The notes below the pieces were generated by a model. That model was not told the origin of the DNA, did no database searches, and saw only the letters and a program-made list of their open reading frames with translations. Of a DNA stretch of 64,000 bases, positions 1 through 64,000 are shown piece after piece (position 1 is the stretch's first letter; every line of letters starts with the position of its first letter). The translations under genes and the position numbers were made by a program. Source of the DNA: Prevotella sp. (GTDB lineage Bacteria; Bacteroidota; Bacteroidia; Bacteroidales; Bacteroidaceae); contig JAFZIZ010000013.1 of NCBI GenBank assembly GCA_017554145.1, positions 1 through 64,000 on the forward strand, read 5' to 3'.

Positions 1-2
1 CA

Positions 3-30
3 GATGATAGATGATAGATGATAGATGATA
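3..30. repeat. Heptamer array, GATGATA type, 4 perfect units
   Basis: Four exact GATGATA copies at the window start, downstream of the 87-971 gene. Confidence 0.93.
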
Positions 31-50
31 ATTACTTCAAGTGCTCGTCT

Positions 51-85
51 AACTGTTATCTATTAATTTTTATCTATTAACTACC
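51..85. repeat. Heptamer array, ATCTATT type, 5 units
   Basis: AACTGTT, ATCTATT, AATTTTT, ATCTATT and AACTACC in register, ending one base before the stop codon of the fimbrial lipoprotein gene. Confidence 0.8.
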
Positions 86-86
86 A

Positions 87-971
87 TTAGAAGTTTTGGT
101 TATAGTCGGGGAGCCAGTCAGTGTCAAGGAGGAAATTGGTGGAGGCACTGGTGGTGTAGAGAGTGCCTGAGAGTTTCGTGGTGCGATTACGCTTGAAGGG
201 AACGTCGCTAACGACCTTATGGGAGATGGAGGTTCCCTGAGCGTCGAGGACATCGATGGTCACATTCATGGTCTGCTCGTCTTCAGCGAGGAAGACATAA
301 CCAACGGAACTGGAGGTGGCACCTACGGCTGTACCGATATTCACCGTACTAGTGGAGCCTGTATTGATGGTGGCGAGACCTGTGGTCGGGCTGAAGGCTT
401 TGCCTCCAGCAGAGAAGGTCATGCGCACCTTGCTGGCATTGGCCGTCTTGACATCGGTGGAGAGTACCATCAACTTGGTCATTATGCGGTTGAGGGTCGC
501 ACTGAGTTCTACCGCATTAGTGCTCGTGATGTTCACCTCTTCCACACCTGCGAAGGTCTCACGCACATCACCTGTGGTGAATGCTGCTTGGTTGGGACTG
601 GTGAGGACGAGAGCATCATCGTCGTATAATGTGTAACCCAGAACTACCATCGTGTAACTGCCCATCGGCAATTCGAGACTAAAGTCTCCAAAGGTGGTAT
701 ATGTTGTTGCGTCAGTACGCAGCTGAGTAGTCTTATATTGTTCTGTACCTGTTCCCGTGTAGAAAGCCAGTGTAATGGCTTTTACGCCGGTATAGTGTTC
801 TACTGTCTCCTGCGCTCTGGCGCTTGCATACTCCTCCATGGAGATGGAGAAGTCGTTGACATGGACTGTTACAGGTACTAATTGCTCGTTATCGTTATCC
901 AGCATCTCTTTATCTTTGCTGCAGCTTGCTGCAAGCAGGGTTAAGCCTATTGAAAATAAATATTTTTTCAT
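87..971 (-). CDS. FimB/Mfa2-like fimbrial lipoprotein
   Basis: Probable surface lipoprotein of the FimB/Mfa2 fimbrial-subunit type (294 aa). An N-terminal signal segment ends in a lipobox with the lipidated Cys at residue 17 (LLAASC). The rest is beta-rich, with a C-terminal VPFKRNRTTKLSG stretch typical of this family, where a short strand precedes a conserved 'KRN.xT' turn. It follows a paralogous gene (996-1844) by 24 bp, so the two are probably cotranscribed. Family members anchor or regulate the length of fimbriae in Bacteroidales; here the role is inferred only from family resemblance. No fimbrillin (FimA/Mfa1) gene is visible inside the window. Confidence 0.7.
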   Translation of the reverse strand: MKKYLFSIGLTLLAASCSKDKEMLDNDNEQLVPVTVHVNDFSISMEEYASARAQETVEHYTGVKAITLAFYTGTGTEQYKTTQLRTDATTYTTFGDFSLELPMGSYTMVVLGYTLYDDDALVLTSPNQAAFTTGDVRETFAGVEEVNITSTNAVELSATLNRIMTKLMVLSTDVKTANASKVRMTFSAGGKAFSPTTGLATINTGSTSTVNIGTAVGATSSSVGYVFLAEDEQTMNVTIDVLDAQGTSISHKVVSDVPFKRNRTTKLSGTLYTTSASTNFLLDTDWLPDYNQNF

Positions 972-976
972 TTTTA

Positions 977-997
977 TAAAGTTTAAAGTTGATAATT
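977..997. repeat. Heptamer array, TAAAGTT type, 3 units
   Basis: TAAAGTT twice and GATAATT, between the two fimbrial lipoprotein genes. It overlaps the stop codon of the upstream gene. Confidence 0.75.
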
Positions 998-1844
998 AAA
1001 ATGTTAAGTCTATTTCTCCATCCCACTCTGTATTGATTTCTATCTCGATGGTATTCTGAGCACCACTTTGATCGAAATACGGACCAGAAACTTTAGAGAT
1101 GAAGTTTCTCTTGAGTGGGACATCGAACTCTCGTTCATCCAGTTCCTGATCTTGGGCATCGAGTGCTGTCACCTTCAGATGGATGGTTCCCTCCGTATCG
1201 TGGAGGAACGTATAGAGGTCGAACTGTTTCTGACCTGCGGAGACATCGAAAGTCATCTCCTGTTTGCTGTTGACACTGCCTAATCCCGTGTATGCATTGA
1301 AAGCACCACTACCTCCGGTATAGTAGAACCGCATCTTAGCCACTTGCTCGGGATAGTCGTCTGTGATGACAAAGCGGCAAAGTGCCACAATACGATCCAA
1401 AGAGGCGTTGAGTGTTTGTTGCTGGTCAGTCAGCGTCGTCTCATGGCTGTAAAGGAACGTGTCCGTAAAGCCTTGTGAATTCTTGAACTGTACCCGAGTG
1501 GGATCTGTCATCGTGGGATTACCATCGCTGCTGTGTGCTACGACTACCACCTGATAGTCACCCTCGGGCAACAGGAAGTAAGCAGTACCAAAATGCTCAT
1601 CAACCACCTGTTGATTGATTTGTTTGACACGATTACGATCGACATCATAGATGGCGAAGTTGAGTCGCGTGCAAACCTCGGAGGCTGCCGTACGAAGCGG
1701 TGCGAAGGGCATCTGTTCCATTTCGAAGACGTTGATAATCAAGTTGGCCTGAGCCTCCTCGAATTCTTCTTCGTCCTCTAAAAGTTTTTTTTCACAAGAG
1801 AACAGCATCATGAGGGCACATCCTATTAAAAACAATCTATTCAT
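996..1844 (-). CDS. FimB/Mfa2-like fimbrial lipoprotein (paralogue)
   Basis: Second FimB/Mfa2-like lipoprotein (282 aa from the ATG at 1844). I chose that ATG because it gives a compact signal peptide with lipobox Cys at residue 17 (MLFSCEKK); an ATG 30 bp further upstream would add ten residues unlike a signal peptide. The C-terminal VPLKRNFISKVSG matches the KRN motif of the downstream gene, so the pair arose by duplication. It is preceded by a TAnnTTTG promoter (2029-2036) and an unusually long leader of about 180 nt, so it is probably expressed separately from the polysaccharide module upstream. Confidence 0.7.
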   Translation of the reverse strand: MNRLFLIGCALMMLFSCEKKLLEDEEEFEEAQANLIINVFEMEQMPFAPLRTAASEVCTRLNFAIYDVDRNRVKQINQQVVDEHFGTAYFLLPEGDYQVVVVAHSSDGNPTMTDPTRVQFKNSQGFTDTFLYSHETTLTDQQQTLNASLDRIVALCRFVITDDYPEQVAKMRFYYTGGSGAFNAYTGLGSVNSKQEMTFDVSAGQKQFDLYTFLHDTEGTIHLKVTALDAQDQELDEREFDVPLKRNFISKVSGPYFDQSGAQNTIEIEINTEWDGEIDLTF

Positions 1845-2028
1845 ATTGATTTTAAAATAAATTTTAAAACACACTAATATACACCTTCCCCTTTCCCGTA
1901 GCTACCGTTTTGAAGGACTGCGAGGGACAGGGTTTGAGTTGCCAAAAGGATATAGGTCAACTAGTTACCACCTCTACACGAGGGACAGAGTCCCGTAGAT
2001 TCATTAGGAACCGTGCCCTATAACGCTG
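1845..2028 (-). promoter_or_regulatory. Long potentially structured 5' leader of the fimbrial lipoprotein pair
   Basis: About 180 nt separate the predicted promoter from the ATG at 1844. Read on the minus strand the leader contains a GGGAC-TCT-GTCCC hairpin flanked by CTAC/GTAG pairing, then a GGTAA-CTAG-TT-G-ACC hairpin. The 10-mer CGAGGGACAG (plus strand) occurs twice, at 1921-1930 and 1979-1988. It ends in a purine-rich stretch near the start codon. I cannot match it to a known riboswitch class; a structured regulatory leader is an inference. Confidence 0.4.
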
Positions 2029-2036
2029 CAAAGGTA
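2029..2036 (-). promoter_or_regulatory. TAnnTTTG promoter element for the fimbrial lipoprotein pair
   Basis: Minus-strand TACCTTTG followed by CAGCG, the usual Bacteroidetes -7 element. No clear TTTG is seen about 20 bp upstream. Confidence 0.55.
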
Positions 2037-2111
2037 GTAAAAAAAACTAAATTTACACCTATTTATATAGGAAAAATGTGGAAAAATACAAGAATCTTTC
2101 CGTTTAACCAT

Positions 2112-3209
2112 TTAACTCAATCCAAGCAATGGCTTCAACAGTCCTTCCTTATGGAAAATCGTAGCGGAAGTAGCCAAGAATGCCAAGAAAAGTAAGATGA
2201 ATATAATCTTTCCTCTGGCAGGACCAGCGTTCCTGACAGGTACCGTGGCACCCTGAATAGTCGTAAAAGCTGGGGTCTCCTCCTGCACTTTCGCCTCTGC
2301 CACCTGTAACTGACCAGCAAGTTGACTATATGCATTGTACTGCAACTGCATATCATTCTCCAAATCAGTCAGCTTGGTACGGACAGACTGGAGAACCAGG
2401 TCTTGGTTGGCATCACTGAAGGCAGCATAGCGCTGACGAGCCTTCTCATATCGTTCCTTGGCTTCTCGGAAAAGCTTTTTATTATATTCCAAATCCACCT
2501 TCACTTTCTTGGTACGATACTCGGTAATGAAATCCTGCAGACGAACTTTCACTGAGTCAGCAATCGTTGCAGCAATGAGGGGATCCTGATCGGTCACTTC
2601 TATCGATATCACTGATGTTTTCTTGTCAACATCACAAACGACGTTTCGGCCTATCATGCCAACGACACCTGTCTGTTGACGCGTCAACATAAAGGAATTG
2701 ACCTGATGTTGGTCGGTTATATTACCTGATTGTGGTTTAGACAACAGACTTGAAAGCAATCTGGACGGGGCAGAAAAGACATCACTCCACCAAGGCTTTT
2801 TCCACTCTTTGACTAAATAGTCATAATAGGACATCATACGGGTGGAGTCCTTCTTATGAATTTGAATCTGGAAAAGAGATATCTTGAAATCAACAGATTT
2901 CATCAAATCCGGATAGAGTTGAGGACCGACAGCATCAGAGCCGTTGACAGCTCCTCCACCTAATCCAAACTGACTTGCCAAAGCACGTAAAGAGCTACTA
3001 CCACGGGAACTGGAAGACTCTGGAGCAAGAGTCACCTCACACTTGTAATAGTCAGGTATCGAGAACGCTATTATACAGCCTATGACAAATGTAACTGATA
3101 ATACCTTGTAAAATAAACGCCTGTGTTTCTTTAATGCCTTGAAAAGCATACCAAAGCTAATCCGGGAATCCTCTTGCACCTGTTGTTCTATATTCTGTTG
3201 TTCGTTCAT
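2112..3209 (-). CDS. Wzz/BexC-type polysaccharide chain-length or export protein
   Basis: Inner-membrane polysaccharide co-polymerase of the Wzz family (365 aa). One transmembrane helix lies near residues 34-54, then a large periplasmic part with a long coiled-coil rich in K, E and R (roughly 215-300), and a second helix close to the C-terminus (IIFILLFLAFLATSATIFH). No tyrosine kinase domain is fused. It follows the SLBB outer-membrane export gene, so the two probably form the inner- and outer-membrane parts of one capsule or exopolysaccharide export machine. I start at the ATG at 3209, preceded by an AGAGAAAT stretch; a GTG at 3245, overlapping the upstream stop codon by one base, would add 12 residues. 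Confidence 0.8.
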   Translation of the reverse strand: MNEQQNIEQQVQEDSRISFGMLFKALKKHRRLFYKVLSVTFVIGCIIAFSIPDYYKCEVTLAPESSSSRGSSSLRALASQFGLGGGAVNGSDAVGPQLYPDLMKSVDFKISLFQIQIHKKDSTRMMSYYDYLVKEWKKPWWSDVFSAPSRLLSSLLSKPQSGNITDQHQVNSFMLTRQQTGVVGMIGRNVVCDVDKKTSVISIEVTDQDPLIAATIADSVKVRLQDFITEYRTKKVKVDLEYNKKLFREAKERYEKARQRYAAFSDANQDLVLQSVRTKLTDLENDMQLQYNAYSQLAGQLQVAEAKVQEETPAFTTIQGATVPVRNAGPARGKIIFILLFLAFLATSATIFHKEGLLKPLLGLS

Positions 3210-3244
3210 CGTTATTTCTCTTTGCTTTATGTATTCACACAACA

Positions 3245-5695
3245 CTATTTCTTCGTAAGAACCACTATCATCGTTGCCAACGTCGTCAGGCTTGATCCAA
3301 TCTGAATCAATTGCGTCAAATGAGAGTAATCAACCTTTGCCTTGGTCGGCACAATAATCTCACATCCTGGCTCTATCTTGGTACCATGTCCCACTTGCGC
3401 CATCGTACCATTCTGATAGACAATCCATGTCTTGCTCTTTTTTGCACGGTTGCCAAAACCACCTGCTTGGTTGATATACCACGTATATTTCTTGCCTGGT
3501 TGATAAGCTACCGTATTCGGGTACATCACATTTCCAGAAATCTTCACAACTCCAGTATATTCCGGTACGATAATCTTATCGCCCTCACGCAACACGATAT
3601 CGTATTCGCTACCAGGATTTTCCAATGCCTTATCCAAATAGATACCTACATTATATGTATTCCCAAGATCCAACTGGTCATAATCCACGGTGTCTTTCTC
3701 TTCCGACTGAGCCTTCAATTGTTTGAGCAGGAACTTACGACGAGCCTTCTCGTCATCATTCAACTGACGCTCCAAACGGGCACCCTTAACATAAGCTTCT
3801 GGCGTCACACCACCAGCCATCTTAATAGCATCCGTCAGACGCTGGTTCTTGGTTGCCAAAGTCTGTACACCTTCATAAAGGACCTCTCCTTCAACAGTAA
3901 TATTGCGGGGAGTCCTAAAGCCCGGGCTCCTGCGAACATGCACCACATCATAAGGCTCAAGAACAAAACCAGAAGTACCATCAACTACAAAACCATCCTT
4001 CAGCGAGAAACTATATGTCTTGGCTATCTCTTTGGAAGATGTCCGTGCCTTCGGATCGACAATACGACGAGAGACATCAACTTTCACTGTAGAGGCAGCG
4101 TCGGTCAAACCACCTGCCTGTAATACCAAATCCTCTAATGTCGTATTATCAGCATACTGATAGGTTCCCGGTGACATCACCTCACCTGTGATGGTCAGTG
4201 TACGCTCTGAGCGAAGATCTGTCTGGGTCGGGATAAACAACACATCCTCATTCTTCAATGGGATATCAGGTACTGTCCCTGCCAAAATACCCTTGATATC
4301 AACAGGAATAACCTCCAAACTACGGTCTTCCTTCATACGGTGCATCACACCACGAGCAGTAAAGGCATCCTCGGTAACACCTTCTGCCGCCCGTAACAAC
4401 GTGCGTACAGAAGTGACCTCCTTACCCAACTGATACTGACCTGGACGGAATACAGCACCTTTCACCTCCACCATGTTATCGTAACGATTCAGCATGCCAT
4501 CAACAGTGACCGCATCACCATCCTCTACATGGAAAGAACTCATTTCAAACTCATCGACATTATAGACAGTATAACGCTCGCCACTCTGACGAGTCAGACG
4601 AACAGACTTCTTATAAGCATCACCTGTAAAGCCACCTGCATAATTCAGCAACGTTGCCACTGTCTCATTTTTACGCATCTCATAAAACATCGAGCGCTTC
4701 ACATTACCTGTAATACCTACTAAACAGTCGTAAGGACCGACCTGAATGACATCGTTCTCCTGTAAGCGGATATTACCTGCCAGACGACCATTGAGAATAT
4801 ATTCATAAACATCAACCACCGTTACTAAATTACCATTACGGAATACTTTGATGTTACGGAGTGTACCGAGGTCATTGATGCCGCCTGCCATATACAAAGC
4901 ATGAAATACCGTAGCAAAAGCACTCAGCGTATAAGTACCTGGGACTTTTACTTCACCCATCACATTCACCAGAATGCTACGAGTCTGTCCGACAGAAAGT
5001 TTGATATTACTGCTACTATAACGGGAGCCCAGCGTAGAACGGATTTTCGCATTGGCAGCAGCCACTGTCAGTCCACTGACTTGAATAGGGCCATAGCCTG
5101 GCACCGTCACATCACCATCAGGCGAGATAGTCAACTGCATACTCTTCTGTGAGGCTCCATAAACATCCACTACCACCTGATCGCCAGGACCCAAAACATA
5201 AGTCTGAGGCGAAGCAATATTCATATTCGGCTCAAAAGACAAAGCACGGCGATTAAAGATATCATGACCGAAAATCTTTTTACCAGTACCTTCGTTTACT
5301 TCACTCGTAGCCTGGATATCATGCTCCACTTCGGAGACATCCTCACTGGCATTGGCATAGACTTCACCTGTAGTACCAACCTTTGCCGTATTCAATTCCT
5401 GATTGGTGACATCGTCGGTATTCTGACGCATGCGATTGCTGACTTGATTGCCAGCTCCTGAAGCATTCGCGTCAACACCACTGGCAGAAACACGTTCATC
5501 ATATTGATTACGAACACGACGAATCTGATCAATCGGTACGCCACGCTGCACCAGTTTCGTCACAATCTGTGCCTGACTGGTACCCGCCTTCACCTCTCGT
5601 TTGATGAAATCCGCTACCTGACTGTCCGTCATACCCTGAGCCATCAGACTCAATGTACAGAACGTCAATAAAACCGAAAAAAGTACTTTCTTCAT
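3245..5695 (-). CDS. SLBB-domain polysaccharide export protein (Wza-like)
   Basis: Periplasmic/outer-membrane polysaccharide export protein (816 aa). It has a signal peptide (cleaved after ...LMAQ), then a Poly_export domain around 165-245 beginning LGPGDQVVVDVYG, followed by a long series of SLBB/beta-grasp repeats, each with a pattern like 'GEVxxPGTYxL' (for example near 245, 410, 500 and 600). The C-terminus ends in a hydrophobic helix. It is about twice the length of E. coli Wza because of the extra SLBB units, as usual in Bacteroidetes. It lies between upxY and the Wzz-type gene, in the order found at the start of Bacteroides capsule loci. Confidence 0.88.
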   Translation of the reverse strand: MKKVLFSVLLTFCTLSLMAQGMTDSQVADFIKREVKAGTSQAQIVTKLVQRGVPIDQIRRVRNQYDERVSASGVDANASGAGNQVSNRMRQNTDDVTNQELNTAKVGTTGEVYANASEDVSEVEHDIQATSEVNEGTGKKIFGHDIFNRRALSFEPNMNIASPQTYVLGPGDQVVVDVYGASQKSMQLTISPDGDVTVPGYGPIQVSGLTVAAANAKIRSTLGSRYSSSNIKLSVGQTRSILVNVMGEVKVPGTYTLSAFATVFHALYMAGGINDLGTLRNIKVFRNGNLVTVVDVYEYILNGRLAGNIRLQENDVIQVGPYDCLVGITGNVKRSMFYEMRKNETVATLLNYAGGFTGDAYKKSVRLTRQSGERYTVYNVDEFEMSSFHVEDGDAVTVDGMLNRYDNMVEVKGAVFRPGQYQLGKEVTSVRTLLRAAEGVTEDAFTARGVMHRMKEDRSLEVIPVDIKGILAGTVPDIPLKNEDVLFIPTQTDLRSERTLTITGEVMSPGTYQYADNTTLEDLVLQAGGLTDAASTVKVDVSRRIVDPKARTSSKEIAKTYSFSLKDGFVVDGTSGFVLEPYDVVHVRRSPGFRTPRNITVEGEVLYEGVQTLATKNQRLTDAIKMAGGVTPEAYVKGARLERQLNDDEKARRKFLLKQLKAQSEEKDTVDYDQLDLGNTYNVGIYLDKALENPGSEYDIVLREGDKIIVPEYTGVVKISGNVMYPNTVAYQPGKKYTWYINQAGGFGNRAKKSKTWIVYQNGTMAQVGHGTKIEPGCEIIVPTKAKVDYSHLTQLIQIGSSLTTLATMIVVLTKK

Positions 5696-5702
5696 ATCTG
5701 TC

Positions 5703-5737
5703 TTTAACCTTTAACCTCTAACCTTTAACCTTTATAC
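5703..5737. repeat. Heptamer array, TTTAACC type, 5 units
   Basis: Five 7-bp units in register (TTTAACC, with one TCTAACC and one TTTATAC). It fills the upxY/export-gene junction and contains the upxY stop codon (5732-5734). Confidence 0.9.
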
Positions 5738-6259
5738 CGGCTTACAGTACCAGCGGGAGATGCGCAGCATGACACTTATACTCCCAACCGTCTTGATAAA
5801 CCAGTATTTCTGGTTGCTCTTATGGAGTTTACCGCGAATGCCAGCGAACTGACCATGAATAATCTCCACCTCTTTGCCTGGCTTCACCTCAGCCTCAGAT
5901 GAATCTATAAATTCCACTGGTGTTGTCACGTAGTCAGGATCACAGAGTAATCTAAACTCGCGCATCTCCCGATCAGCAATCTCACAGATATTCTCGTCGC
6001 CCTTGTTCTTCATCAACTGAAGGGGAATCACACAGTCTGCCAATAACCTGCGCAACTCGTCTTCTTGAATGGTTTTCTGCAAGAACACATAGTTATGAAT
6101 CACAGGAGCCAACACCTTACGAGGTTTCGACTCATTGGCAACGACTTTCTCCTTGTAGGTCATTGGAATGAAGTAAGTGAGTCCGTTTTCTTTAAGAAAT
6201 GACCCTACTTCCATCTCCTTCCTATTGAAGGTTCGAATCACGAGCCAACTATTTTCCAT
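5732..6259 (-). CDS. UpxY-type NusG-like transcription antiterminator
   Basis: NusG-family specialised elongation factor (175 aa from the ATG at 6259). The N-terminal NGN-type domain starts WLVIRTFNRKEMEV; near 125-150 there is a KOW-like stretch (PGKEVEIIHGQFAGIRGKL). In Bacteroides, UpxY proteins are encoded first in capsule operons and let polymerase read through the long leader of their own operon. The position directly upstream of the Wza-like and Wzz-like genes fits that role. An upstream in-frame ATG (6346) would add 29 residues translated from promoter and repeat DNA, so I reject it. Confidence 0.85.
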   Translation of the reverse strand: MENSWLVIRTFNRKEMEVGSFLKENGLTYFIPMTYKEKVVANESKPRKVLAPVIHNYVFLQKTIQEDELRRLLADCVIPLQLMKNKGDENICEIADREMREFRLLCDPDYVTTPVEFIDSSEAEVKPGKEVEIIHGQFAGIRGKLHKSNQKYWFIKTVGSISVMLRISRWYCKPV

Positions 6260-6281
6260 CGAGGCATTGCTTAATTGCGTG

Positions 6282-6289
6282 CAAAGGTA
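6282..6289 (-). promoter_or_regulatory. TAnnTTTG promoter of the upxY operon
   Basis: Minus-strand TACCTTTG, 22 bp upstream of the upxY ATG. A heptamer array (6296-6330) begins 6 bp outside it and occupies the place of the -33 element. Confidence 0.7.
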
Positions 6290-6295
6290 ATAAAA

Positions 6296-6330
6296 ATAAT
6301 TGATAATGGATAATGGACAATGGATAATTT
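6296..6330. repeat. Heptamer array, ATAATGG type, 5 units, next to the upxY promoter
   Basis: Units ATAATTG, ATAATGG twice, ACAATGG and ATAATTT in strict 7-bp register. Confidence 0.9.
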
Positions 6331-6352
6331 TTATTTTATTACCCATTTATTT

Positions 6353-9300
6353 CTATTTTATGGATTGGAGGAGGGTCAAAGCGGCTTCAACAGTAGGGAT
6401 GTTGGAGATAAGGAGAGAGCGCCTGCCATGGAGGTCACGGAACTGGCAACGACGAGGATGTTCAGCAACAAAACGAAGGATGGCATCAAAGGCAGGACTT
6501 TGATAAAAGGGACTATCGGGATTGGATACAAACACCAACGTCATACGTCCTTGTTTCAACATGATTTTCTCACAACCTAACTGGCCTGCCACCCGTCGTA
6601 GAGGTACTACACGCATGAGTTCCTCACCCACCTGAGGTACAGGGCCAAAGCGATCAATGAGTCGTGTGCGATAAGCTGCCAATTGCTCATCGGTATGCAG
6701 ATTGTCCAATTCCCGATAGAGCAACATCCGCTCACTGTCAGACGGTACATACTGGTCGGGGAAGTAAAGCTCAAGATCTGACTCCAAAGTGGAGTCGGTA
6801 AAGGTTAAAGGTGAATGGTTAAAGGTTAAAGATTGGGAGCCATAATCCGTGAACCGTGAACCCGTTGATTCCTCATTCCTTAGTTCCTGCATCGCTTGGT
6901 TGAGAATCTTTTGGTAGGTCTCATAACCGAGGTCGGCTATAAAACCAGACTGTTCGGCACCAAGGAGATTACCAGCACCACGAATATCCAAGTCCTGCAT
7001 GGCTATCTGAATACCACTACCCAAGTCGCTGAAGTTCTCCAAAGCCTCTAAGCGACGGCGACTCTCTTGTGGAAGGTCGGCAAGAGGCGGAGCCAAGAGA
7101 TAACAGAATGCCTTGCGGTTGCTACGTCCTACCCTTCCTCGCATCTGATGCAGGTCAGAGAGTCCGAAATGATCAGCCCCATTGATGATAATCGTATTGG
7201 CATTAGGAATATCGATACCATTCTCTATGATAGTTGTAGAAAGCAACACGTCATAATCGTAATTGACAAAATCGAAGATGACCTCTTCGAGTTCATCGGG
7301 CTTCATCTGACCATGCCCCACTGCCACACGAGCCTCCGGCACATAATGATGGATCATATCTGCAATGCGTCGCAAGTCATTGATACGGGGATTGACAAAA
7401 AACACCTGTCCATTACGTGACATCTCGAAATTGATAGCCTCAGTGATAATCTCCGGTCCGAAGGTATGTATCTCTGTATGAATGGGATAGCGGTTAGGCG
7501 GTGGTGTCTGGATGATACTCAGATCACGGGCTCCCAACAGGGAGAACTGGAGGGTACGGGGAATAGGTGTTGCCGTCAATGTCAACGTATCGACACTGGT
7601 CTTCATCTGACGGAGTTTCTCCTTGGTAGAGACACCAAATTTCTGTTCCTCATCGATAATCAGAAGACCGAGGTCTTTAAATTTCACCGTCTTACCAATG
7701 AGTTTATGGGTACCAATCAGAATGTCTATCTTTCCTTCAGCGAGGTCGCTCAGCAATTCTTTAGTCTGTTTGGCAGTACGGGCACGAGTAAGATAATCCA
7801 CTCGTACGGGCAGGTTTTTCAGTCGACTCTTAAATGTCTGGTAATGCTGGTAGGCAAGGACGGTGGTAGGCACTAATACTGCTACCTGTTTGGAATCACA
7901 TGCCGCCTTGAAAGCCGCACGTACTGCTACTTCCGTCTTTCCGAAGCCCACATCACCACATACCAGGCGGTCCATCGGACGAGCCTGTTCCATGTCTGCC
8001 TTTACGTCATTGGTGGCTTTCAACTGGTCGGGCGTATCTTCATAGAGGAATGATGCCTCCAACTCCTGTTGCAGAAAGCTATCAGCACTGAATGCAAAAC
8101 CCTTCTCCCGTTTTCTGGCAGCATAGAGTTTGATAAGGTCACGGGCAATATCCTTGATTTTGGACTTCGTACGCTCCTTCATCCGCTCCCACTGACCTGT
8201 ACCTAACTGGGACAGACGAGGGGGCTCCCCATTATCCTGTGCCTTGTATTTGCTGACCTTATAAAGTGAATGAATGGATACATAGATGGCACCGCCTCCT
8301 TGGTAGATGATCTTAATCATTTCCTGGTAGTGAGGGGTTTTCGTTGAGCGGTTAGCGGTTAGCGATTGGCTATTAGCGATAGGCATTCTAACCAAGCCTC
8401 CGAACTTACCGATACCATGATCTACATGAACCACATAGTCGCCTATCTCAAACTGTTGAATCTCCTTGAGGGTCAGGGCCACCTTACCACTACGTGCCTT
8501 ATCAGAACGAAGACTATACTTATGGAAACGATCAAAGATCTCATGGTCGGTGAAGATCCCTATTTTCAGGTCATGATCAAGGAAACCAGCGTGAAGGGAA
8601 GAGTCAATGTAGTTGACCGAATGTTGAATGTTGAGTGTTGAGTGTTGAGTGAGGATATCTTCCAAGCGTTGGAGTTGTTTTTTGCTATCAGCAAGGACGT
8701 AGAGATGGTAACCTTGGGACTGATAGTCAGAGAAGGTCTCACGAAGCAGATCGAACTGCTTGTGGAATAGGGGTTGTTGGGTGGTATGGAACTCCAACGT
8801 GACATTAGGTTTGGCAGAAGGGCGATGACCAAACTCCACCTTACGGAAAGGAGTCATCTCACTGGTGAACTGCATCCCATTGATTAAGGAAATATCTTGA
8901 CATTCTTGAAAGGTACGGTCAATCGCATCATGAACATACTGGAAGTCCTTGGCGATGATTAAAGTATGAGGTAAGAGGTAAGAAGTAAGAGGTAAGAGAC
9001 TGTCCTTTAACCTTTGTCCTTCGTCCTTTGACAACTCGGGGACGATACTGATTTGGTCACACCTATCGCGGGATAGCTGATCTTCCACCTCAAAGGTACG
9101 GATAGAATCAATGTCATCACCGAAAAAATCTATACGAAAAGGATACTCGCTACTGAAGCTATAGACATCAAGGATAGAGCCTCGCAAAGCAAATTGTCCA
9201 GGTTCATAGACATAATCTACTTCCTGAAATCCGAACTCCCGCAAAGTCTTCGTCACTTCGTCTGTCGCAATGGTCTGTCCCTGCTTTAACACCAATGTCT

Positions 9301-9760
9301 GTGCGTTCAATTGTGTCGGAGAGATGACTTGTTCAGCAAGGGCTTCAGGATAGGTGACGATAAAGGTTAAAGGTGAATGGTTAAAGGTTAAAGATTGAGA
9401 ATCATGAACTGTGAACCGTGAACCATGAATCAACGAAGTGAGGACTTCAGTACGAAGGATCTCTTGGGCGGCATCACGTTGGGCGTATTTGATGGAACGG
9501 CGGTAGGAAGAGGGGAAAAACAACACCTTTTCCACGCCTAGTATCTGTTTGAGGTCATGATAGAAATAACCGGCTTCCTCTTCGTCGTTTAAAATAATAA
9601 CGGTTAGCGAAAATCCTAATGAAGCGAAGAGCATGGGAGCAGAAGAGGCAACAAGTCCCTGGAGGAAAATCGTTTTCACCGATTTGTCCTCTATCGTTTT
9701 CCTGACGGTCTCCACCTGTGGAGCCATCGAGTACAGTTGCACTAACTCCTGTATCGTCAT
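6353..9760 (-). CDS. mfd: Transcription-repair coupling factor Mfd
   Basis: Mfd (1135 aa) removes RNA polymerase stalled at DNA lesions and recruits UvrA. Domain order is intact: the UvrB-like N-terminal part, a CarD-like RNA-polymerase-interaction domain near 440-500 (VVHVDHGIGKFGG), the superfamily 2 translocase with Walker A GDVGFGKTEVAV and Walker B IIDEEQ, a TRG-type motif region after helicase motif VI, and the C-terminal UvrA-binding-type domain. It overlaps the plsC stop by one base (TAATG). Unusually, five peptide loops are encoded by heptamer repeat arrays (residues about 108-133, 243-265, 369-380, 459-472 and 965-987); the fourth splits the polymerase-binding domain. The frame stays open throughout. 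Confidence 0.95.
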   Translation of the reverse strand: MTIQELVQLYSMAPQVETVRKTIEDKSVKTIFLQGLVASSAPMLFASLGFSLTVIILNDEEEAGYFYHDLKQILGVEKVLFFPSSYRRSIKYAQRDAAQEILRTEVLTSLIHGSRFTVHDSQSLTFNHSPLTFIVTYPEALAEQVISPTQLNAQTLVLKQGQTIATDEVTKTLREFGFQEVDYVYEPGQFALRGSILDVYSFSSEYPFRIDFFGDDIDSIRTFEVEDQLSRDRCDQISIVPELSKDEGQRLKDSLLPLTSYLLPHTLIIAKDFQYVHDAIDRTFQECQDISLINGMQFTSEMTPFRKVEFGHRPSAKPNVTLEFHTTQQPLFHKQFDLLRETFSDYQSQGYHLYVLADSKKQLQRLEDILTQHSTLNIQHSVNYIDSSLHAGFLDHDLKIGIFTDHEIFDRFHKYSLRSDKARSGKVALTLKEIQQFEIGDYVVHVDHGIGKFGGLVRMPIANSQSLTANRSTKTPHYQEMIKIIYQGGGAIYVSIHSLYKVSKYKAQDNGEPPRLSQLGTGQWERMKERTKSKIKDIARDLIKLYAARKREKGFAFSADSFLQQELEASFLYEDTPDQLKATNDVKADMEQARPMDRLVCGDVGFGKTEVAVRAAFKAACDSKQVAVLVPTTVLAYQHYQTFKSRLKNLPVRVDYLTRARTAKQTKELLSDLAEGKIDILIGTHKLIGKTVKFKDLGLLIIDEEQKFGVSTKEKLRQMKTSVDTLTLTATPIPRTLQFSLLGARDLSIIQTPPPNRYPIHTEIHTFGPEIITEAINFEMSRNGQVFFVNPRINDLRRIADMIHHYVPEARVAVGHGQMKPDELEEVIFDFVNYDYDVLLSTTIIENGIDIPNANTIIINGADHFGLSDLHQMRGRVGRSNRKAFCYLLAPPLADLPQESRRRLEALENFSDLGSGIQIAMQDLDIRGAGNLLGAEQSGFIADLGYETYQKILNQAMQELRNEESTGSRFTDYGSQSLTFNHSPLTFTDSTLESDLELYFPDQYVPSDSERMLLYRELDNLHTDEQLAAYRTRLIDRFGPVPQVGEELMRVVPLRRVAGQLGCEKIMLKQGRMTLVFVSNPDSPFYQSPAFDAILRFVAEHPRRCQFRDLHGRRSLLISNIPTVEAALTLLQSIK
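6798..6867. repeat. Composite heptamer array inside mfd, 10 units
   Basis: Units of TTAAAGG/TGAATGG type pass, without leaving register, into CCGTGAA type. It encodes a peptide containing SQSLTFNHSPLTF (mfd residues about 965-987). The unit order matches the array at 9360-9436. Confidence 0.92.
8343..8384. repeat. Heptamer array inside mfd, GGTTAGC type, 6 units
   Basis: 42 bp, adding about 14 residues (ANSQSLTANRS) within the CarD-like RNA-polymerase-interaction domain. Confidence 0.9.
8621..8655. repeat. Heptamer array inside mfd, ATGTTGA/GTGTTGA type, 5 units
   Basis: Encodes the TQHSTLNIQHS peptide at mfd residues about 369-380. Confidence 0.9.
8964..9033. repeat. Composite heptamer array inside mfd, 10 units
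   Basis: Five GTAAGAG-type units are followed in unbroken 7-bp register by TTTAACC/TTTGTCC-type units. It encodes mfd residues about 243-265 (LLPLTSYLLPHT). Confidence 0.92.
9360..9436. repeat. Composite heptamer array inside mfd, 11 units
   Basis: TTAAAGG-type units, then a TTGAGAA spacer unit, then TCATGAA/CCGTGAA/CCATGAA units. It encodes mfd residues about 108-133. Confidence 0.93.
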
Positions 9761-10527
9761 TACTGGTCGGGATTCTCGACGAAGCCTTGGTATTCGGGGG
9801 CGAGGGAGGACATGATACTGTCATACGACTGCTGCATGACAGATTGGATATTCTCTGCACCCTGTCCCTTGGGATAGATGGGTTGATGGATAGTCAATGA
9901 GAGGGGGTGCCATGTGGCGAAATGCCAGTCTTTGGTGCGGGGCATCACGTTAAAAGAGCCATTGATAGTCAATGGAACAACAGGGAGTTGCAACTCATCT
10001 GCCAAGGCGAAGGCACCCTTCTTAAAGGCTCCCATATGGCCTGTGAAACTACGGGCACCCTCTGGGAACACTACCACACTCCAGTTACCTGTCTCTAAAA
10101 TCTTTCGTGCAGCATCATACGTCGCTTTCACCTTACTCGGTCCCCGCTTATCCACAAAGATCTGATGGGATTTCGCACAGGCATAACCGACACAAGGAAT
10201 CTTACGTAACTGATGTTTCATCATCCATTTGAAGTTACGTCCGAGAAAACCATAAATCAGGAAGATATCAAAGGCTCCTTGGTGGTTGGAGACAAAGACA
10301 TACGACTGGTTGTCCTCCAGATGCTCACGCCCCTCCACCTTAACAGGCAACAGGAAGGCTCGCGTGATGACTCTCGCCCACCAACGTCCCGGATAATAGC
10401 CCCAGAAATGACCATCACCCAACGTACAACCGATACCCACTACAGCTGCCGTCCATATCGTCATAATGATTGTGATAGGGAAAGCGATGAATACCTGATA
10501 GATGCAGTAGAGAATTTTCAACATCAC
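9760..10527 (-). CDS. plsC: 1-acyl-sn-glycerol-3-phosphate acyltransferase (PlsC)
   Basis: Membrane-associated lysophosphatidic acid acyltransferase (255 aa) of phospholipid synthesis. It has an N-terminal hydrophobic helix, the catalytic NHQGAFD (HX4D) near residues 82-88 and the substrate-binding FPEGARS near 155-161. Both motifs are intact and the length is normal. Its stop overlaps the mfd start by one base, suggesting translational coupling; the GT2 gene lies immediately upstream, with a heptamer array in the junction. Confidence 0.9.
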   Translation of the reverse strand: MMLKILYCIYQVFIAFPITIIMTIWTAAVVGIGCTLGDGHFWGYYPGRWWARVITRAFLLPVKVEGREHLEDNQSYVFVSNHQGAFDIFLIYGFLGRNFKWMMKHQLRKIPCVGYACAKSHQIFVDKRGPSKVKATYDAARKILETGNWSVVVFPEGARSFTGHMGAFKKGAFALADELQLPVVPLTINGSFNVMPRTKDWHFATWHPLSLTIHQPIYPKGQGAENIQSVMQQSYDSIMSSLAPEYQGFVENPDQ

Positions 10528-10533
10528 TTCATC

Positions 10534-10561
10534 TTTAACCTTTAAACTTTAACCTTTATCT
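10534..10561. repeat. Heptamer array, TTTAACC type, 4 units, GT2/plsC junction
   Basis: Supplies the last codons and the stop (10542-10544) of the GT2 gene, whose C-terminus KIKVKV is pure repeat translation. Confidence 0.9.
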
Positions 10562-11294
10562 TCGGATATTTTCGGGTCCAACCGTCCCAGCGGAGGCGCA
10601 TCACACCAAAGAATGCTTCGCCAAAGATGCCACCCGACATCTTGGAGGTGCCTTCCCTACGATTAACGAAGATAACGGGGACTTCCTTGATCTTAAAACC
10701 AATCTTATAAGCTGTGAATTTCATTTCTATCTGGAAGGCATAGCCTTTGAAACGAATCTTATCCAGTTCGATGGTCTCGAGCACACGACGCTTATAGCAT
10801 TTGAAGCCCGCAGTGGTGTCATGTACCTTGAAGCCTGTCACGAACCGTACATATTTCGAAGCGAAATAACTCATCAGGACTCGACCGATAGGCCAGTTGA
10901 CGACATTCACGCCACTGACATAACGACTGCCAATAGCGAGGTCATACCCTTCTTCTGCGCATGCGGCATACAAGCGAGGAAGGTCATTGGGGTCATGACT
11001 GAAGTCAGCATCCATCTCGAAAATATAGTCGTAATCGTGTTTCAGCGCCCACTTGAAACCCATGATATAGGCTGTACCGAGTCCCAGTTTGCCACTGCGC
11101 TCCTGAATAAACAGGCGGTCGGTAAACTCGTTGGCCATTAGGTCTTTAACGATACCAGCAGTACCATCGGGAGAACCATCGTCAATCACCAGGATATGGA
11201 AACATTTCTCTAAGGAGAATACCGCCCGAATGATTTTCTCGATATTCTCCTTTTCGTTATATGTTGGGATTATGACGATGCTATCGCTCTTCAT
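10542..11294 (-). CDS. Family 2 glycosyltransferase, polyprenol-phosphate sugar synthase type
   Basis: GT-A fold glycosyltransferase (250 aa) resembling dolichol/polyprenol-phosphate mannose synthase. Start residues IVIIPTYNEKENI form the nucleotide-binding beginning; LVIDDGSPDGT and the metal-binding MDADFSHDP are both intact. It lacks the extra C-terminal membrane domain of some members. It probably loads a sugar (mannose or similar) from a nucleotide donor onto undecaprenyl phosphate for cell-envelope glycans or protein O-glycosylation; the actual sugar is not visible from sequence. Confidence 0.85.
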   Translation of the reverse strand: MKSDSIVIIPTYNEKENIEKIIRAVFSLEKCFHILVIDDGSPDGTAGIVKDLMANEFTDRLFIQERSGKLGLGTAYIMGFKWALKHDYDYIFEMDADFSHDPNDLPRLYAACAEEGYDLAIGSRYVSGVNVVNWPIGRVLMSYFASKYVRFVTGFKVHDTTAGFKCYKRRVLETIELDKIRFKGYAFQIEMKFTAYKIGFKIKEVPVIFVNRREGTSKMSGGIFGEAFFGVMRLRWDGWTRKYPKIKVKV

Positions 11295-11302
11295 ATTCGC
11301 TG

Positions 11303-11310
11303 CAAAGATA
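11303..11310 (-). promoter_or_regulatory. TAnnTTTG promoter upstream of the GT2 gene
   Basis: Minus-strand TATCTTTG, followed by GCAGC, 8 bp upstream of the ATG at 11294. A heptamer array starts 8 bp outside it. Confidence 0.65.
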
Positions 11311-11318
11311 CAAAAAAA

Positions 11319-11346
11319 TTTAGAGTTTAGAGATTATAGATTAGAG
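11319..11346. repeat. Heptamer array, TTTAGAG type, 4 units, next to a promoter
   Basis: Two TTTAGAG units, then ATTATAG and ATTAGAG, in register, between the metallophosphoesterase stop and the GT2 promoter. Confidence 0.88.
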
Positions 11347-11351
11347 TTTTT

Positions 11352-12332
11352 TTATTTTTTTGCACGTAAAGTGATGACGACTATTTCGCCAGGGAGGGAA
11401 AGACGGAAGGGAATGAGAGCACCAACGCCAGTGGATACATAGAGGGCACGAGGACCTTCATAGACCATTCCTTCATAGTCTTGATAACTCAAGGCGGAAG
11501 GTGACCAACCGAAGAGAGAGACCTGACCACCATGTGTGTGACCAGAGAGGGTCAACTGGGCATTACACTCTGGCAGAATCTTCTCACGCCATGCAGTGGG
11601 ATCATGTTGGAGCATGATAATGAATGTGGAATGTGGAGTGTGGAATGAGGAATGAGATTGGCTAAGGGTCTTTTTGACATCGCCACGACGAGGCATGCGC
11701 TTGACGACACCCCAATTTTCCATACCCGCAATGACGATGGAGTCACTATCGCGACGGATGATGCGATGCTCATTCATCAGAAGCGTCCAGCCAGTCTGTC
11801 GGAACAACGCTTGCGTTTTCGCACAGTTAGCTTCCTTTGTCAGCGAGTCATAGGGTTGATAAACGGCATAGTCATGATTACCCAACACGGCATAGACTCC
11901 ATCTGGAGCCTTCAGTCGCTGTAACTGTGGGAGATGATCTATCAACTCCTCAGGATAGACATTCTGCAAGTCACCCGTAAATACAATCATATCGGGGTGT
12001 AATGCCAAGATACTGTCTACTGCACGCTGCAACAGCCATGCCCGTCTACCCGTCATCGTACCCACATGAGCATCCGAGAACTGGACAATGCGATAACCAT
12101 CAAAAGCCTTGGGGAGGTCCTTGCTCGTAAATTCAACGGTATGTACCTCCATCTGTTCGTAGCCCACTAACATGCCATAGGCGGCAAACAACATCAGGAG
12201 CAGAGCAACAGCAATGCCGACTTTTTTGCCCCAACGACGAGGTAACAGCCAACGACACAGGAAGAATACCACCAAGGGAACGATGACGAATGCCATCAAC
12301 AGGAAGAAAGGTACAGCGTAACGAGCAATCAT
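11352..12332 (-). CDS. Membrane-anchored calcineurin-like metallophosphoesterase
   Basis: YkuE/YaeI-type metallophosphoesterase (326 aa). Two N-terminal transmembrane helices (about 5-28 and 36-54) tether it to the inner membrane. The dinuclear metal motifs are all present: SDAHVG, GDLQN, GNHD and GHTHGG. Relatives hydrolyse phosphodiester bonds, some acting on lipid A or UDP-diacylglucosamine precursors; the substrate here is unknown. Residues about 225-238 (SHSSFHTPHSTFI) are translated from a heptamer array placed between the core strands, so they probably form an extra surface loop. Confidence 0.85.
   Translation of the reverse strand: MIARYAVPFFLLMAFVIVPLVVFFLCRWLLPRRWGKKVGIAVALLLMLFAAYGMLVGYEQMEVHTVEFTSKDLPKAFDGYRIVQFSDAHVGTMTGRRAWLLQRAVDSILALHPDMIVFTGDLQNVYPEELIDHLPQLQRLKAPDGVYAVLGNHDYAVYQPYDSLTKEANCAKTQALFRQTGWTLLMNEHRIIRRDSDSIVIAGMENWGVVKRMPRRGDVKKTLSQSHSSFHTPHSTFIIMLQHDPTAWREKILPECNAQLTLSGHTHGGQVSLFGWSPSALSYQDYEGMVYEGPRALYVSTGVGALIPFRLSLPGEIVVITLRAKK
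11617..11658. repeat. Heptamer array inside the metallophosphoesterase gene, ATGTGGA type, 6 units
   Basis: 42 bp, encoding a 14-residue His/Ser/Thr-rich loop; the length is a multiple of three. Confidence 0.92.
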
Positions 12333-12338
12333 ATTTTA

Positions 12339-12394
12339 TAAAGTTTAAAGTTTAAAGACGGGTGAAAGGTCGAAGGTTAGAGATGAGAGGCGAG
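12339..12394. repeat. Degenerate composite heptamer array, 8 units, downstream of the MetH-type gene
   Basis: Three TAAAGTT-type units drift in register into AGGTTAG/AGATGAG-type units. The last codons and the stop codon (12377-12379) of the MetH-type gene lie inside it. Confidence 0.75.
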
Positions 12395-13195
12395 GAATTT
12401 ACGAAGAACTTCGACGGGTAGGCCACGACGATGGGCGTAGTCTTGAAGTTGGTCTTCACCTATCTTTCCTAAGGAGAAATAATGCGCTTCAGGGAGGGCT
12501 ATCATCAAACCACTGACACTGGCATGTGGCTTCATCGCCCCACTCTCCGTGAGACGAATACCAATCTGTTTGAAATGGATGAGTTCATCCAATACGAAGT
12601 TCAGACTGGTGTCTGGCAATGAGGGATAACCCACGGCAGGACGGATGCCTTGAAACTTTTCGGCATGGAGTTCCTCCATGGTGAGGTGTTCATCGGGTGC
12701 ATAACCCCAATAGATTCGACGTACCTCCTCATGCATCTTCTCTGCTGCTGCCTCTGCCAAGCGGTCAGCTAAAAGTTGTACCGTCATCTTCATATACGCA
12801 TCCTTGTCGAAATCTTTCTCCAATCCATGATCCACAGAGGTAGCAAAAACTCCAATTTGATCATGTTCGGGATGAATGAAATCGGTGAGACAGAGACAGT
12901 CCCCCTGTTGCTGGCGCAAAAGTGGGATATGGCGGTTAAAGGTTAAAGACATTGAATCATGAACCATGAACCGTGAATCATGAACCGTGATAACGATATC
13001 GTCGTTATGACTGTGGGCAGCAAAAAGGTCGAAGAGGGCATAGACATGGTATTTGCCATCAAGTTGAGAGAGGATTTCCTCTGCCTCTGCCCTACTCTTT
13101 TGCTGTTGGGCAGCATCACGCAACTGCCACGCGTAATAGTAATACGCCCAGTTGATATAAGGTTGCAGGTCGTGTATCTCGTAGGTGAGTATCAT
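12377..13195 (-). CDS. Stand-alone MetH activation-domain protein
   Basis: Homologue of the C-terminal S-adenosylmethionine-binding activation domain of cobalamin-dependent methionine synthase (272 aa), which reductively reactivates oxidised cob(II)alamin. Diagnostic stretches are present: RPAVGYPSLPD, IGIRLTESGAMKPHASVSG and YFSLGKIGEDQLQDYAHRRG. The N-terminal catalytic domains of MetH are absent, so it must act in trans with a partner encoded elsewhere, or has another use. It starts in an ATGA overlap with the dihydroorotase gene. Residues about 68-86 (SRFMVHDSMSLTFNR) come from a heptamer array. Confidence 0.85.
   Translation of the reverse strand: MILTYEIHDLQPYINWAYYYYAWQLRDAAQQQKSRAEAEEILSQLDGKYHVYALFDLFAAHSHNDDIVITVHDSRFMVHDSMSLTFNRHIPLLRQQQGDCLCLTDFIHPEHDQIGVFATSVDHGLEKDFDKDAYMKMTVQLLADRLAEAAAEKMHEEVRRIYWGYAPDEHLTMEELHAEKFQGIRPAVGYPSLPDTSLNFVLDELIHFKQIGIRLTESGAMKPHASVSGLMIALPEAHYFSLGKIGEDQLQDYAHRRGLPVEVLRKFLASHL
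12936..12991. repeat. Composite heptamer array inside the MetH-type gene, 8 units
   Basis: Two TTAAAG(G/A) units, then CATTGAA and TCATGAA/CCATGAA/CCGTGAA units. The order of the two families is the same as in the two large mfd arrays. Confidence 0.92.
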
Positions 13196-13750
13196 CTGAA
13201 AGCTATCTCCTCTCCGATATAGTCGGCATCCACATTTCCATCGGCATAGACCGTATGTCCATTACAGAGTGTGCGTTCCACACGCCAAGAGTAGGTATGC
13301 CCCTCCATCGGGCTCCAACCGCACTTGCTCTGAATACAAGCTGGTGTGACGGTCCATGGCATATTCGGACGTACCAATACCAGATCAGCCCGATAACCCA
13401 GTCGAATGAAACCTCTTTGACGTACTTCAAAAAGACGTGCAGGGTTATGACACATCAGTTCTACCAGTCGTTCCAACGACAAAACGCCTTGGTCGACCAG
13501 TTCCAACATCGTAACCAACGAGAACTGGATCATCGGCATCCCACTGGCAGCCTTCACACAACCGCCCTCTTTCTGTGACAACAGATGGGGTGCATGGTCT
13601 GTACCAATCACAGTGATACGTCCATCCATCAAAGCCTGTCGTAAAGCCTCGCGATCCTTCTCCGTCTTGATAGCCGGGTTGCACTTGATGCGAGAGCCGA
13701 GGGAGGGATAATCTTGATCTGAGAAATAGAGGTGGGAGGGAGTGACTTCA

Positions 13751-13778
13751 CTGGTGAGTAGTGAGTGGTGAGTGGAGA
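13751..13778. repeat. Heptamer array at the pyrC frameshift, GTGGTGA type, 4 units
   Basis: 28 bp, not divisible by three. The reading frame needed on one side differs by one base from that on the other. Confidence 0.93.
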
Positions 13779-14382
13779 AAAGAACTCCAGTTCTTTGGCG
13801 GTGGTGAGGTGGGCGATATGGAGGCGGGCATGATGTTTGCGGGCGAGTTCGACAGCCTGTTTGGTGCTCTCATAGCAAGCATCAGTACTGCGAATCTCAG
13901 GGTGATGGATTACCTCAGGATCCTTACCATATAAGGCTTTCGCCTCTTCCATATTATGATTGATGATTTCCGTATCTTCACAATGAGCCATCAATGGGAG
14001 TTTGGCAGTACTGAAGATACGTTCCAGAGCCTCCCGACGGTCTACCAACATATTGCCGGTAGAGGACCCCATAAAGAGTTTGATACCTGGAATACGATGT
14101 TCGTCTAACTGGGCAAAAGTGTCCATATTATCATTGGTGGCCCCATAGAAGAAGCTATAGTTCACATGACTCTTCTGTCGAGCAATGGCAAACTTCTCTT
14201 CCAACGCCTCTAAGGATGTCGTCTGGGGTACAGTATTAGGCATATCGAAGAAGGAGGTGATTCCTCCTGCCGCTGCTGCCCTACTCTCTGTATCGATATC
14301 CGCCTTCTCCGTGAGTCCAGGCTCCCGGAAATGCACATGATCGTCGATGATACCTGGAAGGATGTAACAGCCGCGAGCGTCA

Positions 14383-14438
14383 ATAGTTGAAAGTTGAGAG
14401 TTCTCTGAACTATTATCTATTATCTCTGAACTATCAAC
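14383..14438. repeat. Composite heptamer array inside pyrC, 8 units
   Basis: AAAGTTG-type units, then TCTGAAC, TATTATC (twice), TCTGAAC and TATCAAC. It encodes DSSEIIDNSSENSQLST near residues 31-49, just before the DHVHF metal site. Confidence 0.9.
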
Positions 14439-14535
14439 TATATCAACGATGTTGCCATCTTCGATGATGATAGAACCATCGAACGTCCGACCTTCATTGA
14501 CGATCGTTCCACCTTCGATGATTGTTCTCATGCAC

Positions 14536-15318
14536 TTATTTCTGTGGCAGGTTGGTCAAAGGATTAGGGGCTGGTGTCGTAGAGGTGTCAGTAACTTCCC
14601 CTGGTTGTTCACCTAGACCATTCATACGTTTCTCATTCTCCTGAGCCGTCTGATAATAATCCTTCACATAAGGATCTTCCTTGAAACGCTTAGTAGCCTT
14701 TGACATGATATCCTCAATCTGTGGAGTCAGGATGGGATAGCGATACTGGCTAGTGATCATCATAAAGACACCTGGACCCAGAACGTTATCGAAATTAGCC
14801 TCCACAAATTTCATCACCAACTGGTCTTCCTCCTCTGCTATCTTTGCAGCCTCTGCTCTGAGTTGACGATTGATAACATCCTCATCAATACCTTCCAACA
14901 TCATCTGGCTCTGCTTATGAGAAAGTTCGTTCATCTGGTTGGCCAACTGGTTATGCTTATCGATGAACTTATATAGGGAATCGTTAAGGGGAGTGCCGCC
15001 AACTACCTGGCGTGCATTATCCAGTTTGATGGTGATTTCTCCTTTCTCGAGGACAACAGGCATGATACTCTCGTCGTCCATATAGAGGCTTGCCATTCGT
15101 ACAGTATCGAGCAGACCGGTGAAATGGAACTCACCATGTACGACATCGCACGAATCGATATTCTTGAATTCGTTGTTTTTGATAGCCCTGAGATACAGTT
15201 TGCTGCCATCCAATGCCGTGATAGATGACGATCCCTCCACATTGTATGAACTGGCACACGATGCGAGGAGTGCAAGGATTGCAGGCAAAACGAATAATTT
15301 CTTCATAGACATTTTCAT
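14536..15318 (-). CDS. DUF4369-type lipoprotein
   Basis: Lipoprotein of 260 aa with signal and lipobox LLASCASS. The part after the lipid anchor (about 25-125) has the DUF4369 pattern often fused to thioredoxin domains in Bacteroidetes (DGSKLYLRAI, CDVVHGEFHFTG), but no thioredoxin domain follows. The rest is charged and helical, ending in a Pro/Thr-rich tail. Function is unknown. The start could also be the third ATG (15306), which leaves a cleaner MKKLF signal peptide. A TACTTTTG promoter element lies at 15327-15334. Confidence 0.7.
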   Translation of the reverse strand: MKMSMKKLFVLPAILALLASCASSYNVEGSSSITALDGSKLYLRAIKNNEFKNIDSCDVVHGEFHFTGLLDTVRMASLYMDDESIMPVVLEKGEITIKLDNARQVVGGTPLNDSLYKFIDKHNQLANQMNELSHKQSQMMLEGIDEDVINRQLRAEAAKIAEEEDQLVMKFVEANFDNVLGPGVFMMITSQYRYPILTPQIEDIMSKATKRFKEDPYVKDYYQTAQENEKRMNGLGEQPGEVTDTSTTPAPNPLTNLPQK

Positions 15319-15326
15319 TTGTGATG

Positions 15327-15334
15327 CAAAAGTA
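15327..15334 (-). promoter_or_regulatory. TAnnTTTG promoter of the DUF4369-pyrC-metH-type gene group
   Basis: Minus-strand TACTTTTG, just upstream of the DUF4369 gene start. Confidence 0.55.
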
Positions 15335-15393
15335 CAATGATGGTTTGAAAAGAAGAAAAATATTTGCGCAATTTAATAAAATTGTGCATTTAT

Positions 15394-15804
15394 TTAGCGT
15401 TTTTTTGCCTCTGGATTCTCTTTTTCCAATTCATTAGCAATTCGATGACTGGTATAGAGCTGTAGAACGGCTGCCAGTAGCAACACGACAATCCAGTTGT
15501 TATGTACATATTTAATATATATAAGGAAATCGAGACCGAGGAAATTAGCTTGGTTGGCAAACATCATCAAGGCGGCAATCAGAAACAGCACATCACTGAT
15601 GAGCATGATACGGCGCAAGCGACGAATGGTAAAGTTTGTTCCCTCATACGACTGGCGCATCTGCATGGCAGCAAACAACAACGTGCCTGAGGCAAAGACA
15701 TAAGGAGCCCACTCCTGTCGGAACAGGCTGGCACCTGAGCCAACCACCATCAATAGTCCACCTATCAGCAACAGGGCGGTCTCTATCTTACTCAACTGTC
15801 TCAT
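15394..15804 (-). CDS. Small four-helix membrane protein, unknown function
   Basis: Inner-membrane protein of about 136 aa with four predicted transmembrane helices and a charged C-terminal tail (ELEKENPEAKKR). I do not recognise a named family with certainty. I start at the ATG at 15804, which overlaps the end of the divIC gene by 17 bp and gives MRQLSKIETALL; an ATG at 15837 would lengthen the overlap to 50 bp. Cotranscription with divIC is likely. Confidence 0.65.
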   Translation of the reverse strand: MRQLSKIETALLLIGGLLMVVGSGASLFRQEWAPYVFASGTLLFAAMQMRQSYEGTNFTIRRLRRIMLISDVLFLIAALMMFANQANFLGLDFLIYIKYVHNNWIVVLLLAAVLQLYTSHRIANELEKENPEAKKR

Positions 15805-16135
15805 TCTCGGATTGGGGTTCAAAAGGCTTATCGTCACTCAACACAAAGATATCCTCATCGTCGGCCTTCATGAAATAACGCTCACGGGCAATCTTCTCAA
15901 TGGCTTTCGGATCGGTATCTAACTGTTTGATACGATTCTTATCACGATTATACTGATTCGTCTGACGATTGATTTCCTCTTGCAACTCTTTGATTTGTTG
16001 TTTATTGCGGTAATGATTCCAGATACTGTTCTGGTCGGCAAAACCAATCAGAATCACAGCAAACAGAGTTACGAGTCCGTACTTCAACCAAGAAGAACGG
16101 TATAACTTTCCTAATATCGTCTTCAGTCGTTTCAT
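15788..16135 (-). CDS. FtsB/DivIC-type septum formation initiator
   Basis: Short bitopic division protein (115 aa): an N-terminal transmembrane helix (about 18-36), then a coiled-coil (KQQIKELQEEINRQTN) and the conserved IEKIARERYFMK end typical of FtsB/DivIC. It would act in the divisome subcomplex with FtsL and FtsQ. The gene is divergent from dnaX, and both promoters flank one heptamer array. Confidence 0.85.
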   Translation of the reverse strand: MKRLKTILGKLYRSSWLKYGLVTLFAVILIGFADQNSIWNHYRNKQQIKELQEEINRQTNQYNRDKNRIKQLDTDPKAIEKIARERYFMKADDEDIFVLSDDKPFEPQSENETVE

Positions 16136-16145
16136 AATCTGGCCA

Positions 16146-16153
16146 CAAAATTA
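16146..16153 (-). promoter_or_regulatory. TAnnTTTG promoter of divIC
   Basis: Minus-strand TAATTTTG, 10 bp from the divIC ATG. The heptamer array at 16161 starts 7 bp outside it. Confidence 0.5.
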
Positions 16154-16160
16154 AGAAAAA

Positions 16161-16188
16161 ATTATCAATTATCAATTATCCATTATCC
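16161..16188. repeat. Heptamer array, ATTATCA/ATTATCC type, 4 units, between divergent promoters
   Basis: It lies between the divIC and dnaX -7 elements, 7 and 10 bp from them. Confidence 0.9.
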
Positions 16189-16198
16189 ATTTTTTTTG

Positions 16199-16206
16199 TA
16201 TCTTTG
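16199..16206 (+). promoter_or_regulatory. TAnnTTTG promoter of dnaX
   Basis: TATCTTTG followed by CAAAC, 22 bp before the dnaX ATG. Confidence 0.7.
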
Positions 16207-16228
16207 CAAACAAATTATTTTATATCGT

Positions 16229-18019
16229 ATGGAAGAATACATTGTATCGGCGCGAAAATACAGGCCCACCTCGTTTGACACGGTGGTAGGACAACAGGCA
16301 CTGACCACCACGCTGAAGAATGCGGTGAAGAGTGGGAAACTCGCCCATGCCTACCTCTTCTGCGGTCCAAGGGGAGTTGGCAAGACTACTTGTGCCCGTA
16401 TCTTCGCCAAAGCCATCAACTGTCTGACACCAACAGCTGAGGGAGAGGCTTGTGAACACTGTGAGAGTTGTCAGGCATTCAACGAACAACGCTCGTTTAA
16501 TATCTTTGAGCTCGATGCTGCCTCCAACAACTCGGTGGAGCACATCAAGACACTGATGGAACAGACACGCATCCCACCGCAGGTCGGGAAATACAAGGTG
16601 TTTATCATCGACGAGGTACACATGCTCTCTACAGCCGCCTTCAACGCTTTCCTGAAGACATTGGAAGAGCCGCCTGCACACGTCATCTTCATTCTTGCCA
16701 CCACCGAGAAGCATAAGATTCTGCCTACTATCCTGAGTCGTTGTCAGATTTATGACTTTGAACGTATGACAGTACAGAATACCATCGAACATCTGAAAGC
16801 AGTGGCTGAGAAAGAAGGGGTACAGTATGAGGAACAGGCTTTGGCCGTCATTGCAGAGAAGGCAGATGGCGGTATGCGTGATGCCCTGAGTATCTTCGAC
16901 CAGGCAGTATCATTCTGTCAGGGGAATATCACCTATCAGAAGATTATTGAAGACCTGAATGTGCTGGACAGCGAGAACTACTTTAAGATGATCGATCTGG
17001 CAGTAGAGAACAAGGTGAGCGACATCATGATACTGCTTAACCAGATTATTAATAAAGGTTTTGACGGAGGACTGTTAATAGGAGGTCTTGCCAAACATGT
17101 ACGTAACGTACTGATGGCGAAAGACCCGCAGACCCTCCCCCTTTTGGAAGTCAGTGACCAACAACGAGAGCGTTATCAGGATCAGGCGAAGAAATGTGAA
17201 ACCCGTTTCCTCTATGATGCCCTGCGACTGATGAACCAGTGTGACATCAACTACCGACAGTCGTCCAACAAACGATTGCTCGTAGAGTTGACCCTCATTG
17301 AGGTGGCACAGCTCACACAACCCGACGAAAGTGTTGGCAGTGGGCGTAAGCCCAGAAGATTAAAATCCCTGTTTAAGCAACTGATGCAACAGCCTCAGCC
17401 CAAGAAAGCAGCCCCGCAGGTAGCTGCGGCTGAGCCTGTAAATCAGAAAGATCGGAGTAATCTGAATACTCAGAGCAATCAGAGTGATCAAAAGACTCCA
17501 ACTACGACCTATACCTCATCCTCTCGTCCCCAGCTGAAGTCATCCATCGGTCATTCATGGAATAATCTTCGTGAACAGGCAAAGCCCAAGAAGATGCAGA
17601 TCATCCCTGGTACTTTGGCTGCCGACGATCCGAATAACCATTATGAAAAGGAGTTCCTGTCGTTCACGCAACAAGACCTGGAACTGCAATGGATGATGAT
17701 GTGTAACCGGATGCCACCAAAACTCGTTGGTATAGCCACCCGCATGAAGAACATGCTTCCTGTCATCAAGGAAATGCCACAAATAGAAGTCATCGTTGAC
17801 AATCAACTCGCCTACGACCAGATGATGGAGATCAAAGGCAGTATTGTCAATACCCTCAAGCTCTATCTCCATAACAATGACATCAACCTCGACATCCGAG
17901 TCGCGGAACACCAGGAACAGGTCCCTATCCTCTCCCGAAAGGAGCAATTTGAACTGATGGAAAAAAATAATCCCGCAATCGCTAAATTGCGGGAACTCCT
18001 TGATTTGGAATTGGCCTAA
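16229..18019 (+). CDS. dnaX: DNA polymerase III subunits gamma/tau
   Basis: Clamp-loader ATPase (596 aa from the ATG at 16229). It has Walker A GPRGVGKTTCA, a four-Cys zinc module (CLTP... CEHCESC), Walker B FIIDEVHM and sensor SRC motif LSRCQIYDF. After residue 370 comes a low-complexity linker with a tripeptide repeat (NQK, DRS, NLN, TQS, NQS, DQK) encoded by six 9-bp units. The C-terminal tau-like part is conserved. The ATG at 16196 is rejected because it lies before the promoter's -7 element. The last coding bases also form a terminator for the convergent asnA gene. Confidence 0.95.
   Translation: MEEYIVSARKYRPTSFDTVVGQQALTTTLKNAVKSGKLAHAYLFCGPRGVGKTTCARIFAKAINCLTPTAEGEACEHCESCQAFNEQRSFNIFELDAASNNSVEHIKTLMEQTRIPPQVGKYKVFIIDEVHMLSTAAFNAFLKTLEEPPAHVIFILATTEKHKILPTILSRCQIYDFERMTVQNTIEHLKAVAEKEGVQYEEQALAVIAEKADGGMRDALSIFDQAVSFCQGNITYQKIIEDLNVLDSENYFKMIDLAVENKVSDIMILLNQIINKGFDGGLLIGGLAKHVRNVLMAKDPQTLPLLEVSDQQRERYQDQAKKCETRFLYDALRLMNQCDINYRQSSNKRLLVELTLIEVAQLTQPDESVGSGRKPRRLKSLFKQLMQQPQPKKAAPQVAAAEPVNQKDRSNLNTQSNQSDQKTPTTTYTSSSRPQLKSSIGHSWNNLREQAKPKKMQIIPGTLAADDPNNHYEKEFLSFTQQDLELQWMMMCNRMPPKLVGIATRMKNMLPVIKEMPQIEVIVDNQLAYDQMMEIKGSIVNTLKLYLHNNDINLDIRVAEHQEQVPILSRKEQFELMEKNNPAIAKLRELLDLELA
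17441..17494. repeat. 9-bp tandem array in the dnaX linker, 6 units
   Basis: Units such as AATCAGAAA, GATCGGAGT and AATCAGAGT keep a 9-bp register and encode a tripeptide repeat. It differs in period from the 7-bp arrays. Confidence 0.85.
17960..17995 (-). terminator. Intrinsic terminator for asnA, embedded in the dnaX coding end
   Basis: A perfect 9-bp inverted repeat, TCCCGCAAT/ATTGCGGGA (17971-17979 and 17986-17994), has a 6-nt loop. On the minus strand it is followed by TTATTTTTTT. It lies 22 bp beyond the asnA stop codon, inside dnaX. Confidence 0.75.
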
Positions 18020-19053
18020 ATCAACGTCATTCCTAGCTTTTTACACTCACTCCGCATATCGTCAGGCCAGATAGAAGCCTGTATCTCACCGATATGCCCT
18101 TTATGCAACAGTACCATACAGAGACGACTCTGTCCGATACCACCACCAATACTCAAGGGCAGTTCGCCTTTGAGTAGTTTCTGATGGAAATAGAGGCCTT
18201 CGCGCTCCTCTTGTCCTTCGATCTTTAACTGGCGTAACAGTGACTCCTTATCCACACGGATACCCATTGACGAGAGTTCGAAGGAACGACCCAGCACAGG
18301 ATACCAGATGAGAATATCTCCATTCAAACCTGCCAAACCATTCTCTCCCACTGTCGACCAGTCGTCATAATCAGGTGCACGTCCATCATGCTTCTCGCCA
18401 TTCGACAACTCACCACCAATACCAATGACAAATACAGCACCGTAAGCCTCACAGATAGCATCCTCACGCTCTTTCGGTGTCTTGTCAGGATACATCTTCA
18501 AGAGTTCCTCGGCATGGATAAACGTAATCTTCTCGGGCAAAAAGGGTTTAATCTGCGGATAGGTCTCACAAGTCAGGTATTCCGTCCTGCGGATAGCCGC
18601 ATAGATACGCTCCACCACATTCTTCAGATAAGCCACTGTGCGCTGTTCCTTTGTGATGACAGCCTCCCAGTCCCACTGGTCGACATACAGCGAATGGAGG
18701 TTATCCAGTTCCTCGTCTGCACGAATAGCATTCATATCGGTATAGATACCATAGCCCGGTTCTATCTGATACTCTGCCAATGTCAGTCGTTTCCATTTAG
18801 CCAGCGAGTGAACCACCTCTGCCTTCGCATCGCCCAAATCCTTGATAGGGAATGTCACTGCACGCTCCACGCCATTCAAGTCATCATTGATACCCAGTCC
18901 TTTGAGTACGAACAATGGTGCTGTCACACGGCGCAAGCGCAACTCCGTGGATATATTCTGTTGGAAAAACTCCTTAATCAATTTAATTCCCTGCTCCGTC
19001 TGTTTCGTATCGAGCAGGGACTGATAGTCGATTGGTTTAATCAGTTGACTCAT
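18016..19053 (-). CDS. asnA: Aspartate-ammonia ligase
   Basis: AsnA (345 aa) makes asparagine from aspartate, ammonia and ATP. It has the class II aminoacyl-tRNA synthetase-like fold; characteristic stretches include VDQWDWEAVI, TFIHAEELL, and the C-terminal GGGIGQSRLCM ATP-binding motif. Length is normal for the family (about 330-345 aa). It is convergent with dnaX (4-bp overlap of the ends) and has its own TACCTTTG promoter at 19089-19096. Confidence 0.95.
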   Translation of the reverse strand: MSQLIKPIDYQSLLDTKQTEQGIKLIKEFFQQNISTELRLRRVTAPLFVLKGLGINDDLNGVERAVTFPIKDLGDAKAEVVHSLAKWKRLTLAEYQIEPGYGIYTDMNAIRADEELDNLHSLYVDQWDWEAVITKEQRTVAYLKNVVERIYAAIRRTEYLTCETYPQIKPFLPEKITFIHAEELLKMYPDKTPKEREDAICEAYGAVFVIGIGGELSNGEKHDGRAPDYDDWSTVGENGLAGLNGDILIWYPVLGRSFELSSMGIRVDKESLLRQLKIEGQEEREGLYFHQKLLKGELPLSIGGGIGQSRLCMVLLHKGHIGEIQASIWPDDMRSECKKLGMTLI

Positions 19054-19088
19054 CTTGTGATTTAACTTACAATTTACGATTTTGCGTG

Positions 19089-19096
19089 CAAAGGTA
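19089..19096 (-). promoter_or_regulatory. TAnnTTTG promoter of asnA
   Basis: Minus-strand TACCTTTG, 36 bp upstream of the asnA ATG. Confidence 0.65.
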
Positions 19097-19206
19097 CTAC
19101 TTTTAAACTAATCTGCAAGGAAAATTCTCAATTATTTTGCAAAATGATAGAAAAATAATTTATTTCCTTTCATTTTGCGCACCGAACTAATCATTAAAAG
19201 AATATA

Positions 19207-19234
19207 ATTATCAATTGTCAATTATCAATTATCA
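19207..19234. repeat. Heptamer array, ATTATCA type, 4 units, upstream of tRNA-Arg
   Basis: Three ATTATCA and one ATTGTCA; the array ends 11 bp before the TACCTTTG element at 19246. Confidence 0.9.
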
Positions 19235-19245
19235 ATTTAAAGTTG

Positions 19246-19253
19246 TACCTTTG
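19246..19253 (+). promoter_or_regulatory. TAnnTTTG promoter of tRNA-Arg
   Basis: TACCTTTG followed by CAAAT, 29 bp before the tRNA. Confidence 0.65.
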
Positions 19254-19282
19254 CAAATGTTTTGCAAAAGAACAACTTTACA

Positions 19283-19356
19283 GGTCCCGTAGCTTAGTTG
19301 AATAGAGCGTCAGATTCCGGTTCTGAAGGTCTTGGGTTTGAATCCCAACGGGATCA
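19283..19356 (+). tRNA. tRNA-Arg (anticodon CCG)
   Basis: Cloverleaf read by eye: acceptor GGTCCCG/CGGGATC, D arm from GCTTAG to AGAGC, anticodon stem TCAGA/TCTGA with loop TTCCGGT (anticodon CCG, reading CGG), T arm TTGGG-TTTGAAT-CCCAA, discriminator A. CCA is not encoded. The final three bases overlap, on the other strand, the stop codon of the acid phosphatase gene. Confidence 0.95.
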
Positions 19357-20082
19357 CTTCTTTTTCAGTCTCCGAAACTCCGCTTGTGCCTTCGCCATTT
19401 GCTCTAAGAATGCAGGAGAGGTATGCAGGCGAACAACGGCAGCACCGCCAGCGAGACGACCCGCATCAACATCACTCTGCCAATGGGCTCCCACGATGAC
19501 ACGACTGTCTCCATACATCATACCACGTGCAAGAATCGTATCAGCAGCGGCAGGATTAATCTCCGACAACAGCAATGCCATGCTCCAGCCACGAATGGTA
19601 TGTCCTGAGGGATAAGAACCATTGCCACGCAGTCCCTCTTCTTCCCAATACGACAACATGTGTTCGTTCATCACCATGAAAGGACGCTTACGCTGATAAA
19701 ACCTCTTGGCCTTCCCACCTATTAGGTCACAAGTACGCACACTTGTTGTGATGAGTTTATAAATCTCCGGGGTCTCCTCTTTGGAGATCGCCATACCGAA
19801 GGGAATACGGTATACTGCCAATGTAGAATCCATGTTCCAGATGGCGTCACGGACAGCAATGGCAGCACGTACGGAATCCAGTCGCTGTGTCTTTCCCCAC
19901 ATATAGCGCATGATATCATGGACAAATGCCTCACTGGTAGAGTCAGGAGGTGCCGGCAACCACTTCAACAGGTCGGGCAGTTCGGCTGCAGTGAAATACG
20001 TATCGTTCTCTTGTGCGCTCACGGGCATACTGCCCAGCAGGATCACTGTGGCTAAAAGCCATACTATTTTCTTGATTCTCAT
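19354..20082 (-). CDS. Class A (PAP2-fold) acid phosphatase, exported
   Basis: Secreted phosphatase of the PhoN/PhoC type (242 aa). A signal peptide ends near VSAQE. The three PAP2 signature regions are intact: a K..RP segment ([12 protein letters not shown]), PSGHT, and [12 protein letters not shown] containing the catalytic His. It removes phosphate from a broad range of organic phosphate monoesters in the periplasm. It converges on tRNA-Arg so closely that its TGA shares bases with the tRNA 3' end. A TAACTTTG element (20106-20113) lies upstream. Confidence 0.88.
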
Positions 20083-20105
20083 ACTACTTTTATTTGTTGT
20101 GAGCG

Positions 20106-20113
20106 CAAAGTTA
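20106..20113 (-). promoter_or_regulatory. TAnnTTTG promoter of the acid phosphatase gene
   Basis: Minus-strand TAACTTTG, 23 bp upstream of the start codon. Confidence 0.55.
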
Positions 20114-20145
20114 CGAATATTTTTTGTTATATCAGTATTTTTCCT

Positions 20146-20153
20146 TATTTTTG
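20146..20153 (+). promoter_or_regulatory. TAnnTTTG promoter of pepT
   Basis: TATTTTTG followed by CAAAA, 22 bp before the pepT ATG. Confidence 0.55.
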
Positions 20154-20175
20154 CAAAAATTATCGTACAAGCAAT

Positions 20176-21399
20176 ATGGATATTACCGAACGATTTCTAA
20201 ATTACACCCAATTTGACACGCAATCGGCTGAGGAAAGCGAGAGCGTGCCCAGTACTTCTAAACAACTGATTTTCGCCGAATACCTGAAAAAGGAACTCGA
20301 GAAAGAGGGTCTTGATGATGTGGAGTTAGACGAGAAGGGCTATATCTACGCCACCCTGAAGGCGAATACCAAGGACGAGATACCCACTATCGGCTTCATC
20401 TCGCATTACGACACATCGCCTGACTGTAGCGGTGCTGATATCAAGCCACGTATTATTCGCAACTATGACGGTTCTGATATTGAACTCTCTGAGGGCATTA
20501 TCAGTAGTCCGAAGAAATTTCCTGAGTTGTTACAGCATGTAGGTGAAGACCTTATCGTGACAGACGGGCATACGCTCTTAGGTGCTGACGACAAGGCAGG
20601 TATTGCCGAAATCGTACAGGCGATGGTCTATCTGCAGGAACATAAGGAGATAAAGCATGGAAAGATCCGTGTAGCCTTCAATCCCGATGAGGAGATTGGT
20701 ATGGGTGCCCATCATTTCAACGTCGAGAAGTTCGGTTGTGAGTGGGCCTATACGATGGACGGTGGGGATATCGGTGAACTGGAGTTCGAGAACTTCAACG
20801 CCGCCTCTGCGAAGATCACCATCAAGGGTGTGAGTGTGCATCCAGGTTATGCGAAGGGAAAGATGGTAAATGCCAATGCCCTTGCTGCTGAGTTTGCCGC
20901 CCTCTTGCCAGCAGATGAGACCCCAGAGACCACGGAAGGTTATCAAGGGTTCTACCACTTGTTGGGTATCCAGTCGAATATCGAACAGGCAAAGATGAGT
21001 TATATCATCCGCGACCACGACCGTGATAAGTTTGAAGACCGCAAGCGTTTCATCCAACTCTGTGTGGAGAAGATGAACGAGAAATACGGAGAAGGTACAG
21101 TCGAAGCCATTGTCAGTGACCAGTATTATAATATGAAAGAGAAGATCGACCCGCAGATGCATGTCATCGACCTTGTGTTGAGAGCCATGCAGGATACGGG
21201 TGTCGCTCCAAAGGTTCGTCCTATTCGTGGTGGTACGGATGGTGCCCAACTCTCTTTCAAGGGTCTTCCCTGCCCCAATATCTTTGCTGGCGGTTTGAAT
21301 TTCCACGGACCTTATGAATTCGTTCCCATTCAGTCGATGGAGAAAGCGATGGAGGTCATCATCAAAATCTGTGAACTTGTTGGCAGTTACAATGCGTGA
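20176..21399 (+). CDS. pepT: Peptidase T
   Basis: Cytosolic tripeptide aminopeptidase of the M20 family (407 aa, normal length). Metal and catalytic motifs are intact: [45 protein letters not shown] and [18 protein letters not shown]. It releases the N-terminal residue from tripeptides in amino-acid salvage. It is followed after 34 bp by the CPA2 antiporter gene, with a heptamer array filling the junction. Confidence 0.95.
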
Positions 21400-21403
21400 T
21401 TGT

Positions 21404-21431
21404 CACTTTAAACTATAAACTTTAAACTTTA
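21404..21431. repeat. Heptamer array, AACTTTA type, 4 units, directly before an ATG
   Basis: Ends 2 bp before the antiporter ATG, so it occupies the ribosome-binding region. Confidence 0.9.
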
Positions 21432-21433
21432 TA

Positions 21434-23692
21434 ATGGCGGAACTTCCTGACCTGATAAAAGACCTGGCACTGATATTGATGTCGGCAGGTATTGTCACCT
21501 TGGTCTTCAAGAAGCTCAAGCAACCCTTGGTGTTGGGCTATATCGTGGCAGGCTTTCTGGTCAGTCCTCACATGCCTTATACCGCCTCTGTGGCAGATAC
21601 TGCCAATGTCCAGCTGTGGGCAGATATCGGTGTGATGTTCCTGTTGTTCTCCTTGGGTCTTGACTTCTCGTTTAAGAAGATCCTGAAGATGGGAGCCTCG
21701 CCAATCATCTCCACCGTCACTATCATCTTCTGTATGTCGCTGTTGGGACTCTTAACCGGTCGACTCTTCGGCTGGGGAAAGATGGACTGTATCTTCCTGG
21801 GCGGTATGTTGGCGATGAGTTCCACCACTATTATCTATAAGGCCTTTGACGATTTAGGCTTACGCCAGCAGCAGTTTGCAGGACTGGTGATGAGTGTACT
21901 GATTCTGGAAGACATCCTCGCCATTGTAATGATGGTGATGCTGAGTGCCATAGCCAGTGGTAACAACCCAGACGGTGGACAGATGTTGGGATCTATCGGT
22001 AAAATTGGTTTCTTCCTTGTGCTCTGGCTGGTTGTCGGTATCTTTGCCATTCCCCAGTTTCTACGTAGGGTACGCCCCCTCATCAATGCTGAAGTACTGT
22101 TAGTAGTATCATTAGGACTCTGTTGTGCGATGGCAGTCTTCTCTACAAAGGTAGGTTTCTCTTCTGCTTTCGGTGCCTTCATCATGGGTAGTATTCTGGC
22201 AGAGACCATTGAGGCAGAGCGCATTGAGAAATTGGTAGAACCCGTGAAGAACCTGTTTGGTGCCATCTTCTTCGTATCAGTAGGTATGTTGGTAGACATC
22301 GACATCCTCATAGAATATGCCCTCCCTATCATCGCCTTGGTACTGACTATCCTTATCGGACAGAGCATTTTCGGCTCTATCTCCTTCATGTTAGGCGGTG
22401 AGTCATTGAAGTCAGCCATGCGATGTGGATTCTCGATGGCACAGATCGGTGAGTTCTCTTTTATCATCGCCTCGTTGGGATTATCATTAGGCGTCATCAG
22501 CGACTTCCTTTATCCTGTGGTTGTTGCTGTCTCTGTCATTACCACCTTCCTCACTCCTTATATGATTAGGTTGGCAACCCCAGCATATAACAGTCTGGAA
22601 CGTAAATTGCCCAACAAGCTCATCAAGATTCTGAATCACCTGTCGATGAGTCATCCGAACACCACGGAGAAAAGCAAATGGAAGAAACTGCTCACCCAGA
22701 TGGCGATGAATACGCTGGTCTATTCTATCCTATCGGCAGCCACCATCACTGTGATGTTCACCTTCGTCCTGCCTGTTACCCGTAAGATGCTACCCGGTTG
22801 GGAACTCCACTGGTATGCCAACGCTATTACAGGTATCTTCACCGTCCTCTTCATTGCCCCCTTCCTGCGTGCGATGGTGATGAAGAAGAACCATAGTGAG
22901 GAGTGGAAAGCCCTCTGGGCAGAGAGTAATGTCAATCATCTGCCCCTGTTGTTTACCATTCTGGTGCGTGTCGTTATTGCCGTCAATTTCATCTTTTATA
23001 TCTGCAACTACCTAACCCGTTTCTCCAACGCCCTCATGATTACTATCGGCGTGATTGTCGTTGCCCTGATGGTAGCTTCCCGTTCTATCAAAAGTCGAAG
23101 CATCAAGATGGAACGTCTGTTCATCCTCAATCTGCGTTCGAGGGATATTGCCGCCCAGGTGCATGGTAAGAAACGCCCACTTTATGAAGGCAGACTGTTA
23201 GACCGTGATGTGCATATCGCTATCTTCGATGTCCCGATGGACTCCCTATGGATGGGTAGTAACTTGAAACAACTGAGTCTCGGTAAGAAATACGGTGTAC
23301 ATGTCTCCAGTATCCTGCGTGCCAACCATCGTTTGAATATTCCTGATGGCGACTATATCATCTATCCTGGTGATAAGCTGGAGGTAATTGGCAGTGACGA
23401 CCAGTTGAGCAAGTTCCGTTATGCCATAGAGACAGAGACCTTTGGTGAGGATCTCCAGTTGGAGGAACGTGAGATGAAACTGCGCCAGTTGATTATCGGC
23501 AGTGACAGTCCTTTTATCGGCAAGACCCTTATCGAGAGTGGTATCCGTGACCTCTATAGCTGTATGGTGATTGGTTTGGAGGAAGGAAAAGAAAACCTCT
23601 CACCCGTCAGTCCTACGAGACGTTTCCAAGAAGGAGATATTATTTGGATTGTAGGAGAAGAAGAGTCCCTGCAAGCACTGCTGAGTACTTAG
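21434..23692 (+). CDS. CPA2-type cation:proton antiporter with TrkA-C domains
   Basis: Kef/CPA2 family membrane transporter (752 aa). Residues 1-385 form the multi-helix antiporter domain, with GYIVAGFLVSP and DIGVMFLLFSLGLDF near the start. Further helices lie at about 430-545, and two C-terminal TrkA-C type regulatory modules follow (about 600-660 and 675-750; MDSLWMGSNLKQLSLG, DSPFIGKTLIESGIRD). A full nucleotide-binding TrkA-N domain is not evident. Substrate (K+ or Na+ against H+) cannot be told from sequence. The stop overlaps the convergent lptD stop by 4 bp. Confidence 0.85.
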   Translation: MAELPDLIKDLALILMSAGIVTLVFKKLKQPLVLGYIVAGFLVSPHMPYTASVADTANVQLWADIGVMFLLFSLGLDFSFKKILKMGASPIISTVTIIFCMSLLGLLTGRLFGWGKMDCIFLGGMLAMSSTTIIYKAFDDLGLRQQQFAGLVMSVLILEDILAIVMMVMLSAIASGNNPDGGQMLGSIGKIGFFLVLWLVVGIFAIPQFLRRVRPLINAEVLLVVSLGLCCAMAVFSTKVGFSSAFGAFIMGSILAETIEAERIEKLVEPVKNLFGAIFFVSVGMLVDIDILIEYALPIIALVLTILIGQSIFGSISFMLGGESLKSAMRCGFSMAQIGEFSFIIASLGLSLGVISDFLYPVVVAVSVITTFLTPYMIRLATPAYNSLERKLPNKLIKILNHLSMSHPNTTEKSKWKKLLTQMAMNTLVYSILSAATITVMFTFVLPVTRKMLPGWELHWYANAITGIFTVLFIAPFLRAMVMKKNHSEEWKALWAESNVNHLPLLFTILVRVVIAVNFIFYICNYLTRFSNALMITIGVIVVALMVASRSIKSRSIKMERLFILNLRSRDIAAQVHGKKRPLYEGRLLDRDVHIAIFDVPMDSLWMGSNLKQLSLGKKYGVHVSSILRANHRLNIPDGDYIIYPGDKLEVIGSDDQLSKFRYAIETETFGEDLQLEEREMKLRQLIIGSDSPFIGKTLIESGIRDLYSCMVIGLEEGKENLSPVSPTRRFQEGDIIWIVGEEESLQALLST

Positions 23693-26535
23693 TACCACTG
23701 TACGGAATTGGAGTAGCTGCTACGCTTATCATATTTCAACGCATCAGTAAGGGTAGCAGCATTGCATCGGAAGGAGAAATTATAACTGGTATAGGGTGCC
23801 AACACTACCTGACATGACATATTGAAGCAGTGAAGGTCACGTGACAGTGAGGCTGTGGTCATGGATACCTTATGAGTCTCGAAGTCATAACCACTGGAGA
23901 ATGAGATATTCCAACCGTCAGCAATACGTATATTACCACTGAAGTTCAGATGCTGCGTAAACTTATACGGATAACGCATTCTGTCGTAGTTGAAGGTACC
24001 ACCTGTATTCTCTCGCATCGTGATACCATAGCCGATACTCAGTGACCAAGGAATACTGAATGTCATATATCCGTCTTCATCCGTCTCAGCCTTTCCTTTC
24101 TCCTTCTCAGCACCATGTTTTCCTGCCTCCATCTTATCATCGACATTGGTCTCTACACCCGTGTCGTATTCATCATCATCATTCTGATTATTCTTCTTTC
24201 CTTTCTTCTTGCTGACCTTTTCACCACGTAGCCATTTGAAGAAATTGGCAACTTTAGTATTATCGAGTGTGTACGACAGGTTTTGTGACATACCCTGAAA
24301 ACGACCAAAGCGTCCCTTGCTATACTCCGTATGATTACCTATATATGGATTCCCTCCCACAGAGTCCACCTCATAAGCATAGGTAGCGAATACTGCATTC
24401 AGATTGAGCGTGTATCTCTTTGATAGTCGCAATCGTAAACGCGTTGACAAGTCGCTCCACGGATGATAGTCAGTGGCGAAGTTATACGACATCGAGGCAC
24501 CCAACTCATCGATGATACTGATTTTCTTAAAGCCCGTTGAGTCCTCTTCACTCTTGATCTTCATCTCTACATTGTTGGAGACATCCATCGAGATACTTCC
24601 CGTCCTACCCTTACCTGGTACACCATAGAGGGTGCCGCTATAAGGAGAATACTCTACCAACGACACATTACCATTGGCATCCGTCTTTTGATAAGTATCG
24701 TAATAGCCATAACGCGAAGCACTGAAATCGGGAGCATAACTGAAGCTAACCGAGGGTGTAAATACATGGCGGATCGCCTGTATCTTATCGCCGAAGAGTT
24801 TACGACTCGGGATAAACATGCCATAGAGTTTCGTGGATGCCGACAAGCTCAGACTCCAGTCATAGACATTATAGAAACCCTGTAATGTGTCAACCACTTC
24901 TTTCTGGTCATCCTCATCCCATGAACGCATGTATTTCTGCGTGTACATACGGTCGGTGAAACTCAGTGATGGACTGACATTCACATAACCGAAAAGGGTG
25001 AAATTAGCAGTAATGGGAATACTATGTCGCATACCGTTACGCCAGTCTTTCGTAAGACTGGAATGCAACAGATAGTCTTCTTTTGTCGTAATGGAGTTAC
25101 TCAATTGTCCCGTATAACTCATCGAGATCTTCTCATACCAGCGTTCCTTACCTGCTGCATGTTTACGCTTGAAAGGATAGAAGCGGGCTATAGATATATT
25201 CAGGTCGGGCAATGTCAACGAGATCGTCGAGTCGCGCATATTCTGGTTCAAGTTAAACGTCGAACTCAGTGTCATACCGATACTCGAGAACGTCGAACTC
25301 CAGTTCACAGAACTGGTACGCGTCGACTGTGTCATCGCCTGCGGGTTGTACATGGATGTCAGGTTATTACGCTCATAACTGGTCGTCGCAAAATTCACAC
25401 TGGCAGACAGCGAAGAGAAAGGATTTGCTTTAGAATCCTGCCGATGGCTCCACTGAATCTTGAAACTCGTCGTCTTCGAATAGTCAGGCATGTTCTTTTC
25501 TCCCGTCACTGTGCTCTGGTAACTGGCAAAGAACGAACCGCTGAACTTATAACGCTTACGGTAATTGGAAGCGGCAGAGACGCCCCATGAGCCTTTGGTA
25601 TATATCTCGCCCAACAACTTCAGATCCATCTTATCATTGATGGCAAAATAGTAACCGCCATCTCTCAGATAGAAGCCTCGTGAAGTCTCATCACCATAGG
25701 TCGGCATAATGAATCCACTGCTATAACTCTTCGTGAAAGGGAAGAAGCCATAGGGAATAGCAAAGGGCAATGGTACGTCAGCCACTACGAGATAGGTAGG
25801 ACCAAACACCACATCCTTACCTGGACGTACCTTCGCACGCGACATCGCAAAATAGAAATCAGGATGGGGCTCATCACACGTAGTATAACGTCCATGTTGC
25901 AGGTAAAGTTCTCCATTAGAACCACGTTTCGAGAGTTCCGACACCATAAAGCCGTCATCCTGTTGCGTATATACATTCTGAATAAGACCCTTCTTCGTCT
26001 TGAAATTAAAAGCCATTGTATCACTCTCGTAGGTATCGCTACCCATCTTAAAGACTGGTGTTCCAAACTTCACACCTGTAGAGTCAATACTACCCGTCGC
26101 ATGTACCAAACTGGAATCCAGTTGCATGTATATCTGGTCACTCTGCAGGTCCATATCCTGATATTTCACGCGTGAATTACCATAGAGATGGGCAAGTCCC
26201 GTTTCTCCCTCATAGGTCATCGAGTCGTCTGCCTCATAATCCACAGGAGCATCGATACCATTCTTCTTTTGGCGGTTAATACTGTCAGCATGCAAGGAGT
26301 CGTCCACCGCCTTGTTATGTTTCCATATGGCTTTCTGCAATGAGTCCATCTGAAGCGTATCCGCAGAAGATGGAAGAGGTAAGACGGAAGAGGTAAGAGA
26401 GGTGTCTTTCTCTATCGAGTCAATAGCCAGTGAATCTGTGCCTTTCTTTTGTTCAGGAAAGTGCATACGAGGCATCTCCGCCATTACAAATGTAAGGACG
26501 AAAAGCAACAATACGATGAGAGTCTTTTTTCTCAC
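23689..26535 (-). CDS. lptD: LPS-assembly outer-membrane protein LptD-like
   Basis: Large outer-membrane barrel protein (948 aa). An N-terminal hydrophobic signal precedes an OstA-like beta-jellyroll (about 90-200, with YEGETGLAHLYGNSRVKYQDMD), followed by a C-terminal barrel (about 210-948) ending in an aromatic residue. This is the Bacteroidetes version of LptD, which inserts lipopolysaccharide into the outer leaflet. A Glu/Asp/Lys-rich loop occurs near 765-795. Residues about 45-56 (SLTSSVLPLPSS) are translated from a heptamer array between the signal and the jellyroll. Confidence 0.85.
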   Translation of the reverse strand: MRKKTLIVLLLFVLTFVMAEMPRMHFPEQKKGTDSLAIDSIEKDTSLTSSVLPLPSSADTLQMDSLQKAIWKHNKAVDDSLHADSINRQKKNGIDAPVDYEADDSMTYEGETGLAHLYGNSRVKYQDMDLQSDQIYMQLDSSLVHATGSIDSTGVKFGTPVFKMGSDTYESDTMAFNFKTKKGLIQNVYTQQDDGFMVSELSKRGSNGELYLQHGRYTTCDEPHPDFYFAMSRAKVRPGKDVVFGPTYLVVADVPLPFAIPYGFFPFTKSYSSGFIMPTYGDETSRGFYLRDGGYYFAINDKMDLKLLGEIYTKGSWGVSAASNYRKRYKFSGSFFASYQSTVTGEKNMPDYSKTTSFKIQWSHRQDSKANPFSSLSASVNFATTSYERNNLTSMYNPQAMTQSTRTSSVNWSSTFSSIGMTLSSTFNLNQNMRDSTISLTLPDLNISIARFYPFKRKHAAGKERWYEKISMSYTGQLSNSITTKEDYLLHSSLTKDWRNGMRHSIPITANFTLFGYVNVSPSLSFTDRMYTQKYMRSWDEDDQKEVVDTLQGFYNVYDWSLSLSASTKLYGMFIPSRKLFGDKIQAIRHVFTPSVSFSYAPDFSASRYGYYDTYQKTDANGNVSLVEYSPYSGTLYGVPGKGRTGSISMDVSNNVEMKIKSEEDSTGFKKISIIDELGASMSYNFATDYHPWSDLSTRLRLRLSKRYTLNLNAVFATYAYEVDSVGGNPYIGNHTEYSKGRFGRFQGMSQNLSYTLDNTKVANFFKWLRGEKVSKKKGKKNNQNDDDEYDTGVETNVDDKMEAGKHGAEKEKGKAETDEDGYMTFSIPWSLSIGYGITMRENTGGTFNYDRMRYPYKFTQHLNFSGNIRIADGWNISFSSGYDFETHKVSMTTASLSRDLHCFNMSCQVVLAPYTSYNFSFRCNAATLTDALKYDKRSSYSNSVQWY
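26366..26400. repeat. Heptamer array inside lptD, GAAGAGG/TAAGACG type, 5 units
   Basis: Two alternating 7-bp units make an approximate 14-bp period. It lies in the N-terminal linker of LptD. Confidence 0.85.
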
Positions 26536-26540
26536 GGCTG

Positions 26541-26548
26541 CAAAGGTA
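26541..26548 (-). promoter_or_regulatory. TAnnTTTG promoter of lptD
   Basis: Minus-strand TACCTTTG, 5 bp upstream of the annotated ATG; the leader would be very short. The heptamer array begins 4 bp outside it. Confidence 0.65.
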
Positions 26549-26552
26549 CTAA

Positions 26553-26587
26553 AAAGTTTAAAGTTTAAGGTTTAAAGTTTAAAGTTT
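26553..26587. repeat. Heptamer array, AAAGTTT type, 5 units, next to the lptD promoter
   Basis: Four AAAGTTT and one AAGGTTT in exact register. Confidence 0.93.
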
Positions 26588-26617
26588 TTTGTTACCACCT
26601 TCATTTTTTATCACTTT

Positions 26618-27112
26618 TTACTCAAATCGCTCAGCCCATTCCAGAAACTTCACTACCCCTTCATGACCGAACTTCTCGAGACTTTGGGCTGTATCTAATA
26701 TGGAACGAACACAATCAGGACTTGACTTGGAATAAAACTTATCGGCATAGCAGATAATCTGTTCCTCTAAAGTCTCAGGCTCATAACCAGGAAGTCCTGT
26801 TCCTGTATGTCGTTCACACACACGGGCATGACGAGGATAACCTTCCTCACGCAGTATCTCACCCCCGATGATTCCATGACGGATATAAGGTTCCGTCCCA
26901 TAACAATAGATAGAAGGCGCGTCACAACGGAACACCCCGATATCATGAAGCATCGCTGCCTCCTCCAGAAATTGAAAATCGACAGGTAGTTCCTTATGCC
27001 GTTCACAAATGAATAAAGCACGGTCGGCCACTTGCCGACTGTGCTTTAATAGGAGGCGACGCAACGCATCGTCCTGCGGATAGTATTTATCAAGAATGGA
27101 TTGATAGTCCAA
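26618..27112 (-). CDS. HD-domain (HDIG) hydrolase
   Basis: Predicted metal-dependent phosphohydrolase (164 aa) with the HD ligands HSRQVADRA and AMLHDIGVF, a further CERHTG motif and YADKFYSK. Related small HD proteins act on nucleotides or phosphodiesters; no substrate can be assigned. It follows the carboxyltransferase gene by 25 bp across an 8-bp repeat array and is probably cotranscribed with it. Confidence 0.8.
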   Translation of the reverse strand: MDYQSILDKYYPQDDALRRLLLKHSRQVADRALFICERHKELPVDFQFLEEAAMLHDIGVFRCDAPSIYCYGTEPYIRHGIIGGEILREEGYPRHARVCERHTGTGLPGYEPETLEEQIICYADKFYSKSSPDCVRSILDTAQSLEKFGHEGVVKFLEWAERFE

Positions 27113-27144
27113 TTTACCTTTTTACTCTTTTACCTTTTTACTTT
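27113..27144. repeat. 8-bp tandem array, TTTACCTT type, 4 units
   Basis: Units TTTACCTT, TTTACTCT, TTTACCTT and TTTACTTT. It spans the carboxyltransferase stop codon (27138-27140) and ends right beside the HD gene start. The period is 8, not 7. Confidence 0.8.
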
Positions 27145-28916
27145 TCTTCCCTCTCAATCCAAGCGAGGTTATCGCCACGGCGCACCTTAGCACCAGACTT
27201 CGCACTCACCTCTACGAGTTTACCACCCAGAGCAGCAGGAATAGGAACGATCTCGCCCCAAGGAGCCTGGATATAACAGAAGATATCACCCTCCTTATAC
27301 TGCTGTCCGATAAACGGATCGAGACAAGGCTCACAAGCACCTTCGCCAGAGAACTGATAATAGACTTGTCCTGCGATGGGGGCTGTCAATGCATCAGCTT
27401 TAGCATGCTTGAAGGCAGCCAACTCCTCGGGTTTCATCTTCGAACCGCCCAATTTGGCATCCTTCGCCTTCTGTAAGTCTGCCAAGAAGTTCTTCTTGGC
27501 CTGTCCGCTCTTGAAGTTACGATACTGCTCTGGATGCATGGCGAGTTCGAAGAGTTCCTCATCGTCCTGTCCATACTCCCAACCATTCTCGTCCATCTCC
27601 TTACGGAAGTCATCAAGGGCATTGGGAACCAATGTATGTGGATCAACATCCGTAAACTCACGACCTTGTTTCTTCGCCATCTCCACGAGTTCTGGATCGA
27701 TGGTGCCAGGAATTTTACCACTCTTACCGAGAATCATACCCCACATCGAGTCGTCCATCATCACGAAGCGTCCCTTACCCTGTTCGATGGTCAGCAGGTT
27801 CATCAAGGCGATATTCTTCACATACTGTGAGAACGGTGTTACCAATGGGGGATAACCCACACGTGGCCATACGTACTCTACCTCATTGAAGAGTTTCACG
27901 AGCATATCATCGGTACCCAGTTCTGGTTCACCCTTCTTGGCACGACTCTTATTAATGACACTATGGATACCACCCAGGTCAGCCATCATCGATCCCATCA
28001 TACCGCCAGGGAGTCCACAACCCAGCAACAGGCTGGACATGTGTTTATTGGCAGGATTGATGAAGTAGCCAAGCCAGTCGTCAATGAACTCCTGCGTCAA
28101 CGTACGAGCCTGCATATAGGCGTTCATATTGATGTCCTCCACCTCGAAGCCCTCATTCTTCAACATCGACTGGACGGAGATGATATCGGGATGTACCTTA
28201 CCCCAGCTGAGCGGTTCAATAGCCGTATCGATGATGTCTGCACCATTGTTGCAGACCTCCAGAATAGAAGCCATCGAGAGACCAGGACCTGAATGACCAT
28301 GATACTGGATGATGATATCGGGATGCTTGGTCTTGATACTCTTCGTCAAGGCGCCCAATAAAGCGGGTTGACCAATACCAGCCATATCCTTCAGACAGAT
28401 TTCTTCGGCACCAGCAGCAATCACCTCGTCAGCAATGGCACTATAGTACTCAACAGTATGTACAGGTGAGGTTGTGATACACAGAGTGGCCTGTGGAATC
28501 ATACCAGCCTCTTTTGCCCATTTGATACTCGGGATAATATTACGTGTATCGTTGAGTCCACAGAAGATACGGGGGATATCCACACCCTGTGCTTTCTTTA
28601 CCTTATACATCAAGGCACGCACATCGTCAGGTACGGGATACATGCGGATGGCATTGAGACCTCGGTCGAGCATGTGTGTCTGAATACCCACCTCATTGAA
28701 CGGTTTACAGAAGGCACGCACAGCGGGATTGGGATTCTCTCCAGCCAAAAGGTTCACCTGCTCAAAGGCTCCACCATTAGTCTCAACGCGGGCAAAGCAT
28801 CCCATATCGATAATCACTGGTGCAATGCGCTCCAACTGGTCTTTGCGGGGTTGAAACTTTCCGCTTGACTGCCACATGTCACGATAGACAAGGCTAAACT
28901 TAATTTTCTTTTTCAT
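27138..28916 (-). CDS. Pyruvate/oxaloacetate carboxyltransferase-type protein lacking the biotin lysine
   Basis: 592-aa relative of oxaloacetate decarboxylase alpha and pyruvate carboxylase subunit B. The HMGL-like TIM barrel (about 8-270) retains RDMWQSS, the metal-binding YHGHSGPG and the expected CLKDMAG; a conserved carboxylase domain follows. The C-terminal 75 residues have the beta-hammerhead shape of a biotinyl domain (ALTAPIAGQV ... GKLVEVSAKSGAKVRRGD), but where AMKM should be the sequence is YIQAPWGEIVP, without a Lys. It therefore cannot be biotinylated at the usual site and would need a separate biotin carrier protein. Confidence 0.8.
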   Translation of the reverse strand: MKKKIKFSLVYRDMWQSSGKFQPRKDQLERIAPVIIDMGCFARVETNGGAFEQVNLLAGENPNPAVRAFCKPFNEVGIQTHMLDRGLNAIRMYPVPDDVRALMYKVKKAQGVDIPRIFCGLNDTRNIIPSIKWAKEAGMIPQATLCITTSPVHTVEYYSAIADEVIAAGAEEICLKDMAGIGQPALLGALTKSIKTKHPDIIIQYHGHSGPGLSMASILEVCNNGADIIDTAIEPLSWGKVHPDIISVQSMLKNEGFEVEDINMNAYMQARTLTQEFIDDWLGYFINPANKHMSSLLLGCGLPGGMMGSMMADLGGIHSVINKSRAKKGEPELGTDDMLVKLFNEVEYVWPRVGYPPLVTPFSQYVKNIALMNLLTIEQGKGRFVMMDDSMWGMILGKSGKIPGTIDPELVEMAKKQGREFTDVDPHTLVPNALDDFRKEMDENGWEYGQDDEELFELAMHPEQYRNFKSGQAKKNFLADLQKAKDAKLGGSKMKPEELAAFKHAKADALTAPIAGQVYYQFSGEGACEPCLDPFIGQQYKEGDIFCYIQAPWGEIVPIPAALGGKLVEVSAKSGAKVRRGDNLAWIEREEK

Positions 28917-28951
28917 AGATGAATCTATTCAATATGTTGTTAATATTTTTG

Positions 28952-28959
28952 CAAAGATA
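28952..28959 (-). promoter_or_regulatory. TAnnTTTG promoter of the carboxyltransferase gene
   Basis: Minus-strand TATCTTTG; a heptamer array starts 4 bp outside it. Confidence 0.65.
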
Positions 28960-28963
28960 CAAA

Positions 28964-28998
28964 ATAATTGATAATTGACAATTGATAATTGATAATTA
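28964..28998. repeat. Heptamer array, ATAATTG type, 5 units, centred between divergent promoters
   Basis: Flanked by TAnnTTTG elements on both sides, at 4 bp (minus) and 5 bp (plus). Confidence 0.93.
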
Positions 28999-29003
28999 TT
29001 TTC

Positions 29004-29011
29004 TAACTTTG
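29004..29011 (+). promoter_or_regulatory. TAnnTTTG promoter of the 29039 lipoprotein gene
   Basis: TAACTTTG, 5 bp beyond the array end and 27 bp before the ATG. Confidence 0.6.
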
Positions 29012-29038
29012 TGCCATAATTACAAAAATTAATAACTC

Positions 29039-29803
29039 ATGAAGAAAACAATAGCCCTCTTTGTCCTCATGCTGCTTATCGTTTCATGCGGTCATAAGAA
29101 GCCTCGAAAAAATGATATAGCTGAGCCTATCAGCACTCAACAGAACCTGCCGGGCGACTCTACGCTCTACGGTCTTGCCTGTGATGGAAGTACTGACTCT
29201 ATCCTTGTGTTCCTCCCCTATTCAGGTGTGAATCCTGATACCTTCGATATCATCAACGCCTTCCAAGAGCATCATATCTACGGTCGCCCCCATATCGGTG
29301 ACGAATTGGCTGTCATCCTCAACCCAGAGGACAAAGCTGAAGTGCTGATGATTGTCAATATAGAAGCTTTGAAAGGACAATGGTGCTATCAGGTGATGCC
29401 TACCTTCAAACATATCGACAAAATGCCGCAAAAGATGCAACGCCGTATGATGGAGCGCATACCTGACTCCGTCAAACAGAAAATGATAGTACCCCGTGAG
29501 TATGGCTTCCGCCTGAAACGCGGTTATTCGGCACAGGCTATAGGTGGCAGACAGCGTCGCACCAGTACCGACGACATGAGTCCTGTGGAGTATCCTCGTC
29601 TCAGAAGATATGCTGAATGGCGACTCTATAACGGACGACTGATTCTGACCACAGACTCCATCAGAATACCCAACTCCTCCAAAAGAGGGAAACCAGAACA
29701 GGACACGGCAGATATCGTGTACTTGAGACGTGACACCCTCATCCTGAAATTCAAGGACCACGAACAGAAATATTATCGGAAGGCAGAACAAGAAGAACTA
29801 TAA
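29039..29803 (+). CDS. Lipoprotein, unknown function
   Basis: Lipoprotein of 254 aa with a clear signal and lipobox (LLIVSCGHKK, Cys at residue 17). The middle part has alternating strands ending in short edge turns, reminiscent of the lipocalin-like lipoproteins of Bacteroidetes, and the C-terminal quarter ends in DTLILKFKDHEQKYYRK, a strand pair often seen there. I do not assign a function. The GH43 gene follows 12 bp downstream, so an operon is likely. Confidence 0.6.
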   Translation: MKKTIALFVLMLLIVSCGHKKPRKNDIAEPISTQQNLPGDSTLYGLACDGSTDSILVFLPYSGVNPDTFDIINAFQEHHIYGRPHIGDELAVILNPEDKAEVLMIVNIEALKGQWCYQVMPTFKHIDKMPQKMQRRMMERIPDSVKQKMIVPREYGFRLKRGYSAQAIGGRQRRTSTDDMSPVEYPRLRRYAEWRLYNGRLILTTDSIRIPNSSKRGKPEQDTADIVYLRRDTLILKFKDHEQKYYRKAEQEEL

Positions 29804-29815
29804 CAATATTATTAG

Positions 29816-31510
29816 ATGACTTACAACAATCATTCGAACGGCATCACCAAGCTGTTCATCGGTATCGCCTGCTGCATCATGACTTTCGTAGCCTGCAACA
29901 GACAAACAGAGACGAAAGAAACCGTGTTGACGACTGTCGGGAACCCCTATATGCCTCTGTGGGAACATATCCCCGACGGTGAGCCTTACGTCTTTGAAGA
30001 CCCTGATCAACCCGGCAAGTATCGCGTCTATGTCTATGGCTCACACGATGATTTGGTAACGATGTACTGCGGTCGCGACCAAGTAGTATGGTCGGCCTCT
30101 GTCGACAGCCTCAACAACTGGCGCTATGACGGTGTGATTCTCGTAGTCAACAAGAATGCCAAAGGTGAACCTTTCGACTCAGCCGGTACTGCCGATGTGC
30201 TCTATGCTCCAGATGTAACGATGACCACCGACTCAACAGGCAAAAAGACCTACTGGCTCTTCCCCAACGACCAGACAGGCTATCGCAATGGTCTGATTGC
30301 CAAGAGTGACCGTCCTGACGGACCTTTCGAGGTATGCAACTGGAACAAGGACAATCCCAATCAGGTAGATGGTGTCTTACAGTTCGACCCAGCCGTCTTT
30401 GTGGATGACGATGGACGTGTATATGGTTACTGGGGCTTTGAACGTTCCTATGCCGCTGAGTTCGATCCCACCACGATGGCAACGGTGAAGCCTGGTACAC
30501 AGATTGTAGAGGATATGATCTCCGGTCGTAATCAGGAAGGTCGCTTTAAGTTCTTCGAAGCCTCATCTATTCGTAAGATTAAAGATAAGTACGTGTTTAT
30601 CTATAGTCGCTTCACGGAGGAAGGTGAGTTTGGGCTTCCCTCTTCCAACTATACCCTCGCCTACGCCTACAGTGATAATCCTTTAGGACCTTGGACCTAT
30701 GGCGGCACGATTATCGACGGTCGTGCCCGTGAGAAAGATGAACAGGGCAATGTGATTGCCTCTGCTACACCTGATGGTAATACCCATGGCTCTATCTGCG
30801 AGATCAACGGACAGTGGTATGTGTTCTATCACCGTCAGACAGGTACTGATGAGTATGCCCGTCAGGCAATGGTGGCTCCTATCGAGGTGAAGGTAGAAGA
30901 AGGCAAGGGTGGTAAGGTGGAAATCTCTGAAGGCGAATACAACTCTGAAGGTTTTGCTCTCGACGGACTGAATCCATTAGAGCGCCATTCTGCCGGTATC
31001 TGCTGTTGGTATACAGGTCCGAAGCCTGCTACACACGAGTGGCCTAACAACACGTTCTTCGGTTCGTATGTTGCTACGCAATATGGTGGTGAGGAAGGTA
31101 TGACGAAGGAAGAGGCACTGGCTTCTACCAAGAAGTTCGCTGCTCCCTATGACCTACGCTACAACACCAATGCGGTTATCAACAATACCGACGGCTCGAT
31201 TGTAGGTTATAAGTACTTCAACTTCACAGCTACACAGGGCAAGAAAGACCTCCAACTGTCGTTGCGCCTGATACCCGAAGGCATCGACGGTACAATTACC
31301 ATCATGGTTAACAGACCTTGGAAATCACAAGGTGGTAAAGAGGTTGGCACCATCGAACTGAAAGCCAGCATGCCAAAGACGTCTACAGAAACGAAGACGG
31401 CAGTACCTGCACTCTCAGAATTGACAGGCAAGCACGCCATCTATTTCGTCTTCTCTTCCCCCACAAAGGAGAAGTCTATCTGTACTTTAGAGGATTTCGC
31501 TTTCGAATAA
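29816..31510 (+). CDS. Glycoside hydrolase family 43 lipoprotein
   Basis: Five-bladed propeller GH43 enzyme (564 aa) for arabinose- or xylose-containing glycans. The N-terminal signal ends with a lipobox (TFVACNR), placing it at the cell surface or in the periplasm. Likely catalytic carboxylates are the Asp in PYVFEDPD, the Asp in YAPDV and the Glu in FFEASSIRK. After about residue 330 comes a C-terminal beta-sandwich-like extension. Exact specificity (arabinosidase, xylosidase, galactosidase) is open. No SusC/SusD pair is adjacent, so it is not part of a visible polysaccharide utilisation locus. Confidence 0.8.
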   Translation: MTYNNHSNGITKLFIGIACCIMTFVACNRQTETKETVLTTVGNPYMPLWEHIPDGEPYVFEDPDQPGKYRVYVYGSHDDLVTMYCGRDQVVWSASVDSLNNWRYDGVILVVNKNAKGEPFDSAGTADVLYAPDVTMTTDSTGKKTYWLFPNDQTGYRNGLIAKSDRPDGPFEVCNWNKDNPNQVDGVLQFDPAVFVDDDGRVYGYWGFERSYAAEFDPTTMATVKPGTQIVEDMISGRNQEGRFKFFEASSIRKIKDKYVFIYSRFTEEGEFGLPSSNYTLAYAYSDNPLGPWTYGGTIIDGRAREKDEQGNVIASATPDGNTHGSICEINGQWYVFYHRQTGTDEYARQAMVAPIEVKVEEGKGGKVEISEGEYNSEGFALDGLNPLERHSAGICCWYTGPKPATHEWPNNTFFGSYVATQYGGEEGMTKEEALASTKKFAAPYDLRYNTNAVINNTDGSIVGYKYFNFTATQGKKDLQLSLRLIPEGIDGTITIMVNRPWKSQGGKEVGTIELKASMPKTSTETKTAVPALSELTGKHAIYFVFSSPTKEKSICTLEDFAFE

Positions 31511-31532
31511 GAAAACGAAAAACGAATATCTG

Positions 31533-31997
31533 TCAGGGGAGCATCTGATAATGCATCAGACGCTCCTCTGCCATTTTCTCATATTTCGTCCCGGGCTGCC
31601 CGTAGTTGGCGTAGGGATAGATGCTGATACCACCACGAGGTGTGAAGATGCCCTTCACCTCGATGTATTTCGGCTGCATCAGTTTCACCAAGTCTTTCAT
31701 GATGGTGTTCACACAGTCCTCATGGAAGTCGCCGTGATTGCGGAACGAGAAGAGATAGAGTTTCAAACTCTTCGACTCTACCATCCTCTCTGCAGGCAGA
31801 TACAAAATCTTAATCTCTGCGAAGTCGGGCTGTCCCGTAATCGGACAGAGTGAGGTGAACTCCGGACAGTTGAACTGCACCCAGTAGTCGTTGCCCTGAT
31901 GCTTGTTCTCAAAGGTCTCCAGCACCTCTGGTGCATAGTCCATCTTATACTCGGTCTTCTTTCCTAGTTGCTGCAAATGGTCTTGTTCCCTGTTCAT
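31533..31997 (-). CDS. queF: NADPH-dependent 7-cyano-7-deazaguanine reductase
   Basis: QueF (154 aa, type I unimodular) reduces preQ0 to preQ1 in queuosine synthesis. The thioimide-forming Cys lies in [13 protein letters not shown], and the NADPH-binding [20 protein letters not shown] is intact. It overlaps the stop of yhhQ by ATGA, so import or salvage of the precursor is coupled to its reduction. A strong inverted repeat (31538-31566) spans its last codons. Confidence 0.95.
31538..31566. terminator. Inverted repeat at the queF 3' end, possible terminator
   Basis: GGAGC(A)TCTGAT / ATCAGA(C)GCTCC with a 5-nt loop, within the last codons of queF and just before its stop. Downstream on the minus strand there is only a weak T-rich stretch (TTCGTTTTTCG). 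Confidence 0.5.
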
Positions 31998-32683
31998 AGT
32001 TTCATGATTTTAAAGATATTATAGGAGATATCGTAGTCGTAGACATCCTCATGGTCGTGCGACTTCGTGTACTTCACAACCCTCATCGTGATGGGCAGCG
32101 CCACAATCTCGTAGAGTGTCTTCAGCACTACCTGCGTGATGACCAATGAGGGCATTTCCTCCCAAGGAAGGATAAATGAGAAGGCCAAGGGGAAGAAGAT
32201 AATCGAGTCGGTCAACTCTCCGAACACCGTACTTAGGATGGCACGGGCGGAGAAATGACGCCCCTCTGACGAAAGTTTCATACGACTCATCACGTAGGCA
32301 TTGATAAACGAGCCTGCAAGAAAAGCGATAAACGAAGCTCCTGCAATACGGGGAGCCAGTCCGAAGATGCTGTGGAACGCCTCATTCCTGTCCCAATAAG
32401 GAGCACCTGGTATCACATCTGCTAGAGCACCCATCCCCACGAAGAAGAAGTTCATAATGAAACCCATCCAGATCAGCAGACGAGCACGACGATAGCCCCA
32501 TACCTCACACACCACATCATTGATGATGTAGCTGACGGGAAATACCAGCAGTCCACCTGTGAAATTAGCGATTCCAAACGAGATTTGCTTTGTCTCCAAT
32601 ACGTTTGCCGTAATCAGGCAGACGCAGAACAGCGTGCAGAAAAGCATAAACAGCACACTGACTTTGTGATTGTTCTTTTCCAT
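31994..32683 (-). CDS. Queuosine precursor transporter (YhhQ family)
   Basis: Integral membrane protein (229 aa) with six or so helices and the family motifs [17 protein letters not shown] and a central [15 protein letters not shown]. YhhQ/QPTR proteins import preQ0 or preQ1. Its pairing with queF (ATGA overlap) supports this. A TACCTTTG promoter at 32749-32756 gives a leader of about 65 nt with pseudoknot-forming potential. Confidence 0.9.
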
Positions 32684-32700
32684 TTTCTTGTTTTGTTAAA

Positions 32701-32744
32701 GGGGGTTAGTCATCATGACTTCGCAAGTACCCCTGCGTTTTGCG
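32701..32744 (-). promoter_or_regulatory. Candidate H-type pseudoknot leader (preQ1-sensing?) of yhhQ-queF
   Basis: On the minus strand CGCAA (32744-32740) can pair with TTGCG (32726-32722). GGGGT in the enclosed loop (32733-32729) can pair with ACCCC (32706-32702), crossing the first stem as in an H-type pseudoknot. A small AGTC/GACT hairpin fits between. A-rich sequence follows to the ATG, 18 nt away. PreQ1 riboswitches are H-type pseudoknots, but this does not match the class I consensus that I know. Function is inference. Confidence 0.4.
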
Positions 32745-32748
32745 GGTG

Positions 32749-32756
32749 CAAAGGTA
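32749..32756 (-). promoter_or_regulatory. TAnnTTTG promoter of yhhQ-queF
   Basis: Minus-strand TACCTTTG, about 5 nt upstream of the possible pseudoknot. Confidence 0.65.
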
Positions 32757-32799
32757 TATAAAAAAAGTGAATTACCATATTTCTATGATGATTATTTTG

Positions 32800-32807
32800 T
32801 ATCTTTG
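32800..32807 (+). promoter_or_regulatory. TAnnTTTG promoter of the TlpA-type gene
   Basis: TATCTTTG followed by CACAC, 24 bp before the ATG. Confidence 0.65.
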
Positions 32808-32831
32808 CACACAAAAATAAAATAACGAGAT

Positions 32832-33671
32832 ATGAAAAGACTGATTTCATTGGCACTAATGACTATTACCATTTCTGTTCAAGCACAAAACCACGTGGAT
32901 CCCTATAGACCATTGATGGATGCACTGGATGCACAGGGCGACAACATTTTAAAAGAATATCGTGCCATCCAACTGAAAGATCCGAAAGGGAATAATCCTG
33001 AGAATAAAGCAAAGGCAAAAATCCTATCAGACCGTCTGGATTCGCTGAGCGAAGAACAAATTAAGCTCATCATGGAGATTGTACGCGATAACCACGACAA
33101 TCAGTTGCCCGTCCAGTATATCAAAGACGCGATGTATGACCTGAGTTATGAAGAACTGAAAATTGCCCTCAATCCCAAGGCAGCATATTACCGGGCTCCT
33201 GAACTCAGCAAGGCCAAAGCATTGCTTGCTGGTTATGAGAAGCGTAAACCAGGACAGCTGTTCCATGATATGGAGATGAAAGACACCAACGACCAGCTGG
33301 TAAAACTAAGCCAATGGGTAGGTAACGGCAACTACGTACTTATTGACTTCTGGGCATCATGGTGTGGTCCCTGTAGACGAGAAATGCCATATATCATTTC
33401 GGACTACAATAAATATCATAGCAAGGGGTTTGAGGTGATTGGTATCTCATTAGACCAACAGAAAAGTGCTTGGACAGCTGCTATTCAGCAAATGGACTTG
33501 AAATGGCCGCAGATTAGCGACCTAAAGAAATGGAGAAGTATTGCAGTAGAGGCTTACGGCGTGATGAGTATCCCTGCCAACGTCCTGATAGACCCACAAG
33601 GCAAGATTATAGCCATGGATATGCGTCGCGAAAATCTTAGCAAGAAACTCAAAGAAATCTACGGAGAATAA
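32832..33671 (+). CDS. TlpA/ResA-type thioredoxin-like protein
   Basis: Exported thiol-disulfide protein (279 aa). A signal peptide (ending near VQAQN) is followed by a helical, charged N-terminal part without clear family, then a thioredoxin fold from about 135 on. The active site is WCGPC (residues about 177-181) in DFWASWCGPCRREMP, with a cis-Pro loop near SIPANVLIDPQG. TlpA/ResA proteins keep periplasmic cysteines reduced, often in cytochrome c maturation, and the convergent gene is a ccsA-type heme exporter. Confidence 0.85.
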   Translation: MKRLISLALMTITISVQAQNHVDPYRPLMDALDAQGDNILKEYRAIQLKDPKGNNPENKAKAKILSDRLDSLSEEQIKLIMEIVRDNHDNQLPVQYIKDAMYDLSYEELKIALNPKAAYYRAPELSKAKALLAGYEKRKPGQLFHDMEMKDTNDQLVKLSQWVGNGNYVLIDFWASWCGPCRREMPYIISDYNKYHSKGFEVIGISLDQQKSAWTAAIQQMDLKWPQISDLKKWRSIAVEAYGVMSIPANVLIDPQGKIIAMDMRRENLSKKLKEIYGE

Positions 33672-33680
33672 AGGAAAGTC

Positions 33681-35102
33681 TTAATAGACATGTACACTGG
33701 CACCTTGTGCTGAAGGCAGGAAACGAATGCCCCACCAACACATCTGTAGAAGGACGAAGCAGACAAGAAGCATCCAGAGGGCAGGACGAAGACGCTGTGG
33801 ACGATAGATGCGCCAATGAATATAAACGAGATAGGAGAGCCACGTGATAGCCGCCCATGTCTCTTTCGGGTCCCACTCCCAATAATGTCCCCATGCTTCT
33901 TTTGCCCAAAAGGCTCCAAACAACATTCCTACTGTGATGAAGGCAATACCAATATAAACAAGGGTATCTTCTACGCCCAATTTCACATGTGTCAATAACC
34001 GATAGACTGCCATGATAGCAGCTACACCCATTAGGGTATAGGCAATCATATAGGCAATGATATGGGGTACGAACCAAGGACTCTGCAAAGCTGGGACGAG
34101 TTTCTTGGCATGAAGAATGGGCATAAAGTGATGGATACATACAAAGACCACTGTCAGTAAGACACAGAACAGAACAGTTTGCCGACGATGTTTGCAGATA
34201 TAGTCAACACATCCAGCCAAAGGCAATGAGAAAAGGAACAAACAGAGGGCTCCCACCAACATCAGGAAGAAACCAGTATAGACTACTGGCAGCCAAGGGT
34301 CATACACCAGTTGGAATATACTGATTTCACCAATAGTACCACCCGACGTTTGATAGTCGTATTGATAAATATGCCAACCATCCACCTCCACGGGTTTATT
34401 GACATCCACAGTTGTCTGAACAATCTGTCCTTTTTTCGGATGAATTTTGATCTCTGAGGCATAACGCTTGGGCATGCCATCATCATAGGTCTCCATAATG
34501 AACTTCTGAAGTTCAACGGAAAAAGGTAACTCTACAACACGCTGTTTTCCATCCAATGCACGCCATTCGTCTACACCTTCCATCGTCATCAACTTTAATG
34601 TTTGACGGTCGGCACTACCCAAGGTGGCTGTTGTTAGCGCGATAAACAATCCAAGATGAAACAACAATGAGGGAATGAGCGTACGAGAACGAAAAGAGGA
34701 GAAGAGGCGAGAGGACTGTTTGAATACAACCAATCCAAGACTGACAGCGACATAAAGATAAATCAATACGAAAGGCCAAAACGTCAACATGCTGTTCAGC
34801 CATAATCCATCGGTCGTCTGACGTGTCAGTCCCATAATGATGGTCAGTATAACAGCAAGTGCCATTGCAGGGACGGCAACCCCATAGGAACCTAAGAACT
34901 GGAAGGTGTCAACGCTCCTACGTAAACAAAACATCGTCAACAGTAACAACAGGAAAATGCCCAAGACTATCCCATTGACAGGGAAATGGAATACACTCCA
35001 GTCAACGACTCCTATATTCACTTGGAGTATCAGACCTATCACAATCAGCACCCCACCTATGGCAAAGCCATCCTTCATGCCCCACGGTTTATTCTGCATC
35101 AT
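33681..35102 (-). CDS. Cytochrome c biogenesis protein, ResB-CcsA fusion type
   Basis: System II heme-handling membrane protein (473 aa). The N-terminal half (1-290) carries four helices around a periplasmic beta-domain, resembling a reduced ResB. The C-terminal half is CcsA-like, with conserved His-containing helices and the tryptophan-rich heme motif WGHYWEWDPKETWA. It would pass heme across the membrane and ligate it to apocytochrome c. Next to a TlpA-type thioredoxin, it forms a small cytochrome maturation module. Confidence 0.85.
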   Translation of the reverse strand: MMQNKPWGMKDGFAIGGVLIVIGLILQVNIGVVDWSVFHFPVNGIVLGIFLLLLLTMFCLRRSVDTFQFLGSYGVAVPAMALAVILTIIMGLTRQTTDGLWLNSMLTFWPFVLIYLYVAVSLGLVVFKQSSRLFSSFRSRTLIPSLLFHLGLFIALTTATLGSADRQTLKLMTMEGVDEWRALDGKQRVVELPFSVELQKFIMETYDDGMPKRYASEIKIHPKKGQIVQTTVDVNKPVEVDGWHIYQYDYQTSGGTIGEISIFQLVYDPWLPVVYTGFFLMLVGALCLFLFSLPLAGCVDYICKHRRQTVLFCVLLTVVFVCIHHFMPILHAKKLVPALQSPWFVPHIIAYMIAYTLMGVAAIMAVYRLLTHVKLGVEDTLVYIGIAFITVGMLFGAFWAKEAWGHYWEWDPKETWAAITWLSYLVYIHWRIYRPQRLRPALWMLLVCFVLLQMCWWGIRFLPSAQGASVHVY

Positions 35103-35121
35103 TATGATTATGGGATAAAAA

Positions 35122-36051
35122 CTATACGTTGTTGAGCAACCACACGAGATAGACCAAGAAACCGCCTACCAAGAGAGCACCCTCCCATCGCTCTACTATA
35201 TAACGGGTACGCGAGAAAAGCCATACTAGTGATACAGAACCCAGCATCATCATCAAATCGACCATCGTGATGCCTCGTATCTCCATCGGACAGATTGTTG
35301 CCGTGAGTCCCAGTATCAACAGGATGTTAAAGACGTTCGAACCGATGACATTACCAATAGCGATGGCTGACTGTCCCTTACGGGCAGCTACCACACTCGT
35401 GGCAAGCTCAGGTAACGAGGTCCCTCCTGCCACAATCGTCAAGCCCACAACACCCTCGCTGAGTCCTAACACATAGGCTACTCTGGAAGCGGCATCCACA
35501 AAAAGATTACTGCCCACTACCAACAGGACGAGACCTATTATAACATAAAAAGCACTAAGCCAAGCATTCGTCGTCTTAATGGTTTCCGCCTCTTCCACTT
35601 TATTCTTTTTCGCCTGCGCAAGTGTATAATACATAAACGCAGCAAAGCCCAGTAACAGGATGATACCATCGAAACGTCCCAAGAAAGCATCGATACCCAG
35701 TATGATTAACAAGACAGAAGCTCCTACGGAGAAGGGAATATCCTTCTGTACCGTATTGCGACTGATAGTCATTGGAGCCACCATTGCTGCACAACCAACT
35801 ATCAGCATACAGTTCATCGTATTGGAGCCAATCACATTACCCATCGCCATATCGGGTGTACCCTTTAGGGCAGACACCAGACTCACAAAGAGTTCTGGGG
35901 CTGATGTTCCTGCAGCGACAATCGTCAAACCGATGATAATTTCAGGCACATTCATGCGACGCGCCAATGATGCAGCACCCTCCGTCAGACGGTCGGCACC
36001 ACCCAGCACCATCGCGACTCCACATACAATCAACAAAATATCAAATATCAT
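35122..36051 (-). CDS. Calcium/sodium antiporter (CaCA family)
   Basis: YrbG-type exchanger (309 aa) with about ten helices in two homologous halves. Each half carries an alpha repeat: GTSAPELFVS ... GNVIGSN and GTSLPELATS ... GNVIGSN. The ion-binding Glu residues lie within these repeats and are intact. It exports Ca2+ in exchange for Na+ or H+. The start of this gene overlaps the stop of the S4-domain gene by about 10 bp. Confidence 0.92.
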   Translation of the reverse strand: MIFDILLIVCGVAMVLGGADRLTEGAASLARRMNVPEIIIGLTIVAAGTSAPELFVSLVSALKGTPDMAMGNVIGSNTMNCMLIVGCAAMVAPMTISRNTVQKDIPFSVGASVLLIILGIDAFLGRFDGIILLLGFAAFMYYTLAQAKKNKVEEAETIKTTNAWLSAFYVIIGLVLLVVGSNLFVDAASRVAYVLGLSEGVVGLTIVAGGTSLPELATSVVAARKGQSAIAIGNVIGSNVFNILLILGLTATICPMEIRGITMVDLMMMLGSVSLVWLFSRTRYIVERWEGALLVGGFLVYLVWLLNNV

Positions 36052-36466
36052 CTTCTTCTAAGTCAAAGTCGAAATCATCAAAGCCTTCCAATGAAGGACC
36101 TACAAACTCATCCAAGGCACGACGTTCCTTCTTTGTAGGACGACCAGTGCCACGAGCACGATTGACGAAACCGCTGATACGGTTCATCTCCAATAGCTCA
36201 TATTGGTCGGCAGGCGTCACATTCTCGTAGATTTCAGGAATGAGCTTCGCCCCTACCCTCTGCTCGATAGTCTTCAGTATTTTAAAGGAATAGGTGACAG
36301 GCGGTTTACGAACACTGATGATCTCGCCCTCCTTCACCATACGGGAAGGTTTGACATTCATGCCATTCATCGTTACACGACCATTCTTGATGGCATCTAC
36401 AGCAATGCTCCGCGTCTTAAATATACGTGCTGCCCACAACCATTTATCTACACGAGCTTCATTCAT
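36041..36466 (-). CDS. hslR: S4-domain RNA-binding protein, Hsp15-like
   Basis: Small RNA-binding protein (141 aa) with an N-terminal S4 domain ([18 protein letters not shown] ... GRVTMNG) and a charged C-terminal tail rich in Asp/Glu. Hsp15 rescues stalled 50S-nascent-chain complexes. It starts in ATGA overlap with pth, another protein acting on peptidyl-tRNA, which fits a shared ribosome-rescue setting. Confidence 0.85.
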
Positions 36467-37038
36467 TTTCCCTTACCAAGCTTATTATACTGATTCATGG
36501 TGAAATCAATGCCCGCTAAGACGAAACTTTTGATGATATCCACCCCTAAATCAACGGCTGGCTGTAACTTCTCTAACTCCTCAGGGGTAAAACGTCCAAG
36601 CACATGGTCAATCTGGCTACCGACAGGATAGTCGTTACCAATACCCATACGCAAGCGGGCATAGTTCTGTCCGATGAGTTGTTGGATATGTCCTAAGCCA
36701 TTATGGCCGCCATTCGAACCATTGGCCTTCAAACGAAATTGTCCCAAAGGCAGGGCCACATCATCGCTAATCACCAACAGGCGACTCTGTTCGATGTTCT
36801 CCTTGTTGAGCCAATAGCGCACAGCATTGCCACTGAGATTCATAAACGTAGAGGGTTTAAGAAGAAACACTTTACGGCCCTTGAGACTCGTCTCGGCCAC
36901 AAAACCATAGCGCTTATCCTCAAAAGAAATATTGGACGCCTTCGCGAAAGCGTCCAATACTATAAATCCAGTATTGTGGCGGGTCATGTCGTACTCGTTG
37001 CCGACGTTGCCCAAACCTACAATCAGATATTTGTCCAT
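36463..37038 (-). CDS. pth: Peptidyl-tRNA hydrolase
   Basis: Pth (191 aa) cleaves peptidyl-tRNA that has dropped off ribosomes. Conserved motifs: [18 protein letters not shown] with the catalytic His, [10 protein letters not shown] and [10 protein letters not shown], then [10 protein letters not shown]. Length is normal. It lies 11 bp downstream of rplY, a common arrangement, and overlaps hslR by four bases. Confidence 0.95.
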
Positions 37039-37049
37039 TGACCAACAGA

Positions 37050-37658
37050 TTACTCAGCGGCAGCTGCTTCCTCAGAAGATGCAGCCGAACGAGAGGCACG
37101 TGTAGTCTTAACAGAGCATACGATAACCTCTTTCGGAGTAGCAATCTCAAGACCCTCGAAGCTCAGAGAACCTACCTTGATGCTCTTGCCGAGCTCCAAA
37201 GAAGTAACGTCAATCTCCAGTACCTCAGGAATATTCTTGTAAGGAGCAGTAACATTGATCTTACGAATCTGCAACTGAAGCTTACCACCATCACGTACAC
37301 CCTGAGCGTGACCAACAATCTTCACAGGAATACCAACAGTGATGGCCTTGGTCTCATTAACCTCATAGAAGTCAGCGTGCAACAGGGCATCCGTTGTGGG
37401 ATGGAACTGAAGCTCCTTGATGATAGCCTTGTGCTCCTTGCCGTCAACATTGATATTAACAACATATACATGAGGAGAATAAATTACCTTACGCATCTCA
37501 GACGCAGGAACACCGAAAGAGAATGCCTCGGGCAGACCCTTTTCATCTTTCTTCTCACCATACAAATTACAGGGTACCAAACCCTCCTTGCGAAGCAGTT
37601 TAGAGGCTTTCTTGCCAGTCTCGGTACGCTTCTGACCGTTTACACTAATTTCTCTCAT
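37050..37658 (-). CDS. rplY: 50S ribosomal protein L25/general stress protein Ctc
   Basis: L25 of the long Ctc/TL5 type (202 aa): an N-terminal 5S-rRNA-binding domain ([19 protein letters not shown]) and a C-terminal beta domain, followed by an Ala/Glu/Ser-rich tail ([12 protein letters not shown]). It binds 5S rRNA in the large subunit. The promoter TACCTTTG (37732-37739) has a heptamer array 6 bp outside it. Confidence 0.93.
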
Positions 37659-37731
37659 AATTAAAATGTGTTACTCTAAATTAAGTTAATCTTTTGCTTA
37701 ATTCACCATCACACGATGCGAAAAGCGGGTG

Positions 37732-37739
37732 CAAAGGTA
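37732..37739 (-). promoter_or_regulatory. TAnnTTTG promoter of rplY-pth-hslR
   Basis: Minus-strand TACCTTTG followed by CACCC; about 70 nt upstream of the rplY ATG. Confidence 0.7.
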
Positions 37740-37745
37740 CGAAAT

Positions 37746-37773
37746 ATAATTGATAATTGATAATTGACAATTG
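37746..37773. repeat. Heptamer array, ATAATTG type, 4 units, next to the rplY promoter
   Basis: Three ATAATTG and one ACAATTG. Confidence 0.92.
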
Positions 37774-37823
37774 ATTTTTTTCAAAAATAGTGTGTTTTTC
37801 TTGGTTTTTTGCCCACTAATTTG

Positions 37824-37831
37824 TACTTTTG
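37824..37831 (+). promoter_or_regulatory. TAnnTTTG promoter of nusB
   Basis: TACTTTTG followed by CACGT, 42 bp before the nusB ATG. Confidence 0.6.
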
Positions 37832-37873
37832 CACGTGATAAGAGTATCAAACAGCTATAGCTATTTAGAAAAT

Positions 37874-38812
37874 ATGATTAATAGAGAACTCATTAGAATC
37901 AAGGTTGTTCAGTTAACCTATGCGTACTATCAAAACGGCAACAAGAACATTGAGACGGCTGAAAAAGAACTCCTTTTTAGCCTTTCAAAAGCGTATGACC
38001 TTTACAATTACCTGTTAGCACTCATCGTGGGAATCACCCATGAGTCACGCCGCCATTTGGAAGTGGCACAATCGAGAGCCAAACGTGAAGGTACGGAGAT
38101 GCCCTCACAGAAATTCGCATACAACCGTTTTGCCCTCCAACTCGAAGAGAACAAGATGCTCAACGAGTTTCTGGAGACCAAGAAGATGAATTGGGACGAT
38201 GAGCCTGAATTCCTAAAGAAAATCTTCACACAGATTACAGAGAGTCAGATATACGAAGAATATATGAATGCTCCCGAAGATGACTATGCCGCAGACCGTG
38301 AGTTGTGGCGCAAATTATATCGTACACTGATTCAGGACAATGCCGACCTGGAGTCGTTGTTGGAAGAACAGAGTCTATATTGGAACGACGATAAGGAGGT
38401 GGTGGACACCTTCGTGCTGAAAACTATCAAACGATTTGAGGAAAAGAACCAGTCGAAGCAGGAACTATTGCCCGAATACGATAATGAAGAAGACAAGGAT
38501 TATGCCCGCAAGCTATTCCGCGCCTCTATCATGAACGCCGACGAATATCAACATTATATGAGTGAGGCATCACGCAACTGGGACTTCTCTCGTCTGGCTT
38601 ATATGGATATTGTCATCATGCAGATTGCTATTGCAGAGATGATGACCTTCCCCAGCATCCCTGTCAATGTGACTATCAACGAATATGTAGAGATAGCTAA
38701 ACTTTACTCCACCCCACGCAGTGGTGGCTATATTAACGGTATGCTCGATGCGATTGCCCGACATATGATTCAGACAGGCAGGCTGCTAAAGCACATGGAG
38801 GAGAGGAAGTAA
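37874..38812 (+). CDS. nusB: Transcription antitermination factor NusB
   Basis: Long Bacteroidetes-type NusB (312 aa from the ATG at 37874). The NusB fold lies in the C-terminal half, with FRASIMNADEYQHYM and the signature MQIAIAEMMTFPSIPVNVTIN followed by EYVEIAKLYSTPRSGGYINGMLD. The N-terminal 150 residues are an extension found in this phylum. It binds boxA RNA with S10 in rRNA antitermination. An ATG 45 bp upstream would begin in the promoter leader and is rejected. Downstream are yajC, ybbR, coaE and a DUF5606 gene in one direction. Confidence 0.9.
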   Translation: MINRELIRIKVVQLTYAYYQNGNKNIETAEKELLFSLSKAYDLYNYLLALIVGITHESRRHLEVAQSRAKREGTEMPSQKFAYNRFALQLEENKMLNEFLETKKMNWDDEPEFLKKIFTQITESQIYEEYMNAPEDDYAADRELWRKLYRTLIQDNADLESLLEEQSLYWNDDKEVVDTFVLKTIKRFEEKNQSKQELLPEYDNEEDKDYARKLFRASIMNADEYQHYMSEASRNWDFSRLAYMDIVIMQIAIAEMMTFPSIPVNVTINEYVEIAKLYSTPRSGGYINGMLDAIARHMIQTGRLLKHMEERK

Positions 38813-38841
38813 AGGTTAAAGGTTAAACATTAAAAATTAAA
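38807..38841. repeat. Heptamer array, GGTTAAA type, 5 units, nusB/yajC junction
   Basis: Contains the nusB stop codon (38810-38812) and ends 8 bp before the yajC ATG. Confidence 0.88.
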
Positions 38842-38849
38842 TAGTATTT

Positions 38850-39173
38850 ATGACACAAATGATTCTCGCTGCACAAGCCGCACAGGGCGGTAGCAGCATG
38901 ACCAGTTTTATTATTATGATGGTGGCTATCTTCGCCATCATGTACTTCTTTATGATTAAACCACAGCAGAAGCGTCAGAAGGAGATTCAGAATTTCCAGA
39001 ACTCTCTGCAGGAAGGTACTCCCGTTGTCACAGGTGGTGGTATCTATGGTACTGTAAAGAAGATTGACCTCGCTACAGGCGTTATCGAAGTAAAGATTGC
39101 CGATGGTGTAGTCATTAAGGTAGATAAGGGTTCTGTCTTCAAAGAGCCTGCCAGCGCGCCAGTGCAGAAGTAA
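38850..39173 (+). CDS. yajC: Preprotein translocase subunit YajC
   Basis: Small membrane protein (107 aa) with a single helix (about 18-36, SFIIMMVAIFAIMYFFMIKP) and the conserved cytoplasmic part PQQKRQKEIQNFQNSL and VVTGGGIYGTV. It associates with SecDF in the Sec translocon. SecD/SecF are not in the window. Confidence 0.93.
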   Translation: MTQMILAAQAAQGGSSMTSFIIMMVAIFAIMYFFMIKPQQKRQKEIQNFQNSLQEGTPVVTGGGIYGTVKKIDLATGVIEVKIADGVVIKVDKGSVFKEPASAPVQK

Positions 39174-39204
39174 TTAAGAAGTAAGATGTAAGAGGTCAGA
39201 AAGG
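39170..39204. repeat. Heptamer array, AGAAGTA/AGATGTA type, 5 units, yajC/ybbR junction
   Basis: It contains the yajC stop and reaches the GTG start of the YbbR gene. Confidence 0.75.
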
Positions 39205-40184
39205 TGGAGAGACAAAGCATTTCACGATATATCAGGCACTTCTTGTTCAATAACATGAGCAGGCAGATTCTGATATTCTTGTTTTTTCTCATCCTTTCAG
39301 GAATTTTCTGGCTGATACTAACCCTGAACCAATCTTACGAATACGAGATTAAGATTCCTTATTCCATTAAGGGCGTTCCCAAGAATGTGGTTCTAACTTC
39401 CAATGAGGTCGATACGCTGAAGGTAACTGTTCGCGACAAGGGCTGGATAATCCTTAGGTATCTCTATCACGAACGTCGTTCTGTGTGGTTCAACTACAAA
39501 AACTATGACAGAGGCAACGGCGGCGGTATCGTTTCAGCAGCAGAAGTCAAGCGCATCGTCACCCAACAGCTTGAGACATCTTCAATTATCAATACTGTTA
39601 AACCCGATAAGATAGAGTTCTTCTATAACAATGGAGAACGAAAGCGCGTGCCTGTGAGATGGGCTGGACGGGTTATACCCGAACAGTTATATTTCATCTC
39701 CCACGTCCAGTATATGCCCGATAGTGTAGATGTTTATACCTCCAAGGAAAAACTTGACAGTATCCGTGTGGTATATACCGAACCTCTCAACTATGCAGGA
39801 TTCCGCGACACGTTGGTTATCGACTGCAAACTGGCTCACATGAAGGATGTGAAGGTCGTTCCAGAACATATCCGCATTGGCTTCTTTACTGACGTACTCA
39901 CAGAAGAGAGTATTGACGGTGTACCTGTAAAGGCGATTAACATGCCGGCAGGAAAAGTATTACGAACCTTCCCTCCTAAGGTAAAAATCCATTTTGTTAC
40001 GGGTGTTAGCCAGTTTAGGACCTTGCGTCCAGAAGACTTCACTGTGATTGCCGACTATCGGGAGATCATGCAGAAGCCTTCGGAAAAATGCAATCTCTAT
40101 CTGCGAAGCGTTCCCCATGGTATCAGTCGTGCGACACTGGACATCAAACAGGTAGACTATCTGATAGAAGAAGAGGAGGAATGA
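39204..40184 (+). CDS. YbbR-domain membrane protein
   Basis: 326-aa protein with one N-terminal helix (about 20-44, ILIFLFFLILSGIFWLILTLN) followed by YbbR-like beta domains facing the periplasm. YbbR proteins in other bacteria bind and regulate the diadenylate cyclase CdaA; no cyclase gene is nearby, so that role is uncertain. The start is a GTG at the end of a heptamer array; a later ATG (39255) would leave too little before the membrane helix. It overlaps coaE by ATGA. Confidence 0.8.
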   Translation: MERQSISRYIRHFLFNNMSRQILIFLFFLILSGIFWLILTLNQSYEYEIKIPYSIKGVPKNVVLTSNEVDTLKVTVRDKGWIILRYLYHERRSVWFNYKNYDRGNGGGIVSAAEVKRIVTQQLETSSIINTVKPDKIEFFYNNGERKRVPVRWAGRVIPEQLYFISHVQYMPDSVDVYTSKEKLDSIRVVYTEPLNYAGFRDTLVIDCKLAHMKDVKVVPEHIRIGFFTDVLTEESIDGVPVKAINMPAGKVLRTFPPKVKIHFVTGVSQFRTLRPEDFTVIADYREIMQKPSEKCNLYLRSVPHGISRATLDIKQVDYLIEEEEE

Positions 40185-40753
40185 AGATAGGTATCACAGG
40201 AGGTATCGGGTCAGGTAAGAGCTATGTCTGCAAACGACTGGCAAAACAGGGTATTAGCGTATACGACTGCGATGCTGCAGCCAAACGGCTCATCCGCACC
40301 TCTCCTATTATCTATAAGGAACTTACAGCACTGATTGGTCCTGATACCTATATTGATGGAAAACTCAACAAGGCTGCAGTCGCCCAGTATCTACTCCAAA
40401 GCGAGGAGAATGCCAATGCCATTGACGCGATTGTCCATCCTGCCGTATTCAAAGACTTCGAGGAGAGTGGTATGGAGTGGATGGAGAGTGCCATCATCTA
40501 TGAATCGGGCATCTACCGCCTGGTTGACAAGATTATCGTGGTGACAGCCCCTGACGAGGTACGTATCCAACGTGTGATAAAACGCGACCATATCTCCCGT
40601 GAGAAAGTGCTCCAATGGATGTCACGCCAGTGGTCACAGGAAGAAGTCAGAAAACGTGCTGACTATGAAATCGTTAATGACGGCAAAGCTGACATAGATG
40701 AACAAATCGAAAAGATATTATTATCAATATCCCATAATCACGAAATAACGTAA
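40181..40753 (+). CDS. coaE: Dephospho-CoA kinase
   Basis: CoaE (190 aa) performs the last step of coenzyme A synthesis. Walker A GGIGSGKSYVCK at the N-terminus, YDCDAAAKRL, and a lid region with Arg residues (RVIKRDHISREKVLQWMSRQ) are all intact. The start is the ATG at 40181 overlapping the YbbR stop; the more upstream ORF start is inside the YbbR gene. Confidence 0.93.
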   Translation: MKIGITGGIGSGKSYVCKRLAKQGISVYDCDAAAKRLIRTSPIIYKELTALIGPDTYIDGKLNKAAVAQYLLQSEENANAIDAIVHPAVFKDFEESGMEWMESAIIYESGIYRLVDKIIVVTAPDEVRIQRVIKRDHISREKVLQWMSRQWSQEEVRKRADYEIVNDGKADIDEQIEKILLSISHNHEIT

Positions 40754-40772
40754 TAAAGAAATAAAAAGAACA

Positions 40773-41216
40773 ATGAAACAGACTATTTTAGCTATCTCCG
40801 GCAAACCCGGACTTTACAAACTCGTTTCACGCGCCAAAAACAGCCTCATCGTAGAGGCACTGGATGGCACAGGGAAACGTACGCCAGCCTTTGGTAGCGA
40901 TCGTATCACATCGCTCGCCGATATCGCCATGTTTACGGAGACAGAGGATGTGCCTCTGATGAAGGTGCTCGCCTCTATGCGTGACTTAGAGAAAGGCAAG
41001 GTATCCAGCCTCGACTACAAGAAGGCTTCTGCTCAGGATTTACACGACTACTTCAGCAAGGTACTGCCCAACTGGGATCAGGATCGTGTGCAGAACAGTC
41101 ATATCAAGAAACTCATCCAGTGGTATAACATTCTCGTTCAAGCTAGTATTACCGACTTTGAAGAAGAGATGGCACCCACAGAAGGTGACAATATCGACGA
41201 TCGTAAGGAAGCATAA
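40773..41216 (+). CDS. DUF5606-type protein
   Basis: Small soluble protein (147 aa) conserved in Bacteroidetes, probably DUF5606. The N-terminal part resembles an SH3-like fold (ILAISGKPGLYKLVSRAKNSLIVEAL); the C-terminal part is helical and acidic. Position after coaE in the nusB-yajC-ybbR-coaE operon is typical in related genomes. Function unknown. Confidence 0.7.
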   Translation: MKQTILAISGKPGLYKLVSRAKNSLIVEALDGTGKRTPAFGSDRITSLADIAMFTETEDVPLMKVLASMRDLEKGKVSSLDYKKASAQDLHDYFSKVLPNWDQDRVQNSHIKKLIQWYNILVQASITDFEEEMAPTEGDNIDDRKEA

Positions 41217-41240
41217 ATATCCTTTCCAAATATCACAAAA

Positions 41241-41274
41241 AGAAAAGACGCTCAATACCGAGCGCCTTTTTTGT
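41241..41274. terminator. Bidirectional intrinsic terminator
   Basis: CGCTC (41249-41253) pairs with GAGCG (41260-41264), extended across one mismatch by AG/CT. T6 follows on the plus strand and A-rich sequence precedes it. It lies between the DUF5606 gene and the convergent barrel gene. Confidence 0.75.
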
Positions 41275-41279
41275 ATTGC

Positions 41280-44210
41280 TTAGAATCGGCGACCACCGCC
41301 GAAGCCACCGCCGCCACCGAAGCCACCGCCACCGGGGCCACCACCAGGACCACCGAAGCCGCCACCACGACCGCCACGACCACGCTGACCACCAGGACCA
41401 CCGAAGCCACCACGTGCACCACGACCGCCAAAGACATTCGTACGGTAGATCACGTGCAACATCGCATAGTTGGTAATGGCATTATATTCTGTATCACTGC
41501 GCTGCATGGCAGAGATAGTACGGCTGATAGTTGACTGCTGGTGCAGGATGTCATAGAACTGCAAGGAAAGCGTCAGAGCATTGCCCTTCAGGAAACTCTG
41601 TGATATCTGAGCGTTCCAAATCAACTCGTTGGTATTCATCGAGTTGTCGCTATATCCACGACGACTCTGCATGTTCATGTTCGTCGACAATGCCGTTCCC
41701 CAAGGAGCTGTGATACCAATCATACCACCATAAGAGAACTGCCATGTGTCGAGGTTGTTGGTGGTCTGCAACTCACTGCGGTTTCTCTGATATTGCAAAG
41801 AACCATTGAGTTCAATCTCTAACCATTCATTGCGGTAACTGGCAGCCAGACGCTCACCGATACCAAACGAGTTGGTGACACTCTCCTGAGACTCTTTACT
41901 ATTACCAACACTGACGTAACCCACATTGTGGTTGTAACTGAGGTTCGTCGATGTATTCAGGTTGAAGTATGCGGCAGAGTCGAGAGCTGTGCTGAACATC
42001 AGGAAGAGGCTACCGTTCCAGTTACCATTAATGTTCTCTGGCTTTGTCTCCGTCTTACCTGTCTTCTCATCAATCAATGTTGTCTTGTTGCTGACCGAAT
42101 TAGCTGTGGTCGAGAAGTTTAGGAAGGCACCGATAGACTGCTGATGCTTCTGGAAATAGTCGTTATAGTTCAAACGGAAATTCTGTGTGAATGAAGGTTT
42201 CAGTCCAGGATTACCTCTGCGAATAGCCAATGGGTTGCTATCATCCACAATGTCAAGCAGATCACTGATAGACGGCTGACGACTGTTGGCACGATAGTTG
42301 AAGCGCAACTGACTGGTCTGTGACTTTCTCCAACGGAAATCAAGTGTCGGCGCGAAATTCGTTACAGTACGAGTTGTATCGGCATGTACACCCTGATAGT
42401 CTTGAATATAATGGGACTTCTGAGGAACAACCTGGAAACCGATATTGAACGAATAGGTATTGCGGATGATTCGCAACATGATTTCTGCTGTATGGGTATA
42501 GTTCTTATACTCTGAGAAACGGCTTTGATACTCATCCTTCTCAGGAGTAGAACGCTCCAAATAACTGTCCCATCCACGATAATGGGGATACAGGTCGCTG
42601 AAGTCAGCATTCAGCAGGTTATATGTCTCACGGTCGCTCTTCTGATAACTGTAACCGTAAGTATAACTGAACTGCAAGTAGGTGCGACGCCAAATCGGCT
42701 CACTGTAACTGAAGCGGGCACTATAACTATAATTCGTCGATGGAGTAACACTCCAGCGGTTAGTCTGGTAAGCAGAATCAGCAGCAATCAGTTCCACGAT
42801 ATTATTTGTAAGAGACTTGCTGTCACCCTCGCTCCAGTTACCATTCAACTGAACAGTGATATTACGACCAGAGTTATTCAGTTTCCTATTAAACTGAAGC
42901 ATACCACCTACATTCTTCGAATCACTGTAACTAATACCGTTCTGAATCTGATAGTTCTTGATGATTTGAGGGTCAAGCAGTGTAATATCTATCAATGGAT
43001 CTTTCACATACTGATAAGGATCCTCTGAGAAAGAAGCATTCAAACCTGTCTGTTCACCATCGTTACTATTATAACGGAAATTCGGACGGAACATGATATT
43101 CGTCATGGAGTCGGGTGTCCATTCGATTCGCATCTGGGCATCCCAACCATTTGAACGGGTGAAGTTCTGACTTCTGCTGTTACCAAACTGAGAGACTGTA
43201 GAACTAAAGAAACTCTCAGTACTTCCTTTTGAGAAGGCATCACCATCGTTATGGTTCCAACGTACACTTCCGTCAAGAACCAACTTACCGGTCTTTTCAT
43301 AGTTCATGTTCACACCGATCATCTTTGTTGCGGTCAGTCCCTGACGTCCCATACCGAAACGACCACCACCGCCTCCACCGAAGCCCATGTCATTCACGTT
43401 GTTGGCGCTTGCCATCATCATCAGGGTCATATCTTGCTTCATGAGACCATTGAACGTACGGGCAGAATATCTGTTACGTGTACCAATACCCACATCGTTA
43501 TTGGTCATGAAACCTCTGTTCATACCCGGTTTGATACCGAAGTCGAGCACAGTCTGCTCCTCACCGTCATCAATACCACTGATACGGGCAAGGTCGCTCT
43601 GCTGGTCGTAAGCCTTGATACGGTCGATAATATTCGTAGGAAGATTCTTCATAGCGGTCTTCGTATCACCTGTCATGAACTCCTTACCGTCAACGAGGAT
43701 TTTCTTTACCTCCTTACCGTTAATCTTAATTGAACCATCGTCACCGACTTCAGCACCTGGCAGACGCTTCACGAGTTCCTCAACGACAGAACCTTCTGGT
43801 GTACGGAAGGCGGCTGCATTATATATAAAGGTATCTGCTTTCAACGTTACCTTGGCTGCATGTCCTGTTACGGTAGCACCTTTCAGCATGATAGCATCCG
43901 GATTCAAGGAAATTGTACCCAATGCAACATCCTTATCGGCTGTTACAGTTACACTCTTGGTGAAGGGTTTGAAACCGACACATGTCACCTGAACAATGTA
44001 TTTACCTGTCGCAGGCGACTTCACACGGAACTTTCCGTCTAAGTCAGTCAAACCGCCCGTTACCAACGTACTGTCCGTTTTCAACAAACGTACCGTCGTC
44101 TGTGCTACGGGTTCTTGCGAGTCACTCTCAATCACCGTTCCTGTAACGTGTTGTGCCATCGCAAATGTAGCAGAGGCTACCATCAGCATGCATAAAAGAA
44201 ATCTTTTCAT
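41280..44210 (-). CDS. TonB-dependent-receptor-like outer-membrane barrel with Gly/Arg-rich tail
   Basis: Outer-membrane protein (976 aa from the ATG at 44210). After the signal peptide (ending FAMAQ) comes a carboxypeptidase-regulatory-like domain (about 20-110), a plug-like domain (KLPGAEVGDDGSIKINGKEVKKILVDGKEF) and a long beta-barrel. The last roughly 47 residues are almost only Gly, Arg, Phe and Pro and end in RRF. A shorter Gly-rich stretch (GFGGGGGGRFGMGRQG) occurs near residue 280. The ligand is unknown and no SusD partner is adjacent. The barrel's usual last strand is followed by this disordered tail, which is odd. Confidence 0.85.
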   Translation of the reverse strand: MKRFLLCMLMVASATFAMAQHVTGTVIESDSQEPVAQTTVRLLKTDSTLVTGGLTDLDGKFRVKSPATGKYIVQVTCVGFKPFTKSVTVTADKDVALGTISLNPDAIMLKGATVTGHAAKVTLKADTFIYNAAAFRTPEGSVVEELVKRLPGAEVGDDGSIKINGKEVKKILVDGKEFMTGDTKTAMKNLPTNIIDRIKAYDQQSDLARISGIDDGEEQTVLDFGIKPGMNRGFMTNNDVGIGTRNRYSARTFNGLMKQDMTLMMMASANNVNDMGFGGGGGGRFGMGRQGLTATKMIGVNMNYEKTGKLVLDGSVRWNHNDGDAFSKGSTESFFSSTVSQFGNSRSQNFTRSNGWDAQMRIEWTPDSMTNIMFRPNFRYNSNDGEQTGLNASFSEDPYQYVKDPLIDITLLDPQIIKNYQIQNGISYSDSKNVGGMLQFNRKLNNSGRNITVQLNGNWSEGDSKSLTNNIVELIAADSAYQTNRWSVTPSTNYSYSARFSYSEPIWRRTYLQFSYTYGYSYQKSDRETYNLLNADFSDLYPHYRGWDSYLERSTPEKDEYQSRFSEYKNYTHTAEIMLRIIRNTYSFNIGFQVVPQKSHYIQDYQGVHADTTRTVTNFAPTLDFRWRKSQTSQLRFNYRANSRQPSISDLLDIVDDSNPLAIRRGNPGLKPSFTQNFRLNYNDYFQKHQQSIGAFLNFSTTANSVSNKTTLIDEKTGKTETKPENINGNWNGSLFLMFSTALDSAAYFNLNTSTNLSYNHNVGYVSVGNSKESQESVTNSFGIGERLAASYRNEWLEIELNGSLQYQRNRSELQTTNNLDTWQFSYGGMIGITAPWGTALSTNMNMQSRRGYSDNSMNTNELIWNAQISQSFLKGNALTLSLQFYDILHQQSTISRTISAMQRSDTEYNAITNYAMLHVIYRTNVFGGRGARGGFGGPGGQRGRGGRGGGFGGPGGGPGGGGFGGGGGFGGGRRF

Positions 44211-44352
44211 ATTGTATTTTTTAATCATTAAATGCACATTAATTGCTCTTTTGACGCATCAAAAAAAGAAAAGTTTAAAGGCTTTTAGACAAAAAGTAAG
44301 GTTTTCCATAATTAATTTGCCATTTATAGATGATTTTGCAAATTTTATATTA

Positions 44353-44360
44353 ATTTTGCA
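44353..44360 (+). promoter_or_regulatory. Promoter of aroB (TTTG and TAATTTTG)
   Basis: TAATTTTG about 10 bp before the ATG, with an upstream TTTG near 44336; the leader would be very short. Confidence 0.55.
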
Positions 44361-44367
44361 GCCGCAA

Positions 44368-45420
44368 ATGGAACCACAAAAGGTAATTATCTCCACAAAC
44401 CTGCGTGAGACGCTGAATCAAGCAGTCGAAGGATGTGCTCACGACCGTCTGTTGGTACTCGTTGACGAGACCACCCGACAGTATTGTTATCCCGTCGTAC
44501 GCGACTTCGAATGTATGCGACAGGCACAGATGATTACCATTGGAGCCACCGACACCCATAAGACATTAGACACACTGTCTCACGTATGGAGTGAGATGCA
44601 ACGCTTAGGTGCTACCCGCCACTCGCTGATGATTAATCTGGGTGGTGGTATGGTGACGGACTTAGGTGGTTTTGCTGCTTCTACCTTCAAGCGCGGTATA
44701 CATTATATTAATATACCCACCACCCTACTCTCCATGGTCGATGCCAGTGTAGGCGGAAAGACAGGTATCAATTTCGGTGGTCTGAAGAATGAGATTGGTG
44801 TCTTCAACAATGCACGTTGTGTTATTCTCGACACAACGTTCCTGAAAACCTTGGATGCAGAGAACATCCTTTCCGGCTATGCAGAGATGCTCAAGCACGG
44901 ATTGATTGATAGCGAACATCATTGGGCAGAGTTAATGAATTTTGACCTTGAGTCTCTTGACAATCTAGATATTCTAGGCTCTCTTGTTGAAAAGAGTGTT
45001 GCCGTGAAGCAGCGCATTGTAACAGAAGACCCGACAGAAAAGGGTATCCGTAAGGCATTGAACCTCGGACATACTGTAGGCCATGCCTTCGAGTCGTTTG
45101 CCTTGGAGCACAAGCCCATCCTGCACGGTTATGCCGTTGCATACGGGTTAATCGTAGAGCTCTATCTCTGTTGCGTCAAGACAGGATTCCCGCAAGACAA
45201 GATGCGTCAGACCGTGGCGTTCATCAAGGAACACTACGGACGTCTGCCCATCACCTGCGACGACTATCCGCACCTCTTGGAACTGATGCACCATGACAAG
45301 AAGAACCAAGGTAATGATATCAACTTCACCCTCTTAGGCCATATCGGTGATATCCGTATCAACCAGACGGCCAGCGAGGATGAGATTAAAGAAGCGTTAG
45401 ACTTCTACAGAGAATGCTGA
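44368..45420 (+). CDS. aroB: 3-dehydroquinate synthase
   Basis: AroB (350 aa), second step of the shikimate pathway, NAD- and zinc-dependent. Motifs: GGGMVTDLGGFAASTFKRG, TTLLSMVDASVGGKTGIN, ILSGYAEMLKHGLI, and the metal ligands in LNLGHTVGHAFE and HGYAVAYG. The start is the ATG at 44368; the longer upstream ORF runs through the promoter. A strong hairpin lies 46 bp after the stop. Confidence 0.93.
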   Translation: MEPQKVIISTNLRETLNQAVEGCAHDRLLVLVDETTRQYCYPVVRDFECMRQAQMITIGATDTHKTLDTLSHVWSEMQRLGATRHSLMINLGGGMVTDLGGFAASTFKRGIHYINIPTTLLSMVDASVGGKTGINFGGLKNEIGVFNNARCVILDTTFLKTLDAENILSGYAEMLKHGLIDSEHHWAELMNFDLESLDNLDILGSLVEKSVAVKQRIVTEDPTEKGIRKALNLGHTVGHAFESFALEHKPILHGYAVAYGLIVELYLCCVKTGFPQDKMRQTVAFIKEHYGRLPITCDDYPHLLELMHHDKKNQGNDINFTLLGHIGDIRINQTASEDEIKEALDFYREC

Positions 45421-45466
45421 TTCTCTGGATAGAAAACTACTACCTATTTAAATTGCTAACAACCGA

Positions 45467-45505
45467 AAGTGGGACTGTCCGTGAGGATTCGTCCCACTTA
45501 TATTT
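45467..45505 (+). terminator. Hairpin after aroB, probable terminator
   Basis: Perfect 9-bp stem AAGTGGGAC/GTCCCACTT (45467-45475 and 45491-45499), then ATATTTTG, with a loop of 15 nt. Confidence 0.6.
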
Positions 45506-45526
45506 TGATGTTTAATAATATTTTCG

Positions 45527-45534
45527 TAATTTTG
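45527..45534 (+). promoter_or_regulatory. Promoter of the aldo/keto reductase operon (TTTG-N19-TAATTTTG)
   Basis: TAATTTTG with TTTG at 45504-45507 upstream, a near-consensus Bacteroidetes promoter. Confidence 0.7.
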
Positions 45535-45576
45535 CAGGACATTACAAGCTAATTCTAAAAAAACAGTATAAGAACG

Positions 45577-46527
45577 ATGGTTTACAACGAGATTGGAAAG
45601 ACAGGCATGCGAGTGTCTAATCTGGGATTCGGTGCATCCTCTTTGGGCGGTGTCTTCCATAGCATCCGCGAGGAAGAAGGCATTCAGGCGGTTTTCACAG
45701 CCATTGAACACGGTATTAACTTCATCGACGTGTCGCCCTACTATGGTCATCTGAAGGCAGAGACCGTGTTAGGTAAGGCACTGAAGCAGATTCCCCGTGA
45801 CAAATACTATCTTTCCACGAAGGTAGGACGCTATGGAAAAGACGGTGTGAACACGTGGGACTATAGTGCCGAACGTGCCACTGCCAGTGTCTATGAGAGT
45901 ATGGAGCGCCTGAACGTGGACTATATCGACCTCATCAACGTGCATGACATCGAGTTTCAGGCTTCGTTGCCTGGCGGTCTGCAGAAGATTTGCGATGAGA
46001 CATTGCCTGCCTTGGTGGAACTGAAGAAGAAGGGCGTCGTTGGTCATGTAGGCATCACCGACCTACAACCCGAGAATCTGAAGTGGGTTATCGAGCATGT
46101 GGAGGAAGGTACGGTAGAGAGTATCCTCAACTTCTGCCACTACTCGTTGAACGATACAATGCTCGCAGACTATCTGGGGTTCTTCGAGATGCATGGCGTG
46201 GGCGTCATCAACGCTTCACCGTTCTCTATGGGTCTGCTCTCCCAGCGTGGCGCCCCCGACTGGCATCCCGCTCCCAAGGATCTGCAGGATGCCTGTGCCA
46301 AAGCAGCCGCCTATTGTCAGGAGAAAGGTTACCCCATCGAGAAACTCGCTATCCAGTTCTCTACCAGTCTAAATCCGCGCATTGCCACTACGATCTTCAG
46401 CAGTGCCAATCCGCAGAATGTGCTGAAGAATATCAAATATGTTAATGAGTCGATGGATGAGAATCTCGTAGCAGAGGTGCAGAATATCATCGGCGACCAG
46501 ATGTTTGTCCGTTGGAAGAACAGCTGA
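45577..46527 (+). CDS. Aldo/keto reductase, L-galactose/L-fucose dehydrogenase-like
   Basis: AKR-superfamily oxidoreductase (316 aa) with the catalytic tetrad region: FIDVSPYYGH (Asp, Tyr), STKVGRYG (Lys) and LINVHDIEF (His). The sequence resembles L-galactose dehydrogenases, oxidising the sugar C1 to a lactone. It is followed by a COG3618-like lactonase and a zinc dehydrogenase, the same three activities as a known L-galactose pathway of gut Bacteroides. A heptamer array at its 3' end contains its stop codon and the next gene's ATG. Confidence 0.8.
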   Translation: MVYNEIGKTGMRVSNLGFGASSLGGVFHSIREEEGIQAVFTAIEHGINFIDVSPYYGHLKAETVLGKALKQIPRDKYYLSTKVGRYGKDGVNTWDYSAERATASVYESMERLNVDYIDLINVHDIEFQASLPGGLQKICDETLPALVELKKKGVVGHVGITDLQPENLKWVIEHVEEGTVESILNFCHYSLNDTMLADYLGFFEMHGVGVINASPFSMGLLSQRGAPDWHPAPKDLQDACAKAAAYCQEKGYPIEKLAIQFSTSLNPRIATTIFSSANPQNVLKNIKYVNESMDENLVAEVQNIIGDQMFVRWKNS

Positions 46528-46565
46528 TAACTATTATCTATCATCTATGAACTATCAACTAATCG
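46524..46565. repeat. Heptamer array, CTATCAA/CTATTAT type, 6 units, carrying a stop and a start codon
   Basis: It includes the reductase stop (46525-46527) and the lactonase ATG (46547), and codes the lactonase's first five residues. Confidence 0.9.
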
Positions 46566-47458
46566 ACGCCCATAGCCACCTGTGGCTGACGCAGGATACG
46601 GTCGTCAACGGTCAGCGGATATATCAGTTAGAACCGAACCGTAGTCGCTCAATGTTCTTCGGTGAGGAGCGCCAGATGTTGCCGCCTTATATGACTGACG
46701 GCAAGAACAGCGCTGAGCGTTTCCTCTCAAACATGGACTATGCGCAGGTTTCCGCCGCAGTTGTGACACAGGAGTTCATCGACGGTCTGCAGAACGATTA
46801 TCTTGCGGAAGTCGAGCACCAATACCCGGACCGCTTTTTCACATTCGGAATGGCAGACTATCGCGAACCGGGATTCCTCGAACTGGCAGAGAGACTGATG
46901 CAAGAGTTCAAGGGTATTAAGGTGCCTGCCGCCCGACTGCCACAACAGTTCTTAAACGACGAGATGATGCAGATGATGCACCTGATGGAGGAGCGCGGAA
47001 AGATTCTTGGCATCGAGTTGATGGACGGCGACTTGCAGGTGGGACAATTAAAAGAGATTATTGAGGAATGTCCTCGTCTGAAGATTGCCATCGGTCATTT
47101 CGGTATGGTGACGCGTCCTGGATGGCTCGAGCAAATCAAACTGGCACGCCATGAGAACGTCTTCGTCGAGAGTGGCGGCATCACGTGGCTCTTCAACGAT
47201 GAGTTTTATCCCTTCCCCAGTGCCATACGTGCCATCAAAGAGGCTGCCGATCTCGTAGGTATGGAGAAACTGATGTGGGGTAGCGACTATCCGCGCACCA
47301 TCACTGCCATCACCTACAAGATGTCGTACGACTTTATCGAGAAATCGACAGAACTCACCCCCGAGGAGAAACGACTCTTCCTCGGCGAGAATGCCCGCCG
47401 TTTCTTCGAATTCCAAGAACTTATTGATTTACCGTATATTAAAAATATGTCAGAATGA
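46547..47458 (+). CDS. Amidohydrolase-2 (COG3618-like) sugar lactonase
   Basis: TIM-barrel amidohydrolase (303 aa from the ATG at 46547). Metal-ligand motif IDAHSHLW at the N-terminus, a conserved KIAIGHFGM and the C-terminal WGSDYPR with the catalytic Asp. COG3618 members hydrolyse L-galactono-, L-fucono- or rhamnono-lactones. It overlaps the next gene by ATGA. Confidence 0.8.
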   Translation: MNYQLIDAHSHLWLTQDTVVNGQRIYQLEPNRSRSMFFGEERQMLPPYMTDGKNSAERFLSNMDYAQVSAAVVTQEFIDGLQNDYLAEVEHQYPDRFFTFGMADYREPGFLELAERLMQEFKGIKVPAARLPQQFLNDEMMQMMHLMEERGKILGIELMDGDLQVGQLKEIIEECPRLKIAIGHFGMVTRPGWLEQIKLARHENVFVESGGITWLFNDEFYPFPSAIRAIKEAADLVGMEKLMWGSDYPRTITAITYKMSYDFIEKSTELTPEEKRLFLGENARRFFEFQELIDLPYIKNMSE

Positions 47459-48474
47459 AAGCAATACAGATTAAAGCCGAGCGCCAGATGGCGGTCGTAG
47501 ATATTCCAGAACAAGAGATGAAATCCAACGAAGTACTGCTTCGCTTAGAATATGTAGGATTCTGCGGATCCGACCTTAATACCTTCTTGGGCAGAAATCC
47601 TATGGTGAAAATGCCCGTGATACCGGGTCATGAGGTGGGGGCCGTCATTGAGAAGGTAGGTGCCGACGTGCCCGAGGGTCTGAAGCCTGGCATGGCGGTC
47701 ACCGTCAATCCCTACACCAACTGTGGTCATTGCGCCTCCTGTCGTAACCGTCGTGTCAATGCCTGCGAACACAACGAGACACTCGGTGTACAGCGCAACG
47801 GTGCTATGCGTGAGTATATCGCCCTGCCTTGGGAAAAGATTATCCCTGCCGGCGAGCTCTCGCCTCGCACCTGTGCCCTGATTGAACCGATGAGTGTGGG
47901 ATTCCATGCTGTCAGCCGCGCCCAAGTGACTGATATCGATGTGGTGATGGTCATCGGTTGCGGCATGGTGGGTATGGGAGCCGTTGTCCGCAGTGCCCTG
48001 CGCGGAGCCACCGTCATTGCTGCCGATATCGACGATGAGAAACTCGCCATCGCCCGTGAGATGGGCGCCGCCTATACCATTAACACCCTTACTGAAGATG
48101 TCCATGTCCGTTTGCAGGAGATCACTGGTGGCTTCGGTCCTGACGTCATCATCGAGGCGGTAGGCAGCGTCCCCACCTATCAGATGGCAGTCAACGAAGT
48201 AGCCTTTACCGGTCGCGTCGTCTGCATCGGCTATGCCAAGACCGAAGTATCCTTCCAGACCAAGTATTTCGTACAGAAAGAGCTCGACATCCGAGGCTCA
48301 CGTAATGCCCTGCCCTCCGACTTCCGCGCTGTCATCCACTACTTGGAGCGTGGCACCTGCCCCGTCAACCGCCTCATCTCTGCCGACGTCACTCCCGAGC
48401 AGGCTGCTGCCGCTATGCAGCAGTGGTCCGAGGCTCCCGGCAAAGTCTTTAGAATCCTAATAAAATTCTCCTAG
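47455..48474 (+). CDS. Zinc-dependent alcohol dehydrogenase, L-galactonate dehydrogenase-like
   Basis: Medium-chain dehydrogenase (339 aa). Catalytic zinc ligands GFCGSD and GHEVGAVIEKVG, structural zinc cysteines in NCGHCASCRNRRVNAC, and a Rossmann motif VIGCGMVGMGA are all present. It would oxidise the sugar acid freed by the lactonase (for example L-galactonate to L-tagaturonate), feeding hexuronate catabolism. The substrate is an inference from the neighbours. Confidence 0.8.
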   Translation: MKAIQIKAERQMAVVDIPEQEMKSNEVLLRLEYVGFCGSDLNTFLGRNPMVKMPVIPGHEVGAVIEKVGADVPEGLKPGMAVTVNPYTNCGHCASCRNRRVNACEHNETLGVQRNGAMREYIALPWEKIIPAGELSPRTCALIEPMSVGFHAVSRAQVTDIDVVMVIGCGMVGMGAVVRSALRGATVIAADIDDEKLAIAREMGAAYTINTLTEDVHVRLQEITGGFGPDVIIEAVGSVPTYQMAVNEVAFTGRVVCIGYAKTEVSFQTKYFVQKELDIRGSRNALPSDFRAVIHYLERGTCPVNRLISADVTPEQAAAAMQQWSEAPGKVFRILIKFS

Positions 48475-48502
48475 TATCAAATTAGTAAATTGATTTCTAT
48501 CT

Positions 48503-48572
48503 ATATACTTAACCCTCATTAGTTATATATTAAGCAGGTATAAACTATATACTTAGCACTCATAAACTATAT
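48503..48572. repeat. Imperfect 26-bp direct repeat pair
   Basis: Copies at 48503-48528 and 48547-48572 share ATATACTTA at the start and TATAT at the end, with 44 bp between starts. The spacer is AT-rich. No gene is seen in this 156-bp gap. Confidence 0.75.
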
Positions 48573-48575
48573 CAT

Positions 48576-48600
48576 AAAAAAGGGAGCCCGAAGGTTCCCT
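48576..48600 (-). terminator. Intrinsic terminator of the 48631 lipoprotein gene
   Basis: GGGAACC-TTCG-GGCTCCC on the minus strand (48599-48582), 7-bp stem with a TTCG tetraloop, followed by TTTTTTATG. Confidence 0.85.
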
Positions 48601-48630
48601 TGAAAGTTTATTCGAAATCGTAATACGGAT

Positions 48631-49200
48631 TTACTTAAAGCTGACGTTTTCAAGAATAGTCTTCAAGTTGGCAGTGATGGCAGCCTTAGCCTCTTCCTTC
48701 GTCAACTTGTGAGCACCTGTAGAAAGCTTCACCTGGAAAGTACCCTTCTCCATAGGTGTGGCAGCACCGAGATATAACGATCCGTTTTTATTTTCGTTTT
48801 CGAAAACTACATACTCACGACCATTAACGGTGATGTTGTCAATAGCCTTGCTTCCCTCTTTCTCGCGCTCTGCCTTATATCTGTCGAGGTCGATATATGA
48901 TACGTAGTTGGGGCTGGCTGTGGTGAAAGGAGGCTCTTTCAGTCCGAGCACGCAAGAGTTGCTGACCATGCGGCTGCGAGCCTTCCAACCCTCGGGCACC
49001 TTAATGGTGTAGATGTCGCTTGAGATTTCGGTCTGATCCTCAATCTTTACTTCCTGCTGGGGCTCTTCAGCCTTCTGCTCTGTCTGCTCCTCGGCAGCTG
49101 CTGAGTCCTGACCCTCGGCGTTCTGAGCCGTCTTGTTACCACACGATACCATTGTTGCTGCTAAAACTGCAACGGCGAAACTGAATAATACTTTTTTCAT
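48631..49200 (-). CDS. Acidic lipoprotein, unknown function
   Basis: 189-aa lipoprotein with lipobox TMVSCGNK (Cys at 20). After it comes a Glu/Gln/Ala-rich linker (about 25-55), then a compact beta-rich domain with YTIKVPEGWKARSRM, typical of proteins of unknown function in Bacteroidales, ending in a helix and strand. I do not recognise a function. Transcribed alone: promoter TATCTTTG at 49249-49256 and an intrinsic terminator after it. Confidence 0.7.
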   Translation of the reverse strand: MKKVLFSFAVAVLAATMVSCGNKTAQNAEGQDSAAAEEQTEQKAEEPQQEVKIEDQTEISSDIYTIKVPEGWKARSRMVSNSCVLGLKEPPFTTASPNYVSYIDLDRYKAEREKEGSKAIDNITVNGREYVVFENENKNGSLYLGAATPMEKGTFQVKLSTGAHKLTKEEAKAAITANLKTILENVSFK

Positions 49201-49248
49201 TGCTGTTAATTGTTTAAATGGTTAATGTAAATGTTATAAGAATTGCTG

Positions 49249-49256
49249 CAAAGATA
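49249..49256 (-). promoter_or_regulatory. TAnnTTTG promoter of the 48631 lipoprotein gene
   Basis: Minus-strand TATCTTTG followed by CAGCA. Confidence 0.6.
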
Positions 49257-49298
49257 CAAAGAAAAATATAGACTCACAAGAAATCTATACAAAAAAGA

Positions 49299-50282
49299 CT
49301 AAAGTCCTTGCGCCAAGCGCTCAGCTTCAGCACGGGCAGGCTTGCCTGTGGCGGTCATCGGGATGTGGTCAACAAAGAGGATACGGCGGGGCTGCCAGTA
49401 ACGAGGGAGGACGCTGCGGCAGAGCGTTTGTATCGCAGGGATATCGGTGGATTCGGTGAGCAAGACGACCTGTTCGCCAAGGCTCGTATCCGGAACTTTG
49501 GTAATCATGAAAGGAGCAGCGAGATGGGGACGCAGCAGTCGCTCCACCTCCTCTATCTGTATCTTGATACCACCCGAGCAAATGACATTATCCTTTCTGC
49601 CAAGAATACGGAATTGGTGAGTGGTGAGTGCTGAGTGGTGAGTGGTAAGTGGCAAAAGTTCTGCGATATCGTTGGTGACCAGCGGACCGTCGTGGACGGC
49701 AGGGGCATCGATAACGAGACAGCCCTCATCGTTGAGCGAGACAGTGACGCCCTCGAAGGGAGTGTACCAGTCGCTACGCTCAGGACCATTCAGTCGACGC
49801 AGGGCGATATGCGACAATGTCTCCGTCATGCCGTAGGTACTCCACACGTAATTAGGAAAGTCTTTCAGCGCCTCCGCCAACTCATCGTTGATGGCTCCAC
49901 CGCCAATCAGCAAGTGGCGAATCTGGCGCAAGCGTTCAGGAGCCTGCTGCAAGAGATTCCAGACCTGAAGGGGAACCATCGCTGCCAAATCAACCGTCCC
50001 TTCCCACTCAGGACACCCCTTTGGCTCCACGCTCACCAACCGCATTCCGCAAGTCAGTGCCCTTACCACCATCATCTTGCCAGCAATATAGTCGAGGGGC
50101 ATGCAGAGCAGGGCGGTGTCTCCCTCATGAAGTCCAAGAAACTGACAGGTGATACGTGCCGAAGCCCCCATGCGTCGTTTCTCCACGAGCATCGGTTTCG
50201 GCTGTCCCGTCGACCCACTGGTATGCACCAATATCGTCGGACTCTCGTTATGCCATTCGGCTAAGAATTCCTCAACTGTCAA
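49299..50282 (-). CDS. menE: o-Succinylbenzoate-CoA ligase
   Basis: MenE (327 aa), an adenylating enzyme of menaquinone synthesis. It has the P-loop HTSGSTGQPKPM, WSTYGMTE, and a C-terminal GRKDNVICSGGIKIQ and TATGKPAR. It is shorter at the N-terminus than many homologues. The start is TTG inside a heptamer array, with an in-frame stop directly before it; no ATG is available. Residues about 209-222 (LTTHHSALTTH) come from another array, between the main and C-terminal domains. Last gene of the men operon. Confidence 0.85.
   Translation of the reverse strand: MTVEEFLAEWHNESPTILVHTSGSTGQPKPMLVEKRRMGASARITCQFLGLHEGDTALLCMPLDYIAGKMMVVRALTCGMRLVSVEPKGCPEWEGTVDLAAMVPLQVWNLLQQAPERLRQIRHLLIGGGAINDELAEALKDFPNYVWSTYGMTETLSHIALRRLNGPERSDWYTPFEGVTVSLNDEGCLVIDAPAVHDGPLVTNDIAELLPLTTHHSALTTHQFRILGRKDNVICSGGIKIQIEEVERLLRPHLAAPFMITKVPDTSLGEQVVLLTESTDIPAIQTLCRSVLPRYWQPRRILFVDHIPMTATGKPARAEAERLAQGL
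49614..49655. repeat. Heptamer array inside menE, GTGGTGA type, 6 units
   Basis: 42 bp, in frame, adding 14 residues just before the GRKD hinge motif. Confidence 0.93.
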
Positions 50283-50336
50283 CTATCAACTATTATCTAT
50301 TAACTATTAACTATTATCTCTTATCTATCAACTACC
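50274..50336. repeat. Heptamer array, AACTATT type, 9 units, at the menC/menE junction
   Basis: It contains the menC stop codon (50321-50323) and the menE TTG start (50282-50280). Confidence 0.93.
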
Positions 50337-51352
50337 CAAAGTCTGTCTCCTCGTATCTCTAAAGGCATCGGGATATTATCCGTAAAGAGTTGTCCCGTGC
50401 CCAAGCCCTGCGGCATACGGATATCAGGACCATAGATATCCGCCGTCAACTGCGCGATGGCATTCAGTCCGATGTTACTCTCCAAAGCAGAAGTAATCCA
50501 AGAACCGATGCCCATGTCACGGGCAATATCCACCCACTCTCTTACACCCATCATACCACCATGCAACGAAGGTTTGAGGATGATATAGCGGGGACGGATG
50601 ATATTCAATATCTGCCGCTTCTGATCGGGGTCGTTCACGCCAATGAGTTCCTCGTCCAAGGCAATGGGCAGCGGTGACTCCCGACAGAGTTCCGACATAT
50701 AACTCCACTGTCCTGCCTTGATAGGCTGTTCGATGGAATGCAGCGCATACTGCGACAGGAGTTCAAGTTTATAAAGTGCTTCTTCGAAGGGGAAAGCCCC
50801 GTTGGCATCCACGCGTAACTCAATCTCGTGATGGCTGTAACGACTGCGTATCTTCTTAATCAGTTCCAGTTCGGCATCGAAGTCGATGGCCCCAATCTTC
50901 AGTTTCACGCAATGGAAACCCTGCGCCAGTTTCTCTTCAATGCGCTGCTGCATCTCCTCGAAGGTCCCCATCCATACCAGTCCATTGATGGGGATGCCCA
51001 CTTCGCCACGAGAGAAAGGAGTGTCAAAAAGAAAGCCTCTTCCATCTTCCTTCTTACATCTTACATCCAATAACGCCGTTTCCAAACCGAAAAGCATCGA
51101 GGGATAGTCGCGCATCGCCTCGTAGTCGATCTCACCCGTCCGTTCCACCTCATCGCAGAAACGACGCAGTACCTCGGCATAGTTAGGAATATCATCGCAA
51201 CTGAGTTGGGGTAGCGGCGCACATTCTCCGTAGCCAACGGCTTCGCCGTCGGAAACCTTCACCAGCCAAAGCCTGCGAGTGGTATACACACCACGACTCG
51301 TACCTGCCGGCTGTTTGAAATGAAGCAAACGCTCCTCGACATCTATTCTCAT
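50321..51352 (-). CDS. menC: o-Succinylbenzoate synthase
   Basis: MenC (343 aa), enolase superfamily. N-terminal cap domain, then the barrel with VKLKIGA (catalytic Lys), RVDANGAF (Asp ligand), [15 protein letters not shown] and the second Lys in ILKPSLHGG. It dehydrates SHCHC. Residues about 95-104 (CKKEDGRG) are encoded by a heptamer array. It overlaps menB by ATGA. Confidence 0.92.
51040..51067. repeat. Heptamer array inside menC, TTACATC type, 4 units
   Basis: Units TTCCATC, TTCCTTC, and TTACATC twice, in frame. Confidence 0.8.
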
Positions 51353-52164
51353 GGAATCTTCGGATATTGTTCGAAGTCAGGTTTACGTTTCTCTAAGAAC
51401 GCCTTACCGCCCTCCTGAGCCTCATCCAAGAAGTAATAAAGCATCGTGGCATCACCAGCGAGTTGCTGAATACCAGCCTGTCCGTCGAGTTCGGCATTCA
51501 GTCCGGCTTTGATCATGCGCAGGGCGATGGGCGAACGCTCCATCATCTCCTCTGCCCAAGCCACACACTCGTCTTCCAACTGGTCGAAAGGCACCACCTT
51601 GTTTACCATACCCATCTCCAAAGCCTCCTTGGCAGAATACTGGCGACAAAGGAACCATATCTCACGTGCCTTCTTCTGTCCGACGATACGGGCGAGGTAA
51701 CTTGATCCGAAACCGGCATCGAACGAGCCGACCTTAGGACCCGTTTGTCCAAAGATAGCATTCTCAGAGGCTATCGTCAAGTCGCACACCAAGTGCAACA
51801 CATGACCGCCACCGATGGCATAACCGTTGACCATCGCAATGACGGGTTTTGGCAGTCGACGAATCTGCATCTGTACGTCAAGCACACTCAGACGGGGCAC
51901 ACCCTCATCATCAACATAACCGCCACGACCTTTCACGTGCATATCACCACCCGAACAGAACGCCTTGTCACCTGCTCCCGTGAGCAATACCACACGTATA
52001 TCCTGCATCTCACGGCAGGCTGCAAATGACTGACTCAGTTCCAACGTCGTCTTGGGCGTGAAGGCGTTACGATAACGCGGACGATTGATGGTTATCTTCG
52101 CAATACCGTTATACTTCTCGAAAAGTATCTCTTCGAAATCTCTTATTTTCTTCCACTCTCTCAT
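51349..52164 (-). CDS. menB: 1,4-Dihydroxy-2-naphthoyl-CoA synthase
   Basis: MenB (271 aa), crotonase family. Oxyanion-hole stretches [17 protein letters not shown] and [18 protein letters not shown], and the [21 protein letters not shown]-type region are present. It closes the second naphthoquinone ring. Located between menD and menC. Confidence 0.95.
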
Positions 52165-52165
52165 A

Positions 52166-52193
52166 TCTATTATCTTTAACCTTTAACCTTTAA
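52166..52193. repeat. Heptamer array, CCTTTAA type, 4 units, at the menD/menB junction
   Basis: Supplies the menD C-terminus (LKVKG) and stop codon at 52176-52178, and ends 2 bp from the menB ATG. Confidence 0.88.
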
Positions 52194-53732
52194 ATAATAG
52201 TCCTTAAATACCCGTTCGTCCTCTGAAGCATCAGTAAACACTTCGAGGAGTACAGGACGATCACTTTCCATATTCAGCAGAAGATCCACACCCTTCTGCA
52301 TCTCTTCCATATTCTCTGCCTTTAGATACTTGACATCATTTTGCATACAGATGCCCTCGGCAGACGTGTGATGGGCGGCAGCAACAAATTGGTCACGTGC
52401 AGGACTCTGCTCTAAACCCTTCAATAGATTGAAGATGCCACCTTTACCATTGTTCAGCAACAAGATGCGGAAGTTGCCTCGCAGGTTCTGATTCCACAGT
52501 GCGTTCTGGTCGTAGAAGAAACTCAGGTCACCGATAACACAGAACACCCTATTGTCAACAACACAAGAAAAGCCTGCTGCCGTTGACAAAGAACCGTCAA
52601 TGCCATTCACACCTCGATTGCAATAAACATAGTGCTTAGCATAGATATTCGCCAGACGGATAGAAGTACTATTGGCATAATGGATAATGAATGGTAAATG
52701 GTGAGTGGTGAGTGGTGAAAACTGAGTTTCAGAGTATTTCACAATAGCCATCTCAGAATAGGCGGGTGTATAATCTGCGGCATGCTGGCGAACCCGCATC
52801 AGCAACTCTTCCCACAATTGCACAAAGGGATGCGGCTGTTGTTCCAACATAAAACGAACTTGGTCGGCAAGTACTTCCCCATCGCCCTGCACCACATGCG
52901 TCAAATTCATGAACGTATCATTCACCTCGCCCGTCCAATTGACAGTCCATGTCTCTTTTGCTTTCCGCAGGAAGCGTTTCACCCGTTTGCTAACAATTGA
53001 GCCTCCAATATACAAAACAAAATCGGGTACATAACGCTCATCATCCTGTATCAGAAAAACAGCCTCATCCAAATTAGGATTCATCGGTTGACCACAAATT
53101 AACATCGGACGCTTTGACTGCATAAACTTCTGACATACATGACTCAGCGTATCCGATGGTGTGTCGGCAGGCAACAGTTCTATCTTTCGCTCCTTGGGGA
53201 GTTCGGCAACCGTATAATCAAACAATGGTTCACTGATAGGAACATTGATATGGACAGGAGCATGCCGAACGATTAACGCCTCATTGACAAGACGGTTGCA
53301 GTACCAACGGTTTTCGTTATCGTGCGGCTCTGGCAGTGAAACAGCTTTGCGTACAAAACAACCTAAGGCATCAGGTTGTGGAAGTGTCTGCCCATCCAAT
53401 TGGTCAATCCACTGTGGAGGACGATCGGCAGAGATGACGATAAGCGGTCGTTGCTGATAATAAGCCTCTGCCACGGCAGGAGCCAGATTCAGCAAGGCAG
53501 TACCACTGGTGACACATACCACAACAGGCTCATTCAACGCCTGTGTCATGCCCAAGGCATAGAAACCCGCACTGCGTTCGTCGGTCACAGGATAGCATTG
53601 AATTTCCTTACACTCATTGAGGTTATGCACAATGGGTGAATTCCTACTTCCCGGACATACCACTGCATGACGCACTCCGTGAGCCACTAATAGCGAGGTC
53701 AGTATGTTGACGTTTTCCTTATTGCTATACAT
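52176..53732 (-). CDS. menD: SEPHCHC synthase
   Basis: MenD (518 aa), thiamine-diphosphate enzyme that joins isochorismate and 2-oxoglutarate. Motifs: [13 protein letters not shown] at the N-terminus, [25 protein letters not shown] and the ThDP-binding [12 protein letters not shown]. Residues about 338-351 ([11 protein letters not shown]) derive from a heptamer array between domains. It overlaps menF by 8 bp. Confidence 0.93.
52678..52719. repeat. Heptamer array inside menD, TGGTGAG/TAATGAA type, 6 units
   Basis: 42 bp, in frame; two unit families are joined in register. Confidence 0.92.
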
Positions 53733-54738
53733 TATATATTATATTACGCATGGTGTCTAACTTAATTTCCGTCTCCTGCCATTCCTGTTCCTCCTGACTG
53801 TCTTTCAAGATACCACCACCTGCATAGAGGCGATAATGGTCTTCAAAGATCTGCATACAGCGAAGCGTTACAAACAGATTGGTTTGCTGTTCCACGAATA
53901 ACGGACCCATAAAACCGCTATAGTACGAGCGGTCATGATGCTCATACTGCAAGATAAAACGGAAAGCCTCCTGCTTCGGTAATCCACAAACAGCAGGTGT
54001 TGGATGGAAAGCCTGCAAGATATCGCCAATAGGGGCATGGTCAGGCAGGATAAAATGGAAGTCGCTTCTAAGATGAGCAAGATGTCCGGCACGAACCGTC
54101 TTCGGACCTTCTTCCGTGAAACGACTGGTAAACTTCTCTAATTGTTCCGTCAGATAAGTAGCTACATAACGCTGTTCCTGTATATTCTTATCACTCCATC
54201 GAACTCCTTCTTCATAAGGCATCGTACCTGCCAAGGCTACTGTCTGCCATTGTTGTCCTTTACCTGCCAATAGAATCTCAGGTGTAGCAGTCAGCCACGT
54301 ACCACATTGGGGAGCAGAGACCAAACAGATAAACATACGGGGATAACGCTCACAAGCCCTTCGGAACAATTCCATAGGAGCCGTCTTCTCCTCTCGCCTG
54401 ACATCAATACTCCGTGAGAGCACCAACTTAGAGAACTCTCCACTGGTAAGATGTGCATGAAAGTTCAAGAAATCAACATGATAATTTGCACGGGTATCAA
54501 AAGAAAGGGTACCTTGAGGAAAAGAAGAAAGTTCTTGAAGAGTAACATCATGGGCAACACAGTCAGGATGTATTACCAGAATAGGACGTTCTCTGGACGG
54601 AGCAAAGGGTGCAACAACAAACCCTTGCTGCCCATTCAACTCCACACATGATGTCACTTCAAGCGGTTCACCCGATGTTTGCTCTATCAGTGTGCACTGC
54701 TGTTCATACGGCAAACGGAAAAGAGCGAAACTCGACAT
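53725..54738 (-). CDS. menF: Isochorismate synthase
   Basis: Chorismate-binding enzyme (337 aa) that makes isochorismate for menaquinone. Conserved C-terminal motifs include LAGTMP, PTPAVCGLPKQEA, and YSGFMGP, with ALAGT in the active site. Length is at the short end for MenF. First chorismate-consuming gene in the men operon. Confidence 0.9.
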   Translation of the reverse strand: MSSFALFRLPYEQQCTLIEQTSGEPLEVTSCVELNGQQGFVVAPFAPSRERPILVIHPDCVAHDVTLQELSSFPQGTLSFDTRANYHVDFLNFHAHLTSGEFSKLVLSRSIDVRREEKTAPMELFRRACERYPRMFICLVSAPQCGTWLTATPEILLAGKGQQWQTVALAGTMPYEEGVRWSDKNIQEQRYVATYLTEQLEKFTSRFTEEGPKTVRAGHLAHLRSDFHFILPDHAPIGDILQAFHPTPAVCGLPKQEAFRFILQYEHHDRSYYSGFMGPLFVEQQTNLFVTLRCMQIFEDHYRLYAGGGILKDSQEEQEWQETEIKLDTMRNIIYNV

Positions 54739-54739
54739 G

Positions 54740-55153
54740 CTACTGACGATGTTTAATGATATAATTAGTGACTCGAACAGTAGATATCAATTCTCCTATC
54801 GAATTCTTGATATCCACATTCCAGACATGTAATGTACTTCCCTTATGTTGCAAATGAGCATAAGCCGTTACGGTATCACCCTCACTGACAGCCTGTACAT
54901 GACTGCCACTAACCTCAATGCCGACACAGGCGCAATGAGGGCATAATGCAGAAGAACCGACTCCTGCTACATTCTCGGCTAAAGCAAGAGAGGCACCGCC
55001 ACTCAAGAATCCAAAGGGCTGGCGGTTACGCTCATCTACTTTCATACGTGCCATACACGTATCGTCCTCGGGTGTGGAGATAAACTCCATCCCGAGGGCG
55101 GTACTGAGATTAGGTTTACTCTCTATGATTTGCCTAATACTGTCTATGTTCAT
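54740..55153 (-). CDS. menI: Hotdog-fold thioesterase, probable DHNA-CoA hydrolase
   Basis: PaaI/YbdB-type thioesterase (137 aa). It has a hotdog fold with FLSGGASLALAENVAG on the central helix. Placed immediately upstream of menF in the men operon, it probably hydrolyses 1,4-dihydroxy-2-naphthoyl-CoA. It starts directly after the ROK gene stop (adjacent bases), so translation may be coupled. Confidence 0.8.
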   Translation of the reverse strand: MNIDSIRQIIESKPNLSTALGMEFISTPEDDTCMARMKVDERNRQPFGFLSGGASLALAENVAGVGSSALCPHCACVGIEVSGSHVQAVSEGDTVTAYAHLQHKGSTLHVWNVDIKNSIGELISTVRVTNYIIKHRQ

Positions 55154-56131
55154 TTATTTGAAAAGTGAATATTCAGGAACCTCCCATGCAAGAGCACTCG
55201 CACCTAACACGTCACGCTCACGGTCATTGAGCTTAGAAACGAAGAACTTCACTTTTCCTCTCATATTTCCAAACACATGCTTTTCGAAAGACTCACGAGT
55301 CGGTTCTACCAGCCATTTTCCTGCGTGTGAGATTCCACCTGTAAGGATAATCGCCTCTGGATTGATAATACTTGCATAATTCGCCAAACCAACTCCAAAG
55401 ATATGACCTGTCCGACGGAAAACTTCTATCGCTAGTTCGTCACCCTTGTCACAAAACTCTGCAATAATGCGTGGAGACAACTTTTCTACATTACGCATCA
55501 GCGAAGGTGTATCAGACTCCAGCATTAAATCCTTGGCAGTACGTATTATACCATTGGCACCAACAAATGCTTCCAAGCAACCTTCTTTACCACAAGCACA
55601 AGTACGACCATGTTCTATGAACGTATGTCCGAACTCACCGGCAAATCCTTCCTTTCCCTGATGTTCATGTCCACGAGAGAAGAAACAACTGCCTAATCCG
55701 ACACCTATATTAATCACGATGAAATCTTTCATACCATGAGCACAACCAAAAGCTTGTTCTCCCAATGCAGAAATATGAGCATCATTAGCCAATGCTACGG
55801 CAATACCTAACCTATCGCGTACCATCGCTGCCAACGGAATAATTCCTTTCCAAGGAAGATTCGGAGCGTTTACAATATTACCGCTGATAAAGCTGGCACT
55901 CGGACAACTGATACCTAATGAACGAATCGTATCATATCCTCCATTAGCCTCAATCAACTCCAAGACTTTCTCGCTCAACATTGAGACAAAATTATTGACA
56001 TCCTCATAGTCTGTTGTTACAAAACTATCTTCAGCGATAATATTACCGCGAATATCCACAATCGCATATGTCGTACGTTCATTGCTGATATCCACTCCCA
56101 CTACTCTTGTTTTAATCTTGTCTTCTTCCAT
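55154..56131 (-). CDS. ROK-family sugar kinase or regulator
   Basis: ROK protein (325 aa) without an N-terminal DNA-binding domain, so probably a kinase (glucokinase or N-acetyl sugar kinase). Phosphate-binding GVDISNERTTYAIVD, catalytic LANDAHISALGE (Asp), EFGHTFIEHG and the zinc motif CACGKEGCLEAF are intact. It is the first gene of the transcript that also carries menI-menF-menD-menB-menC-menE, an unusual partner for quinone synthesis. Confidence 0.85.
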   Translation of the reverse strand: MEEDKIKTRVVGVDISNERTTYAIVDIRGNIIAEDSFVTTDYEDVNNFVSMLSEKVLELIEANGGYDTIRSLGISCPSASFISGNIVNAPNLPWKGIIPLAAMVRDRLGIAVALANDAHISALGEQAFGCAHGMKDFIVINIGVGLGSCFFSRGHEHQGKEGFAGEFGHTFIEHGRTCACGKEGCLEAFVGANGIIRTAKDLMLESDTPSLMRNVEKLSPRIIAEFCDKGDELAIEVFRRTGHIFGVGLANYASIINPEAIILTGGISHAGKWLVEPTRESFEKHVFGNMRGKVKFFVSKLNDRERDVLGASALAWEVPEYSLFK

Positions 56132-56164
56132 GATGTAAAATGAAACAAATTAGTATTAATGTGG

Positions 56165-56172
56165 CAAATATA
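56165..56172 (-). promoter_or_regulatory. TAnnTTTG promoter of the ROK-men operon
   Basis: Minus-strand TATATTTG, 33 bp upstream of the ROK ATG. Confidence 0.55.
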
Positions 56173-56288
56173 GCAAGTTTTCCTCATTCAACCAAACATT
56201 TGTCCGTTTTTTTAGCAATTATTTAACGTAGAGAGGAATACAAAATGAAAAAAATACCTAAAATAGCTATTGTGTCGGATAAAATGTG

Positions 56289-56296
56289 TAACTTTG
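56289..56296 (+). promoter_or_regulatory. TAnnTTTG promoter of lysS
   Basis: TAACTTTG followed by CATCC, about 30 bp before the ATG. Confidence 0.6.
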
Positions 56297-56326
56297 CATC
56301 CACAATTATATTTAGTATATACTTAT

Positions 56327-58057
56327 ATGAATGTATTAGAACTCAGTGAACAAGAGATTGGCAGACGTGAGAGTCTGCAAGAGTTGCGCCAGATGGGTAT
56401 TAACCCCTATCCCGCAGCCGAATATCCCACCAATGCCTTTTCTACCGACATCCGTGATTCGTTCCACGATGAAGACGAGCCACGTCAGGTGTGCATCGCC
56501 GGTCGTATGATGAGCCGTCGTGTGATGGGTAAGGCAAGTTTTGCAGAAATTCAGGATAGCAAAGGAAGAATTCAGGTTTATATTTCCCGTGACGACCTTT
56601 GTCCCGGTGAAGATAAAGATTTATACAATAAAGTTTTTAAGCGTCTGCTTGACATTGGAGATTTTATTGGTGTAAAAGGTTTTGTATTCCGTACACAGAC
56701 TGGAGAGATTTCCGTACATGCTCAGGAACTGACATTGCTTTCCAAGTCATTAAAGCCCCTGCCCATTGTAAAGTATAAGGACGGTGTGGCATACGATAAA
56801 TTCGATGACCCAGAGTTGCGTTATCGCCAACGTTATGTAGACCTCGTTGTGAATGAGGGAGTGAAAGATACTTTCCTACAGCGTGCTACCGTGATTCGCA
56901 CATTACGTAAAGTACTCGACGAGGCTGGTTATACCGAGGTGGAGACTCCTACCCTTCAGATGATTGCCGGTGGTGCATCAGCCCGTCCGTTTATCACCCA
57001 TTTCAATGCACTCGACCAAGACATGTATATGCGTATCGCTACCGAATTGTATCTGAAGCGCCTCATTGTAGGAGGTTTCGAAGGTGTCTATGAGATTGGC
57101 AAGAACTTCCGCAACGAAGGTATGGACCGCAACCACAACCCTGAGTTCACCTGTATGGAACTCTATGTGCAGTATAAGGACTACAACTGGATGATGTCGT
57201 TTACCGAGAAACTACTCGAGACTATCTGTATTGCCGTCAATGGTAAGCCTGAGCGCGAGATTGATGGTAATATCGTATCGTTCAAGGCGCCTTATCGCCG
57301 TCTGCCTATCCTAGAGGCTATTCAGGAGAAGACAGGTTTCGACTGTAATGGTAAGACAGAAGAGGAAATCCGTGCGTTCTGTCTCAGTAAAGGCATGGAA
57401 GTAGATGAGACGATGGGTAAGGGAAAACTCATTGATGAACTCTTCGGAGAGTTCTGTGAGGGTACCTTTATCCAACCTACCTTTATCACCGACTATCCTG
57501 TAGAGATGTCTCCCCTCACGAAGATGCATCGCTCTAAGCCCGGACTTACAGAACGTTTCGAACTGATGGTGAACGGTAAGGAGTTGGCCAATGCCTACTC
57601 TGAGCTCAACGATCCCATCGATCAAGAAGAGCGTTTCGTAGAGCAGATGAAGCTCGCTGACAAGGGCGATGACGAAGCAATGATCATCGATCAGGACTTC
57701 CTCCGTGCTCTTCAGTATGGTATGCCACCAACCTCTGGTATTGGTATCGGTATCGACCGTCTGGTGATGCTGATGACGGGTAAGACCTTCATCCAGGAAG
57801 TACTCTTCTTCCCACAGATGAAGCCCGAAAAGAAGATTCCTCAGTCTACCCCTGCTGAGTGGGCAGGGATTGGCGTAGCTGAAGAGTGGGTTCCCGTGCT
57901 CCGCAAGGCAGGCTTCAACCTCATTGCCAATATCAAGGAAGAGAAAGCGCAAGGCCTCCAACAGAAGATTGGTGACATTGTCAAAAAATACAAGTTGGAA
58001 ATGACCAAACCATCAGTTGATGAAATCGCTGCATGGATTGAAAAGGCTAATTGCTAA
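56327..58057 (+). CDS. lysS: Lysyl-tRNA synthetase (class II)
   Basis: LysRS (576 aa from the ATG at 56327). N-terminal OB fold (RQVCIAGRMMSRRVMGKASF), class II motif 2 (EGMDRNHNPEFTCMELY) and motif 3 (GIGIGIDRLVM). The last residues (KANC) and stop codon come from a three-unit heptamer array. An upstream in-frame ATG at 56270 precedes the promoter's -7 element and is rejected. Confidence 0.95.
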   Translation: MNVLELSEQEIGRRESLQELRQMGINPYPAAEYPTNAFSTDIRDSFHDEDEPRQVCIAGRMMSRRVMGKASFAEIQDSKGRIQVYISRDDLCPGEDKDLYNKVFKRLLDIGDFIGVKGFVFRTQTGEISVHAQELTLLSKSLKPLPIVKYKDGVAYDKFDDPELRYRQRYVDLVVNEGVKDTFLQRATVIRTLRKVLDEAGYTEVETPTLQMIAGGASARPFITHFNALDQDMYMRIATELYLKRLIVGGFEGVYEIGKNFRNEGMDRNHNPEFTCMELYVQYKDYNWMMSFTEKLLETICIAVNGKPEREIDGNIVSFKAPYRRLPILEAIQEKTGFDCNGKTEEEIRAFCLSKGMEVDETMGKGKLIDELFGEFCEGTFIQPTFITDYPVEMSPLTKMHRSKPGLTERFELMVNGKELANAYSELNDPIDQEERFVEQMKLADKGDDEAMIIDQDFLRALQYGMPPTSGIGIGIDRLVMLMTGKTFIQEVLFFPQMKPEKKIPQSTPAEWAGIGVAEEWVPVLRKAGFNLIANIKEEKAQGLQQKIGDIVKKYKLEMTKPSVDEIAAWIEKANC

Positions 58058-58066
58058 CTGCTAAAG
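58046..58066. repeat. Heptamer array, GCTAACT type, 3 units, lysS/gpsA junction
   Basis: GCTAATT, GCTAACT and GCTAAAG; it contains the lysS stop codon at 58055-58057. Confidence 0.8.
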
Positions 58067-58074
58067 GTCAGAAT

Positions 58075-59070
58075 ATGTACGATTGCGGAAAGATAGCCAT
58101 CATTGGCGGTGGTAGTTGGGCAACAGCCATAGCCAAGATTGTGGTGAGACACACTCATCACATCGGATGGTATATGCGCCGTGATGACCGTATAGAAGAT
58201 TTCAAACGATTAGGGCATAATCCTGCATACTTGATGAGTGTCCGATTCAATATCGATGAAATATTTTTCTCCTCTGACATCAACAAGATTGCCCAACAGT
58301 ATGACACGTTGGTGTTTGTCACTCCGTCGCCCTATCTGAAGAGTCATTTGAAAAAACTCAAGACTCGCCTGCGCGACAAATTCATCGTGACAGCCATCAA
58401 AGGTATTGTCCCTGATGAAAATCTTGTTTGCTCAGAGTATTTCCATCAGGTGTATGATGTCCCATACGAGAATCTTGCCTGTATTGGCGGACCTTCCCAT
58501 GCAGAGGAGGTTGCATTAGAGCGACTGAGCTATCTGACCGTTGGATGTGCTGACCGTGAGAAAGCGCAGGCTTTTGCCGACATCTTGGCCAGTGATTATA
58601 TCAAGACTAAGACATCTACGGATGTCATTGGTATTGAGTACTCCTCTGTATTGAAAAATGTCTATGCCATTGCGGCAGGTATCTGTAATGGACTGAAGTT
58701 CGGTGACAACTTCCAGGCCGTTTTAATGGCAAATGCCGTACAGGAGATGGCGCGTTTCCTGAAAGTTGTACATCCTATCGAGCGTAATATCGTTGACTCG
58801 GTGTATTTAGGTGACCTGCTAGTAACAGGATACTCTAACTTCTCACGTAACCGCACCTTTGGTACGATGATTGGTAAAGGCTACAGCGTGAAGTCAGCCC
58901 AGATAGAGATGGAAATGATTGCCGAGGGTTATTTTGGCACGAAATGTATGAAGGAGATCAACCGTCACTGTCATGTGAACATGCCCATCCTTGATGCCGT
59001 CTATAATATACTATACGAGCGCATCAGTCCTCAGATTGAAATCAAATTATTAACAGATTCATTTAGATAA
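58075..59070 (+). CDS. gpsA: Glycerol-3-phosphate dehydrogenase [NAD(P)+]
   Basis: GpsA (331 aa) makes sn-glycerol-3-phosphate for phospholipids. Rossmann motif [15 protein letters not shown], then [18 protein letters not shown], the catalytic Lys region [14 protein letters not shown] and NRTFG. The start is the ATG at 58075. Downstream are pgi and a HAD phosphatase. Confidence 0.93.
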
Positions 59071-59089
59071 TAAACCAAATAGCATCATT

Positions 59090-60445
59090 ATGAAGAATAT
59101 TAGTTTAGACATTACAAAGGCAGCCTGCTTTTTGGAAGCTGGTGCCGTAAAGGCTTTTGAGCCGAAAGTGAAGGCTGCACAACAGGCTTTGGAAGAGGGT
59201 ACATGCCCTGGTAATGATTTCCTTGGATGGCTGCATCTGCCCAGTAGTATTACACCAGCTTTCTTGGACGAGATTCAGGCTGTAGCAAACACCCTGCGTG
59301 AGAAATGCGAAGTGGTAGTGGTTGCTGGTATTGGCGGTTCCTATCTTGGAGCCCGTGCCGTCATCGAGGCTTTAGGCAACTCTTTTGCATGGCTGATTCA
59401 AGATAAGAAGAATCCTACCATTCTGTTTGCTGGTAATAATATCGGTGAGGATTACCTCGCAGAGATGACAGAATATCTGAAAGACAAAAAATTCGGTGTC
59501 ATCAATATCTCGAAGTCTGGTACAACAACTGAGACAGCGCTGACGTTCCGTCTGCTGAAGAAACAGTGTGAGGCACAGATGGGCAAGGATGTCGCTAAAG
59601 ACGTCATCGTCGCCGTAACAGACGCTAAGCGTGGAGCTGCTCGTACCTGTGCAGATAAGGAAGGTTACAAGAGTTTTATCATCCCTGATAACGTAGGTGG
59701 ACGCTTCTCTGTTCTCACCCCAGTAGGTCTGTTACCTATCGCATGTGCTGGCTTTGACATCAAGCAACTAGTACAAGGTGCACAGGATATGGAGAAGGCA
59801 TGCGGCAAGGATGTTCCTTTCGAAGAGAACATCGCTGCTCAGTATGCTGCTGTCCGTAATGGACTCTATGGTGCTGATAAGAAGATTGAAATCATGGTGA
59901 ACTACCAACCCAAACTGCACTTCATCTCTGAGTGGTGGAAACAACTCTACGGAGAGTCTGAGGGTAAGGATAAGAAGGGTATCTTCCCTGCTTCCTGTGA
60001 CTTCACAACCGACTTGCATTCTATGGGACAATGGATCCAGGATGGTGAGCGTTCCATCTTCGAGACAGTCATCAGCATCGAGGAACCTGAGAAGAAACTG
60101 CTCTTCCCCAGCGACGAAGAGAATCTGGATGGTTTGAACTTCTTGGCAGGAAAACGAGTAGACGAGGTTAACAAGATGGCAGAACTTGGAACGCGTCTTG
60201 CCCATGTGGACGGTGGTGTGCCCAATATCCGTATCAGCGTTCCCAAACTGAACGAGTATTATATCGGACAACTCATCTACTTCTTCGAAATCGGCTGTGG
60301 CATCAGTGGTAACGTTCTAGGCGTGAACCCGTTCAACCAACCTGGTGTAGAAGCTTATAAGAAGAATATGTTTGCCCTGCTCGACAAGCCTGGCTACGAG
60401 GAAGACTCTAAGGCTATCAAGGAGAGGCTGGCAAAGGAACAATAA
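59090..60445 (+). CDS. pgi: Glucose-6-phosphate isomerase
   Basis: Pgi (451 aa, the short bacterial form). [43 protein letters not shown] and the C-terminal [13 protein letters not shown] stretch with the catalytic Lys are all present. It interconverts glucose-6-phosphate and fructose-6-phosphate. It lies 19 bp after gpsA, probably in one operon with lysS. Confidence 0.95.
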
Positions 60446-60463
60446 AAAGTTGAAAAAGTAAAA

Positions 60464-61198
60464 TTGAAAGAAGCAATTCAACAATATTTAGAGAAGCATG
60501 GCTTTGGACAATTCTGTCCCAAAGCCGTGCTTTTTGATATGGACGGCGTCATCTATAACTCCATGCCCAATCACGCTTATTCGTGGCATAAGACGATGGC
60601 TTCAATAGGTATTGATATGACTGAAGAAGAAGCCTATCAATATGAAGGGATGAAGGGTGTAGAGACCATCAAGCTGAAAACCTGTCAGCAATGGCATCGG
60701 GACATCAGCGATGAAGAGGCGCAACATATCTACAATCTCAAAGTTGCTACTTTCAGCCAATGTCCCCCCGCCCAAAAGATGGAGGGTGTAGAGGAACTTA
60801 TGCGCCTGATCAAGGCTGACGGACTCAAGATATGCGTTGTCACTGGCAGTGGTCAACGTACTTTATTAGATAAGTTAGAAACTGACTTCAAAGGATTATT
60901 GCATCACGAACTGATGGTAACGAGTTTCGACGTAAAACGCGGAAAACCGGCCCCCGACCCCTATCTGGCAGGAATGCAAAAGACTGGCGTGAGTCCATGG
61001 GAGACTATTGTCATAGAAAATGCGCCATTGGGGGTACAGGCTGCAGTTGCTGCCCATTGCTTCACCATTGCGGTCAATACGGGCCCTCTGCCCAATCAGA
61101 TATTAATGGAAAAAGGGGCAGATATCATTATGCCAGACATGAGGACTCTTGTCCAACGATGGAAATTAATCATTAATACCACATACAAGAACGATTAA
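60464..61198 (+). CDS. HAD-family phosphatase, beta-phosphoglucomutase-like
   Basis: HAD-superfamily hydrolase (244 aa): motif I LFDMDGVIYNS, motif II VVTGSGQ, motif III Lys in VKRGKPAPDPYL, motif IV VIENAPLGVQAAVAA (Glu/Asn instead of the usual DS or ED pair). A helical cap follows motif I. The start is TTG, since no ATG precedes motif I in frame after the pgi stop. Substrate is unknown; downstream of pgi a hexose phosphate is plausible. It overlaps the convergent lipoprotein gene by 4 bp. Confidence 0.8.
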   Translation: MKEAIQQYLEKHGFGQFCPKAVLFDMDGVIYNSMPNHAYSWHKTMASIGIDMTEEEAYQYEGMKGVETIKLKTCQQWHRDISDEEAQHIYNLKVATFSQCPPAQKMEGVEELMRLIKADGLKICVVTGSGQRTLLDKLETDFKGLLHHELMVTSFDVKRGKPAPDPYLAGMQKTGVSPWETIVIENAPLGVQAAVAAHCFTIAVNTGPLPNQILMEKGADIIMPDMRTLVQRWKLIINTTYKND

Positions 61199-61776
61199 AT
61201 TTCGTCATCGTCCTCTTCAGCTTTCTCTTTTCCTTCGTTAGCATTGGTATCCATCTCTGAGTCGCGCTTCACAACAATTTCTCCTGTTCGTGAGAGGCGA
61301 ACTACCAATGGAATATACTCGTCGGTCTGCGGATGACTGACACTGGCTGCAAACTCAAGCCAGTCGCCGTCTGCCTTGTCAAAGACCAATCCTTCCAAGA
61401 TTCCCGTTTTACGATAGTCATCGTCAATATAACGATCAAAGTCTTTCTTCGTAAATTGATGGCTATAGAAAATAGAACCATCCTGACGAGACACGGCAAG
61501 AGTAATCACATTATCCACAAATTTCTGTCCTATCTCATCTTTAACCATCGGTAGAGAGTCGCTGGACTCACGATGAATCGCAATATGATAGCTACGTCCA
61601 ATCCATTGTATATCCCTACTGTCAGTATAGGGTTGTAAGCGGATTGGTTCCTGTAGTTTAGGGGTTTCTATCCTCTCGGTAATAATGTCATCACTCTTTT
61701 TCTTTCCACCACAGGCTATCATCGTTATTACCAGACAACCTAAGGTCAGCATGATACCTATTTTTATCGTTCTCAT
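61195..61776 (-). CDS. DUF4738-type lipoprotein
   Basis: 193-aa lipoprotein, probably DUF4738. Lipobox TMIACGGKKK. The mature part alternates strands (SYHIAIHRESSDSLPMVKDEIGQKFVDN) with a charged acidic tail. Function unknown. The start is the ATG at 61776, giving a compact signal peptide. A TATCTTTG promoter lies at 61801-61808. Confidence 0.7.
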   Translation of the reverse strand: MRTIKIGIMLTLGCLVITMIACGGKKKSDDIITERIETPKLQEPIRLQPYTDSRDIQWIGRSYHIAIHRESSDSLPMVKDEIGQKFVDNVITLAVSRQDGSIFYSHQFTKKDFDRYIDDDYRKTGILEGLVFDKADGDWLEFAASVSHPQTDEYIPLVVRLSRTGEIVVKRDSEMDTNANEGKEKAEEDDDEI

Positions 61777-61800
61777 CACTTTTGTTTTAGATTCTATGTG

Positions 61801-61808
61801 CAAAGATA
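61801..61808 (-). promoter_or_regulatory. TAnnTTTG promoter of the DUF4738 gene
   Basis: Minus-strand TATCTTTG, 24 bp upstream of the ATG at 61776. Confidence 0.6.
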
Positions 61809-61828
61809 ATACTTTTCTTTTACAAATT

Positions 61829-64000
61829 CTATTTTTGCTGGTGTTTTTTCATCCAACGCATACCTTCACCTATCCATAACACCAAAGAAGTAGCACCTAT
61901 GATGAGTATCCAGTCTGACAATTTTAAACTTGTCACATTGAACATCTGGCCTCCGATTGTTACAATGAGTATCTGTCCGAAGAACACCAACATGGCAATG
62001 AACAGGAAACCTCGACAATCTTTTAGTCGGAAGGCGCTGTCTACAGACATAAAGGCACGGGCATTAAACATATTCCAGAATTGAAGCATTACAAAGATAG
62101 TAAAGAACATGCTCTGCTCATAGATGGACCATCCCTGATGCTCATATTGGAAGAGTAATATCAACAACAAGATAAAGAACACACAGCCGACTCCTACTAT
62201 CTGCCATGTCATTTGATGGTTGATGATGAATGCATGGCGAGGACGGGGGGGCTCCTTCATGACAGAGGAAGAAGGAGGCAGTGAGGCCAATGCCATTGCC
62301 GCAAAGGTATCCATAATCAGATTAACCCACAACATCTGCGTAACCGTCAGCGGCACCTCTGTTCCCATAAAAGCGCCTGTCAAAACTATCAGGCATGCTG
62401 CCACATTAACAGTCAACTGGAAGAGAATAAAACGCTGAATATTACGATAGAGAGAACGTCCCCACATGACAGCACGCCCGATACTACTGAAAGAATTATC
62501 AATAATAGTAATATCGGATGCTTCCTTAGCCACTGCAGTTCCATCACCCATAGAGAGTCCCACATGAGCCGTTTTCAATGCTGGCGCATCATTCGTTCCA
62601 TCACCAGTGACAGCAACGACCTGTCCTACTGATTGTAAAGCTTCCACCAACCGTTTCTTATCCATCGGACGGGCACGGGCTATAATCTTCAGATCCATGA
62701 CACGGGCTTTCAGCTCCACATCGTCCAATGCTGCCAATTCAGGTCCTGTGATGATATTCCTATCAGTATCCTCAGAAGTCCAAAGTCCCACTTGTCGTCC
62801 TATTTCACAAGCTGTCGCCAATGAGTCACCAGTAACAATCTTTACGGCAATACCTGCATTCAGACACTCACGAACTGCAGCTGGCACATCCGGACGAACA
62901 GGATCAGAGATTGCCACAACACCCTGAAAAGTCATTCCACTGACTTTTAATTGACTATTTTGTATCGGCTGTTCATCATGACGAAGATACTGATATGCAA
63001 AACCCAATGTTCGCATACCTTTTTGCTGATAGGCCAAGAGTAGTTCCTGGACTTGCTGGCAAGCGATATCTGATAAGGATGACAGCCCATAGACAAATTC
63101 TGGAGCGCCCTTGACATATAAGATACGCTCTTCACCTGTCTTAACCACTACTGCCATCATCTTCCGTTCAGTGGAGAAAGGAAGCTCTGTTTCTACCTCT
63201 ACGTCCTCTTTTAACTGCTGGTAATTAATTCCTTGCTCATATAGCCATAATAACAATGCACCTTCCGTAGGGTTTCCCAACACAATTGGATGTGATTCAG
63301 AAGTCAAATCCAACATTGCGGTAGTATTCACGGCAATCCCTTGGAATATCTTTTTCCGATTCTCTTCCGTTGACAGATCCAATGTGGTCTCGTAGACATG
63401 CATCTGATTCTGAGTTAGCGTACCAGTCTTATCCGTACAGATAACAGTAGTGGCACCCATGGTCTCACAAGCATGCATCTTTCGCACAAGATTTTGTGTT
63501 TTCAACATCCGTCGCATACTATAGGCAAGACTCAACGTTACTGCCATTGGTAAGCCTTCTGGCACTGCCACGACAATCAATGTAACAGCTATCATCACGG
63601 TCTGTAACAGATAAGTCACAAAATGTAACCACTCAAAATCGTTATGATGGAAAAACATCAGGACACGACCAACAATAACCAATAAAGCAATCACATAACT
63701 GGCCTTCGCAATCAATTTCCCTAATCGGTCAAGTTGTTCATTAAGAGGGGTCTTCACGCTATCATCAATTTGCGCTGCCTCATATACCTTACCATTCTCT
63801 GTGGCATCACCCACAGCATTCACACGAAAGACACCATGTCCCTCCTGCACCTTTGTTCCACGAAGCACCTGATTTGTGGGGAAGGTCGCATCAGCATCAA
63901 AGTCCTTTTCGTCGACACTCTTATGGCAAATCGGTTCTCCCGTCAATGTGGACTCGTCAACATGCATCGCTGTTGCTTCCAGTAATGTACCATCTGCAGG
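61829..64000 (-). CDS. P-type Ca2+-ATPase (partial, N-terminus outside the window)
   Basis: Type II P-type ATPase of the plasma-membrane calcium type, cut by the window edge (724 residues visible). It enters in the actuator domain (PADGTLLEA, DESTLTGEP), followed by VPEGLPMAVTLSLAYS, the phosphorylation motif CTDKTGTLTQNQ, VKGAPEF, VTGDS, GDGTNDAPALK and the C-terminal helices. All catalytic motifs are intact. The downstream end has no neighbour on the same strand within the window. Confidence 0.92.
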   Translation of the reverse strand, partial: PADGTLLEATAMHVDESTLTGEPICHKSVDEKDFDADATFPTNQVLRGTKVQEGHGVFRVNAVGDATENGKVYEAAQIDDSVKTPLNEQLDRLGKLIAKASYVIALLVIVGRVLMFFHHNDFEWLHFVTYLLQTVMIAVTLIVVAVPEGLPMAVTLSLAYSMRRMLKTQNLVRKMHACETMGATTVICTDKTGTLTQNQMHVYETTLDLSTEENRKKIFQGIAVNTTAMLDLTSESHPIVLGNPTEGALLLWLYEQGINYQQLKEDVEVETELPFSTERKMMAVVVKTGEERILYVKGAPEFVYGLSSLSDIACQQVQELLLAYQQKGMRTLGFAYQYLRHDEQPIQNSQLKVSGMTFQGVVAISDPVRPDVPAAVRECLNAGIAVKIVTGDSLATACEIGRQVGLWTSEDTDRNIITGPELAALDDVELKARVMDLKIIARARPMDKKRLVEALQSVGQVVAVTGDGTNDAPALKTAHVGLSMGDGTAVAKEASDITIIDNSFSSIGRAVMWGRSLYRNIQRFILFQLTVNVAACLIVLTGAFMGTEVPLTVTQMLWVNLIMDTFAAMALASLPPSSSVMKEPPRPRHAFIINHQMTWQIVGVGCVFFILLLILLFQYEHQGWSIYEQSMFFTIFVMLQFWNMFNARAFMSVDSAFRLKDCRGFLFIAMLVFFGQILIVTIGGQMFNVTSLKLSDWILIIGATSLVLWIGEGMRWMKKHQQK

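Follow-up and report, generated by a model that had tools for sequence, protein, structure and literature searches.

Tandem arrays of 7-bp units occur in real and strong excess in the 64-kb stretch of DNA from a Prevotella-like gut bacterium analysed here (the window), and they are found throughout the genome to which it belongs (G000; 83.5% complete, contamination 5.13%) and patchily over the genus and the phylum. Exact lag-7 runs of at least 10 matches number 14 in the window, as compared with 0.05 per first-order Markov shuffle (20 shuffles), and the other periods from 2 to 30 gave 0 or 1 run each, except for 14 (15 runs) and 21 (11 runs). A mismatch-tolerant lag-7 detector returned 35 arrays at threshold 9 (0.35 expected) and 31 at threshold 11 (0.00 expected), the best non-multiple of 7 among periods 3-24 being period 24 with 6 arrays at threshold 9, and most window arrays were independently recovered by Tandem Repeats Finder. 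In the window, only 7 and its multiples thus rise above the other periods. The first-pass annotation, which had counted 33 arrays over positions 1-58066 and had placed them near promoters, at gene junctions and inside genes, was essentially right: among the 31 strong arrays, 7 adjoin a -7 promoter box, 15 lie in ORFs, 6 across an ORF end and 3 are intergenic (Table 1). Their spacing is uneven, with 16 of the 31 within the first 16 kb and none past 58064.

Table 1. Tandem arrays of the window: repeat unit with copy number where determined, position, strand and setting.
Unit	Position	Strand	Setting
AGATGAT x4.1	2..30	.	past stop of ORF 87-971(-)
CTTTAAC x4.7	5702..5734	.	gap between NusG-like ORF (stop 5732) and polysaccharide-export ORF (start 5695)
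ATAATGG/ATAATTG x4.7	6296..6328	.	6 bp off leftward TAnnTTTG box of NusG-like gene
TAAAGGT	6799..6834	.	within mfd, hypervariable loop
CCGTGAA	6847..6862	.	within mfd
AGCGATT	8347..8380	.	within mfd
GAATGTT/GAGTGTT	8619..8651	.	within mfd
GTAAGAG x5	8964..8998	.	within mfd
CCTTTGT-type	9004..9028	.	within mfd
TAAAGGT, second copy	9361..9396	.	within mfd
TGAACCG-type, second copy	9405..9432	.	within mfd
CTTTAAC x3.7	10533..10558	.	across glycosyltransferase/acyltransferase ORF junction
TTTAGAG	11319..11349	.	8 bp off leftward TAnnTTTG box
GAATGTG	11622..11656	.	within metallophosphoesterase ORF
TAAAGTT x2.7	12339..12357	.	directly upstream of metallophosphoesterase start (12332)
TGAACCG/TGAATCA x5.4	12953..12990	.	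within B12-dependent Met synthase activation-domain ORF
GTGAGTG	13754..13778	.	within N-terminal amidohydrolase ORF
CTATTAT/CTATCAA	14410..14441	.	within amidohydrolase ORF
AATTATC x4.6	16160..16191	.	flanked by divergent -7 boxes (gaps 7 and 6 bp)
AATTATC x4.6	19206..19237	.	8 bp off -7 box upstream of tRNA-Arg
ACTTTAA x3.9	21405..21431	.	occupies gap between two + ORFs
GAAGAGG	26366..26399	.	within ORF 23689-26535(-)
AAAGTTT x5	26553..26587	.	4 bp off leftward -7 box
ATAATTG x4.9	28964..28997	.	flanked by divergent -7 boxes (gaps 6 and 4 bp)
ATAATTG x4.1	37746..37774	.	6 bp off leftward -7 box
TAAAGGT/TAAAAAT	38810..38841	.	junction, two + ORFs
AAGTAAG	39172..39200	.	ORF junction
AACTATC-type	46528..46561	.	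directly past stop of ORF 45577-46527
TGGTGAG x5.9	49615..49655	.	within ORF 49299-50282(-)
TCAACTA/TTATCTA x9	50272..50334	.	across ORF junction; longest array of the window
TCTTACA-type	51038..51067	.	within ORF 50321-51352(-)
TATCTTT/AACCTTT	52164..52193	.	ORF junction
ATAATGG to GTGGTGA	52677..52718	.	within ORF 52176-53732(-)
TATATAT-type, weak	53726..53744	.	ORF junction; score 9.5, may be chance
GCTAACT, weak	58046..58064	.	ORF junction; score 9.5, may be chance

Elsewhere in G000, 79 arrays were found in 597 kb of stretches not picked for a known array (~8.5 per 64 kb; four of these stretches continue contig C3, whose first 20 kb had already been seen to be array-rich), and five loci picked for holding the heptad pattern gave 21 further arrays. 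The window is ~3.7-fold richer than the other sampled stretches, several of which, 20 kb long, hold no arrays. A chimeric bin was rejected as the cause of this uneven density, since matches to a single family fall on 11 contigs (C3, C5, C7, C11, C14, C18, C20, C21, C31, C36 and C37), so that the family belongs to one genome. Beyond G000, array-rich, nearly array-free and octad-rich species all occur in this genus; the sister genome G001 gave 380 octad vs 46 heptad pattern matches, overlapping matches within one array being counted several times. The constant 7-bp period claimed in the first reading therefore holds inside the window and fails across the genus, and a fixed 7-nt ruler is not supported. 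Despite high whole-genome pattern counts, sampling gave 3 heptad arrays in 47 kb of G400, 3 in 44 kb of G362 and none in 26 kb of G270; these samples are unrepresentative, and G270 is judged by its pattern count alone. In G010, 15 arrays in 400 kb are too few to judge a replichore bias. One heptad triple also has matches in 33 IMG/VR stretches from a phage collection.

The size of the arrays is more constant than the length of their units. In 10 of 12 context/genome groups the median array length is 32-34 bp, the other two groups comprising 3 arrays each, and copy number peaks at 4-5 units (343 of 501 arrays in 2.33 Mb, with 88 at 2-3 units) instead of declining from 2 copies as expected of slippage. 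A two-copy excess is nevertheless seen among low-score matches (787 at period 7 vs 532-660 at periods 5, 8, 10, 11 and 13), and long arrays of 9-19 units occur. In 754 kb of G000 we tallied 54 words. G and C are mixed on one strand of the unit in 96 of 408 cases, fewer than the ~215 expected, which speaks indirectly against hairpins. Identical units are found in 2.9% of pairs within the genome and in 0.93% of pairs with other species.

Words recur as dispersed families. The array at 5702..5734 belongs to the ACCTTTA family; the mfd composite formed by 6799-6834 and 6847-6862 has a copy at 9355-9435 (90% over 67 bp), and 12953..12990 resembles part of it. Used as a query, 9355-9435 gave 30 matches in G000; with itself, the mfd copy and one partial match removed, 20 of 27 cover query positions 45-74, with some sharing a locus. 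In the ACCTTTA family (23 arrays, three of them in paralogous genes), 18 arrays end exactly at CTTTA and 3 extend one A further, end classes being read by eye. Left and right end phases agree in 30% and 25% of 571 within-family pairs in G000 (14% if random), in 24% and 24% of 136 pairs in G022, 9% and 36% of 22 in G023, 20% and 0% of 5 in G010, and 19% and 20% of 1707 pairs between genomes; the signal is modest in G000 and inconsistent elsewhere, and only one family shows clear sharing of ends. In the 9 families tested, variation clusters at a few positions of the unit (p from 4e-3 to 3e-20, with overlap between families and non-independence of the units within an array), a pattern that selection on a motif could equally produce. 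Inverted partners lie near 42 of 247 arrays, as compared with 7 when flanks are exchanged, the direct-repeat counterpart being smaller (19 of 247); likewise, 15 of 42 neighbouring array pairs are inverted vs 56 of 959 distant pairs. A larger mobile element around the arrays was rejected, as flank sharing among the ~60 matches listed is restricted mainly to promoter arrays, the mfd composite, gene paralogues and long arrays (loci L146 and L148 also share flanks). A tRNA or Rfam RNA identity was likewise discarded, the search at gathering scores giving one tRNA only.

We then compared sister species that are 88-96% alike (seven alignments, five species pairs). Of the nonzero length differences between orthologous arrays, 24 of 64 are multiples of 7, vs 1 in 7 by chance (a site with arrays in both species being counted from both sides), so that 7-nt steps are gained and lost between relatives, in line with the step copying that the first-pass annotation had put forward. 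Changes involve whole units, differing inverted partners or an unrelated word at the same site: among the 79 rows with an array in both alleles, 19 have words at least 2 bases apart, unrelated words occupy the same orthologous site between flanks 78-98% identical, and at one site a 7-bp array of one species corresponds to paired 8-bp arrays of its sister. Ordinary tandem expansion is plainly how some arrays grow, from 4.4 to 14.4 units. Arrays are identical in 16 of 104 compared rows, which excludes the case of identity in all relatives that had been set against the proposal. No array was seen to arise at strain level, the most similar pair compared being ~95% identical. A REP-like hairpin lies beside an array in one sister and is absent from the other, and REP-like inverted repeats sit in the same Mfd loop in other species. 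Overall, the array patches seem to be rewritten fast between species, as judged from these alignments.

Within genes, 22 of 28 nonzero length differences are multiples of 3, vs 6 of 36 in noncoding DNA, the frame being broken by the remaining 6 coding differences. Coding arrays are free of stops in 39 of 52 cases on the coding strand vs 16 of 52 on the other strand, 13 of the 52 carrying a stop in the unit consensus. These counts support selection that filters coding arrays, which are mostly in frame and avoid stops. With in-frame heptad loops in housekeeping proteins such as Mfd, swapped between sisters, the arrays are also a fast source of new coding sequence. At promoters, a TAnnTTTG box is found at a distance of 3-8 bp from 23 array sides, vs ~0.7 expected from the genome-average box density; box density may be higher in intergenic DNA. 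Note that 112 of the 131 strong arrays sampled in G000 have no box within 30 bp, that 50 lie wholly in ORFs (35-53% of arrays are inside ORFs) and that array length is the same regardless of promoter-box or ORF setting.

The reading we prefer, with a confidence somewhat short of even, is that the arrays form many genome-specific dispersed families of fast-turnover tandem-repeat cassettes of ~33 bp, shaped by short-patch seeding, slippage editing and selection. Such cassettes, of 4-5 units that are usually 7 bp and in some sister species 8 bp long, would accumulate at weakly constrained sites, i.e. adjacent to -7 boxes or between two of them, in gaps within operons and in hypervariable loops of proteins. 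In seeding, a nascent or single-stranded patch of ~30 nt with an existing word would be copied to a new site, carrying along the word, its ends and its variable-position pattern; the probable route is short-patch template switching with microhomology as primer. Editing by unit-step slippage, supported by the sister-species comparison, would shift copy number by 7n; fold-back copying would be the likely source of inverted partners; selection, supported by the coding arrays, would then purge most out-of-frame or stop-bearing copies from genes; and arrays at promoters may have come to serve as upstream sequence. No candidate enzyme was found among the RVT_1, Y1_Tnp and PF00817 profile matches in 39 genomes; a Y-family polymerase was dismissed as a marker of array-rich genomes, PF00817 being detected in 38 of the 39 and undetected in G000. 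We consider it unlikely that, in array-rich Prevotella, a dedicated or repurposed DNA synthesis adds ~30-nt tandem-word patches to unprotected DNA, each lineage having its own step (7 or 8 nt), with 1-2 loosely copied positions per step; if true, a genome-wide patch writer would be constantly rewriting promoter-upstream DNA, operon gaps and protein loops.

The most serious competitor, still doubtful, is in-situ replication slippage with a preferred 7-nt step, families being alike through base composition and selection. Loops of at least 5 nt can escape mismatch repair, a possible reason for such a step. A 7-nt polymerase contact length has been proposed as the basis of heptamer excess (Mrazek et al, 2007, as cited in PMC4679880 and PMC4692102). 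The whole-unit length changes, the long arrays and the modest two-copy excess all fit slippage, which sits poorly with the peak at 4-5 units, the sister species rich in 8-bp arrays, the unrelated words between flanks 78-98% identical, the shared ends of the ACCTTTA family and the concentration of variation at few unit positions. That the arrays are selected regulatory elements, i.e. modules for binding or spacing such as upstream promoter elements or leader RNA, whose conserved core is read by a protein or RNA polymerase, is a rather improbable account: it is in keeping with the excess beside TAnnTTTG boxes and the unequal conservation of unit positions, and at odds with the many box-free and coding arrays of unchanged length, with words often swapped between sisters and with the many different cores in one genome.

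Spread by a Y1/RAYT-type single-strand transposase, REP-like and carrying heptads along, appears very unlikely, even though G000 encodes a Y1_Tnp protein, which we take to be RAYT-like, and a REP-like hairpin accompanies an array in one sister only. Among array-rich genomes (at least 15 pattern matches) 16 of 19 have Y1_Tnp, vs 6 of 20 array-poor ones (0-1 matches; p=0.001), a comparison of hand-picked genomes confounded by habitat and kinship; as array-rich G376, G407 and G391 have no match, it was rejected as a requirement. Highly improbable is a telomerase-like or other reverse transcriptase writing repeats from a short RNA template, as could be read from the shared ends with a 5-nt overlap, CTTTA(ACCTTTA)n: RVT_1 has no match in the 83.5% complete G000 and does not track the trait (10/19 array-rich vs 13/20 array-poor, p=0.52). 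Practically negligible is selection for four units through quadruplexes, an explanation put forward for the heptads of Xanthomonas and Nostoc, whose modal unit number is similar (PMC4692102); GGG or CCC occurs in the unit consensus of only 2 of 131 arrays sampled in G000 and of 18 of 277 arrays in loci of 80 other species. Each genome here has dozens of words and hardly any G-tracts, so the quadruplex account of four units is not transferable and is contradicted for most of these arrays. On these data, quadruplexes and a universal 7-nt polymerase ruler both fall short of being the whole story, and the genus offers array-rich, nearly array-free and octad-rich species side by side as contrasts.

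Among known systems, REP/RAYT palindromic elements are dispersed and of similar size, and REP-like repeats occur in the Mfd loop and beside an array as described above; they differ in that the transposase family is missing from three array-rich genomes. The STRR sequences of cyanobacteria (Calothrix; mentioned in PMC4692102) are heptanucleotides as well. They would share with our arrays the presence of several heptad words in one genome. Both the 7-bp excess over shuffled DNA and the whole-unit copy-number variation between relatives that characterize prokaryotic heptanucleotide simple sequence repeats were found here. Bacterial heptad excess has been documented since 2007 without an established mechanism (as cited in PMC4692102), and the long simple sequence repeats of Mrazek et al (2007) share it, whereas, as far as the citing papers (PMC4679880, PMC4692102) go, their description includes no size class, no dispersed families and no sister species with 8-bp arrays.

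The first-pass annotation knew of no equivalent in Bacteroidales. TAACTGA direct repeats have been published for Beggiatoaceae, Cyanobacteria and five Bacteroidetes including Paludibacter (MacGregor, 2015; PMC4679880, in part), but a literature search to which most subscription journals were closed gave no description of multi-word heptads in Prevotella or Bacteroidales. According to the parts available of that paper, TAACTGA sets resemble ours as heptads of 2-6 units near start codons, with some Bacteroidetes hosts and, in some of them, other heptamer repeats in the same intergenic regions; they differ in being a single word, related heptamers being rarely repeated in the genome studied there, with few sets per Bacteroidetes genome. 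TAACTGA itself is absent from the 754 kb of G000 tallied, its canonical rotation AACTGAT not being among the 54 words. A close counterpart in form is the GGGAATC, or (GGGANTN)n, heptad of Xanthomonas, for which Rehm et al (2015; PMC4692102) give 183-186 dispersed arrays per genome, most of them four units long and variable in length and sequence between relatives. In these units positions 1-4 and 6 are conserved, 70-75 cases consist of two convergent arrays near each other, and the arrays lie near ORFs, 89-93% of them being intergenic. Prevotella arrays share the roughly four units, the position-specific degeneracy and the inverted neighbours; they differ in having dozens of words mostly free of G-tracts in place of one G-rich word per genome, a large share inside ORFs, word replacement between sisters and 8-bp versions.

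The 64-kb window (GC 46.5%) contains 14 exact lag-7 runs against 0.05 per shuffle, and the mismatch-tolerant detector returned 35 arrays at a score threshold of 9 (0.35 expected) and 31 at a threshold of 11 (0.00 expected), with 7 and its multiples alone in excess in the period spectrum, which bears out the excess of 7-bp arrays claimed in the first-pass annotation. The window belongs to a 2.8-Mb draft genome (G000; completeness 83.5%) whose Mfd protein has as its nearest named matches Prevotella or Prevotellaceae bins, many rumen-derived (best identity 82%). At threshold 11, 131 arrays were detected in the 754 kb sampled from G000: the window holds 31, stretches unselected for known arrays (597 kb) hold 79, and the five loci picked for the AATTATC pattern hold 21. 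The array density of the window is thus ~3.7 times that of the other, unselected stretches.

The arrays form a size class. Among 501 arrays in 2.33 Mb, a sample that takes in the five picked loci, the unit count is 4-5 in 343, 2-3 in 88 and six or more in 70; low-score period-7 matches are in modest excess (787 versus 532-660 at neighbouring periods). In 10 of 12 context/genome groups the median array measures 32-34 bp; the two outliers (27 and 44 bp) hold three arrays each. Units are biased toward RRRRRRY (122/408 versus 43 expected) and seldom carry G and C together on one strand (96/408 versus ~215). In nine families tested, some of them overlapping, unit variation clusters in a few columns (p from 4e-3 to 3e-20), as in NTTAAHC in G000 and NAGATAA in the related genome G022.

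Families are dispersed. Matches to the composite array inside mfd number 30 in the genome. Setting aside the array itself, its 67-bp copy elsewhere in mfd and a single partial match leaves 27, of which 20 cover query positions 45-74, the core being ~34 bp. Some lie in one locus and two have common flanks, the flanks of the remaining matches listed being mutually dissimilar by eye. The ACCTTTA family ends exactly at CTTTA in 18 of 23 arrays and one A further in 3. Within families of G000, the end phases of a pair agree in 30% (left) and 25% (right) of cases, versus 14% at random and 19-20% between genomes; other genomes are mixed (G022 24%/24%, its sister G023 9%/36%, G010 20%/0%, the last with 5 pairs). 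Word sharing is threefold higher inside G000 (2.9%) than with other species (0.93%).

Turnover was followed in seven alignments of five species pairs, yielding 104 array rows with orthologous flanks, where sites at which both species carry an array are entered twice and rows lacking aligned flanks are left out (e.g. 8/39 in one alignment set, 11/32 in another). The ortholog alignment proposed in the first-pass annotation, made here between species, came out in favour of array change: 16 rows are identical, 40 are equal in length, and 24 of the 64 nonzero length differences are multiples of 7. Of the 79 rows in which both species have an array, 19 show words differing by at least 2 bases; flank identity in replacements of this kind is 78-98%. 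With ORFs taken as simple longest-first calls rather than from a trained gene finder, most coding differences preserve the reading frame: nonzero differences are divisible by 3 in 22/28 coding and 6/36 noncoding cases. Of the 52 coding arrays, 39 lack a stop on the coding strand and 16 on the opposite strand.

As to setting, a TAnnTTTG box, which we take to be the Bacteroidetes -7 element, is found 3-8 bp away from 23 array sides in G000, versus ~0.7 predicted from genome-average density; several AATTATC arrays are each enclosed by a divergent pair of boxes. Eight arrays lie inside Mfd, and among the alignments listed their loops hold other insertions or are shorter in other species, and one of them is short in some species and in others carries 9-mers, inverted heptad pairs or C-rich inverted repeats.

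Coordinates of array-associated and neighbouring features
Feature	Location	Observation
Composite array	mfd, window 9355-9435	
NusG-like ORF	window 6296-6346	Listed start is upstream of an array and -7 promoter box; real start therefore probably further in
Amidohydrolase	window 13192-14531	Split over two overlapping ORFs, which cover successive portions of the Pfam profile; heptad array ~120 bp ahead of the ORF break; possible candidate for a unit-step frameshift
CCACCA-type tandem repeat	window 41310-41430, within ORF 41280-44237(-)	Imperfect, 9- to 48-bp
Mfd C-terminal loop	L034, L036, L061, L092, L097, L101, others	Long C-rich inverted repeats, CCCACCCCCA..CCCCTCCC plus complement, as in-frame insertion; inverted heptad pairs occupy this loop in other species
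Arm/centre structures	G010:C3, e.g. L175:10353, L179:16565-16734, L182:8182-8357	AACTCTC heptad arms around a 9-bp CTAG palindromic-repeat centre; GGACGGGT-like junction frequent (both by eye)
Dispersed motif GTGTGGCGTTGC	L038, L043 (two), L048, L049, L050, L051, L052 (two), L065	Ten copies over nine loci of different Prevotella-like species; short hairpin (e.g. CTGACC..GGTCAG) often ahead; heptad arrays sometimes adjoining
Two dispersed repeats, ~90-110 bp	L198:14911-15259 (G022:C16), many G023 places	Match both strands; in the sister genome they match dozens of times (40 of 417 candidates scored)
Array-adjoining hairpin	site 141133, G022/G023 comparison	

Heptads are the most frequent class of exact runs across the Mfd loci of 80 species (one locus each; 1.57 Mb in all): 169 at period 7, 19 at period 8 and 40 at period 9. 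A 28-base purine/pyrimidine pattern, a probe for one class of heptad arrays, matches 130/296 Bacteroidota genomes and 119/150 of the genus, with 0-468 matches per genome, overlapping matches within a single array being counted repeatedly; its backward-read control is uninformative because it belongs to the same cyclic class. The detector found 1 array in 160 kb of eight pattern-zero genomes and 8 arrays in 60 kb of another, G003; the pattern therefore overlooks other array classes. E. coli K-12 and an oral Prevotella genome each gave 0 arrays in the 50 kb examined.

The 7-bp period is not universal across the genus, and the constant period claimed in the first-pass annotation fails at that scale. 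The octad counterpart of the pattern matches 33/60 genomes of the genus and outnumbers the heptad pattern in G001 (380 versus 46 matches), G348 (85 versus 39), G335 (71 versus 19) and G332 (54 versus 3); in 240 kb of G001, exclusively contigs with octad matches, the detector found 19 octad and 17 heptad arrays. By eye, ACTCATC heptads in G022 stand opposite inverted octad arrays in G023 at a single orthologous site, and 7-bp units opposite 9-bp units at a second. In some species, palindromic repeats with a 9-bp unit occupy the Mfd loop.

These observations support the dispersal of families, the size class, change by unit steps, word replacement and selection. Seeding would most likely proceed by short-patch ectopic copying, and inverted partners would arise by fold-back copying. 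Among the first 260 arrays of at most 60 bp in a shuffled list, less 13 whose flanks were too short, 42/247 have an inverted partner within 300 bp and 19 a direct one, against 7 in an exchanged-flank control. Pairs are related in inverted orientation in 15/42 neighbouring versus 56/959 distant cases, and directly in 5/42 versus 69/959. In one case, the array-adjoining hairpin listed in the table, the heptad word recurs in inverted form as an extension of the stem.

Genome comparison did not find the responsible enzyme among reverse transcriptase, Y-family polymerase and Y1 transposase candidates. The presence of neither reverse transcriptases nor Y-family polymerases follows the array trait across genomes; Y1 transposases are statistically associated with it, yet absent in three array-rich genomes. 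A Y-family polymerase has no match in G000 (83.5% complete) versus a match in all 38 of the other genomes searched.

Heptad arrays of mostly four units, with degenerate positions and inverted neighbours, are described in Xanthomonas, together with a quadruplex proposal (PMC4692102), and TAACTGA heptads are on record for a few Bacteroidetes (PMC4679880). The present arrays depart from these precedents in the dozens of words found per genome, in a near lack of G-tracts (2/131 arrays), in their heavy use within genes, in the exchange of words between sister species and in having octad relatives.
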